Part shown: one piece after another, positions 1-64,000 of the stretch
Layout: each line of letters begins with the position of its first letter
Numbering within the stretch: position 1 is the first letter of the stretch
Assembly: GCA_964036665.1 (NCBI GenBank)
Contig: OZ038526.1
Coordinates: 62,001 to 126,000, forward strand
Direction: 5' to 3'
Source: Gordius sp. MW1
Taxonomy: Eukaryota > Nematomorpha > Gordioida > Gordea > Gordiidae
Length of the DNA stretch: 64,000 nt
Made by a program: the position numbers and the translations under genes
The notes under the pieces: generated by a model
The model's input: only the letters and a program-made list of their open reading frames with translations
The model's database searches: none
Told to the model about the DNA's origin: nothing

Positions 1-681
1 TCCACAAATTTAGACAGAAATTTATAGAATATCCACAAATTTAGAGAGAAATTTATAGAATATCCACAAATTTAGAGAGAAATTTAAAAATAATCAAAAA
101 ATTTAGACAGAAATTTATCGAATATCCACAAATTTAGACAGAAATTTATAGAATATCCACAAATTTAGAGAGAAATTTATAGAATATCCACAAATATAGA
201 CAGAACTTTATCGAATATCCACAAATTTAGACAGAAATTTATAGAATATCCACAAATTTAGAGAGAAATTTATAGAATATCCACAAATTTAGACAAAAAT
301 TTAAAAATAATCAAAAAATTCAGACAGAAATTTATGGAATATCCACAAATTTTGACAGAAATTTATAGAATATTTTCAAATTTAGAGAGAAATAAAGAAT
401 CAAAAAATTTAGACAGAAATTTATAGAATATACACAAATTTAGACAAAAATTAAAAATAATCAAAAAATTTAGACAGAAATTTATAGAATATCCACAAAT
501 TTACACAAAAATATAAAAATAATCAAAAAATTTAGACAGAAATTTATAGAATATCCACCAATTTAGACAAAAATTTAAAAATAATCAAAAAATTTAGACA
601 GAAATTTATCGAATATCAACAAATTTAGACAAAAATTTAAAAATAATCAAAAAATTTAGACAGAAATTTATCGAATATCAA
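1..681. repeat. Minisatellite array 0 (partial, window edge)
   Basis: Array of 31-bp monomers cut by the window start. Typical monomers open with AATTTAGACAG (or AGAGAG), continue with AAATTTATAG or AAATTTATCG, and close with AATATCCACA. A second family closes with AAAAATAATCAAAA. The last part (369-681) is a conserved end block that precedes every core. It begins at AATATTTTCAAATTT and contains degenerate monomers (AGAGAGAAATAAAG, ATACACAAATTT, TTACACAAAAATATAAA). This is the longer, 313-bp form of the end block. The sequence resembles the end of array 3 (about 8380-9032). Confidence 0.95.
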
Positions 682-707
682 CCGTCTGTGGGATTTTCAA
701 CACGATA

Positions 708-722
708 AAGAAGAAGAAGAAG
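708..722. repeat. (AAG)5 microsatellite in the core
   Basis: Five AAG triplets close to the left end of the core. The run keeps five triplet positions in all 26 copies. Only unit 24 has an interrupted version (AAT in the second triplet, substitution at 56618). Confidence 0.9.
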
Positions 723-767
723 CGTGAGTGGGCGTGAATTTTTTTTTAATACCACCGTGAGTGGGCG
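723..767. repeat. 12-bp direct repeat CGTGAGTGGGCG (two copies)
   Basis: CGTGAGTGGGCG occurs at 723-734 and again at 756-767, separated by a T9 tract and AATACCAC. Related CGTGAAT starts follow at 732, 771 and 848. This suggests that the GC-rich left part of the core grew by small local duplications. Confidence 0.85.
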
Positions 768-783
768 GGCCGTGAATAAAAAT

Positions 784-799
784 TTGGGCCCGCGCCCAA
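784..799. other. GC-rich hairpin-forming sequence, first copy
   Basis: TTGGGCCCGCGCCCAA can pair as a 6-bp stem (TTGGGC with GCCCAA) around a CCGC loop. It also contains the palindrome GGGCCC. It is one of the few CpG-containing GC-rich patches in a very AT-rich repeat, and it recurs at core start +102 in all copies. Whether it folds or binds a protein is inference. Confidence 0.6.
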
Positions 800-1020
800 C
801 ATGCATACATAAACACATTGCATACATACATAAATACATTACATGGCCGTGAATAAAAATTTGGGCCCGCGCCCAACATGCATACATACATACATAAACA
901 CATTGCATACATACATAAATACATTACATACGTACATACATACCTTAGTACATACATACATACATTGCATACATAAATACATTGCAACATACATAAATAC
1001 ATTGTATACATACATATATA
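800..1020. repeat. (CATA)n-rich tetranucleotide tract
   Basis: Interrupted CATA/TACA repeats with CATTG and CATTA punctuation. The tract is split by the second copy of the hairpin segment. It creates open frames on both strands that repeat Cys-Met-Tyr-Val or His-Thr-Tyr-Ile. These are low-complexity artefacts, not genes. For a simple repeat it is unusually stable in length across the 26 units. Confidence 0.9.
861..876. other. GC-rich hairpin-forming sequence, second copy
   Basis: Same 16-bp sequence as at 784-799, 77 bp downstream. This copy is altered in unit 6 (GGGACC instead of GGGCCC, substitution at 14548) and in units 13 and 17 (GCGACAAC instead of GCGCCCAAC). It is absent from unit 9. 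Confidence 0.6.
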
Positions 1021-1033
1021 TGTAGAAGATAGC

Positions 1034-1044
1034 TATATATAAGG
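1034..1044 (+). promoter_or_regulatory. TATA-like motif TATATATAAGG
   Basis: A good match to a eukaryotic TATA box, present once per core just after the CATA tract. In such AT-rich sequence a chance match is quite likely. No transcript or downstream gene is visible. It is listed only as a candidate start for satellite RNA. Confidence 0.2.
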
Positions 1045-1489
1045 ATATTTTGCATATCTAATTCATGGTGGCTAAGAATGATTGTGCCAAATTTATTTTA
1101 TGGATCTTTAAATGTGGTATACACAAATAAATAAATCATTATTTTTACATTTTACACATAATTTTACTTTTATTATTCGTCTTCATCATATTTCGAAGCT
1201 ATATGAAGTCTTAAGTTCAATCTTTTATACCGCCATCTATTATTTGTTTTAATTTAGATTTTTTTTAAGTTAATAATTTTTGATTATAAAGAGAATTACA
1301 TATTTTTTGTTGAAATTTGCCGATGTATATCTGAAACCATGGTTGTAAGTACTAAATCTTTGATTGAAAAATATGGCCAAAATTATGATGTATTGTAAAT
1401 TCTAAGATTCATTGGAGGAAACTAAAAAAACAATGAATAAATGCGTTGTCATAAAATTAAAAATTATGTGAAATTGAACGTATGTTTTA
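1045..1489. other. AT-rich core segment without recognised content
   Basis: About 445 bp of single-copy-like (within the unit) AT-rich sequence between the TATA-like motif and the poly-G motif. It contains AATAAA-type hexamers (for example at 1126) and T8 and T6 runs, but no long frame, tRNA, or inverted repeat that I can see. It is the part of the core with the most ordinary base composition. In other units it carries most of the copy-specific single-base variants. Confidence 0.7.
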
Positions 1490-1515
1490 CCCAGTAGCGT
1501 AGTGAGGGGGGGGGG
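1490..1515. other. CCCAGTAGCGTAGTGA + poly-G motif (possible transposon-end relic)
   Basis: CCCAGTAGCGTAGTGA is followed by ten G. A GCGTAG-then-poly-G string resembles termini of some animal transposable elements that I recall, but no terminal inverted repeat or target duplication is visible here, so the origin is inference. The G run is 8-12 bases long in the other units and is the main source of core length variation. Units 14 and 18 share a G-to-T change (AGCTTAG) at 34671 and 43371. Confidence 0.35.
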
Positions 1516-1540
1516 ATTTATAGATAAACAGAGAAATATT

Positions 1541-3453
1541 AAAAATTTAGACAGAAATTTATCTAATATCCACAAATTTAGACAGAAATTTATAGAATAT
1601 CCACAAATTTAGAGAGAAATTTCTAAAGAATCAAAATATTTAGACAGAAATTTATAGAATATCCACAAATTTAGAGAGAAATTTATAAAATCAAAAAATT
1701 TAGACAGAAATTTATAGAATATCCACAAATTTAGAGAGAAATTTATAAAGAATCAAAAAATTTAGACAGAAATTTATAGAATATCCACAAATTTAGACAG
1801 AAATTTACAAAGAATCAAACAATTTAGAAAGAAATTTATAGAATATCCACAAATTTAGACAAAAATTTAAAAATAATCAAAAAATTTAGACAGAAATTTA
1901 TCGAATATCCACAAATTTAGACAGAATTTATAGAATATCCACAAATTTAGAGAGAAATTTATAGAATATCCACAAATTTAGACAGAACTTTATCGAATAT
2001 CCACAAATTTCGACAGAAATTTATAGAATTTCCACAAATTTAGACAAAAATTTAAAAATAATCAAAAAATTTAGACAGAAATTTATCGAATATCCACAAA
2101 TTTAGACAGAAATTTATCGAATATCCACAAATTTAGACAGAAATTTATAGAATATTGTCAAATTTAGAGAGAAATTTATAAAGAATCAAAAAATTTAGAC
2201 AGAAATTTATAGAATATCCACAAATTTAGACAAAATTAAAAATAATCAAAAAATTTAGACAGAAATTTATAAAAAAAACCACAAATTTAGAGAGAAATTT
2301 ATAGAATATCCACAAATTTAGAGAGAAATTTAAAAATAATCAAAAAAATTTAGACAGAAATTTATCGAATATCCACAAAGTTAGACAGAAATTTATCGAA
2401 TATCCACAAATTTAGACAGAAATTTAAAGAATATCCACAAATTTAGAGAGAAATTTATAAAGAATCAAAAAATTTAGACAGAAATTTATAGAATACACAA
2501 ATTTAGACAAAAATTTAAAAATAATCAACAAATTTAGACAGAAATTTATCGAATATCCACAAATTTAGACAGAAATTTATAGAATATCCACAAATTTAGA
2601 GAGAAATTTATAGAATATCCACAAATTTAGAGAGAAATTTAAAAATAATCAAAAAATTTAGACAGAAATTTATCGAATATCCACAAATTTAAACAGAAAT
2701 TTATAGAATATCCACAAATTTAGAGAGAAATTTATAGAATATCCACAAATTTAGACAGAACTTTATCGAATATCCACAAATTTAGACAGAAATTTATAGA
2801 ATATCCACAAATTTAGAGAGAAATTTATAGAATATCCACAAATTTAGAGAGAAATTTAAAAATAATCAAAAAATTTAGACAGAAATTTATCGAATATCCA
2901 CAAATTTAGACAGAAATTTATAGAATATCCACAAATTTAGAGAGAAATTTATAGAATATCCACAAATTTAGACAGAACTTTATCGAATATCCACAAATTT
3001 AGACAGAAATTTATAGAATATCCACAAATTTAGACAGAAATTTATAGAATATCCACAAATTTAGACAGAAATTTATGGAATATTTACAAATTTAGACAGA
3101 AATTTATCGAATATCCACAAATTTAGACAGAAATTTATAGAATATCCACAAATTCAGACAGAAATTTATGGAATATCCACAAATTTAGACAGAAATTTAT
3201 AGAATATTTTCAAATTTAGAGAGAAATAAAGAATCAAAAAATTTAGACAGAAATTTATAGAATATACACAAATTTTGACAAAAATTAAAAATAATCAAAA
3301 AATTTAGACAGAAATTTATAGAATATCCACAAATTTACACAAAAATATAAAAATAATCAAAAAATTTAGACAGAAATTTATAGAATATCAACAAATTTAG
3401 ACAAAAATTTAAAAATAATCAAAAAATTTAGACAGAAATTTATCGAATATCAA
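1541..3453. repeat. Minisatellite array 1
   Basis: 1913 bp, about 62 monomers. It starts with the conserved left block (ATCTAATATCCAC, then AGAGAGAAATTTCTAAAG) and ends with the shorter, 251-bp end block from 3203. Markers inside: GACAGAATTTATAG with one A missing (about 1920), TTTCGACAG (about 2009), AATATTGTCAAATTT (about 2152) and the shortened GAATACACAAAT monomer (about 2492). This variant order defines the 2772-bp unit type, also seen in arrays 4 and 10. Confidence 0.95.
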
Positions 3454-4311
3454 CCGTCTGTGGGATTTTCAACACGATAAAGAAGAAGAAGAAGCGTGAG
3501 TGGGCGTGAATTTTTTTTTAATACCACCGTGAGTGGGCGGGCCGTGAATAAAAATTTGGGCCCGCGCCCAACATGCATACATAAACACATTGCATACATA
3601 CATAAATACATTACATGGCCGTGAATAAAAATTTGGGCCCGCGCCCAACATGCATACATACATACATAAACACATTGCATACATACATAAATACATTACA
3701 TACGTACATACATACCTTAGTACATACATACATACATTGCATACATAAATACATTGCAACATACATAAATACATTGTATACATACATATATATGTAGAAG
3801 ATAGCTATATATAAGGATATTTTGCATATCTAATTCATGGTGGCTAAGAATGATTGTGCCAAATTTATTTTATGGATCTTTAAATGTGGTATACACAAAT
3901 AAATAAATCATTATTTTTACATTTTACACATAATTTTACTTTTATTATTCGTCTTCATCATATTTCGAAGCTATATGAAGTCTTAAGTTCAATCTTTTAT
4001 ACCGCCATCTATTATTTGTTTTAATTTAGATTTTTTTTAAGTTAATAATTTTTGATTATAAAGAGAATTACATATTTTTTGTTGAAATTTGCCGATGTAT
4101 ATCTGAAACCATGGTTGTAAGTACTAAATCTTTGATTGAAAAATATGGCCAAAATTATGATGTATTGTAAATTCTAAGATTCATTGGAGGAAACTAAAAA
4201 AACAATGAATAAATGCGTTGTCATAAAATTAAAAATTATGTGAAATTGAACGTATGTTTTACCCAGTAGCGTAGTGAGGGGGGGGGATTTATAGATAAAC
4301 AGAGAAATATT
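3454..4311. repeat. Satellite core, unit 2
   Basis: 858 bp, G9. I see no substitution relative to unit 1 apart from the poly-G length. Confidence 0.95.
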
Positions 4312-6225
4312 AAAAATTTAGACAGAAATTTATCTAATATCCACAAATTTAGACAGAAATTTATAGAATATCCACAAATTTAGAGAGAAATTTCTAAAGA
4401 ATCAAAATATTTAGACAGAAATTTATAGAATATCCACAAATTTAGAGAGAAATTTATAAAATCAAAAAATTTAGACAGAAATTTATAGAATATCCACAAA
4501 TTTAGAGAGAAATTTATAAAGAATCAAAAAATTTAGACAGAAATTTATAGAATATCCACAAATTTAGACAGAAATTTACAAAGAATCAAACAATTTAGAA
4601 AGAAATTTATAGAATATCCACAAATTTAGACAAAAATTTAAAAATAATCAAAAAATTTAGACAGAAATTTATCGAATATCCACAAATTTAGACAGAATTT
4701 ATAGAATATCCACAAATTTAGAGAGAAATTTATAGAATATCCACAAATTTAGACAGAACTTTATCGAATATCCACAAATTTCGACAGAAATTTATAGAAT
4801 TTCCACAAATTTAGACAAAAATTTAAAAATAATCAAAAAATTTAGACAGAAATTTATCGAATATCCACAAATTTAGACAGAAATTTATCGAATATCCACA
4901 AATTTAGACAGAAATTTATAGAATATTGTCAAATTTAGAGAGAAATTTATAAAGAATCAAAAAATTTAGACAGAAATTTATAGAATATCCACAAATTTAG
5001 ACAAAATTAAAAATAATCAAAAAATTTAGACAGAAATTTATAAAAAAAACCACAAATTTAGAGAGAAATTTATAGAATATCCACAAATTTAGAGAGAAAT
5101 TTAAAAATAATCAAAAAAATTTAGACAGAAATTTATCGAATATCCACAAAGTTAGACAGAAATTTATCGAATATCCACAAATTTAGACAGAAATTTATAG
5201 AATATCCACAAATTTAGAGAGAAATTTATAAAGAATCAAAAAATTTAGACAGAAATTTATAGAATACACAAATTTAGACAAAAATTTAAAAATAATCAAC
5301 AAATTTAGACAGAAATTTATCGAATATCCACAAATTTAGACAGAAATTTATAGAATATCCACAAATTTAGAGAGAAATTTATAGAATATCCACAAATTTA
5401 GAGAGAAATTTAAAAATAATCAAAAAATTTAGACAGAAATTTATCGAATATCCACAAATTTAAACAGAAATTTATAGAATATCCACAAATTTAGAGAGAA
5501 ATTTATAGAATATCCACAAATTTAGACAGAACTTTATCGAATATCCACAAATTTAGACAGAAATTTATAGAATATCCACAAATTTAGAGAGAAATTTATA
5601 GAATATCCACAAATTTAGAGAGAAATTTAAAAATAATCAAAAAATTTAGACAGAAATTTATCGAATATCCACAAATTTAGAGAGAAATTTAAAAATAATC
5701 AAAAAAATTTAGACAGAAATTTATCGAATATCCACAAAGTTAGACAGAACTTTATCGAATATCCACAAATTTAGACAGAAATTTATAGAATATCCACAAA
5801 TTTAGACAGAAATTTATAGAATATCCACAAATTTAGACAGAAATTTATGGAATATTTACAAATTTAGACAGAAATTTATCGAATATCCACAAATTTAGAC
5901 AGAAATTTATAGAATATCCACAAATTCAGACAGAAATTTATGGAATATCCACAAATTTAGACAGAAATTTATAGAATATTTTCAAATTTAGAGAGAAATA
6001 AAGAATCAAAAAATTTAGACAGAAATTTATAGAATATACACAAATTTAGACAAAAATTAAAAATAATCAAAAAATTTAGACAGAAATTTATAGAATATCC
6101 ACAAATTTACACAAAAATATAAAAATAATCAAAAAATTTAGACAGAAATTTATAGAATATCAACAAATTTAGACAAAAATTTAAAAATAATCAAAAAATT
6201 TAGACAGAAATTTATCGAATATCAA
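4312..6225. repeat. Minisatellite array 2
   Basis: 1914 bp, very close to array 1. The exception is a patch at about 5678-5742 where the expected monomers are replaced by a second copy of a segment carrying CACAAAGTTAGACAG (the normal copy is near 5145; the extra one is near 5733). Flanking sequence stays in register (+1 bp), which looks like a conversion event. It ends with the 251-bp end block. Confidence 0.94.
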
Positions 6226-7084
6226 CCGTCTGTGGGATTTTCAACACGATAAAGAAGAAGAAGAAGCGTGAGTGGGCGTGAATTTTTTTTTAATACCACC
6301 GTGAGTGGGCGGGCCGTGAATAAAAATTTGGGCCCGCGCCCAACATGCATACATAAACACATTGCATACATACATAAATACATTACATGGCCGTGAATAA
6401 AAATTTGGGCCCGCGCCCAACATGCATACATACATACATAAACACATTGCATACATACATAAATACATTACATACGTACATACATACCTTAGTACATACA
6501 TACATACATTGCATACATAAATACATTGCAACATACATAAATACATTGTATACATACATATATATGTAGAAGATAGCTATATATAAGGATATTTTGCATA
6601 TCTAATTCATGGTGGCTAAGAATGATTGTGCCAAATTTATTTTATGGATCTTTAAATGTGGTATACACAAATAAATAAATCATTATTTTTACATTTTACA
6701 CATAATTTTACTTTTATTATTCGTCTTCATCATATTTCGAAGCTATATGAAGTCTTAAGTTCAATCTTTTATACCGCCATCTATTATTTGTTTTAATTTA
6801 GATTTTTTTTAAGTTAATAATTTTTGATTATAAAGAGAATTACATATTTTTTGTTGAAATTTGCCGATGTATATCTGAAAACATGGTTGTAAGTACTAAA
6901 TCTTTGATTGAAAAATATGGCCAAAATTATGATGTATTGTAAATTCTAAGATTCATTGGAGGAAACTAAAAAAACAATGAATAAATGCGTTGTCATAAAA
7001 TTAAAAATTATGTGAAATTGAACGTATGTTTTACCCAGTAGCGTAGTGAGGGGGGGGGGATTTATAGATAAACAGAGAAATATT
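6226..7084. repeat. Satellite core, unit 3
   Basis: 859 bp, G10. Private C-to-A change at 6881 (CTGAAAACATGG). Confidence 0.95.
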
Positions 7085-9032
7085 AAAAATTTAGACAGAA
7101 ATTTATCTAATATCCACAAATTTAGACAGAAATTTATAGAATATCCACAAATTTAGAGAGAAATTTCTAAAGAATCAAAATATTTAGACAGAAATTTATA
7201 GAATATCCACAAATTTAGACAAAAATTTAAAAATAATCAAAAAATTTAGACAGAAATTTATCGAATATCCACAAATTTAGACAGACTTTATAGAATATCC
7301 ACAAATTTAGAGAGAAATTTATAGAATATCCACAAATTTAGACAGAACTTTATCGAATATCCACAAATTTCGACAGAAATTTATAGAATATCCACAAATT
7401 TAGACAAAAATTTAAAAATAATCAAAAAATTTAGACAGAAATTTATCGAATATCCACAAATTTAGACAGAAATTTATCGAATATCCACAAATTTAGACAG
7501 AAATTTATAGAATATTGTCAAATTTAGAGAGAAATTTTATAAAGAATCAAAAAATTTAGACAGAAATTTATAGAATATCCACAAATTTAGACAAAAATTA
7601 AAAATAATCAAAAAATTTATACAGAAATTTATAAAAAAACCACAAATTTAGAGAGAAATTTATAGAATATCCACAAATTTAGAGAGAAATTTAAAAATAA
7701 TCAAAAAAATTTAGACAGGAATTTATCGAATATCCACAAAGTTAGACAGAAATTTATCGAATATCCACAAATTTAGACAGAAATTTATAGAATATCCACA
7801 AATTTAGAGAGAAATTTATAAAGAATCAAAAAATTTAGACAGAAATTTATAGAATATCCACAAATTTAGACAAAAATTTAAAAATAATCAAAAAATTTAG
7901 ACAGAAATTTATCGAATATCCACAAATTTAGACAGAAATTTATAGAATATTGTCAAATTTAGAGAGAAATTTATAAAGAATCAAAAAATTTAGACAGAAA
8001 TTTATAGAATATCCACAAATTTAGACAAAATTAAAAATAATCAAAAAATTTAGACAGAAATTTATAAAAAAACCACAAATTTAGAGAGAAATTTATAGAA
8101 TATCCACAAATTTAGAGAGAAATTTAAAAATAATCAAAAAAATTTAGACAGAAATTTATCGAATATCCACAAAGTTAGACAGAAATTTATCGAATATCCA
8201 CAAATTTAGACAGAAATTTATAGAATATCCACAAATTTAGAGAGAAATTTATAAAGAATCAAAAAATTTAGACAGAAATTTATAGAATATCCACAAATTT
8301 AGACAAAAATTTAAAAATAATCAACATATTTAGACAGAAATTTATCGAATATCCACAAATTTAGACAGAAATTTATAGAATATCCACAAATTTAGAGAGA
8401 AATTTATAGAATATCCACAAATTTAGAGAGAAATTTAAAAATAATCAAAAAATTTAGACAGAAATTTATCGAATATCCACAAATTTAGACAGAAATTTAT
8501 AGAATATCCACAAATTTAGAGAGAAATTTATAGAATATCCACAAATTTAGACAGAACTTTATCGAATATCCACAAATTTAGACAGAAATTTATAGAATAT
8601 CCACAAATTTAGAGAGAAATTTATAGAATATCCACAAATTTAGACAAAAATTTAAAAATAATCAAAAAATTCAGACAGAAATTTATGGAATATCCACAAA
8701 TTTTGACAGAAATTTATAGAATATTTTCAAATTTAGAGAGAAATAAAGAATCAAAAAATTTAGACAGAAATTTATAGAATATACACAAATTTAGACAAAA
8801 ATTAAAAATAATCAAAAAATTTAGACAGAAATTTATAGAATATCCACAAATTTACACAAAAATATAAAAATAATCAAAAAATTTAGACAGAAATTTATAG
8901 AATATCCACCAATTTAGACAAAAATTTAAAAATAATCAAAAAATTTAGACAGAAATTTATCGAATATCAACAAATTTAGACAAAAATTTAAAAATAATCA
9001 AAAAATTTAGACAGAAATTTATCGAATATCAA
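7085..9032. repeat. Minisatellite array 3
   Basis: 1948 bp. Its left part carries GACAGACTTTATAG (about 7281), AATTTATACAG and GACAGGAATTTATCG markers shared with arrays 5 and 7. AATATTGTCAAATTT occurs twice (about 7512 and 7948), so a ~430-bp segment is partly duplicated inside the array. It ends with the longer 313-bp end block, as in array 0. Confidence 0.94.
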
Positions 9033-9892
9033 CCGTCTGTGGGATTTTCAACACGATAAAGAAGAAGAAGAAGCGTGAGTGGGCGTGAATTTTTTTTTAA
9101 TACCACCGTGAGTGGGCGGGCCGTGAATAAAAATTTGGGCCCGCGCCCAACATGCATACATAAACACATTGCATACATACATAAATACATTACATGGCCG
9201 TGAATAAAAATTTGGGCCCGCGCCCAACATGCATACATACATACATAAACACATTGCATACATACATAAATACATTACATACGTACATACATACCTTAGT
9301 ACATACATACATACATTGCATACATAAATACATTGCAACATACATAAATACATTGTATACATACATATATATGTAGAAGATAGCTATATATAAGGATATT
9401 TTGCATATCTAATTCATGGTGGCTAAGAATGATTGTGCCAAATTTATTTTATGGATCTTTAAATGTGGTATACACAAATAAATAAATCATTATTTTTACA
9501 TTTTACACATAATTTTACTTTTATTATTCGTCTTCATCATATTTCGAAGCTATATGAAGTCTTAAGTTCAATCTTTTATACCGCCATCTATTATTTGTTT
9601 TAATTTAGATTTTTTTTAAGTTAATAATTTTTGATTATAAAGAGAATTACATATTTTTTGTTGAAATTTGCCGATGTATATCTGAAACCATGGTTGTAAG
9701 TACTAAATCTTTGATTGAAAAATATGGCCAAAATTATGATGTATTGTAAATTCTAAGATTCATTGGAGGAAACTAAAAAAACAATGAATAAATGCGTTGT
9801 CATAAAATTAAAAATTATGTGAAATTGAACGTATGTTTTACCCAGTAGCGTAGTGAGGGGGGGGGGGATTTATAGATAAACAGAGAAATATT
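9033..9892. repeat. Satellite core, unit 4
   Basis: 860 bp, G11. No private substitution noticed. Confidence 0.95.
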
Positions 9893-11805
9893 AAAAATTT
9901 AGACAGAAATTTATCTAATATCCACAAATTTAGACAGAAATTTATAGAATATCCACAAATTTAGAGAGAAATTTCTAAAGAATCAAAATATTTAGACAGA
10001 AATTTATAGAATATCCACAAATTTAGAGAGAAATTTATAAAATCAAAAAATTTAGACAGAAATTTATAGAATATCCACAAATTTAGAGAGAAATTTATAA
10101 AGAATCAAAAAATTTAGACAGAAATTTATAGAATATCCACAAATTTAGACAGAAATTTACAAAGAATCAAACAATTTAGAAAGAAATTTATAGAATATCC
10201 ACAAATTTAGACAAAAATTTAAAAATAATCAAAAAATTTAGACAGAAATTTATCGAATATCCACAAATTTAGACAGAATTTATAGAATATCCACAAATTT
10301 AGAGAGAAATTTATAGAATATCCACAAATTTAGACAGAACTTTATCGAATATCCACAAATTTCGACAGAAATTTATAGAATTTCCACAAATTTAGACAAA
10401 AATTTAAAAATAATCAAAAAATTTAGACAGAAATTTATCGAATATCCACAAATTTAGACAGAAATTTATCGAATATCCACAAATTTAGACAGAAATTTAT
10501 AGAATATTGTCAAATTTAGAGAGAAATTTATAAAGAATCAAAAAATTTAGACAGAAATTTATAGAATATCCACAAATTTAGACAAAATTAAAAATAATCA
10601 AAAAATTTAGACAGAAATTTATAAAAAAAACCACAAATTTAGAGAGAAATTTATAGAATATCCACAAATTTAGAGAGAAATTTAAAAATAATCAAAAAAA
10701 TTTAGACAGAAATTTATCGAATATCCACAAAGTTAGACAGAAATTTATCGAATATCCACAAATTTAGACAGAAATTTATAGAATATCCACAAATTTAGAG
10801 AGAAATTTATAAAGAATCAAAAAATTTAGACAGAAATTTATAGAATACACAAATTTAGACAAAAATTTAAAAATAATCAACAAATTTAGACAGAAATTTA
10901 TCGAATATCCACAAATTTAGACAGAAATTTATAGAATATCCACAAATTTAGAGAGAAATTTATAGAATATCCACAAATTTAGAGAGAAATTTAAAAATAA
11001 TCAAAAAATTTAGACAGAAATTTATCGAATATCCACAAATTTAAACAGAAATTTATAGAATATCCACAAATTTAGAGAGAAATTTATAGAATATTCACAA
11101 ATTTAGACAGAACTTTATCGAATATCCACAAATTTAGACAGAAATTTATAGAATATCCACAAATTTAGAGAGAAATTTATAGAATATCCACAAATTTAGA
11201 GAGAAATTTAAAAATAATCAAAAAATTTAGACAGAAATTTATCGAATATCCACAAATTTAGACAGAAATTTATAGAATATCCACAAATTTAGAGAGAAAT
11301 TTATAGAATATCCACAAATTTAGACAGAACTTTATCGAATATCCACAAATTTAGACAGAAATTTATAGAATATCCACAAATTTAGACAGAAATTTATAGA
11401 ATATCCACAAATTTAGACAGAAATTTATGGAATATTTACAAATTTAGACAGAAATTTATCGAATATCCACAAATTTAGACAGAAATTTATAGAATATCCA
11501 CAAATTCAGACAGAAATTTATGGAATATCCACAAATTTAGACAGAAATTTATAGAATATTTTCAAATTTAGAGAGAAATAAAGAATCAAAAAATTTAGAC
11601 AGAAATTTATAGAATATACACAAATTTAGACAAAAATTAAAAATAATCAAAAAATTTAGACAGAAATTTATAGAATATCCACAAATTTACACAAAAATAT
11701 AAAAATAATCAAAAAATTTAGACAGAAATTTATAGAATATCAACAAATTTAGACAAAAATTTAAAAATAATCAAAAAATTTAGACAGAAATTTATCGAAT
11801 ATCAA
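9893..11805. repeat. Minisatellite array 4
   Basis: 1913 bp, same length and variant order as array 1. A small difference is ATATTCACAAAT near 11093 in place of ATATCCACAAAT. It ends with the 251-bp end block. Confidence 0.95.
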
Positions 11806-12662
11806 CCGTCTGTGGGATTTTCAACACGATAAAGAAGAAGAAGAAGCGTGAGTGGGCGTGAATTTTTTTTTAATACCACCGTGAGTGGGCGGGCCGTGAA
11901 TAAAAATTTGGGCCCGCGCCCAACATGCATACATAAACACATTGCATACATACATAAATACATTACATGGCCGTGAATAAAAATTTGGGCCCGCGCCCAA
12001 CATGCATACATACATACATAAACACATTGCATACATACATAAATACATTACATACGTACATACATACCTTAGTACATACATACATACATTGCATACATAA
12101 ATACATTGCAACATACATAAATACATTGTATACATACATATATATGTAGAAGATAGCTATATATAAGGATATTTTGCATATCTAATTCATGGTGGCTAAG
12201 AATGATTGTGCCAAATTTATTTTATGGATCTTTAAATGTGGTATACACAAATAAATAAATCATTATTTTTACATTTTACACATAATTTTACTTTTATTAT
12301 TCGTCTTCATCATATTTCGAAGCTATATGAAGTCTTAAGTTCAATCTTTTATACCGCCATCTATTATTTGTTTTAATTTAGATTTTTTTTAAGTTAATAA
12401 TTTTTGATTATAAAGAGAATTACATATTTTTTGTTGAAATTTGCCGATGTATATCTGAAACCATGGTTGTAAGTACTAAATCTTTGATTGAAAAATATGG
12501 CCAAAATTCTGATGTATTGTAAATTCTAAGATTCATTGGAGGAAACTAAAAAAACAATGAATAAATGCGTTGTCATAAAATTAAAAATTATGTGAAATTG
12601 AACGTATGTTTTACCCAGTAGCGTAGTGAGGGGGGGGATTTATAGATAAACAGAGAAATATT
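11806..12662. repeat. Satellite core, unit 5
   Basis: 857 bp, G8. Carries an A-to-C change at 12509 (AATTCTGATG), shared only with unit 7 (18061). Confidence 0.95.
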
Positions 12663-14363
12663 AAAAATTTAGACAGAAATTTATCTAATATCCACAAATT
12701 TAGACAGAAATTTATAGAATATCCACAAATTTAGAGAGAAATTTCTAAAGAATCAAAATATTTAGACAGAAATTTATAGAATATCCACAAATTTAGACAA
12801 AAATTTAAAAATAATCAAAAAATTTAGACAGAAATTTATCGAATATCCACAAATTTAGACAGACTTTATAGAATATCCACAAATTTAGAGAGAAATTTAT
12901 AGAATATCCACAAATTTAGACAGAACTTTATCGAATATCCACAAATTTCGACAGAAATTTATAGAATATCCACAAATTTAGACAAAAATTTAAAAATAAT
13001 CAAAAAATTTAGACAGAAATTTATCGAATATCCACAAATTTAGACAGAAATTTATCGAATATCCACAAATTTAGACAGAAATTTATAGAATATTGTCAAA
13101 TTTAGAGAGAAATTTTATAAAGAATCAAAAAATTTAGACAGAAATTTATAGAATATCCACAAATTTAGACAAAAATTAAAAATAATCAAAAAATTTATAC
13201 AGAAATTTATAAAAAAACCACAAATTTAGAGAGAAATTTATAGAATATCCACAAATTTAGAGAGAAATTTAAAAATAATCAAAAAAATTTAGACAGGAAT
13301 TTATCGAATATCCACAAAGTTAGACAGAAATTTATCGAATATCCACAAATTTAGACAGAAATTTATAGAATATCCACAAATTTAGAGAGAAATTTATAAA
13401 GAATCAAAAAATTTAGACAGAAATTTATAGAATATCCACAAATTTAGACAAAAATTTAAAAATAATCAACAAATTTAGACAGAAATTTATCGAATATCCA
13501 CAAATTTAGACAGAAATTTATAGAATATCCACAAATTTAGAGAGAAATTTATAGAATATCCACAAATTTAGAGAGAAATTTAAAAATAATCAAAAAATTT
13601 AGACAGAAATTTATAGAATATCCACAAATTTAGAGAGAAATTTATAAAGAATCAAAAAATTTAGACAGAAATTTATAGAATATCCACAAATTTAGACAGA
13701 AATTTATAAAGAATCAAAAAGTTTAGACACAAATTTATAGAATATCCACAAATTTAGACAAAAATTTAAAAATAATCAAAAAATTTAGACAGAAATTTAT
13801 CTAATATCCACAAATTTAGACAGAAATTTATAGAATATCCACAAATTTAGAGAGAAATTTATAGAATATCCACAAATTTAGACAGAAATTTATAGAATAT
13901 CCACAAATTTAGACAGAACTTTATAGAATATCCACAAATTTAGACAAAAATTTAAAAATAATCAAAAAATTCAGACAGAAATTTATGGAATATCCACAAA
14001 TTTAGACAGAAATTTATCGAATATCCACAAATTTAGACAGAAATTTATAGAATATCCACAAATTCAGACAGAAATTTATGGAATATCCACAAATTTAGAC
14101 AGAAATTTATAGAATATTTTCAAATTTAGAGAGAAATAAAGAATCAAAAAATTTAGACAGAAATTTATAGAATATACACAAATTTAGACAAAAATTAAAA
14201 ATAATCAAAAAATTTAGACAGAAATTTATAGAATATCCACAAATTTACACAAAAATATAAAAATAATCAAAAAATTTAGACAGAAATTTATAGAATATCA
14301 ACAAATTTAGACAAAAATTTAAAAATAATCAAAAAATTTAGACAGAAATTTATCGAATATCAA
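12663..14363. repeat. Minisatellite array 5
   Basis: 1701 bp, identical in length and apparently in variant order to array 7. It carries GACAGACTTTATAG, AATTTATACAG, GACAGGAATTTATCG and GTTTAGACACAAATTT. It ends with the 251-bp end block. Confidence 0.95.
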
Positions 14364-15224
14364 CCGTCTGTGGGATTTTCAACACGATAAAGAAGAAGAA
14401 GAAGCGTGAGTGGGCGTGAATTTTTTTTTAATACCACCGTGAGTGGGCGGGCCGTGAATAAAAATTTGGGCCCGCGCCCAACATGCATACATAAACACAT
14501 TGCATACATACATAAATACATTACATGGCCGTGAATAAAAATTTGGGACCGCGCCCAACATGCATACATACATACATAAACACATTGCATACATACATAA
14601 ATACATTACATACGTACATACATACCTTAGTACATACATACATACATTGCATACATAAATACATTGCAACATACATAAATACATTGTATACATACATATA
14701 TATGTAGAAGATAGCTATATATAAGGATATTTTGCATATCTAATTCATGGTGGCTAAGAATGATTGTGCCAAATTTATTTTATGGATCTTTAAATGTGGT
14801 ATACACAAATAAATAAATCATTATTTTTACATTTTACACATAATTTTACTTTTATTATTCGTCTTCATCATATTTCGAAGCTATATGAAGTCTTAAGTTC
14901 AATCTTTTATACCGCCATCTATTATTTGTTTTAATTTAGATTTTTTTTAAGTTAATAATTTTTGATTATAAAGAGAATTACATATTTTTTGTTGAAATTT
15001 GCCGATGTATATCTGAAACCATGGTTGTAAGTACTAAATCTTTGATTGAAAAATATGGCCAAAATTATGATGTATTGTAAATTCTAAGATTCATTGGAGG
15101 AAACTAAAAAAACAATGAATAAATGCGTTGTCATAAAATTAAAAATTATGTGAAATTGAACGTATGTTTTACCCAGTAGCGTAGTGAGGGGGGGGGGGGA
15201 TTTATAAATAAACAGAGAAATATT
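14364..15224. repeat. Satellite core, unit 6
   Basis: 861 bp, G12. A change in the second hairpin copy at 14548 (GGGACC) is private. A G-to-A change after the poly-G at 15207 (TTTATAAATAAAC) is shared with unit 8. Confidence 0.95.
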
Positions 15225-17357
15225 AAAAATTTAGACAGAAATTTATCTAATATCCACAAATTTAGACAGAAATTTATAGAATATCCACAAATTTAGAGAG
15301 AAATTTCTAAAGAATCAAAATATTTAGACAGAAATTTATAGAATATCCACAAATTTAGACAAAAATTTAAAAATAATCAAAAAAGTTAGACAGAAATTTA
15401 TCGAATATCCACAAATTTAGACAGAAATTTATAGAATATCCACAAATTTAGAGAGAAATTTATAAAGAATCAAAAAATTTAGACAGAAATTTATAGAATA
15501 TCCACAAATTTAGACAAAAATTTAAAAATAATCAACAAATTTAGACAGAAATTTATCGAATATCCACAAATTTAGACAGAAATTTATAGAATATCCACAA
15601 ATTTAGAGAGAAATTTATAGAATATCCACAAATTTAGAGAGAAATTTAAAAATAATCAAAAAATTTAGACAGAAATTTATAGAATATCCACAAATTTAGA
15701 GAGAAATTTATAAAGAATCAAAAAATTTAGACAGAAATTTATAGAATATCCACAAATTTAGACAGAAATTTATAAAGAATCAAAAAGTTTAGACACAAAT
15801 TTATAGAATATCCACAAATTTAGACAAAAATTTAAAAATAATCAAAAAATTTAGACAGAAATTTATCTAATATCCACAAATTTAGACAGAAATTTATAGA
15901 ATATCCACAAATTTAGAGAGAAATTTATAGAATATCCACAAATTTAGACAGAAATTTATAGAATATCCACAAATTTAGACAGAACTGTATAGAATATCCA
16001 CAAATTTAGACAAAAATTTATCGAATATCCACAAATTTAGACAGAAATTTATAGAATATTGTCAAATTTAGAGAGAAATTTATAAAGAATCAAAAAATTT
16101 AGACAGAAATTTATAGAATATCCACAAATTTAGACAAAATTAAAAATAATCAAAAAATTTAGACAGAAATTTATAAAAAAAACCACAAATTTAGAGAGAA
16201 ATTTATAGAATATCCACAAATTTAGAGAGAAATTTAAAAATAATCAAAAAAATTTAGACAGAAATTTATCGAATATCCACAAAGTTAGACAGAAATTTAT
16301 CGAATATCCACAAATTTAGACAGAAATTTATAGAATATCCACAAATTTAGAGAGAAATTTATAAAGAATCAAAAAATTTAGACAGAAATTTATAGAATAC
16401 ACAAATTTAGACAAAAATTTAAAAATAATCAACAAATTTAGACAGAAATTTATCGAATATCCACAAATTTAGACAGAAATTTATAGAATATCCACAAATT
16501 TAGAGAGAAATTTATAGAATATCCACAAATTTAGAGAGAAATTTAAAAATAATCAAAAAATTTAGACAGAAATTTATCGAATATCCACAAATTTAAACAG
16601 AAATTTATAGAATATCCACAAATTTAGAGAGAAATTTATAGAATATCCACAAATTTAGACAGAACTTTATCGAATATCCACAAATTTAGACAGAAATTTA
16701 TAGAATATCCACAAATTTAGAGAGAAATTTATAGAATATCCACAAATTTAGAGAGAAATTTAAAAATAATCAAAAAATTTAGACAGAAATTTATCGAATA
16801 TCCACAAATTTAGACAGAAATTTATAGAATATCCACAAATTTAGAGAGAAATTTATAGAATATCCACAAATTTAGACAGAACTTTATCGAATATCCACAA
16901 ATTTAGACAGAAATTTATAGAATATCCACAAATTTAGACAGAAATTTATAGAATATCCACAAATTTAGACAGAAATTTATGGAATATTTACAAATTTAGA
17001 CAGAAATTTATCGAATATCCACAAATTTAGACAGAAATTTATAGAATATCCACAAATTCAGACAGAAATTTATGGAATATCCACAAATTTAGACAGAAAT
17101 TTATAGAATATTTTCAAATTTAGAGAGAAATAAAGAATCAAAAAATTTAGACAGAAATTTATAGAATATACACAAATTTAGACAAAAATTAAAAATAATC
17201 AAAAAATTTAGACAGAAATTTATAGAATATCCACAAATTTACACAAAAATATAAAAATAATCAAAAAATTTAGACAGAAATTTATAGAATATCAACAAAT
17301 TTAGACAAAAATTTAAAAATAATCAAAAAATTTAGACAGAAATTTATCGAATATCAA
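15225..17357. repeat. Minisatellite array 6 (chimera)
   Basis: 2133 bp. The left part (15225-16020) follows array 8, including the rare GACAGAACTGTATAG. At about 16010-16022 a hybrid monomer (GACAAAAATTTA joined to TCGAATATCC) leads into 1337 bp that match the right part of arrays 1 and 4 (from 2117 and 10469), equal in length to the base. This is a recombination product of two array types. Confidence 0.93.
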
Positions 17358-18215
17358 CCGTCTGTGGGATTTTCAACACGATAAAGAAGAAGAAGAAGCG
17401 TGAGTGGGCGTGAATTTTTTTTTAATACCACCGTGAGTGGGCGGGCCGTGAATAAAAATTTGGGCCCGCGCCCAACATGCATACATAAACACATTGCATA
17501 CATACATAAATACATTACATGGCCGTGAATAAAAATTTGGGCCCGCGCCCAACATGCATACATACATACATAAACACATTGCATACATACATAAATACAT
17601 TACATACGTACATACATACCTTAGTACATACATACATACATTGCATACATAAATACATTGCAACATACATAAATACATTGTATACATACATATATATGTA
17701 GAAGATAGCTATATATAAGGATATTTTGCATATCTAATTCATGGTGGCTAAGAATGATTGTGCCAAATTTATTTTATGGATCTTTAAATGTGGTATACAC
17801 AAATAAATAAATCATTATTTTTACATTTTACACATAATTTTACTTTTATTATTCGTCTTCATCATATTTCGAAGCTATATGAAGTCTTAAGTTCAATCTT
17901 TTATACCGCCATCTATTATTTGTTTTAATTTAGATTTTTTTTAAGTTAATAATTTTTGATTATAAAGAGAATTACATATTTTTTGTTGAAATTTGCCGAT
18001 GTATATCTGAAACCATGGTTGTAAGTACTAAATCTTTGATTGAAAAATATGGCCAAAATTCTGATGTATTGTAAATTCTAAGATTCATTGGAGGAAACTA
18101 AAAAAACAATGAATAAATGCGTTGTCATAAAATTAAAAATTATGTGAAATTGAACGTATGTTTTACCCAGTAGCGTAGTGAGGGGGGGGGATTTATAGAT
18201 AAACAGAGAAATATT
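17358..18215. repeat. Satellite core, unit 7
   Basis: 858 bp, G9. Carries the AATTCTGATG change (18061) shared with unit 5. Confidence 0.95.
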
Positions 18216-19916
18216 AAAAATTTAGACAGAAATTTATCTAATATCCACAAATTTAGACAGAAATTTATAGAATATCCACAAATTTAGAGAGAAATTTCTA
18301 AAGAATCAAAATATTTAGACAGAAATTTATAGAATATCCACAAATTTAGACAAAAATTTAAAAATAATCAAAAAATTTAGACAGAAATTTATCGAATATC
18401 CACAAATTTAGACAGACTTTATAGAATATCCACAAATTTAGAGAGAAATTTATAGAATATCCACAAATTTAGACAGAACTTTATCGAATATCCACAAATT
18501 TCGACAGAAATTTATAGAATATCCACAAATTTAGACAAAAATTTAAAAATAATCAAAAAATTTAGACAGAAATTTATCGAATATCCACAAATTTAGACAG
18601 AAATTTATCGAATATCCACAAATTTAGACAGAAATTTATAGAATATTGTCAAATTTAGAGAGAAATTTTATAAAGAATCAAAAAATTTAGACAGAAATTT
18701 ATAGAATATCCACAAATTTAGACAAAAATTAAAAATAATCAAAAAATTTATACAGAAATTTATAAAAAAACCACAAATTTAGAGAGAAATTTATAGAATA
18801 TCCACAAATTTAGAGAGAAATTTAAAAATAATCAAAAAAATTTAGACAGGAATTTATCGAATATCCACAAAGTTAGACAGAAATTTATCGAATATCCACA
18901 AATTTAGACAGAAATTTATAGAATATCCACAAATTTAGAGAGAAATTTATAAAGAATCAAAAAATTTAGACAGAAATTTATAGAATATCCACAAATTTAG
19001 ACAAAAATTTAAAAATAATCAACAAATTTAGACAGAAATTTATCGAATATCCACAAATTTAGACAGAAATTTATAGAATATCCACAAATTTAGAGAGAAA
19101 TTTATAGAATATCCACAAATTTAGAGAGAAATTTAAAAATAATCAAAAAATTTAGACAGAAATTTATAGAATATCCACAAATTTAGAGAGAAATTTATAA
19201 AGAATCAAAAAATTTAGACAGAAATTTATAGAATATCCACAAATTTAGACAGAAATTTATAAAGAATCAAAAAGTTTAGACACAAATTTATAGAATATCC
19301 ACAAATTTAGACAAAAATTTAAAAATAATCAAAAAATTTAGACAGAAATTTATCTAATATCCACAAATTTAGACAGAAATTTATAGAATATCCACAAATT
19401 TAGAGAGAAATTTATAGAATATCCACAAATTTAGACAGAAATTTATAGAATATCCACAAATTTAGACAGAACTTTATAGAATATCCACAAATTTAGACAA
19501 AAATTTAAAAATAATCAAAAAATTCAGACAGAAATTTATGGAATATCCACAAATTTAGACAGAAATTTATCGAATATCCACAAATTTAGACAGAAATTTA
19601 TAGAATATCCACAAATTCAGACAGAAATTTATGGAATATCCACAAATTTAGACAGAAATTTATAGAATATTTTCAAATTTAGAGAGAAATAAAGAATCAA
19701 AAAATTTAGACAGAAATTTATAGAATATACACAAATTTAGACAAAAATTAAAAATAATCAAAAAATTTAGACAGAAATTTATAGAATATCCACAAATTTA
19801 CACAAAAATATAAAAATAATCAAAAAATTTAGACAGAAATTTATAGAATATCAACAAATTTAGACAAAAATTTAAAAATAATCAAAAAATTTAGACAGAA
19901 ATTTATCGAATATCAA
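18216..19916. repeat. Minisatellite array 7
   Basis: 1701 bp, a near-copy of array 5 with the same rare monomers. It ends with the 251-bp end block. Confidence 0.95.
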
Positions 19917-20775
19917 CCGTCTGTGGGATTTTCAACACGATAAAGAAGAAGAAGAAGCGTGAGTGGGCGTGAATTTTTTTTTAATACCACCGTGAGTGGG
20001 CGGGCCGTGAATAAAAATTTGGGCCCGCGCCCAACATGCATACATAAACACATTGCATACATACATAAATACATTACATGGCCGTGAATAAAAATTTGGG
20101 CCCGCGCCCAACATGCATACATACATACATAAACACATTGCATACATACATAAATACATTACATACGTACATACATACCTTAGTACATACATACATACAT
20201 TGCATACATAAATACATTGCAACATACATAAATACATTGTATACATACATATATATGTAGAAGATAGCTATATATAAGGATATTTTGCATATCTAATTCA
20301 TGGTGGCTAAGAATGATTGTGCCAAATTTATTTTATGGATCTTTAAATGTGGTATACACAAATAAATAAATCATTATTTTTACATTTTACACATAATTTT
20401 ACTTTTATTATTCGTCTTCATCATATTTCGAAGCTATATGAAGTCTTAAGTTCAATCTTTTATACCGCCATCTATTATTTGTTTTAATTTAGATTTTTTT
20501 TAAGTTAATAATTTTTGATTATAAAGAGAATTACATATTTTTTGTTGAAATTTGCCGATGTATATCTGAAACCATGGTTGTAAGTACTAAATCTTTGATT
20601 GAAAAATATGGCCAAAATTATGATGTATTGTAAATTCTAAGATTCATTGGAGGAAACTAAAAAAACAATGAATAAATGCGTTGTCATAAAATTAAAAATT
20701 ATGTGAAATTGAACGTATGTTTTACCCAGTAGCGTAGTGAGGGGGGGGGGATTTATAAATAAACAGAGAAATATT
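19917..20775. repeat. Satellite core, unit 8
   Basis: 859 bp, G10. Shares TTTATAAATAAAC after the poly-G (20758) with unit 6. Confidence 0.95.
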
Positions 20776-21980
20776 AAAAATTTAGACAGAAATTTATCTA
20801 ATATCCACAAATTTAGACAGAAATTTATAGAATATCCACAAATTTAGAGAGAAATTTCTAAAGAATCAAAATATTTAGACAGAAATTTATAGAATATCCA
20901 CAAATTTAGACAAAAATTTAAAAATAATCAAAAAAGTTAGACAGAAATTTATCGAATATCCACAAATTTAGACAGAAATTTATAGAATATCCACAAATTT
21001 AGAGAGAAATTTATAAAGAATCAAAAAATTTAGACAGAAATTTATAGAATATCCACAAATTTAGACAAAAATTTAAAAATAATCAACAAATTTAGACAGA
21101 AATTTATCGAATATCCACAAATTTAGACAGAAATTTATAGAATATCCACAAATTTAGAGAGAAATTTATAGAATATCCACAAATTTAGAGAGAAATTTAA
21201 AAATAATCAAAAAATTTAGACAGAAATTTATAGAATATCCACAAATTTAGAGAGAAATTTATAAAGAATCAAAAAATTTAGACAGAAATTTATAGAATAT
21301 CCACAAATTTAGACAGAAATTTATAAAGAATCAAAAAGTTTAGACACAAATTTATAGAATATCCACAAATTTAGACAAAAATTTAAAAATAATCAAAAAA
21401 TTTAGACAGAAATTTATCTAATATCCACAAATTTAGACAGAAATTTATAGAATATCCACAAATTTAGAGAGAAATTTATAGAATATCCACAAATTTAGAC
21501 AGAAATTTATAGAATATCCACAAATTTAGACAGAACTGTATAGAATATCCACAAATTTAGACAAAAATTTAAAAATAATCAAAAAATTCAGACAGAAATT
21601 TATGGAATATCCACAAATTTAGACAGAAATTTATCGAATATCCACAAATTTAGACAGAAATTTATAGAATATCCACAAATTCAGACAGAAATTTATGGAA
21701 TATCCACAAATTTAGACAGAAATTTATAGAATATTTTCAAATTTAGAGAGAAATAAAGAATCAAAAAATTTAGACAGAAATTTATAGAATATACACAAAT
21801 TTAGACAAAAATTAAAAATAATCAAAAAATTTAGACAGAAATTTATAGAATATCCACAAATTTACACAAAAATATAAAAATAATCAAAAAATTTAGACAG
21901 AAATTTATAGAATATCAACAAATTTAGACAAAAATTTAAAAATAATCAAAAAATTTAGACAGAAATTTATCGAATATCAA
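20776..21980. repeat. Minisatellite array 8
   Basis: 1205 bp. Short array. Its left ~800 bp match array 6 up to and including GACAGAACTGTATAG (about 21531), then it continues directly to the end region. It is a parental-type sequence for the left half of array 6. It ends with the 251-bp end block. Confidence 0.94.
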
Positions 21981-22752
21981 CCGTCTGTGGGATTTTCAAC
22001 ACGATAAAGAAGAAGAAGAAGCGTGAGTGGGCGTGAATTTTTTTTTAATACCACCGTGAGTGGGCGGGCCGTGAATAAAAATTTGGGCCCGCGCCCAACA
22101 TGCATACATAAACACATTGCATACATACATAAATACATTACATACGTACATACATACCTTAGTACATACATACATACATTGCATACATAAATACATTGCA
22201 ACATACATAAATACATTGTATACATACATATATATGTAGAAGATAGCTATATATAAGGATATTTTGCATATCTAATTTATGGTGGCTAAGAATGATTGTG
22301 CCAAATTTATTTTATGGATCTTTAAATGTGGTATACACAAATAAATAAATCATTATTTTTACATTTTACACATAATTTTACTTTTATTATTCGTCTTCAT
22401 CATATTTCGAAGCTATATGAAGTCTTAAGTTCAATCTTTTATACCGCCATCTATTATTTGTTTTAATTTAGATTTTTTTTAAGTTAATAATTTTTGATTA
22501 TAAAGAGAATTACATATTTTTTGTTGAAATTTGCCGATGTATATCTGAAACCATGGTTGTAAGTACTAAATCTTTGATTGAAAAATATGGCCAAAATTAT
22601 GATGTATTGTAAATTCTAAGATTCATTGGAGGAAACTAAAAAAACAATGAATAAATGCGTTGTCATAAAATTAAAAATTATGTGAATTGAACGTATGTTT
22701 TACCCAGTAGCGTAGTGAGGGGGGGGGATTTATAGATAAACAGAGAAATATT
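21981..22752. repeat. Satellite core, unit 9 (85-bp deletion)
   Basis: 772 bp, G9. Only one copy of the hairpin/CATA direct repeat is present (22068-22144 region); 85 bp are missing. There are also a C-to-T change at 22278 (CTAATTTATGG) and loss of one A near 22686 (GTGAATTGAAC). It is the most divergent core in the window. Confidence 0.95.
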
Positions 22753-24380
22753 AAAAATTTAGACAGAAATTTATCTAATATCCACAAAACAGAAATTTTT
22801 AGAATATCCACAAATTTAGAGAGAAATTTCTAAAGAATCAAAAAATTTAGACAGAAATTTAAAAATAATCAAAAAATTCAGACAGAAATTTATGGAATAT
22901 CCACAAATTTAGACAGAAATTTATCGAATATCCACAAATTTAGACAGAAATTTATAGAATATCCACAAATTCAGACAGAAATTTATGGAATATCCACAAA
23001 TTTAGACAGAAATTTATAGAATATTTTCAAATTTAGAGAGAAATAAAGAATCAAAAAATTTAGACAGAAATTTATAGAATATACACAAATTTAGACAAAA
23101 ATTAAAAATAATCAAAAAATTTAGACAGAAATTTATAGAATATCCACAAATTTACACAAAAATATAAAAATAATCAAAAAATTTAGACAGAAATTTATAG
23201 AATATCCACAAATTTAGACAAAAATTTAAAAATAATCAAAAAATTTAGACAGAAATTTATCGAATATCCACAAATTTAGACAGAAATTTATAGAATATTG
23301 TCAAATTTAGAGAGAAATTTATAAAGAATCAAAAAATTTAGACAGAAATTTATAGAATATCCACAAATTTAGACAAAATTAAAAATAATCAAAAAATTTA
23401 GAGAGAAATTTATAAAAAAACCACAAATTTAGAGAGAAATTTATAGAATATCCACAAATTTAGAGAGAAATTTAAAAATAATCAAAAAAATTTAGACAGA
23501 AATTTATCGAATATCCACAAAGTTAGACAGAAATTTATCGAATATCCACAAATTTAGACAGAAATTTATAGAATATCCACAAATTTAGAGAGAAATTTAT
23601 AAAGAATCAAAAAATTTAGACAGAAATTTATAGAATATCCACAAATTTAGACAAAAATTTAAAAATAATCAACATATTTAGACAGAAATTTATCGAATAT
23701 CCACAAATTTAGACAGAAATTTATAGAATATCCACAAATTTAGAGAGAAATTTATAGAATATCCACAAATTTAGAGAGAAATTTAAAAATAATCAAAAAA
23801 TTTAGACAGAAATTTATCGAATATCCACAAATTTAGACAGAAATTTATAGAATATCCACAAATTTAGAGAGAAATTTATAGAATATCCACAAATTTAGAC
23901 AGAACTTTATCGAATATCCACAAATTTAGACAGAAATTTATAGAATATCCACAAATTTAGAGAGAAATTTATAGAATATCCACAAATTTAGACAAAAATT
24001 TAAAAATAATCAAAAAATTCAGACAGAAATTTATGGAATATCCACAAATTTTGACAGAAATTTATAGAATATTTTCAAATTTAGAGAGAAATAAAGAATC
24101 AAAAAATTTAGACAGAAATTTATAGAATATACACAAATTTAGACAAAAATTAAAAATAATCAAAAAATTTAGACAGAAATTTATAGAATATCCACAAATT
24201 TACACAAAAATATAAAAATAATCAAAAAATTTAGACAGAAATTTATAGAATATCCACCAATTTAGACAAAAATTTAAAAATAATCAAAAAATTTAGACAG
24301 AAATTTATCGAATATCAACAAATTTAGACAAAAATTTAAAAATAATCAAAAAATTTAGACAGAAATTTATCGAATATCAA
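22753..24380. repeat. Minisatellite array 9 (contains an internal end block)
   Basis: 1628 bp. The left block has the shortened junction CCACAAAACAGAAATTTTT shared with arrays 11, 12, 15 and 16. Soon after, at about 23020-23205, it contains a copy of the end block normally found only next to a core. The array then resumes and ends with the usual 313-bp end block (24068-24380). Confidence 0.93.
23020..23205. repeat. Ectopic copy of the array end block
   Basis: The run AATATTTTCAAATTT, AGAGAGAAATAAAG, ATACACAAATTT, TTACACAAAAATATAAA appears here in the order otherwise seen only immediately left of a core, but no core follows. It then passes into ordinary monomers. Confidence 0.85.
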
Positions 24381-25239
24381 CCGTCTGTGGGATTTTCAAC
24401 ACGATAAAGAAGAAGAAGAAGCGTGAGTGGGCGTGAATTTTTTTTTAATACCACCGTGAGTCGGCGGGCCGTGAATAAAAATTTGGGCCCGCGCCCAACA
24501 TGCATACATAAACACATTGCATACATACATAAATACATTACATGGCCGTGAATAAAAATTTGGGCCCGCGCCCAACATGCATACATACATACATAAACAC
24601 ATTGCATACATACATAAATACATTACATACGTACATACATACCTTAGTACATACATACATACATTGCATACATAAATACATTGCAACATACATAAATACA
24701 TTGTATACATACATATATATGTAGAAGATAGCTATATATAAGGATATTTTGCATATCTAATTCATGGTGGCTAAGAATGATTGTGCCAAATTTATTTTAT
24801 GGATCTTTAAATGTGGTATACACAAATAAATAAATCATTATTTTTACATTTTACACATAATTTTACTTTTATTATTCGTCTTCATCATATTTCGAAGCTA
24901 TATGAAGTCTTAAGTTCAATCTTTTATACCGCCATCTATTATTTGTTTTAATTTAGATTTTTTTTAAGTTAATAATTTTTGATTATAAAGAGAATTACAT
25001 ATTTTTTGTTGAAATTTGCCGATGTATATCTGAAACCATGGTTGTAAGTACTAAATCTTTGATTGAAAAATATGGCCAAAATTATGATGTATTGTAAATT
25101 CTAAGATTCATTGGAGGAAACTAAAAAAACAATGAATAAATGCGTTGTCATAAAATTAAAAATTATGTGAAATTGAACGTATGTTTTACCCAGTAGCGTA
25201 GTGAGGGGGGGGGGATTTATAGATAAACAGAGAAATATT
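24381..25239. repeat. Satellite core, unit 10
   Basis: 859 bp, G10. A private G-to-C change at 24462 (GAGTCGGCGGG) breaks the second 12-bp direct repeat. Confidence 0.95.
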
Positions 25240-27152
25240 AAAAATTTAGACAGAAATTTATCTAATATCCACAAATTTAGACAGAAATTTATAGAATATC
25301 CACAAATTTAGAGAGAAATTTCTAAAGAATCAAAATATTTAGACAGAAATTTATAGAATATCCACAAATTTAGAGAGAAATTTATAAAATCAAAAAATTT
25401 AGACAGAAATTTATAGAATATCCACAAATTTAGAGAGAAATTTATAAAGAATCAAAAAATTTAGACAGAAATTTATAGAATATCCACAAATTTAGACAGA
25501 AATTTACAAAGAATCAAACAATTTAGAAAGAAATTTATAGAATATCCACAAATTTAGACAAAAATTTAAAAATAATCAAAAAATTTAGACAGAAATTTAT
25601 CGAATATCCACAAATTTAGACAGAATTTATAGAATATCCACAAATTTAGAGAGAAATTTATAGAATATCCACAAATTTAGACAGAACTTTATCGAATATC
25701 CACAAATTTCGACAGAAATTTATAGAATTTCCACAAATTTAGACAAAAATTTAAAAATAATCAAAAAATTTAGACAGAAATTTATCGAATATCCACAAAT
25801 TTAGACAGAAATTTATCGAATATCCACAAATTTAGACAGAAATTTATAGAATATTGTCAAATTTAGAGAGAAATTTATAAAGAATCAAAAAATTTAGACA
25901 GAAATTTATAGAATATCCACAAATTTAGACAAAATTAAAAATAATCAAAAAATTTAGACAGAAATTTATAAAAAAAACCACAAATTTAGAGAGAAATTTA
26001 TAGAATATCCACAAATTTAGAGAGAAATTTAAAAATAATCAAAAAAATTTAGACAGAAATTTATCGAATATCCACAAAGTTAGACAGAAATTTATCGAAT
26101 ATCCACAAATTTAGACAGAAATTTATAGAATATCCACAAATTTAGAGAGAAATTTATAAAGAATCAAAAAATTTAGACAGAAATTTATAGAATACACAAA
26201 TTTAGACAAAAATTTAAAAATAATCAACAAATTTAGACAGAAATTTATCGAATATCCACAAATTTAGACAGAAATTTATAGAATATCCACAAATTTAGAG
26301 AGAAATTTATAGAATATCCACAAATTTAGAGAGAAATTTAAAAATAATCAAAAAATTTAGACAGAAATTTATCGAATATCCACAAATTTAAACAGAAATT
26401 TATAGAATATCCACAAATTTAGAGAGAAATTTATAGAATATCCACAAATTTAGACAGAACTTTATCGAATATCCACAAATTTAGACAGAAATTTATAGAA
26501 TATCCACAAATTTAGAGAGAAATTTATAGAATATCCACAAATTTAGAGAGAAATTTAAAAATAATCAAAAAATCTAGACAGAAATTTATCGAATATCCAC
26601 AAATTTAGACAGAAATTTATAGAATATCCACAAATTTAGAGAGAAATTTATAGAATATCCACAAATTTAGACAGAACTTTATCGAATATCCACAAATTTA
26701 GACAGAAATTTATAGAATATCCACAAATTTAGACAGAAATTTATAGAATATCCACAAATTTAGACAGAAATTTATGGAATATCCACAAATTTAGACAGAA
26801 ATTTATCGAATATCCACAAATTTAGACAGAAATTTATAGAATATCCACAAATTCAGACAGAAATTTATGGAATATCCACAAATTTAGACAGAAATTTATA
26901 GAATATTTTCAAATTTAGAGAGAAATAAAGAATCAAAAAATTTAGACAGAAATTTATAGAATATACACAAATTTAGACAAAAATTAAAAATAATCAAAAA
27001 ATTTAGACAGAAATTTATAGAATATCCACAAATTTACACAAAAATATAAAAATAATCAAAAAATTTAGACAGAAATTTATAGAATATCAACAAATTTAGA
27101 CAAAAATTTAAAAATAATCAAAAAATTTAGACAGAAATTTATCGAATATCAA
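25240..27152. repeat. Minisatellite array 10
   Basis: 1913 bp, same type as arrays 1 and 4. Private details are AATCTAGACAG near 26573 and ATGGAATATCCACAAAT at about 26773 where array 1 has ATGGAATATTTACAAAT. It ends with the 251-bp end block. Confidence 0.95.
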
Positions 27153-28011
27153 CCGTCTGTGGGATTTTCAACACGATAAAGAAGAAGAAGAAGCGTGAGT
27201 GGGCGTGAATTTTTTTTTAATACCACCGTGAGTGGGCGGGCCGTGAATAAAAATTTGGGCCCGCGCCCAACATGCATACATAAACACATTGCATACATAC
27301 ATAAATACATTACATGGCCGTGAATAAAAATTTGGGCCCGCGCCCAACATGCATACATACATACATAAACACATTGCATACATACATAAATACATTACAT
27401 ACGTACATACATACCTTAGTACATACATACATACATTGCATACATAAATACATTGCAACATACATAAATACATTGTATACATACATATATATGTAGAAGA
27501 TAGCTATATATAAGGATATTTTGCATATCTAATTCATGGTGGCTAAGAATGATTGTGCCAAATTTATTTTATGGATCTTTAAATGTGGTATACACAAATA
27601 AATAAATCATTATTTTTACATTTTACACATAATTTTACTTTTATTATTCGTCTTCATCATATTTCGAAGCTATATGAAGTCTTAAGTTCAATCTTTTATA
27701 CCGCCATCTATTATTTGTTTTAATTTAGATTTTTTTTAAGTTAATAATTTTTGATTATAAAGAGAATTACATATTTTTTGTTGAAATTTGCCGATGTATA
27801 TCTGAAACCAGGGTTGTAAGTACTAAATCTTTGATTGAAAAATATGGCCAAAATTATGATGTATTGTAAATTCTAAGATTCATTGGAGGAAACTAAAAAA
27901 ACAATGAATAAATGCGTTGTCATAAAATTAAAAATTATGTGAAATTGAACGTATGTTTTACCCAGTAGCGTAGTGAGGGGGGGGGGATTTATAGATAAAC
28001 AGAGAAATATT
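27153..28011. repeat. Satellite core, unit 11
   Basis: 859 bp, G10. T-to-G change at 27811 (AAACCAGGGTTG), shared only with unit 15. Confidence 0.95.
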
Positions 28012-29334
28012 AAAAATTTAGACAGAAATTTATCTAATATCCACAAAACAGAAATTTTTAGAATATCCACAAATTTAGAGAGAAATTTCTAAAGAATCAA
28101 AAAATTTAGACAGAAATTTATAGAATATCCACAAATTTAGACAAAAATTTAAAAATAATCAAAAAATTTAGACAGAAATTTATCGAATATCCACAAATTT
28201 AGACAGAAATTTATAGAATATTGTCAAATTTAGAGAGAAATTTATAAAGAATCAAAAAATTTAGACAGAAATTTATAGAATATCCACAAATTTAGACAAA
28301 ATTAAAAATAATCAAAAAATTTAGACAGAAATTTATAAAAAAACCACAAATTTAGAGAGAAATTTATAGAATATCCACAAATTTAGAGAGAAATTTAAAA
28401 ATAATCAAAAAAATTTAGACAGAAATTTATCGAATATCCACAAAGTTAGACAGAAATTTATCGAATATCCACAAATTTAGACAGAAATTTATAGAATATC
28501 CACAAATTTAGAGAGAAATTTATAAAGAATCAAAAAATTTAGACAGAAATTTATAGAATATCCACAAATTTAGACAAAAATTTAAAAATAATCAACATAT
28601 TTAGACAGAAATTTATCGAATATCCACAAATTTAGACAGAAATTTATAGAATATCCACAAATTTAGAGAGAAATTTATAGAATATCCACAAATTTAGAGA
28701 GAAATTTAAAAATAATCAAAAAATTTAGACAGAAATTTATCGAATATCCACAAATTTAGACAGAAATTTATAGAATATCCACAAATTTAGACAGAAATTT
28801 ATAGAATATCCACAAATTTAGACAGAACTTTATCGAATATCCACAAATTTAGACAGAAATTTATAGAATATCCACAAATTTAGAGAGAAATTTATAGAAT
28901 ATCCACAAATTTAGACAAAAATTTAAAAATAATCAAAAAATTTAGACAGAAATTTATGGAATATCCACAAATTTTGACAGAAATTTATGGAATATCCACA
29001 AATTTTGACAGAAATTTATAGAATATTTTCAAATTTAGAGAGAAATAAAGAATCAAAAAATTTAGACAGAAATTTATAGAATATACACAAATTTAGACAA
29101 AAATTAAAAATAATCAAAAAATTTAGACAGAAATTTATAGAATATCCACAAATTTACACAAAAATATAAAAATAATCAAAAAATTTAGACAGAAATTTAT
29201 AGAATATCCACCAATTTAGACAAAAATTTAAAAATAATCAAAAAATTTAGACAGAAATTTATCGAATATCAACAAATTTAGACAAAAATTTAAAAATAAT
29301 CAAAAAATTTAGACAGAAATTTATCGAATATCAA
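28012..29334. repeat. Minisatellite array 11
   Basis: 1323 bp. Shortened left junction CCACAAAACAG. ATGGAATATCCACAAATTTTGACAG is present twice in tandem near 28956-28998. It ends with the 313-bp end block. Compared with array 15 it has one 31-bp monomer more near 28670-28711 and one fewer near 28830. Confidence 0.95.
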
Positions 29335-30194
29335 CCGTCTGTGGGATTTTCAACACGATAAAGAAGAAGAAGAAGCGTGAGTGGGCGTGAATTTTTTTTT
29401 AATACCACCGTGAGTGGGCGGGCCGTGAATAAAAATTTGGGCCCGCGCCCAACATGCATACATAAACACATTGCATACATACATAAATACATTACATGGC
29501 CGTGAATAAAAATTTGGGCCCGCGCCCAACATGCATACATACATACATAAACACATTGCATACATACATAAATACATTACATACGTACATACATACCTTA
29601 GTACATACATACATACATTGCATACATAAATACATTGCAACATACATAAATACATTGTATACATACATATATATGTAGAAGATAGCTATATATAAGGATA
29701 TTTTGCATATCTAATTCATGGTGGCTAAGAATGATTGTGCCAAATTTATTTTATGGATCTTTAAATGTGGTATACACAAATAAATAAATCATTATTTTTA
29801 CATTTTACACATAATTTTACTTTTATTATTCGTCTTCATCATATTTCGAAGCTATATGAAGTCTTAAGTTCAATCTTTTATACCGCCATCTATTATTTTT
29901 TTTAATTTAGATTTTTTTTAAGTTAATAATTTTTGATTATAAAGAGAATTACATATTTTTTGTTGAAATTTGCCGATGTATATCTGAAACCATGGTTGTA
30001 AGTACTAAATCTTTGATTGAAAAATATGGCCAAAATTATGATGTATTGTAAATTCTAAGATTCATTGGAGGAAACTAAAAAAACAATGAATAAATGCGTT
30101 GTCATAAAATTAAAAATTATGTGAAATTGAACGTATGTTTTACCCAGTAGCGTAGTGAGGGGGGGGGGGATTTATAGATAAACAGAGAAATATT
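29335..30194. repeat. Satellite core, unit 12
   Basis: 860 bp, G11. G-to-T change at 29899 (TATTATTTTTTTTAATTT), shared only with unit 16. Confidence 0.95.
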
Positions 30195-31331
30195 AAAAAT
30201 TTAGACAGAAATTTATCTAATATCCACAAAACAGAAATTTTTAGAATATCCACAAATTTAGAGAGAAATTTCTAAAGAATCAAAATATTTAGACAGAAAT
30301 TTATAGAATATCCACAAATTTAGACAAAAATTTAAAAATAATCAAAAAATTTAGACAGAAATTTATCGAATATCCACAAATTTAGACAGAAATTTATAGA
30401 ATATTGTCAAATTTAGAGAGAAATTTATAAAGAATCAAAAAATTTAGACAGAAATTTATAGAATATCCACAAATTTAGACAAAATTAAAAATAATCAAAA
30501 AATTTAGACAGAAATTTATAAAAAAACCACAAATTTAGAGAGAAATTTATAGAATATCCACAAATTTAGAGACAAATTTAAAAATAATCAAAAAAATTTA
30601 GACAGAAATTTATCGAATATCCACAAAGTTAGACAGAAATTTATCGAATATCCACAAATTTAGACAGAAATTTATAGAATATCCACAAATTTAGAGAGAA
30701 ATTTATAAAGAATCAAAAAATTTAGACAGAAATTTATAGAATATCCACAAATTTAGACAAAAATTTAAAAATAATCAACATATTTAGACAGAAATTTATC
30801 GAATATCCACAAATTTAGACAGAAATTTATAGAATATCCACAAATTTAGAGAGAAATTTATAGAATATCCACAAATTTAGAGAGAAATTTAAAAATAATC
30901 AAAAAATTTAGACAGAAATTTATAGAATATCCACAAATTTAGACAAAAATTTAAATATAATCAAAAAATTCAGACAGAAATTTATGGAATATCCACAAAT
31001 TTTGACAGAAATTTATAGAATATTTTCAAATTTAGAGAGAAATAAAGAATCAAAAAATTTAGACAGAAATTTATAGAATATACACAAATTTAGACAAAAA
31101 TTAAAAATAAAAAAAAAATTTAGACAGAAATTTATAGAATATCCACAAATTTACACAAAAATATAAAAATAATCAAAAAATTTAGACAGAAATTTATAGA
31201 ATATCCACCAATTTAGACAAAAATTTAAAAATAATCAAAAAATTTAGACAGAAATTTATCGAATATCAACAAATTTAGACAAAAATTTAAAAATAATCAA
31301 AAAATTTAGACAGAAATTTATCGAATATCAA
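30195..31331. repeat. Minisatellite array 12
   Basis: 1137 bp. Shortened left junction CCACAAAACAG. Private to this array and array 16: GAGACAAATTT, TTTAAATATAATC, and an A-rich AAATAAAAAAAAAATT in place of AAATAATCAAAAAATT. It ends with the 313-bp end block. Confidence 0.95.
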
Positions 31332-32188
31332 CCGTCTGTGGGATTTTCAACACGATAAAGAAGAAGAAGAAGCGTGAGTGGGCGTGAATTTTTTTTTAAT
31401 ACCACCGTGAGTGGGCGGGCCGTGAATAAAAATTTGGGCCCGCGCCCAACATGCATACATAAACACATTGCATACATACATAAATACATTACATGGCCGT
31501 GAATAAAAATTTGGGCCCGCGACAACATGCATACATACATACATAAACACATTGCATACATACATAAATACATTACATACGTACATACATACCTTAGTAC
31601 ATACATACATACATTGCATACATAAATACATTGCAACATACATAAATACATTGTATACATACATATATATGTAGAAGATAGCTATATATAAGGATATTTT
31701 GCATATCTAATTCATGGTGGCTAAGAATGATTGTGCCAAATTTATTTTATGGATCTTTAAATGTGGTATACACAAATAAATAAATCATTATTTTTACATT
31801 TTACACATAATTTTACTTTTATTATTCGTCTTCATCATATTTCGAAGCTATATGAAGTCTTAAGTTCAATCTTTTATACCGCCATCTATTATTTGTTTTA
31901 ATTTAGATTTTTTTTAAGTTAATAATTTTTGATTATAAAGAGAATTACATATTTTTTGTTGAAATTTGCCGATGTATATCTGAAACCATGGTTGTAAGTA
32001 CTAAATCTTTGATTGAAAAATATGGCCAAAATTATGATGTATTGTAAATTCTAAGATTCATTGGAGGAAACTAAAAAAACAATGAATAAATGCGTTGTCA
32101 TAAAATTAAAAATTATGTGAAATTGAACGTATGTTTTACCCAGTAGCGTAGTGAGGGGGGGGGATTTATAGATAAACAGAGAAATATT
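31332..32188. repeat. Satellite core, unit 13
   Basis: 857 bp, G9. The second hairpin copy is damaged at about 31520-31523 (GCGACAAC, net loss of one base), shared only with unit 17. Confidence 0.95.
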
Positions 32189-33853
32189 AAAAATTTAGAC
32201 AGAAATTTATCTAATATCCACAAATTTAGACAGAAATTTATAGAATATCCACAAATTTAGAGAGAAATTTCTAAAGAATCAAAATATTTAGACAGAAATT
32301 TATAGAATATCCACAAATTTAGAGAGAAATTTATAAAATCAAAAAATTTAGACAGAAATTTATAGAATATCCACAAATTTAGAGAGAAATTTATAAAGAA
32401 TCAAAAAATTTAGACAGAAATTTATAGAATATCCACAAATTTAGACAGAAATTTACAAAGAATCAAACAATTTAGAAAGAAATTTATAGAATATCCACAA
32501 ATTTAGACAAAAATTTAAAAATAATCAAAAAATTTAGACAGAAATTTATCGAATATCCACAAATTTAGACAGAATTTATAGAATATCCACAAATTTAGAG
32601 AGAAATTTATAGAATATCCACAAATTTAGACAGAACTTTATCGAATATCCACAAATTTCGACAGAAATTTATAGAATTTCCACAAATTTAGACAAAAATT
32701 TAAAAATAATCAAAAAATTTAGACAGAAATTTATCGAATATCCACAAATTTAGACAGAAATTTATAGAATATTGTCAAATTTAGAGAGAAATTTATAAAG
32801 AATCAAAAAATTTAGACAGAAATTTATAGAATATCCACAAATTTAGACAAAATTAAAAATAATCAAAAAATTTAGACAGAAATTTATAAAAAAAACCACA
32901 AATTTAGAGAGAAATTTATAGAATATCCACAAATTTAGAGAGAAATTTAAAAATAATCAAAAAAATTTAGACAGAAATTTATCGAATATCCACAAAGTTA
33001 GACAGAAATTTATCGAATATCCACAAATTTAGACAGAAATTTATAGAATATCCACAAATTTAGAGAGAAATTTATAAAGAATCAAAAAATTTAGACAGAA
33101 ATTTATAGAATACACAAATTTAGACAAAAATTTAAAAATAATCAACAAATTTAGACAGAAATTTATCGAATATCCACAAATTTAGACAGAAATTTATAGA
33201 ATATCCACAAATTTAGAGAGAAATTTATAGAATATCCACAAATTTAGAGAGAAATTTAAAAATAATCAAAAAATTTAGACAGAAATTTATCGAATATCCA
33301 CAAATTTAAACAGAAATTTATAGAATATCCACAAATTTAGAGAGAAATTTATAGAATATCCACAAATTTAGACAGAACTTTATCGAATATCCACAAATTT
33401 AGACAGAAATTTATAGAATATCCACAAATTTAGACAGAAATTTATAGAATATCCACAAATTTAGACAAAAATTTAAAAATAATCAAAAAATTCAGACAAA
33501 AATTTATGGAATATCCACAAATTTAGACAGAAATTTATAGAATATTTTCAAATTTAGAGAGAAATAAAGAATCAAAAAATTTAGACAGAAATTTATAGAA
33601 TATACACAAATTTAGACAAAAATTAAAAATAATCAAAAAATTTAGACAGAAATTTATAGAATATCCACAAATTTACACAAAAATATAAAAATAATCAAAA
33701 AATTTAGACAGAAATTTATAGAATATCCACCAATTTAGACAAAAATTTAAAAATAATCAAAAAATTTAGACAGAAATTTATCGAATATCAACAAATTTAG
33801 ACAAAAATTTAAAAATAATCAAAAAATTTAGACAGAAATTTATCGAATATCAA
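32189..33853. repeat. Minisatellite array 13
   Basis: 1665 bp. Resembles array 1 in its left half (TTACAAAGAATCAAACAATTT, GACAGAATTTATAG, TTTCGACAG), but has one TATCGAATATCC monomer fewer before AATATTGTC. It ends with TTCAGACAAAAATTTATGG and the 313-bp end block. Confidence 0.95.
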
Positions 33854-34710
33854 CCGTCTGTGGGATTTTCAACACGATAAAGAAGAAGAAGAAGCGTGAG
33901 TGGGCGTGAATTTTTTTTTAATACCACCGTGAGTGGGCGGGCCGTGAATAAAAATTTGGGCCCGCGCCCAACATGCATACATAAACACATTGCATACATA
34001 CATAAATACATTCCATGGCCGTGAATAAAAATTTGGGCCCGCGCCCAACATGCATACATACATACATAAACACATTGCATACATACATAAATACATTACA
34101 TACGTACATACATACCTTAGTACATACATACATACATTGCATACATAAATACATTGCAACATACATAAATACATTGTATACATACATATATATGTAGAAG
34201 ATAGCTATATATAAGGATATTTTGCATATCTAATTCATGGTGGCTAAGAATGATTGTGCCAAATTTATTTTATGGATCTTTAAATGTGGTATACACAAAT
34301 AAATAAATCATTATTTTTACATTTTACACATAATTTTACTTTTATTATTCGTCTTCATCATATTTCGAAGCTATATGAAGTCTTAAGTTCAATCTTTTAT
34401 ACCGCCATCTATTATTTGTTTTAATTTAGATTTTTTTTAAGTTAATAATTTTTGATTATAAAGAGAATTACATATTTTTTGTTGAAATTTGCCGATGTAT
34501 ATCTGAAACCATGGTTGTAAGTACTAAATCTTTGATTGAAAAATATGGCCAAAATTATGATGTATTGTAAATTCTAAGATTCATTGGAGGAAACTAAAAA
34601 AACAATGAATAAATGCGTTGTCATAAAATTAAAAATTATGTGAAATTGAACGTATGTTTTACCCAGTAGCTTAGTGAGGGGGGGGATTTATAGATAAACA
34701 GAGAAATATT
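33854..34710. repeat. Satellite core, unit 14
   Basis: 857 bp, G8. A-to-C at 34013 (ATTCCATGG) and G-to-T at 34671 (AGCTTAGTGAG), both shared only with unit 18. Confidence 0.95.
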
Positions 34711-35852
34711 AAAAATTTAGACAGAAATTTATCTAATATCCACAAATTTAGACAGAAATTTATAGAATATCCACAAATTTAGAGAGAAATTTCTAAAGAA
34801 TCAAAATATTTAGACAGAAATTTATAGAATATCCACAAATTTAGACAAAATTAAAAATAATCAAAAAATTTAGACAGAAATTTATAAAAAAACCACAAAT
34901 TTAGAGAGAAATTTATAGAATATCCACAAATTTAGAGAGAAATTTAAAAATAATCAAAAAAATTTAGACAGAAATTTATCGAATATCCACAAAGTTAGAC
35001 AGAAATTTATCGAATATCCACAAATTTAGACAGAAATTTATAGAATATCCACAAATTTAGAGAGAAATTTATAAAGAATCAAAAAATTTAGACAGAAATT
35101 TATAGAATATCCACAAATTTAGACAAAAATTTAAAAATAATCAACATATTTAGACAGAAATTTATCGAATATCCACAAATTTAGACAGAAATTTATAGAA
35201 TATCCACAAATTTAGAGAGAAATTTATAGAATATCCACAAATTTAGAGAGAAATTTAAAAATAATCAAAAAATTTAGACAGAAATTTATCGAATATCCAC
35301 AAATTTAGACAGAAATTTATAGAATATCCACAAATTTAGAGAGAAATTTATAGAATATCCACAAATTTAGACAGAACTTTATCGAATATCCACAAATTTA
35401 GACAGAAATTTATAGAATATCCACAAATTTAGACAGAAATTTATAGAATATCCACAAATTTAGACAAAAATTTAAAAATAATCAAAAAATTCAGACAGAA
35501 ATTTATGGAATATCCACAAATTTTGACAGAAATTTATAGAATATTTTCAAATTTAGAGAGAAATAAAGAATCAAAAAATTTAGACAGAAATTTATAGAAT
35601 ATACACAAATTTAGACAAAAATTAAAAATAATCAAAAAATTTAGACAGAAATTTATAGAATATCCACAAATTTACACAAAAATATAAAAATAATCAAAAA
35701 ATTTAGACAGAAATTTATAGAATATCCACCAATTTAGACAAAAATTTAAAAATAATCAAAAAATTTAGACAGAAATTTATCGAATATCAACAAATTTAGA
35801 CAAAAATTTAAAAATAATCAAAAAATTTAGACAGAAATTTATCGAATATCAA
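34711..35852. repeat. Minisatellite array 14
   Basis: 1142 bp. After the left block it passes directly to GACAAAATTAAAAATAATC and an A7 monomer, so the TTTCGACAG and AATATTGTC section of longer arrays is missing. It ends with the 313-bp end block. Confidence 0.95.
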
Positions 35853-36711
35853 CCGTCTGTGGGATTTTCAACACGATAAAGAAGAAGAAGAAGCGTGAGT
35901 GGGCGTGAATTTTTTTTTAATACCACCGTGAGTGGGCGGGCCGTGAATAAAAATTTGGGCCCGCGCCCAACATGCATACATAAACACATTGCATACATAC
36001 ATAAATACATTACATGGCCGTTAATAAAAATTTGGGCCCGCGCCCAACATGCATACATACATACATAAACACATTGCATACATACATAAATACATTACAT
36101 ACGTACATACATACCTTAGTACATACATACATACATTGCATACATAAATACATTGCAACATACATAAATACATTGTATACATACATATATATGTAGAAGA
36201 TAGCTATATATAAGGATATTTTGCATATCTAATTCATGGTGGCTAAGAATGATTGTGCCAAATTTATTTTATGGATCTTTAAATGTGGTATACACAAATA
36301 AATAAATCATTATTTTTACATTTTACACATAATTTTACTTTTATTATTCGTCTTCATCATATTTCGAAGCTATATGAAGTCTTAAGTTCAATCTTTTATA
36401 CCGCCATCTATTATTTGTTTTAATTTAGATTTTTTTTAAGTTAATAATTTTTGATTATAAAGAGAATTACATATTTTTTGTTGAAATTTGCCGATGTATA
36501 TCTGAAACCAGGGTTGTAAGTACTAAATCTTTGATTGAAAAATATGGCCAAAATTATGATGTATTGTAAATTCTAAGATTCATTGGAGGAAACTAAAAAA
36601 ACAATGAATAAATGCGTTGTCATAAAATTAAAAATTATGTGAAATTGAACGTATGTTTTACCCAGTAGCGTAGTGAGGGGGGGGGGATTTATAGATAAAC
36701 AGAGAAATATT
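35853..36711. repeat. Satellite core, unit 15
   Basis: 859 bp, G10. Has the AAACCAGGGTTG variant (36511) of unit 11, plus a private G-to-T at 36022 (GCCGTTAATAAA) in the second hairpin segment. Confidence 0.95.
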
Positions 36712-38034
36712 AAAAATTTAGACAGAAATTTATCTAATATCCACAAAACAGAAATTTTTAGAATATCCACAAATTTAGAGAGAAATTTCTAAAGAATCAA
36801 AAAATTTAGACAGAAATTTATAGAATATCCACAAATTTAGACAAAAATTTAAAAATAATCAAAAAATTTAGACAGAAATTTATCGAATATCCACAAATTT
36901 AGACAGAAATTTATAGAATATTGTCAAATTTAGAGAGAAATTTATAAAGAATCAAAAAATTTAGACAGAAATTTATAGAATATCCACAAATTTAGACAAA
37001 ATTAAAAATAATCAAAAAATTTAGACAGAAATTTATAAAAAAACCACAAATTTAGAGAGAAATTTATAGAATATCCACAAATTTAGAGAGAAATTTAAAA
37101 ATAATCAAAAAAATTTAGACAGAAATTTATCGAATATCCACAAAGTTAGACAGAAATTTATCGAATATCCACAAATTTAGACAGAAATTTATAGAATATC
37201 CACAAATTTAGAGAGAAATTTATAAAGAATCAAAAAATTTAGACAGAAATTTATAGAATATCCACAAATTTAGACAAAAATTTAAAAATAATCAACATAT
37301 TTAGACAGAAATTTATCGAATATCCACAAATTTAGACAGAAATTTATAGAATATCCACAAATTTAGAGAGAAATTTAAAAATAATCAAAAAATTTAGACA
37401 GAAATTTATCGAATATCCACAAATTTAGACAGAAATTTATAGAATATCCACAAATTTAGACAGAAATTTATAGAATATCCACAAATTTAGACAGAACTTT
37501 ATCGAATATCCACAAATTTAGACAGAACTTTATCGAATATCCACAAATTTAGACAGAAATTTATAGAATATCCACAAATTTAGAGAGAAATTTATAGAAT
37601 ATCCACAAATTTAGACAAAAATTTAAAAATAATCAAAAAATTTAGACAGAAATTTATGGAATATCCACAAATTTTGACAGAAATTTATGGAATATCCACA
37701 AATTTTGACAGAAATTTATAGAATATTTTCAAATTTAGAGAGAAATAAAGAATCAAAAAATTTAGACAGAAATTTATAGAATATACACAAATTTAGACAA
37801 AAATTAAAAATAATCAAAAAATTTAGACAGAAATTTATAGAATATCCACAAATTTACACAAAAATATAAAAATAATCAAAAAATTTAGACAGAAATTTAT
37901 AGAATATCCACCAATTTAGACAAAAATTTAAAAATAATCAAAAAATTTAGACAGAAATTTATCGAATATCAACAAATTTAGACAAAAATTTAAAAATAAT
38001 CAAAAAATTTAGACAGAAATTTATCGAATATCAA
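36712..38034. repeat. Minisatellite array 15
   Basis: 1323 bp, the same as array 11, but reached by compensation. One AGAGAG monomer (31 bp) is missing before about 37381, and one GACAGAACTTTATCG monomer (31 bp) is doubled at about 37490-37550. Confidence 0.95.
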
Positions 38035-38894
38035 CCGTCTGTGGGATTTTCAACACGATAAAGAAGAAGAAGAAGCGTGAGTGGGCGTGAATTTTTTTTT
38101 AATACCACCGTGAGTGGGCGGGCCGTGAATAAAAATTTGGGCCCGCGCCCAACATGCATACATAAACACATTGCATACATACATAAATACATTACATGGC
38201 CGTGAATAAAAATTTGGGCCCGCGCCCAACATGCATACATACATACATAAACACATTGCATACATACATAAATACATTACATACGTACATACATACCTTA
38301 GTACATACATACATACATTGCATACATAAATACATTGCAACATACATAAATACATTGTATACATACATATATATGTAGAAGATAGCTATATATAAGGATA
38401 TTTTGCATATCTAATTCATGGTGGCTAAGAATGATTGTGCCAAATTTATTTTATGGATCTTTAAATGTGGTATACACAAATAAATAAATCATTATTTTTA
38501 CATTTTACACATAATTTTACTTTTATTATTCGTCTTCATCATATTTCGAAGCTATATGAAGTCTTAAGTTCAATCTTTTATACCGCCATCTATTATTTTT
38601 TTTAATTTAGATTTTTTTTAAGTTAATAATTTTTGATTATAAAGAGAATTACATATTTTTTGTTGAAATTTGCCGATGTATATCTGAAACCATGGTTGTA
38701 AGTACTAAATCTTTGATTGAAAAATATGGCCAAAATTATGATGTATTGTAAATTCTAAGATTCATTGGAGGAAACTAAAAAAACAATGAATAAATGCGTT
38801 GTCATAAAATTAAAAATTATGTGAAATTGAACGTATGTTTTACCCAGTAGCGTAGTGAGGGGGGGGGGGATTTATAGATAAACAGAGAAATATT
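38035..38894. repeat. Satellite core, unit 16
   Basis: 860 bp, G11. Copy of unit 12, including the T at 38599. Confidence 0.95.
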
Positions 38895-40031
38895 AAAAAT
38901 TTAGACAGAAATTTATCTAATATCCACAAAACAGAAATTTTTAGAATATCCACAAATTTAGAGAGAAATTTCTAAAGAATCAAAATATTTAGACAGAAAT
39001 TTATAGAATATCCACAAATTTAGACAAAAATTTAAAAATAATCAAAAAATTTAGACAGAAATTTATCGAATATCCACAAATTTAGACAGAAATTTATAGA
39101 ATATTGTCAAATTTAGAGAGAAATTTATAAAGAATCAAAAAATTTAGACAGAAATTTATAGAATATCCACAAATTTAGACAAAATTAAAAATAATCAAAA
39201 AATTTAGACAGAAATTTATAAAAAAACCACAAATTTAGAGAGAAATTTATAGAATATCCACAAATTTAGAGACAAATTTAAAAATAATCAAAAAAATTTA
39301 GACAGAAATTTATCGAATATCCACAAAGTTAGACAGAAATTTATCGAATATCCACAAATTTAGACAGAAATTTATAGAATATCCACAAATTTAGAGAGAA
39401 ATTTATAAAGAATCAAAAAATTTAGACAGAAATTTATAGAATATCCACAAATTTAGACAAAAATTTAAAAATAATCAACATATTTAGACAGAAATTTATC
39501 GAATATCCACAAATTTAGACAGAAATTTATAGAATATCCACAAATTTAGAGAGAAATTTATAGAATATCCACAAATTTAGAGAGAAATTTAAAAATAATC
39601 AAAAAATTTAGACAGAAATTTATAGAATATCCACAAATTTAGACAAAAATTTAAATATAATCAAAAAATTCAGACAGAAATTTATGGAATATCCACAAAT
39701 TTTGACAGAAATTTATAGAATATTTTCAAATTTAGAGAGAAATAAAGAATCAAAAAATTTAGACAGAAATTTATAGAATATACACAAATTTAGACAAAAA
39801 TTAAAAATAAAAAAAAAATTTAGACAGAAATTTATAGAATATCCACAAATTTACACAAAAATATAAAAATAATCAAAAAATTTAGACAGAAATTTATAGA
39901 ATATCCACCAATTTAGACAAAAATTTAAAAATAATCAAAAAATTTAGACAGAAATTTATCGAATATCAACAAATTTAGACAAAAATTTAAAAATAATCAA
40001 AAAATTTAGACAGAAATTTATCGAATATCAA
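38895..40031. repeat. Minisatellite array 16
   Basis: 1137 bp. Copy of array 12 with the same three private monomer variants 8,700 bp further on. No difference noticed. Confidence 0.95.
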
Positions 40032-40888
40032 CCGTCTGTGGGATTTTCAACACGATAAAGAAGAAGAAGAAGCGTGAGTGGGCGTGAATTTTTTTTTAAT
40101 ACCACCGTGAGTGGGCGGGCCGTGAATAAAAATTTGGGCCCGCGCCCAACATGCATACATAAACACATTGCATACATACATAAATACATTACATGGCCGT
40201 GAATAAAAATTTGGGCCCGCGACAACATGCATACATACATACATAAACACATTGCATACATACATAAATACATTACATACGTACATACATACCTTAGTAC
40301 ATACATACATACATTGCATACATAAATACATTGCAACATACATAAATACATTGTATACATACATATATATGTAGAAGATAGCTATATATAAGGATATTTT
40401 GCATATCTAATTCATGGTGGCTAAGAATGATTGTGCCAAATTTATTTTATGGATCTTTAAATGTGGTATACACAAATAAATAAATCATTATTTTTACATT
40501 TTACACATAATTTTACTTTTATTATTCGTCTTCATCATATTTCGAAGCTATATGAAGTCTTAAGTTCAATCTTTTATACCGCCATCTATTATTTGTTTTA
40601 ATTTAGATTTTTTTTAAGTTAATAATTTTTGATTATAAAGAGAATTACATATTTTTTGTTGAAATTTGCCGATGTATATCTGAAACCATGGTTGTAAGTA
40701 CTAAATCTTTGATTGAAAAATATGGCCAAAATTATGATGTATTGTAAATTCTAAGATTCATTGGAGGAAACTAAAAAAACAATGAATAAATGCGTTGTCA
40801 TAAAATTAAAAATTATGTGAAATTGAACGTATGTTTTACCCAGTAGCGTAGTGAGGGGGGGGGATTTATAGATAAACAGAGAAATATT
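40032..40888. repeat. Satellite core, unit 17
   Basis: 857 bp, G9. Copy of unit 13 with the GCGACAAC lesion (about 40220). Confidence 0.95.
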
Positions 40889-42553
40889 AAAAATTTAGAC
40901 AGAAATTTATCTAATATCCACAAATTTAGACAGAAATTTATAGAATATCCACAAATTTAGAGAGAAATTTCTAAAGAATCAAAATATTTAGACAGAAATT
41001 TATAGAATATCCACAAATTTAGAGAGAAATTTATAAAATCAAAAAATTTAGACAGAAATTTATAGAATATCCACAAATTTAGAGAGAAATTTATAAAGAA
41101 TCAAAAAATTTAGACAGAAATTTATAGAATATCCACAAATTTAGACAGAAATTTACAAAGAATCAAACAATTTAGAAAGAAATTTATAGAATATCCACAA
41201 ATTTAGACAAAAATTTAAAAATAATCAAAAAATTTAGACAGAAATTTATCGAATATCCACAAATTTAGACAGAATTTATAGAATATCCACAAATTTAGAG
41301 AGAAATTTATAGAATATCCACAAATTTAGACAGAACTTTATCGAATATCCACAAATTTCGACAGAAATTTATAGAATTTCCACAAATTTAGACAAAAATT
41401 TAAAAATAATCAAAAAATTTAGACAGAAATTTATCGAATATCCACAAATTTAGACAGAAATTTATAGAATATTGTCAAATTTAGAGAGAAATTTATAAAG
41501 AATCAAAAAATTTAGACAGAAATTTATAGAATATCCACAAATTTAGACAAAATTAAAAATAATCAAAAAATTTAGACAGAAATTTATAAAAAAAACCACA
41601 AATTTAGAGAGAAATTTATAGAATATCCACAAATTTAGAGAGAAATTTAAAAATAATCAAAAAAATTTAGACAGAAATTTATCGAATATCCACAAAGTTA
41701 GACAGAAATTTATCGAATATCCACAAATTTAGACAGAAATTTATAGAATATCCACAAATTTAGAGAGAAATTTATAAAGAATCAAAAAATTTAGACAGAA
41801 ATTTATAGAATACACAAATTTAGACAAAAATTTAAAAATAATCAACAAATTTAGACAGAAATTTATCGAATATCCACAAATTTAGACAGAAATTTATAGA
41901 ATATCCACAAATTTAGAGAGAAATTTATAGAATATCCACAAATTTAGAGAGAAATTTAAAAATAATCAAAAAATTTAGACAGAAATTTATCGAATATCCA
42001 CAAATTTAAACAGAAATTTATAGAATATCCACAAATTTAGAGAGAAATTTATAGAATATCCACAAATTTAGACAGAACTTTATCGAATATCCACAAATTT
42101 AGACAGAAATTTATAGAATATCCACAAATTTAGACAGAAATTTATAGAATATCCACAAATTTAGACAAAAATTTAAAAATAATCAAAAAATTCAGACAAA
42201 AATTTATGGAATATCCACAAATTTAGACAGAAATTTATAGAATATTTTCAAATTTAGAGAGAAATAAAGAATCAAAAAATTTAGACAGAAATTTATAGAA
42301 TATACACAAATTTAGACAAAAATTAAAAATAATCAAAAAATTTAGACAGAAATTTATAGAATATCCACAAATTTACACAAAAATATAAAAATAATCAAAA
42401 AATTTAGACAGAAATTTATAGAATATCCACCAATTTAGACAAAAATTTAAAAATAATCAAAAAATTTAGACAGAAATTTATCGAATATCAACAAATTTAG
42501 ACAAAAATTTAAAAATAATCAAAAAATTTAGACAGAAATTTATCGAATATCAA
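40889..42553. repeat. Minisatellite array 17
   Basis: 1665 bp. Copy of array 13. No difference noticed. Confidence 0.95.
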
Positions 42554-43410
42554 CCGTCTGTGGGATTTTCAACACGATAAAGAAGAAGAAGAAGCGTGAG
42601 TGGGCGTGAATTTTTTTTTAATACCACCGTGAGTGGGCGGGCCGTGAATAAAAATTTGGGCCCGCGCCCAACATGCATACATAAACACATTGCATACATA
42701 CATAAATACATTCCATGGCCGTGAATAAAAATTTGGGCCCGCGCCCAACATGCATACATACATACATAAACACATTGCATACATACATAAATACATTACA
42801 TACGTACATACATACCTTAGTACATACATACATACATTGCATACATAAATACATTGCAACATACATAAATACATTGTATACATACATATATATGTAGAAG
42901 ATAGCTATATATAAGGATATTTTGCATATCTAATTCATGGTGGCTAAGAATGATTGTGCCAAATTTATTTTATGGATCTTTAAATGTGGTATACACAAAT
43001 AAATAAATCATTATTTTTACATTTTACACATAATTTTACTTTTATTATTCGTCTTCATCATATTTCGAAGCTATATGAAGTCTTAAGTTCAATCTTTTAT
43101 ACCGCCATCTATTATTTGTTTTAATTTAGATTTTTTTTAAGTTAATAATTTTTGATTATAAAGAGAATTACATATTTTTTGTTGAAATTTGCCGATGTAT
43201 ATCTGAAACCATGGTTGTAAGTACTAAATCTTTGATTGAAAAATATGGCCAAAATTATGATGTATTGTAAATTCTAAGATTCATTGGAGGAAACTAAAAA
43301 AACAATGAATAAATGCGTTGTCATAAAATTAAAAATTATGTGAAATTGAACGTATGTTTTACCCAGTAGCTTAGTGAGGGGGGGGATTTATAGATAAACA
43401 GAGAAATATT
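42554..43410. repeat. Satellite core, unit 18
   Basis: 857 bp, G8. Copy of unit 14 with both of its private changes (42713, 43371). Confidence 0.95.
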
Positions 43411-44552
43411 AAAAATTTAGACAGAAATTTATCTAATATCCACAAATTTAGACAGAAATTTATAGAATATCCACAAATTTAGAGAGAAATTTCTAAAGAA
43501 TCAAAATATTTAGACAGAAATTTATAGAATATCCACAAATTTAGACAAAATTAAAAATAATCAAAAAATTTAGACAGAAATTTATAAAAAAACCACAAAT
43601 TTAGAGAGAAATTTATAGAATATCCACAAATTTAGAGAGAAATTTAAAAATAATCAAAAAAATTTAGACAGAAATTTATCGAATATCCACAAAGTTAGAC
43701 AGAAATTTATCGAATATCCACAAATTTAGACAGAAATTTATAGAATATCCACAAATTTAGAGAGAAATTTATAAAGAATCAAAAAATTTAGACAGAAATT
43801 TATAGAATATCCACAAATTTAGACAAAAATTTAAAAATAATCAACATATTTAGACAGAAATTTATCGAATATCCACAAATTTAGACAGAAATTTATAGAA
43901 TATCCACAAATTTAGAGAGAAATTTATAGAATATCCACAAATTTAGAGAGAAATTTTAAAATAATCAAAAAATTTAGACAGAAATTTATCGAATATCCAC
44001 AAATTTAGACAGAAATTTATAGAATATCCACAAATTTAGAGAGAAATTTATAGAATATCCACAAATTTAGACAGAACTTTATCGAATATCCACAAATTTA
44101 GACAGAAATTTATAGAATATCCACAAATTTAGACAGAAATTTATAGAATATCCACAAATTTAGACAAAAATTTAAAAATAATCAAAAAATTCAGACAGAA
44201 ATTTATGGAATATCCACAAATTTTGACAGAAATTTATAGAATATTTTCAAATTTAGAGAGAAATAAAGAATCAAAAAATTTAGACAGAAATTTATAGAAT
44301 ATACACAAATTTAGACAAAAATTAAAAATAATCAAAAAATTTAGACAGAAATTTATAGAATATCCACAAATTTACACAAAAATATAAAAATAATCAAAAA
44401 ATTTAGACAGAAATTTATAGAATATCCACCAATTTAGACAAAAATTTAAAAATAATCAAAAAATTTAGACAGAAATTTATCGAATATCAACAAATTTAGA
44501 CAAAAATTTAAAAATAATCAAAAAATTTAGACAGAAATTTATCGAATATCAA
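43411..44552. repeat. Minisatellite array 18
   Basis: 1142 bp. Copy of array 14 with one substitution at 43957 (AAATTTTAAAATAATC). Confidence 0.95.
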
Positions 44553-45409
44553 CCGTCTGTGGGATTTTCAACACGATAAAGAAGAAGAAGAAGCGTGAGT
44601 GGGCGTGAATTTTTTTTTAATACCACCGTGAGTGGGCGGGCCGTGAATAAAAATTTGGGCCCGCGCCCAACATGCATACATAAACACATTGCATACATAC
44701 ATAAATACATTACATGGCCGTGAATAAAAATTTGGGCCCGCGCCCAACATGCATACATACATACATAAACACATTGCATACATACATAAATACATTACAT
44801 ACGTACATACATACCTTAGTACATACATACATACATTGCATACATAAATATATTGCAACATACATAAATACATTGTATACATACATATATATGTAGAAGA
44901 TAGCTATATATAAGGATATTTTGCATATCTAATTCATGGTGGCTAAGAATGATTGTGCCAAATTTATTTTATGGATCTTTAAATGTGGTATACACAAATA
45001 AATAAATCATTATTTTTACATTTTACACATAATTTTACTTTTATTATTCGTCTTCATCATATTTCGAAGCTATATGAAGTCTTAAGTTCAATCTTTTATA
45101 CCGCCATCTATTATTTGTTTTAATTTAGATTTTTTTTAAGTTAATAATTTTTGATTATAAAGAGAATTACATATTTTTTGTTGAAATTTGCCGATGTATA
45201 TCTGAAACCATGGTTGTAAGTACTAAATCTTTGATTGAAAAATATGGCCAAAATTATGATGTATTGTAAATTCTAAGATTCATTGGAGGAAACTAAAAAA
45301 ACAATGAATAAATGCGTTGTCATAAAATTAAAAATTATGTGAAATTGAACGTATGTTTTACCCAGTAGCGTAGTGAGGGGGGGGATTTATAGATAAACAG
45401 AGAAATATT
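44553..45409. repeat. Satellite core, unit 19
   Basis: 857 bp, G8. Private C-to-T at 44851 (AAATATATTGC). First of the 2646-bp unit group. Confidence 0.95.
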
Positions 45410-47198
45410 AAAAATTTAGACAGAAATTTATCTAATATCCACAAATTTAGACAGAAATTTATAGAATATCCACAAATTTAGAGAGAAATTTCTAAAGAAT
45501 CAAAATATTTAGACAGAAATTTATAGAATATCCACAAATTTAGACAAAAATTTAAAAATAATCAAAAAATTTAGACAGAAATTTATCGAATATCCACAAA
45601 TTTAGACAGAAATTTATAGAATATCCACAAATTTAGAGAGAAATTTATAAAATCAAAAAATTTAGACAGAAATTTATAGAATATCCACAAATTTAGAGAG
45701 AAATTTATAAAGAATCAAAAAATTTAGACAGAAATTTATAGAATATCCACAAATTTAGACAGAAATTTACAAAGAATCAAACAATTTAGAAAGAAATTTA
45801 TAGAATATCCACAAATTTAGACAAAAATTTAAAAATAATCAAAAAATTTAGACAGAAATTTATCGAATATCCACAAATTTAGACAGAATTTATAGAATAT
45901 CCACAAATTTAGAGAGAAATTTATAGAATATCCACAAATTTAGACAGAACTTTATCGAATATCCACAAATTTCGACAGAAATTTATAGAATTTCCACAAA
46001 TTTAGACAAAAATTTAAAAATAATCAAAAAATTTAGACAGAAATTTATCGAATATCCACAAATTTAGACAGAAATTTATCGAATATCCACAAATTTAGAC
46101 AGAAATTTATAGAATATTGTCAAATTTAGAGAGAAATTTATAAAGAATCAAAAAATTTAGACAGAAATTTATAGAATATCCACAAATTTAGACAAAATTA
46201 AAAATAATCAAAAAATTTAGACAGAAATTTATAAAAAAAACCACAAATTTAGAGAGAAATTTATAGAATATCCACAAATTTAGAGAGAAATTTAAAAATA
46301 ATCAAAAAAATTTAGACAGAAATTTATCGAATATCCACAAAGTTAGACAGAAATTTATCGAATATCCACAAATTTAGACAGAAATTTATAGAATATCCAC
46401 AAATTTAGAGAGAAATTTATAAAGAATCAAAAAATTTAGACAGAAATTTATAGAATACACAAATTTAGACAAAAATTCAAAAATAATCAACAAATTTAGA
46501 CAGAAATTTATCGAATATCCACAAATTTAGACAGAAATTTATAGAATATCCACAAATTTAGAGAGAAATTTATAGAATATCCACAAATTTAGAGAGAAAT
46601 TTAAAAATAATCAAAAAATTTAGACAGAAATTTATCGAATATCCACAAATTTAAACAGAAATTTATAGAATATCCACAAATTTAGAGAGAAATTTATAGA
46701 ATATCCACAAATTTAGACAGAACTTTATCGAATATCCACAAATTTAGACAGAAATTTATAGAATATCCACAAATTTAGACAGAAATTTATAGAATATCCA
46801 CAAATTTAGACAAAAATTTAAAAATAATCAAAAAATTCAGACAAAAATTTATGGAATATCCACAAATTTAGACAGAAATTTATAGAATATTTTCAAATTT
46901 AGAGACAAATAAAGAATCAAAAAATTTAGACAGAAATTTATAGAATATACACAAATTTAGACAAAAATTAAAAATAATCAAAAAATTTAGACAGAAATTT
47001 ATAGAATATCCACAAATTTACACAAAAATATAAAAATAATCAAAAAATTTAGACAGAAATTTATAGAATATCCACCAATTTAGACAAAAATTTAAAAATA
47101 ATCAAAAAATTTAGACAGAAATTTATCGAATATCAACAAATTTAGACAAAAATTTAAAAATAATCAAAAAATTTAGACAGAAATTTATCGAATATCAA
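45410..47198. repeat. Minisatellite array 19
   Basis: 1789 bp. Carries the group marker GACAAAAATTCAAAAATAATC (about 46469), seen also in arrays 20, 21, 22, 24 and 25. Private AGAGACAAATAAAG near 46902. It ends with the 313-bp end block. Confidence 0.95.
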
Positions 47199-48055
47199 CC
47201 GTCTGTGGGATTTTCAACACGATAAAGAAGAAGAAGAAGCGTGAGTGGGCGTGAATTTTTTTTTAATACCACCGTGAGTGGGCGGGCCGTGAATAAAAAT
47301 TTGGGCCCGCGCCCAACATGCATACATAAACACATTGCATACATACATAAATACATTACATGGCCGTGAATAAAAATTTGGGCCCGCGCCCAACATGCAT
47401 ACATACATACATAAACACATTGCATACATACATAAATACATTACATACGTACATACATACCTTAGTACATACATACATACATTGCATACATAAATACATT
47501 GCAACATACATAAATACATTGTATACATACATATATATGTAGAAGATAGCTATATATAAGGATATTTTGCATATCTAATTCATGGTGGCTAAGAATGATT
47601 GTGCCAAATTTATTTTATGGATCTTTAAATGTGGTATACACAAATAAATAAATCATTATTTTTACATTTTACACATAATTTTACTTTTATTATTCGTCTT
47701 CATCATATTTCGAAGCTATATGAAGTCTTAAGTTCAATCTTTTATACCGCCATCTATTATTTGTTTTAATTTAGATTTTTTTTAAGTTAATAATTTTTGA
47801 TTATAAAGAGAATTACATATTTTTTGTTGAAATTTGCCGATGTATATCTGAAACCATGGTTGTAAGTACTAAATCTTTGATTGAAAAATATGGCCAAAAT
47901 TATGATGTATTGTAAATTCTAAGATTCATTGGAGGAAACTAAAAAAACAATGAATAAATGCGTTGTCATAAAATTAAAAATTATGTGAAATTGAACGTAT
48001 GTTTTACCCAGTAGCGTAGTGAGGGGGGGGATTTATAGATAAACAGAGAAATATT
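47199..48055. repeat. Satellite core, unit 20
   Basis: 857 bp, G8. No private change noticed. Confidence 0.95.
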
Positions 48056-49851
48056 AAAAATTTAGACAGAAATTTATCTAATATCCACAAATTTAGACAG
48101 AAATTTATAGAATATCCACAAATTTAGAGAGAAATTTCTAAAGAATCAAAATATTTAGACAGAAATTTATAGAATATCCACAAATTTAGACAAAAATTTA
48201 AAAATAATCAAAAAATTTAGACAGAAATTTATCGAATATCCACAAATTTAGACAGAAATTTATAGAATATCCACAAATTTAGAGAGAAATTTATAAAATC
48301 AAAAAATTTAGACAGAAATTTATAGAATATCCACAAATTTAGAGAGAAATTTATAAAGAATCAAAAAATTTAGACAGAAATTTATAGAATATCCACAAAT
48401 TTAGACAGAAATTTACAAAGAATCAAACAATTTAGAAAGAAATTTATAGAATATCCACAAATTTAGACAAAAATTTAAAAATAATCAAAAAATTTAGACA
48501 GAAATTTATCGAATATCCACAAATTTAGACAGAATTTATAGAATATCCACAAATTTAGAGAGAAATTTATAGAATATCCACAAATTTAGACAGAACTTTA
48601 TCGAATATCCACAAATTTCGACAGAAATTTATAGAATTTCCACAAATTTAGACAAAAATTTAAAAATAATCAAAAAATTTAGACAGAAATTTATCGAATA
48701 TCCACAAATTTAGACAGAAATTTATCGAATATCCACAAATTTAGACAGAAATTTATAGAATATTGTCAAATTTAGAGAGAAATTTATAAAGAATCAAAAA
48801 ATTTAGACAGAAATTTATAGAATATCCACAAATTTAGACAAAATTAAAAATAATCAAAAAATTTAGACAGAAATTTATAAAAAAAACCACAAATTTAGAG
48901 AGAAATTTATAGAATATCCACAAATTTAGAGAGAAATTTAAAAATAATCAAAAAAATTTAGACAGAAATTTATCGAATATCCACAAAGTTAGACAGAAAT
49001 TTATCGAATATCCACAAATTTAGACAGAAATTTATAGAATATCCACAAATTTAGAGAGAAATTTATAAAGAATCAAAAAATTTAGACAGAAATTTATAGA
49101 ATACACAAATTTAGACAAAAATTCAAAAATAATCAACAAATTTAGACAGAAATTTATCGAATATCCACAAATTTAGACAGAAATTTATAGAATATCCACA
49201 AATTTAGAGAGAAATTTATAGAATATCCACAAATTTAGAGAGAAATTTAAAAATAATCAAAAAATTTAGACAGAAATTTATCGAATATCCACAAATTTAA
49301 ACAGAAATTTATAGAATATCCACAAATTTAGAGAGAAATTTATAGAATATCCACAAATTTAGACAGAACTTTATCGAATATCCACAAATTTAGACAGAAA
49401 TTTATAGAATATCCACAAATTTAGACAGAAATTTATAGAATATCCACAAATTTAGACAAAAATTTAAAAATAATCAAAAAATTCAGACAAAAATTTATGG
49501 AATATCCACAAATTTAGACAGAAATTTATAGAATATTTTCAAATTTAGAGAGAAATAAAGAATCAAAAAATTTAGACAGAAATTTATAGAATATACACAA
49601 ATTTAGACAAAAATTAAAAATAATCAAAAAATTTAGACAGAAATTTATAGAATATCCACATTCCACAAATTTACACAAAAATATAAAAATAATCAAAAAA
49701 TTTAGACAGAAATTTATAGAATATCCACCAATTTAGACAAAAATTTAAAAATAATCAAAAAATTTAGACAGAAATTTATCGAATATCAACAAATTTAGAC
49801 AAAAATTTAAAAATAATCAAAAAATTTAGACAGAAATTTATCGAATATCAA
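48056..49851. repeat. Minisatellite array 20
   Basis: 1796 bp, which is array 19 type plus a 7-bp insertion inside the end block at about 49660-49666 (CCACATTCCACAAAT). This small tandem slip is not found in any other unit and breaks the otherwise fixed end-block length. Confidence 0.95.
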
Positions 49852-50708
49852 CCGTCTGTGGGATTTTCAACACGATAAAGAAGAAGAAGAAGCGTGAGTG
49901 GGCGTGAATTTTTTTTTAATACCACCGTGAGTGGGCGGGCCGTGAATAAAAATTTGGGCCCGCGCCCAACATGCATACATAAACACATTGCATACATACA
50001 TAAATACATTACATGGCCGTGAATAAAAATTTGGGCCCGCGCCCAACATGCATACATACATACATAAACACATTGCATACATACATAAATACATTACATA
50101 CGTACATACATACCTTAGTACATACATACATACATTGCATACATAAATACATTGCAACATACATAAATACATTGTATACATACATATATATGTAGAAGAT
50201 AGCTATATATAAGGATATTTTGCATATCTAATTCATGGTGGCTAAGAATGATTGTGCCAAATTTATTTTATGGATCTTTAAATGTGGTATACACAAATAA
50301 ATAAATCATTATTTTTACATTTTACACATAATTTTACTTTTATTATTCGTCTTCATCATATTTCGAAGCTATATGAAGTCTTAAGTTCAATCTTTTATAC
50401 CGCCATCTATTATTTGTTTTAATTTAGATTTTTTTTAAGTTAATAATTTTTGATTATAAAGAGAATTACATATTTTTTGTTGAAATTTGCCGATGTATAT
50501 CTGAAACCATGGTTGTAAGTACTAAATCTTTGATTGAAAAATATGGCCAAAATTATGATGTATTGTAAATTCTAAGATTCATTGGAGGAAACTAAAAAAA
50601 CAATGAATAAATGCGTTGTCATAAAATTAAAAATTATGTGAAATTGAACGTATGTTTTACCCAGTAGCGTAGTGAGGGGGGGGATTTATAGATAAACAGA
50701 GAAATATT
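49852..50708. repeat. Satellite core, unit 21
   Basis: 857 bp, G8. No private change noticed. Confidence 0.95.
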
Positions 50709-52497
50709 AAAAATTTAGACAGAAATTTATCTAATATCCACAAATTTAGACAGAAATTTATAGAATATCCACAAATTTAGAGAGAAATTTCTAAAGAATC
50801 AAAATATTTAGACAGAAATTTATAGAATATCCACAAATTTAGACAAAAATTTAAAAATAATCAAAAAATTTAGACAGAAATTTATCGAATATCCACAAAT
50901 TTAGACAGAAATTTATAGAATATCCACAAATTTAGAGAGAAATTTATAAAATCAAAAAATTTAGACAGAAATTTATAGAATATCCACAAATTTAGAGAGA
51001 AATTTATAAAGAATCAAAAAATTTAGACAGAAATTTATAGAATATCCACAAATTTAGACAGAAATTTACAAAGAATCAAACAATTTAGAAAGAAATTTAT
51101 AGAATATCCACAAATTTAGACAAAAATTTAAAAATAATCAAAAAATTTAGACAGAAATTTATCGAATATCCACAAATTTAGACAGAATTTATAGAATATC
51201 CACAAATTTAGAGAGAAATTTATAGAATATCCACAAATTTAGACAGAACTTTATCGAATATCCACAAATTTCGACAGAAATTTATAGAATTTCCACAAAT
51301 TTAGACAAAAATTTAAAAATAATCAAAAAATTTAGACAGAAATTTATCGAATATCCACAAATTTAGACAGAAATTTATCGAATATCCACAAATTTAGACA
51401 GAAATTTATAGAATATTGTCAAATTTAGAGAGAAATTTATAAAGAATCAAAAAATTTAGACAGAAATTTATAGAATATCCACAAATTTAGACAAAATTAA
51501 AAATAATCAAAAAATTTAGACAGAAATTTATAAAAAAAACCACAAATTTAGAGAGAAATTTATAGAATATCCACAAATTTAGAGAGAAATTTAAAAATAA
51601 TCAAAAAAATTTAGACAGAAATTTATCGAATATCCACAAAGTTAGACAGAAATTTATCGAATATCCACAAATTTAGACAGAAATTTATAGAATATCCACA
51701 AATTTAGAGAGAAATTTATAAAGAATCAAAAAATTTAGACAGAAATTTATAGAATACACAAATTTAGACAAAAATTCAAAAATAATCAACAAATTTAGAC
51801 AGAAATTTATCGAATATCCACAAATTTAGACAGAAATTTATAGAATATCCACAAATTTAGAGAGAAATTTATAGAATATCCACAAATTTAGAGAGAAATT
51901 TAAAAATAATCAAAAAATTTAGACAGAAATTTATCGAATATCCACAAATTTAAACAGAAATTTATAGAATATCCACAAATTTAGAGAGAAATTTATAGAA
52001 TATCCACAAATTTAGACAGAACTTTATCGAATATCCACAAATTTAGACAGAAATTTATAGAATATCCACAAATTTAGACAGAAATTTATAGAATATCCAC
52101 AAATTTAGACAAAAATTTAAAAATAATCAAAAAATTCAGACAAAAATTTATGGAATATCCACAAATTTAGACAGAAATTTATAGAATATTTTCAAATTTA
52201 GAGAGAAATAAAGAATCAAAAAATTTAGACAGAAATTTATAGAATATACACAAATTTAGACAAAAATTAAAAATAATCAAAAAATTTAGACAGAAATTTA
52301 TAGAATATCCACAAATTTACACAAAAATATAAAAATAATCAAAAAATTTAGACAGAAATTTATAGAATATCCACCAATTTAGACAAAAATTTAAAAATAA
52401 TCAAAAAATTTAGACAGAAATTTATCGAATATCAACAAATTTAGACAAAAATTTAAAAATAATCAAAAAATTTAGACAGAAATTTATCGAATATCAA
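50709..52497. repeat. Minisatellite array 21
   Basis: 1789 bp, 2646-bp unit type. No private change noticed. Confidence 0.95.
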
Positions 52498-53354
52498 CCG
52501 TCTGTGGGATTTTCAACACGATAAAGAAGAAGAAGAAGCGTGAGTGGGCGTGAATTTTTTTTTAATACCACCGTGAGTGGGCGGGCCGTGAATAAAAATT
52601 TGGGCCCGCGCCCAACATGCATACATAAACACATTGCATACATACATAAATACATTACATGGCCGTGAATAAAAATTTGGGCCCGCGCCCAACATGCATA
52701 CATACATACATAAACACATTGCATACATACATAAATACATTACATACGTACATACATACCTTAGTACATACATACATACATTGCATACATAAATACATTG
52801 CAACATACATAAATACATTGTATACATACATATATATGTAGAAGATAGCTATATATAAGGATATTTTGCATATCTAATTCATGGTGGCTAAGAATGATTG
52901 TGCCAAATTTATTTTATGGATCTTTAAATGTGGTATACACAAATAAATAAATCATTATTTTTACATTTTACACATAATTTTACTTTTATTATTCGTCTTC
53001 ATCATATTTCGAAGCTATATGAAGTCTTAAGTTCAATCTTTTATACCGCCATCTATTATTTGTTTTAATTTAGATTTTTTTTAAGTTAATAATTTTTGAT
53101 TATAAAGAGAATTACATATTTTTTGTTGAAATTTGCCGATGTATATCTGAAACCATGGTTGTAAGTACTAAATCTTTGATTGAAAAATATGGCCAAAATT
53201 ATGATGTATTGTAAATTCTAAGATTCATTGGAGGAAACTAAAAAAACAATGAATAAATGCGTTGTCATAAAATTAAAAATTATGTGAAATTGAACGTATG
53301 TTTTACCCAGTAGCGTAGTGAGGGGGGGGATTTATAGATAAACAGAGAAATATT
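52498..53354. repeat. Satellite core, unit 22
   Basis: 857 bp, G8. No private change noticed. Confidence 0.95.
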
Positions 53355-55143
53355 AAAAATTTAGACAGAAATTTATCTAATATCCACAAATTTAGACAGA
53401 AATTTATAGAATATCCACAAATTTAGAGAGAAATTTCTAAAGAATCAAAATATTTAGACAGAAATTTATAGAATATCCACAAATTTAGACAAAAATTTAA
53501 AAATAATCAAAAAATTTAGACAGAAATTTATCGAATATCCACAAATTTAGACAGAAATTTATAGAATATCCACAAATTTAGAGAGAAATTTATAAAATCA
53601 AAAAATTTAGACAGAAATTTATAGAATATCCACAAATTTAGAGAGAAATTTATAAAGAATCAAAAAATTTAGACAGAAATTTATAGAATATCCACAAATT
53701 TAGACAGAAATTTACAAAGAATCAAACAATTTAGAAAGAAATTTATAGAATATCCACAAATTTAGACAAAAATTTAAAAATAATCAAAAAATTTAGACAG
53801 AAATTTATCGAATATCCACAAATTTAGACAGAATTTATAGAATATCCACAAATTTAGAGAGAAATTTATAGAATATCCACAAATTTAGACAGAACTTTAT
53901 CGAATATCCACAAATTTCGACAGAAATTTATAGAATTTCCACAAATTTAGACAAAAATTTAAAAATAATCAAAAAATTTAGACAGAAATTTATCGAATAT
54001 CCACAAATTTAGACAGAAATTTATCGAATATCCACAAATTTAGACAGAAATTTATAGAATATTGTCAAATTTAGAGAGAAATTTATAAAGAATCAAAAAA
54101 TTTAGACAGAAATTTATAGAATATCCACAAATTTAGACAAAATTAAAAATAATCAAAAAATTTAGACAGAAATTTATAAAAAAAACCACAAATTTAGAGA
54201 GAAATTTATAGAATATCCACAAATTTAGAGAGAAATTTAAAAATAATCAAAAAAATTTAGACAGAAATTTATCGAATATCCACAAAGTTAGACAGAAATT
54301 TATCGAATATCCACAAATTTAGACAGAAATTTATAGAATATCCACAAATTTAGAGAGAAATTTATAAAGAATCAAAAAATTTAGACAGAAATTTATAGAA
54401 TACACAAATTTAGACAAAAATTCAAAAATAATCAACAAATTTAGACAGAAATTTATCGAATATCCACAAATTTAGACAGAAATTTATAGAATATCCACAA
54501 ATTTAGAGAGAAATTTATAGAATATCCACAAATTTAGAGAGAAATTTAAAAATAATCAAAAAATTTAGACAGAAATTTATCGAATATCCACAAATTTAAA
54601 CAGAAATTTATAGAATATCCACAAATTTAGAGAGAAATTTATAGAATATCCACAAATTTAGACAGAACTTTATCGAATATCCACAAATTTAGACAGAAAT
54701 TTATAGAATATCCACAAATTTAGACAGAAATTTATAGAATATCCACAAATTTAGACAAAAATTTAAAAATAATCAAAAAATTCAGACAAAAATTTATGGA
54801 ATATCCACAAATTTAGACAGAAATTTATAGAATATTTTCAAATTTAGAGAGAAATAAAGAATCAAAAAATTTAGACAGAAATTTATAGAATATACACAAA
54901 TTTAGACAAAAATTAAAAATAATCAAAAAATTTAGACAGAAATTTATAGAATATCCACAAATTTACACAAAAATATAAAAATAATCAAAAAATTTAGACA
55001 GAAATTTATAGAATATCCACCAATTTAGACAAAAATTTAAAAATAATCAAAAAATTTAGACAGAAATTTATCGAATATCAACAAATTTAGACAAAAATTT
55101 AAAAATAATCAAAAAATTTAGACAGAAATTTATCGAATATCAA
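53355..55143. repeat. Minisatellite array 22
   Basis: 1789 bp, 2646-bp unit type. No private change noticed. Confidence 0.95.
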
Positions 55144-55999
55144 CCGTCTGTGGGATTTTCAACACGATAAAGAAGAAGAAGAAGCGTGAGTGGGCGTGAA
55201 TTTTTTTTTAATACCACCGTGAGTGGGCGGGCCGTGAATAAAAATTTGGGCCCGCGCCCAACATGCATACATAAACACATTGCATACATACATAAATACA
55301 TTACATGGCCGTGAATAAAAATTTGGGCCCGCGCCCAACATGCATACATACATACATAAACACATTGCATACATACATAAATACATTACATACGTACATA
55401 CATACCTTAGTACATACATACATACATTGCATACATAAATACATTGCAACATACATAAATACATTGTATACATACATATATATGTAGAAGATAGCTATAT
55501 ATAAGGATATTTTGCATATCTAATTCATGGTGGCTAAGAATGATTGTGCCAAATTTATTTTATGGATCTTTAAATGTGGTATACACAAATAAATAAATCA
55601 TTATTTTTACATTTTACACATAATTTTACTTTTATTATTCGTCTTCATCATATTTCGAAGCTATATGAAGTCTTAAGTTCAATCTTTTATACCGCCATCT
55701 ATTATTTGTTTTAATTTAGATTTTTTTTAAGTTAATAATTTTTGATTATAAAGAGAATTACATATTTTTTGTTGAAATTTGCCGATGTATATCTGAAACC
55801 ATGGTTGTAAGTACTAAATCTTTGATTGAAAAATATGGCCAAAATTATGATGTATTGTAAATTCTAAGATTCATTGGAGGAAACTAAAAAAACAATGAAT
55901 AAATGCGTTGTCATAAAATTAAAAATTATGTGAAATTGAACGTATGTTTTACCCAGTAGCGTAGTGAGGGGGGGGATTTATAGATAAACAGAGAAATAT
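55144..55999. repeat. Satellite core, unit 23
   Basis: 856 bp, G8. The right edge is altered: GAGAAATATC runs straight into CCACAAATTTAG, so the usual ATTAAAAATTTAG...TATCTAATAT joint (about one monomer) is deleted. The next array is the shortest in the window. Confidence 0.93.
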
Positions 56000-56586
56000 C
56001 CACAAATTTAGACAGAAATTTATAGAATATCCACAAATTTAGAGAGAAATTTCTAAAGAATCAAAATATTTAGACAGAAATTTATAGAATATCCACAAAT
56101 TTAGACAAAAATTTAAAAATAATCAAAAAATTTAGACAGAAATTTATCGAATATCCACAAATTTAGACAGAAATTTATAGAATATCCACAAATTTAGACA
56201 AAAATTTAAAAATAATCAAAAAATTCAGACAAAAATTTATGGAATATCCACAAATTTAGACAGAAATTTATAGAATATTTTCAAATTTAGAGAGAAATAA
56301 AGAATCAAAAAATTTAGACAGAAATTTATAGAATATACACAAATTTAGACAAAAATTAAAAATAATCAAAAAATTTAGACAGAAATTTATAGAATATCCA
56401 CAAATTTACACAAAAATATAAAAATAATCAAAAAATTTAGACAGAAATTTATAGAATATCCACCAATTTAGACAAAAATTTAAAAATAATCAAAAAATTT
56501 AGACAGAAATTTATCGAATATCAACAAATTTAGACAAAAATTTAAAAATAATCAAAAAATTTAGACAGAAATTTATCGAATATCAA
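56000..56586. repeat. Minisatellite array 23 (minimal array)
   Basis: 587 bp, about 19 monomers. It keeps a clipped left block and the full 313-bp end block (56274-56586), with only a few monomers between. It shows how far an array can shrink while both edges persist. Confidence 0.95.
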
Positions 56587-57447
56587 CCGTCTGTGGGATT
56601 TTCAACACGATAAAGAATAAGAAGAAGCGTGAGTGGGCGTGAATTTTTTTTTAATACCACCGTGAGTGGGCGGGCCGTGAATAAAAATTTGGGCCCGCGC
56701 CCAACATGCATACATAAACACATTGCATACATACATAAATACATTACATGGCCGTGAATAAAAATTTGGGCCCGCGCCCAACATGCATACATACATACAT
56801 AAACACATTGCATACATACATAAATACATTACATACGTACATACATACCTTAGTACATACATACATACATTGCATACATAAATACATTGCAACATACATA
56901 AATACATTGTATACATACATATATATGTAGAAGATAGCTATATATAAGGATATTTTGCATATCTAATTCATGGTGGCTAAGAATGATTGTGCCAAATTTA
57001 TTTTATGGATCTTTAAATGTGGTATACACAAATAAATAAATCATTATTTTTACATTTTACACATAATTTTACTTTTATTATTCGTCTTCATCATATTTCG
57101 AAGCTATATGAAGTCTTAAGTTCAATCTTTTATACCGCCATCTATTATTTGTTTTAATTTAGATTTTTTTTAAGTTAATAATTTTTGATTATAAAGAGAA
57201 TTACATATTTTTTGTTGAAATTTGCCGATGTATATCTGAAACCATGGTTGTAAGTACTAAATCTTTGATTGAAAAATATGGCCAAAATTATGATGTATTG
57301 TAAATTCTAAGATTCATTGGAGGAAACTAAAAAAACAATGAATAAATGCGTTGTCATAAAATTAAAAATTATGTGAAATTGAACGTATGTTTTACCCAGT
57401 AGCGTAGTGAGGGGGGGGGGGGATTTATAGATAAACAGAGAAATATT
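56587..57447. repeat. Satellite core, unit 24
   Basis: 861 bp, G12. Private G-to-T at 56618 interrupts the AAG run (AAGAATAAG). Confidence 0.95.
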
Positions 57448-60071
57448 AAAAATTTAGACAGAAATTTATCTAATATCCACAAATTTAGACAGAAATTTAT
57501 AGAATATCCACAAATTTAGAGAGAAATTTCTAAAGAATCAAAATATTTAGACAGAAATTTATAGAATATCCACAAATTTAGACAAAAATTTAAAAATAAT
57601 CAAAAAATTTAGACAGAAATTTATCGAATATCCACAAATTTAGACAGAATTTATAGAATATCCACAAATTTAGAGAGAAATTTATAGAATATCCACAAAT
57701 TTAGACAGAACTTTATCGAATATCCACAAATTTCGACAGAAATTTATAGAATATCCACAAATTTAGACAAAAATTTAAAAATAAAAAAATTTAGACAGAA
57801 ATTTATCGAATATCCACAAATTTAGACAGAAATTTATCGAATATCCACAAATTTAGACAGAAATTTATAGAATATTGTCAAATTTAGAGAGAAATTTATA
57901 AAGAATCAAAAAATTTAGACAGAAATTTATAGAATATCCACAAATTTAGACAAAAATTAAAAATAATCAAAAAATTTATACAGAAATTTATAAAAAAACC
58001 ACAAATTTAGAGAGAAATTTATAGAATATCCACAAATTTAGAGAGAAATTTAAAAATAATCAAAAAAATTTAGACAGGAATTTATCGAATATCCACAAAG
58101 TTAGACAGAAATTTATCGAATATCCACAAATTTAGACAGAAATTTATAGAATATCCACAAATTTAGAGAGAAATTTATAAAGAATCAAAAAATTTAGACA
58201 GAAATTTATAGAATATCCACAAATTTAGACAAAAATTTAAAAATAATCAACAAATTTAGACAGAAATTTATCGAATATCCACAAATTTAGACAGAAATTT
58301 ATAGAATATCCACAAATTTAGAGAGAAATTTATAGAATATCCACAAATTTAGAGAGAAATTTAAAAATAATCAAAAAATTTAGACAGAAATTTATCGAAT
58401 ATCCACAAATTTAGACAGAAATTTATAGAATATCCACAAATTTAGAGAGAAATTTATAGAATATCCACAAATTTAGACAGAACTTTATAGAATATCCACA
58501 AATTTAGACAAAAATTTAAAAATAATCAAAAAATTCAGACAGAAATTTATGGAACATCCACAAATTTAGACAGAAATTTATCGAATATCCACAAATTTAG
58601 AGAGAAATTTATAAAGAATCAAAAAATTTAGACAGAAATTTATAGAATATCCACAAATTTAGACAGAAATTTACAAAGAATCAAACAATTTAGAAAGAAA
58701 TTTATAGAATATCCACAAATTTAGACAAAAATTTAAAAATAATCAAAAAATTTAGACAGAAATTTATCGAATATCCACAAATTTAGACAGAATTTATAGA
58801 ATATCCACAAATTTAGAGAGAAATTTATAGAATATCCACAAATTTAGACAGAACTTTATCGAATATCCACAAATTTCGACAGAAATTTATAGAATTTCCA
58901 CAAATTTAGACAAAAATTTAAAAATAATCAAAAAATTTAGACAGAAATTTATCGAATATCCACAAATTTAGACAGAAATTTATCGAATATCCACAAATTT
59001 AGACAGAAATTTATAGAATATTGTCAAATTTAGAGAGAAATTTATAAAGAATCAAAAAATTTAGACAGAAATTTATAGAATATCCACAAATTTAGACAAA
59101 ATTAAAAATAATCAAAAAATTTAGACAGAAATTTATAAAAAAAACCACAAATTTAGAGAGAAATTTATAGAATATCCACAAATTTAGAGAGAAATTTAAA
59201 AATAATCAAAAAAATTTAGACAGAAATTTATCGAATATCCACAAAGTTAGACAGAAATTTATCGAATATCCACAAATTTAGACAGAAATTTATAAAGAAT
59301 CAAAAAATTTAGACAGAAATTTATAGAATACACAAATTTAGACAAAAATTCAAAAATAATCAACAAATTTAGACAGAAATTTATCGAATATCCACAAATT
59401 TAGACAGAAATTTATAGAATATCCACAAATTTAGAGAGAAATTTATAGAATATCCACAAATTTAGAGAGAAATTTAAAAATAATCAAAAAATTTAGACAG
59501 AAATTTATCGAATATCCACAAATTTAAACAGAAATTTATAGAATATCCACAAATTTAGAGAGAAATTTATAGAATATCCACAAATTTAGACAGAACTTTA
59601 TCGAATATCCACAAATTTAGACAGAAATTTATAGAATATCCACAAATTTAGACAGAAATTTATAGAATATCCACAAATTTAGACAAAAATTTAAAAATAA
59701 TCAAAAAATTCAGACAAAAATTTATGGAATATCCACAAATTTAGACAGAAATTTATAGAATATTTTCAAATTTAGAGAGAAATAAAGAATCAAAAAATTT
59801 AGACAGAAATTTATAGAATATACACAAATTTAGACAAAAATTAAAAATAATCAAAAAATTTAGACAGAAATTTATAGAATATCCACAAATTTACACAAAA
59901 ATATAAAAATAATCAAAAAATTTAGACAGAAATTTATAGAATATCCACCAATTTAGACAAAAATTTAAAAATAATCAAAAAATTTAGACAGAAATTTATC
60001 GAATATCAACAAATTTAGACAAAAATTTAAAAATAATCAAAAAATTTAGACAGAAATTTATCGAATATCAA
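57448..60071. repeat. Minisatellite array 24 (longest, internally duplicated)
   Basis: 2624 bp. Landmark monomers occur twice: TTTCGACAG near 57731 and 58874, AATATTGTCAAATTT at 57871 and 59017, CACAAAGTTAGACAG near 58095 and 59240. The spacing is about 1,143-1,146 bp (about 37 monomers). The left half carries array 3/5-like markers (AATTTATACAG, GACAGGAATTT) and the right half the 2646-type marker AATTCAAAAATAATC (about 59349). It is a fusion of two array types near 58590. Confidence 0.93.
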
Positions 60072-60928
60072 CCGTCTGTGGGATTTTCAACACGATAAAG
60101 AAGAAGAAGAAGCGTGAGTGGGCGTGAATTTTTTTTTAATACCACCGTGAGTGGGCGGGCCGTGAATAAAAATTTGGGCCCGCGCCCAACATGCATACAT
60201 AAACACATTGCATACATACATAAATACATTACATGGCCGTGAATAAAAATTTGGGCCCGCGCCCAACATGCATACATACATACATAAACACATTGCATAC
60301 ATACATAAATACATTACATACGTACATACATACCTTAGTACATACATACATACATTGCATACATAAATACATTGCAACATACATAAATACATTGTATACA
60401 TACATATATATGTAGAAGATAGCTATATATAAGGATATTTTGCATATCTAATTCATGGTGGCTAAGAATGATTGTGCCAAATTTATTTTATGGATCTTTA
60501 AATGTGGTATACACAAATAAATAAATCATTATTTTTACATTTTACACATAATTTTACTTTTATTATTCGTCTTCATCATATTTCGAAGCTATATGAAGTC
60601 TTAAGTTCAATCTTTTATACCGCCATCTATTATTTGTTTTAATTTAGATTTTTTTTAAGTTAATAATTTTTGATTATAAAGAGAATTACATATTTTTTGT
60701 TGAAATTTGCCGATGTATATCTGAAACCATGGTTGTAAGTACTAAATCTTTGATTGAAAAATATGGCCAAAATTATGATGTATTGTAAATTCTAAGATTC
60801 ATTGGAGGAAACTAAAAAAACAATGAATAAATGCGTTGTCATAAAATTAAAAATTATGTGAAATTGAACGTATGTTTTACCCAGTAGCGTAGTGAGGGGG
60901 GGGATTTATAGATAAACAGAGAAATATT
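60072..60928. repeat. Satellite core, unit 25
   Basis: 857 bp, G8. No private change noticed. Confidence 0.95.
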
Positions 60929-62717
60929 AAAAATTTAGACAGAAATTTATCTAATATCCACAAATTTAGACAGAAATTTATAGAATATCCACAAATTTAG
61001 AGAGAAATTTCTAAAGAATCAAAATATTTAGACAGAAATTTATAGAATATCCACAAATTTAGACAAAAATTTAAAAATAATCAAAAAATTTAGACAGAAA
61101 TTTATCGAATATCCACAAATTTAGACAGAAATTTATAGAATATCCACAAATTTAGAGAGAAATTTATAAAATCAAAAAATTTAGACAGAAATTTATAGAA
61201 TATCCACAAATTTAGAGAGAAATTTATAAAGAATCAAAAAATTTAGACAGAAATTTATAGAATATCCACAAATTTAGACAGAAATTTACAAAGAATCAAA
61301 CAATTTAGAAAGAAATTTATAGAATATCCACAAATTTAGACAAAAATTTAAAAATAATCAAAAAATTTAGACAGAAATTTATCGAATATCCACAAATTTA
61401 GACAGAATTTATAGAATATCCACAAATTTAGAGAGAAATTTATAGAATATCCACAAATTTAGACAGAACTTTATCGAATATCCACAAATTTCGACAGAAA
61501 TTTATAGAATTTCCACAAATTTAGACAAAAATTTAAAAATAATCAAAAAATTTAGACAGAAATTTATCGAATATCCACAAATTTAGACAGAAATTTATCG
61601 AATATCCACAAATTTAGACAGAAATTTATAGAATATTGTCAAATTTAGAGAGAAATTTATAAAGAATCAAAAAATTTAGACAGAAATTTATAGAATATCC
61701 ACAAATTTAGACAAAATTAAAAATAATCAAAAAATTTAGACAGAAATTTATAAAAAAAACCACAAATTTAGAGAGAAATTTATAGAATATCCACAAATTT
61801 AGAGAGAAATTTAAAAATAATCAAAAAAATTTAGACAGAAATTTATCGAATATCCACAAAGTTAGACAGAAATTTATCGAATATCCACAAATTTAGACAG
61901 AAATTTATAGAATATCCACAAATTTAGAGAGAAATTTATAAAGAATCAAAAAATTTAGACAGAAATTTATAGAATACACAAATTTAGACAAAAATTCAAA
62001 AATAATCAACAAATTTAGACAGAAATTTATCGAATATCCACAAATTTAGACAGAAATTTATAGAATATCCACAAATTTAGAGAGAAATTTATAGAATATC
62101 CACAAATTTAGAGAGAAATTTAAAAATAATCAAAAAATTTAGACAGAAATTTATCGAATATCCACAAATTTAAACAGAAATTTATAGAATATCCACAAAT
62201 TTAGAGAGAAATTTATAGAATATCCACAAATTTAGACAGAACTTTATCGAATATCCACAAATTTAGACAGAAATTTATAGAATATCCACAAATTTAGACA
62301 GAAATTTATAGAATATCCACAAATTTAGACAAAAATTTAAAAATAATCAAAAAATTCAGACAAAAATTTATGGAATATCCACAAATTTAGACAGAAATTT
62401 ATAGAATATTTTCAAATTTAGAGAGAAATAAAGAATCAAAAAATTTAGACAGAAATTTATAGAATATACACAAATTTAGACAAAAATTAAAAATAATCAA
62501 AAAATTTAGACAGAAATTTATAGAATATCCACAAATTTACACAAAAATATAAAAATAATCAAAAAATTTAGACAGAAATTTATAGAATATCCACCAATTT
62601 AGACAAAAATTTAAAAATAATCAAAAAATTTAGACAGAAATTTATCGAATATCAACAAATTTAGACAAAAATTTAAAAATAATCAAAAAATTTAGACAGA
62701 AATTTATCGAATATCAA
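60929..62717. repeat. Minisatellite array 25
   Basis: 1789 bp, a return to the 2646-bp unit type of arrays 19, 21 and 22, including the AATTCAAAAATAATC marker. Confidence 0.95.
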
Positions 62718-63575
62718 CCGTCTGTGGGATTTTCAACACGATAAAGAAGAAGAAGAAGCGTGAGTGGGCGTGAATTTTTTTTTAATACCACCGTGAGTGG
62801 GCGGGCCGTGAATAAAAATTTGGGCCCGCGCCCAACATGCATACATAAACACATTGCATACATACATAAATACATTACATGGCCGTGAATAAAAATTTGG
62901 GCCCGCGCCCAACATGCATACATACATACATAAACACATTGCATACATACATAAATACATTACATACGTACATACATACCTTAGTACATACATACATACA
63001 TTGCATACATAAATACATTGCAACATACATAAATACATTGTATACATACATATATATGTAGAAGATAGCTATATATAAGGATATTTTGCATATCTAATTC
63101 ATGGTGGCTAAGAATGATTGTGCCAAATTTATTTTATGGATCTTTAAATGTGGTATACACAAATAAATAAATCATTATTTTTACATTTTACACATAATTT
63201 TACTTTTATTATTCGTCTTCATCATATTTCGAAGCTATATGAAGTCTTAAGTTCAATCTTTTATACCGCCATCTATTATTTGTTTTAATTTAGATTTTTT
63301 TTAAGTTAATAATTTTTGATTATAAAGAGAATTACATATTTTTTGTTGAAATTTGCCGATGTATATCTGAAACCATGGTTGTAAGTACTAAATCTTTGAT
63401 TGAAAAATATGGCCAAAATTATGATGTATTGTAAATTCTAAGATTCATTGGAGGAAACTAAAAAAACAATGAATAAATGCGTTGTCATAAAATTAAAAAT
63501 TATGTGAAATTGAACGTATGTTTTACCCAGTAGCGTAGTGAGGGGGGGGGATTTATAGATAAACAGAGAAATATT
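62718..63575. repeat. Satellite core, unit 26
   Basis: 858 bp, G9. No private change noticed. Last core in the window. Confidence 0.95.
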
Positions 63576-64000
63576 AAAAATTTAGACAGAAATTTATCTA
63601 ATATCCACAAATTTAGACAGAAATTTATAGAATATCCACAAATTTAGAGAGAAATTTCTAAAGAATCAAAATATTTAGACAGAAATTTATAGAATATCCA
63701 CAAATTTAGACAAAAATTTAAAAATAATCAAAAAATTTAGACAGAAATTTATCGAATATCCACAAATTTAGACAGAATTTATAGAATATCCACAAATTTA
63801 GAGAGAAATTTATAGAATATCCACAAATTTAGACAGAACTTTATCGAATATCCACAAATTTCGACAGAAATTTATAGAATATCCACAAATTTAGACAAAA
63901 ATTTAAAAATAAAAAAATTTAGACAGAAATTTATCGAATATCCACAAATTTAGACAGAAATTTATCGAATATCCACAAATTTAGACAGAAATTTATAGAA
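63576..64000. repeat. Minisatellite array 26 (partial, window edge)
   Basis: 425 bp, cut by the window end. It shares a rare shortened monomer, AAATAAAAAAATTTAGACAG (about 63908), with array 24 (about 57781), so the next unit may be of the array 24 type. Confidence 0.93.

What the first reader, a model, noticed from the sequence alone, without database searches (positions are those of the whole stretch)
1..64000. Satellite with four nested levels of repeat
A 31-bp monomer, a fixed order of monomer variants per array, a 1.4-3.5 kb core-plus-array unit (26 copies), and an 8.7-kb block of four units are all visible. Most described higher-order satellites amplify a uniform number of monomers. Here a complex ~855-bp core of non-minisatellite origin acts as a constant anchor, while the minisatellite between anchors varies by whole monomers. 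I do not recognise this repeat family.
Basis: partly seen in the sequence, partly recalled or inferred. Interest (0 to 1): 0.7.

Follow-up and report, generated by a model that had tools for sequence, protein, structure and literature searches.

The report
Chromosome-end satellite with repeating spacers
This stretch lies within about 120 kb of an animal chromosome's telomere and is built of a 31-bp repeat, predicted to be curved, punctuated by near-identical 0.86-kb spacers, an arrangement resembling the independently evolved chromosome caps of chimpanzees and gorillas.

Summary
In detail: the window is one satellite, 26 near-identical cores (857-861 bp in 25, 772 bp in one; mean identity 99.8%) separated by arrays of a 31-bp monomer, with an 8.7-kb four-unit block present twice (19 differences in 8,700). 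The context changes its meaning. The window is C8:62001-126000 of a 212-Mb animal genome. C8 starts with 8.7 kb of (CCCTAA)n and the 31-bp monomer abuts it directly. Cores run to about C8:350 kb; others lie near the right end of C4, on an unplaced contig (C9) that ends in TTAGGG-like repeats, and in a small interior array on C1: about 350 in all. The core is a mosaic: its first 36-40 bp are the 3' end of a dispersed LINE, then GC-rich, (CATA)n and AT-rich DNA. No gene was found in it, and it does not behave like a dispersed transposon. A 77-bp duplication marks 71 of 74 C8 cores and 0 of 25 C4 cores, so chromosomes homogenise largely on their own. Best reading: a telomere-associated composite satellite evolving by unequal exchange of multi-unit blocks. 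Closest known architecture: ape pCht subterminal caps (32-bp satellite plus spacers). A new member of a known kind; the convergence is the interesting part.

The parts
1..682 (+). 31-bp monomer array (end of an array that begins outside the window)
683..1541 (+). core 1 (859 bp)
683..722 (+). LINE 3' end inside core 1: last codons and stop of the LINE ORF plus (AAG)n tail
   Evidence: 100% over 40 bp to L045; 32-40 bp at 97.5-100% to the other five sampled dispersed loci
768..921 (+). 77-bp tandem duplication in core 1 (768-844 and 845-921), marker of the C8 subtype
799..1020 (+). (CATA)n-like microsatellite part of core 1
1021..1500 (+). AT-rich part of core 1
1542..3454 (+). 31-bp monomer array between cores 1 and 2 (representative of 25 complete arrays)
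3455..4312 (+). core 2
6227..7085 (+). core 3
9034..9893 (+). core 4
11807..12663 (+). core 5
14365..15225 (+). core 6
17359..18216 (+). core 7
19918..20776 (+). core 8
21982..22753 (+). core 9, 772 bp, lacks the 77-bp duplication
24382..25240 (+). core 10
27154..28012 (+). core 11
29336..30195 (+). core 12
31333..32189 (+). core 13
33855..34711 (+). core 14
35854..36712 (+). core 15
38036..38895 (+). core 16
40033..40889 (+). core 17
42555..43411 (+). core 18
44554..45410 (+). core 19
47200..48056 (+). core 20
49853..50709 (+). core 21
52499..53355 (+). core 22
55145..56001 (+). core 23, followed by the shortest array (586 bp)
56588..57448 (+). core 24
60073..60929 (+). core 25
62719..63576 (+). 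core 26 (its array continues past the window)
27154..35853 (+). 8.7-kb block of four units, copy 1
35854..44553 (+). 8.7-kb block of four units, copy 2 (19 of 8,700 positions differ)

Best explanation
A telomere-associated (subterminal) composite satellite. An AT-rich 31-bp minisatellite lies next to the telomere; at some time one repeat unit came to contain a mosaic core of about 0.78 kb (a 36-40 bp LINE 3' end joined to GC-rich, (CATA)n and AT-rich DNA). The core-plus-array unit was then amplified to about 350 copies, mostly at a few chromosome ends. Shown: the anatomy, the location, the sharing of one LINE/monomer junction by arrays on C1, C4 and C8, the chromosome-specific 77-bp duplication, and multi-unit block duplications. 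Inferred: amplification and homogenisation by unequal sister-chromatid exchange and gene conversion, in which cores keep misaligned arrays in register, so that array length changes by whole monomers and the array as a whole by blocks of 2-4 units; occasional transfer of units between subtelomeres and into an interior site on C1; and a passive role as a subterminal heterochromatic cap that buffers the telomere. The strong predicted curvature of the arrays (31 bp is close to three helical turns) would favour compact packaging.
For: C8 starts with 8,683 bp of telomere repeat and the first monomer follows without a gap. Cores run from C8:10 kb to about 350 kb (read without a break only to 256 kb). 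Five of six core probes give 325-355 places genome-wide; the exact copies listed lie on C1 (6-7 units at 21.42-21.45 Mb for two of the probes, 2 copies for two others, none for two), C4 (23.617-24.001 Mb of 24.14 Mb) and C8, with one exact 45-mer on C2; C9 copies come. LINE: the 28-mer has 548 places, of which about 350 must be the satellite's own; of six dispersed loci read, five carry the LINE coding end before it and one is an ultra-short copy; the LINE frame ending in this piece has an RVT_1 domain. 77-bp duplication: 71 of 74 C8 units have it, 0 of 25 measurable C4 cores. Blocks: 8.7 kb at 99.8%; array strings resemble each other most at a distance of 2-4 units. Curvature: 1.13 deg/bp against 0.39 (sd 0.04) in 100 dinucleotide shuffles for one array; none for the core (z 0.3).
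Against: No reads, chromatin or expression data: cap function is untested. Direct contact with the telomere is seen at one end only; the query for other ends did not complete. Exact monomer matches occur on C7 (28 listed, 33-247 kb) without exact cores, and C2, C3, C5 and C6 show no exact 49-mer monomer match, so this is not a general end structure. Part of the curvature follows from 31-bp periodicity as such: 6.7% and 3.7% of 300 permuted 31-mers reach the two observed values. Linkage of array variants across the core is weaker than across arrays but still present (p 0.0015), so exchange inside cores is not free. The core-right probe has 444 places, about 95 more than the others, whose location was not listed.
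Confidence: 0.75

Rival explanations
1. Centromeric satellite of telocentric chromosomes: C8 would have its centromere at its start, and the block next to the telomere would be that centromere.
For: A long homogeneous higher-order satellite at a chromosome start; strand switches within it; AT-rich monomer predicted to be curved.
Against: C2, C3, C5 and C6 show no exact monomer match, so it is not the satellite of every centromere; C4's cored array stops about 140 kb short of its end; a small array is interior on C1.
Confidence: 0.1
2. A mobile element with an internal minisatellite (Helentron/HINE or MITE type) that piled up in tandem, so that the unit itself moves.
For: The core begins with a LINE 3' end and carries a microsatellite and a G-run, as composite non-autonomous elements can (the comparison is recalled). 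One exact 45-mer of the core lies alone on C2.
Against: The first 100 places of each core-probe list show no other isolated exact copy outside the tandem loci; the LINE part is only 36-40 bp and lies at the wrong end for a LINE insertion spanning the core.
Confidence: 0.07
3. Assembly effect: copy number, order or the inverted block are products of misassembly of near-identical repeats.
For: The array is at a contig start, C9 is an unplaced contig carrying cores 99.9% identical to those of C8 (4 read), and the strand switches at 46.8-49.9 kb and near 355 kb of C8.
Against: Units differ from one another in array structure and C4 and C8 carry different core subtypes; the first strand switch contains about 3 kb of unrelated DNA, not a bare fold-back. 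The switch near 355 kb is a fold-back of monomers and is not cleared by this. The levels within single units cannot be an artefact of joining.
Confidence: 0.08

Closest known systems
African great-ape subterminal caps: 32-bp pCht (StSat) satellite with segmental-duplication spacers (PMC12758386; abstract, sections 4 and 6 read)
   Same: Monomer of about three helical turns (31 vs 32 bp); subterminal location; arrays of variable length punctuated by several hundred spacers of other origin (about 350 here; about 413-700 per haplotype there); a few interstitial arrays; near-identical sequence on different chromosome ends.
   Different: Spacer here 0.86 kb and a mosaic with a LINE 3' end, there on average 32-34 kb of euchromatic duplication; monomer arrays here 0.55-7.1 kb, there a mean of 341-398 kb. 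No sequence relation was tested; independent origin is assumed.
Satellites that incorporate transposable-element ends (review PMC9659126; passages read)
   Same: A retrotransposon 3' end is part of the amplified unit; unequal crossing-over is a mechanism the review names.
   Different: In the review's LINE examples the TE piece resembles the satellite monomer; here it is a 36-40 bp part of a spacer.
Human TELO-composite and other composite satellites; yeast Y' elements with internal short repeats (both recalled, from no call; one search for the former listed nothing)
   Same: Complex unit plus a variable internal short-repeat array at chromosome ends.
   Different: Different organisms; Y' elements encode a helicase (recalled), this unit encodes nothing recognised here.

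Membership tests
Telomere-associated (subterminal) satellite | Tandem array next to or near telomeric repeats | tested here: met
   C8: 8,683 bp telomere repeat, then monomer without a gap; C4 cored array within 0.53 Mb of a TTAGGG end
Telomere-associated (subterminal) satellite | Shared by several chromosome ends | tested here: met
   C8 left and C4 right; C9, whose end is TTAGGG-like (0.23 Mb from its outermost listed match); the left contig end of C7 has the monomer. Not all ends.
Telomere-associated (subterminal) satellite | Heterochromatic state | not testable with these tools
   no chromatin or methylation data
Ape pCht/StSat cap | 32-bp AT-rich monomer in variable arrays between spacers | tested here: met
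   31 bp, 20.6-24.9% GC per 2-kb bin of the window, arrays 0.55-7.1 kb between cores: architecture only, and 31 is not 32
Ape pCht/StSat cap | Sequence homology to pCht and to its spacers | not tested
   no primate repeat library at hand; not claimed
Intergenic spacer of a tandem gene family (rDNA, 5S, snRNA, tRNA) | A gene in each unit | tested here: not met
   Rfam 0 matches at gathering threshold in 64 kb, tRNA 0, no Pfam match for the two ORFs tested of 53
LINE or LINE-derived satellite | Unit derived mainly from the LINE | tested here: not met
   only 32-40 bp of the core match the six dispersed loci
Helentron/HINE or MITE with minisatellite | Many dispersed single copies | tested here: not met
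   exact copies listed for core probes lie in tandem loci, one 45-mer on C2 excepted; copies beyond the first 100 of each list, and inexact ones, were not seen

The most novel reading that the evidence does not exclude
Subterminal caps built of a curved repeat of about three helical turns punctuated by a short, near-identical spacer are a convergent solution in animals. Here the 0.86-kb core acts as the exchange and homogenisation point that keeps arrays in register and lets units pass between chromosome ends, as proposed for the ape spacers. The weaker linkage of array ends across the 0.86-kb core than across whole arrays (mutual information excess 0.22 against 0.34) and the invariance of array ends next to the core fit this but do not prove it.
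Probability: 0.22. Interest if true: 0.55.

Novelty: new member of a known kind. Interest (0 to 1): 0.38.

Why it matters
It gives a compact invertebrate counterpart of the ape subterminal caps, with spacers of 0.86 kb instead of about 33 kb, a spacer variant that marks chromosomes, and arrays whose monomer strings can be read like a tape. Exchange breakpoints, spacer-driven homogenisation and the role of 31-32 bp periodicity become testable in a 212-Mb genome. If only ordinary, it is still a well-resolved case of a composite satellite assembled from a minisatellite, a LINE tail and microsatellite DNA.

Tried and rejected
Considered and rejected: (1) gene spacer. (2) The core as a dispersed LINE: first suggested it (548 places, about 350 of them the satellite itself), but in the six loci read only 32-40 bp are shared. 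(3) C1 units as an ancestral stage without the core: withdrawn when the microsatellite and core-right probes proved to be exact there. (4) A 1.4-kb core-less higher-order period near C8:355 kb: hinted by blast coordinates, not supported by autocorrelation, not claimed. (5) Species identity: the mitochondrial contig reads ATA=Met and AGA=Ser, with one AGG at a conserved Lys of cox1 (the conserved reference positions are recalled); an arthropod cuticle family gave no match, but no control rang either, and a text search for the assembly size listed nothing. Left undetermined; 'invertebrate' is my inference from that code.

Limits: pattern searches list the first 100 places only; in every list these were exact and ran in contig order, so statements of absence refer to exact copies on contigs before the cut (C7, C8). 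C9 and C4 cores were read in 4 and 1 copies. The 74 C8 units are those parsed between 8.7-47 kb and 51-256 kb; the core at C8:50.5 kb (seen) and cores without a following core were left out. One search used a best-match search that can skip imperfect copies (it missed the one at 50.5 kb), and so did (25 of the 26 window cores); counts are taken, which found cores without it. Homogeneity of cores (7 columns with a second base in three or more copies) was too high for a half-core tree test. In print: searches showed no description of this satellite; of the 98 papers only 10 were listed, papers were judged by listing except the two named as read, the library lacks most subscription journals, and the species is unknown.
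Full report
What was given.

The window is one 31-bp tandem array (1543-62715 in a single row of Tandem Repeats Finder) interrupted by 26 cores. Cores are 857-861 bp in 25 of 26 and 772 bp in one, and 99.80% identical on average over ungapped columns (minimum 99.53%). The 25 complete units measure 1,443-3,485 bp. Their arrays break into 1,343 pieces of only 68 distinct sequences, 25 of the pieces being leftovers under 20 bases. The order of variants is conserved well beyond shuffled order (0.78 against 0.39 over 325 pairs of 26 arrays), yet a pair of arrays differs by about 20 monomer gaps while aligned monomers are 99.1% identical (300 pairs of 25 arrays). The 8.7-kb four-unit block occurs twice in succession with 19 differences in 8,700.

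Where it is. The window is C8:62001-126000 of a genome of 211.8 Mb in 12 contigs. C8 (37.4 Mb) begins with telomere repeats up to base 8,683, and the 31-bp monomer follows without a gap. Of eleven other contig starts read, five (C1, C2, C3, C5, C6) are telomeric; of eleven contig ends read, C1, C2, C3, C4, C6, C7 and C10 end in TTAGGG, and C9 in a degenerate form. Cores on C8 lie on the minus strand from 10 to 47 kb; then, after about 3 kb of unrelated DNA (46.8-49.9 kb), on the plus strand. C8 was read without a break to 256 kb; beyond that, matches are listed up to about 355 kb, on the minus strand from about 350 kb, and a piece read at 354.5-358.5 kb is monomer throughout, with a further strand switch near 355 kb and no core.

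How many and where else. Probes along the core gave 350 places (LINE/monomer junction, up to 1 mismatch), and, up to 3 mismatches, 325, 352, 349, 355 and 444 (core-right). Lists stop at 100. Exact copies listed lie on C1 at 21.42-21.45 Mb (6 of the microsatellite probe, 7 of core-right, 2 each, none), on C4 at 23.617-24.001 Mb, and on C8; C9 copies come and loci L003, L004, L006. A single exact 45-mer of the left part lies on C2. The monomer (49-mer, up to 3 mismatches) has 14,157 places; with 452 in the window (64 kb), 1,625 in C8:51-256 kb and 226 in C8:8.7-47 kb this suggests roughly 1.8-2.4 Mb of satellite, near 1% of the genome (my estimate). C7 has exact monomers from 33 kb on but no exact core.

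What the core is. Its first 40 bp (window 683-722) equal the 3' end of a dispersed LINE. The 28-mer has 548 places (up to 2 mismatches), of which about 350 must be the satellite itself. Six dispersed loci were read, sharing 32-40 bp; in five of them the LINE's 3' coding end precedes the match, one is an ultra-short copy. The frame that ends in this piece in L040 has a reverse transcriptase domain; a second, related LINE frame just behind it in L040 has reverse transcriptase and endonuclease domains. The stop codon lies within the shared piece, leaving only an (AAG)n tail. The same monomer/LINE junction is present in arrays of C1, C4 and C8, which points to one ancestral joining. Behind it lie a GC-rich stretch, a 77-bp segment, (CATA)n-like DNA, about 480 bp of AT-rich DNA and a G-run. 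The 77-bp segment is duplicated in 71 of 74 C8 units and single in 25 of 25 C4 cores measurable, one of which carries an extra 0.7 kb (read in L061). C9 cores (4 read) are 99.9% identical to those of C8, the one C4 core read 99.7%. Chromosomes thus homogenise largely on their own, if C9 belongs with C8.

How it probably evolves. Over 74 arrays, ends beside the core hardly vary (99%, 99% on the left; 95%, 93% on the right), while positions 21-34 have modal shares of 23-61%. Unit strings resemble each other most at two to four units' distance, and C4 spacings repeat in pairs (3,057/4,889), so the amplified piece is often a block of units. Variant linkage is weaker across the short core than across whole arrays (mutual information excess over permutation 0.22 and 0.34; p 0.0015, and none of 2,000 permutations). 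This is compatible with exchange inside cores but no proof. I infer unequal sister-chromatid exchange and conversion with the core as register, and rare transfer between chromosome ends.

A physical property. By a wedge model (table recalled) one array of the window is predicted to be strongly curved (1.13 deg/bp; 100 dinucleotide shuffles 0.39, sd 0.04, maximum 0.48), the core not (z 0.3). Of repeat lengths 27-35 bp tried with one monomer, 31 and 32 curve most. Periodicity alone explains part of this: 6.7% and 3.7% of 300 permuted 31-mers reach the two monomer types.

Comparison. The nearest described architecture is that of ape subterminal caps: 32-bp pCht arrays of variable length with several hundred duplicated spacers per haplotype, interstitial outliers and ectopic exchange favouring spacers (PMC12758386: abstract, sections 4 and 6 read). 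The present spacers are about forty times shorter and of other origin; no homology is claimed. A review of TE-derived satellites (PMC9659126, passages only) covers LINE 3' ends in satellites. On this evidence it is a new member of the known kind 'composite subterminal satellite'.

Open points.

Noticed in passing
L046 and L047 (contig C12, 14,798 bp, mitochondrial by its genes): The mitochondrial contig is full of near-perfect palindromes: 31 of 61 self-blastn rows are self-inverse and cover 2,507 bases, the largest 284 bp at 13786-14068 and a perfect one of 190 bp at 6700-6889, several inside protein frames. Real hairpin elements or an assembly effect; an 11-bp tandem array lies at about 3659-4003.
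   Followed up: partly
C8 right end (L055), C9 start (L036), C4 start (L032): A second, GGACAACGGAC-type repeat ends C8, starts C9 and, as reverse complement, starts C4. With the degenerate TTAGGG at the end of C9 this suggests that C9 is the missing right end of C8 or left end of C4.
   Followed up: no
C8:46.8-49.9 kb (L013): At the strand switch of the satellite lies about 3 kb of unrelated DNA, including a tandem repeat of G-rich and C-rich runs.
   Followed up: no
C8:204040-208563 (L023, L024): A 4.5-kb insertion of other repeats interrupts the longest array of the block.
   Followed up: no
C2:23493038-23493082: The only listed exact copy of a 45-mer from the left part of the core outside the tandem loci; a possible donor locus. 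Its surroundings could not be read.
   Followed up: partly
C7:32916-246567 and beyond: 28 exact monomer matches listed at spacings of about 4-23 kb at the left end of C7, without exact copies of the core probes: possibly a differently organised subtype.
   Followed up: partly
L061:1436-2151 (C4): The innermost C4 core listed carries about 0.7 kb of extra DNA flanked by TATATAA on both sides, which looks like a transposon insertion.
   Followed up: partly
contig order C1-C8: C8 is the largest chromosome but listed after seven shorter ones in falling size, as sex chromosomes often are in assemblies; speculation only.
   Followed up: no
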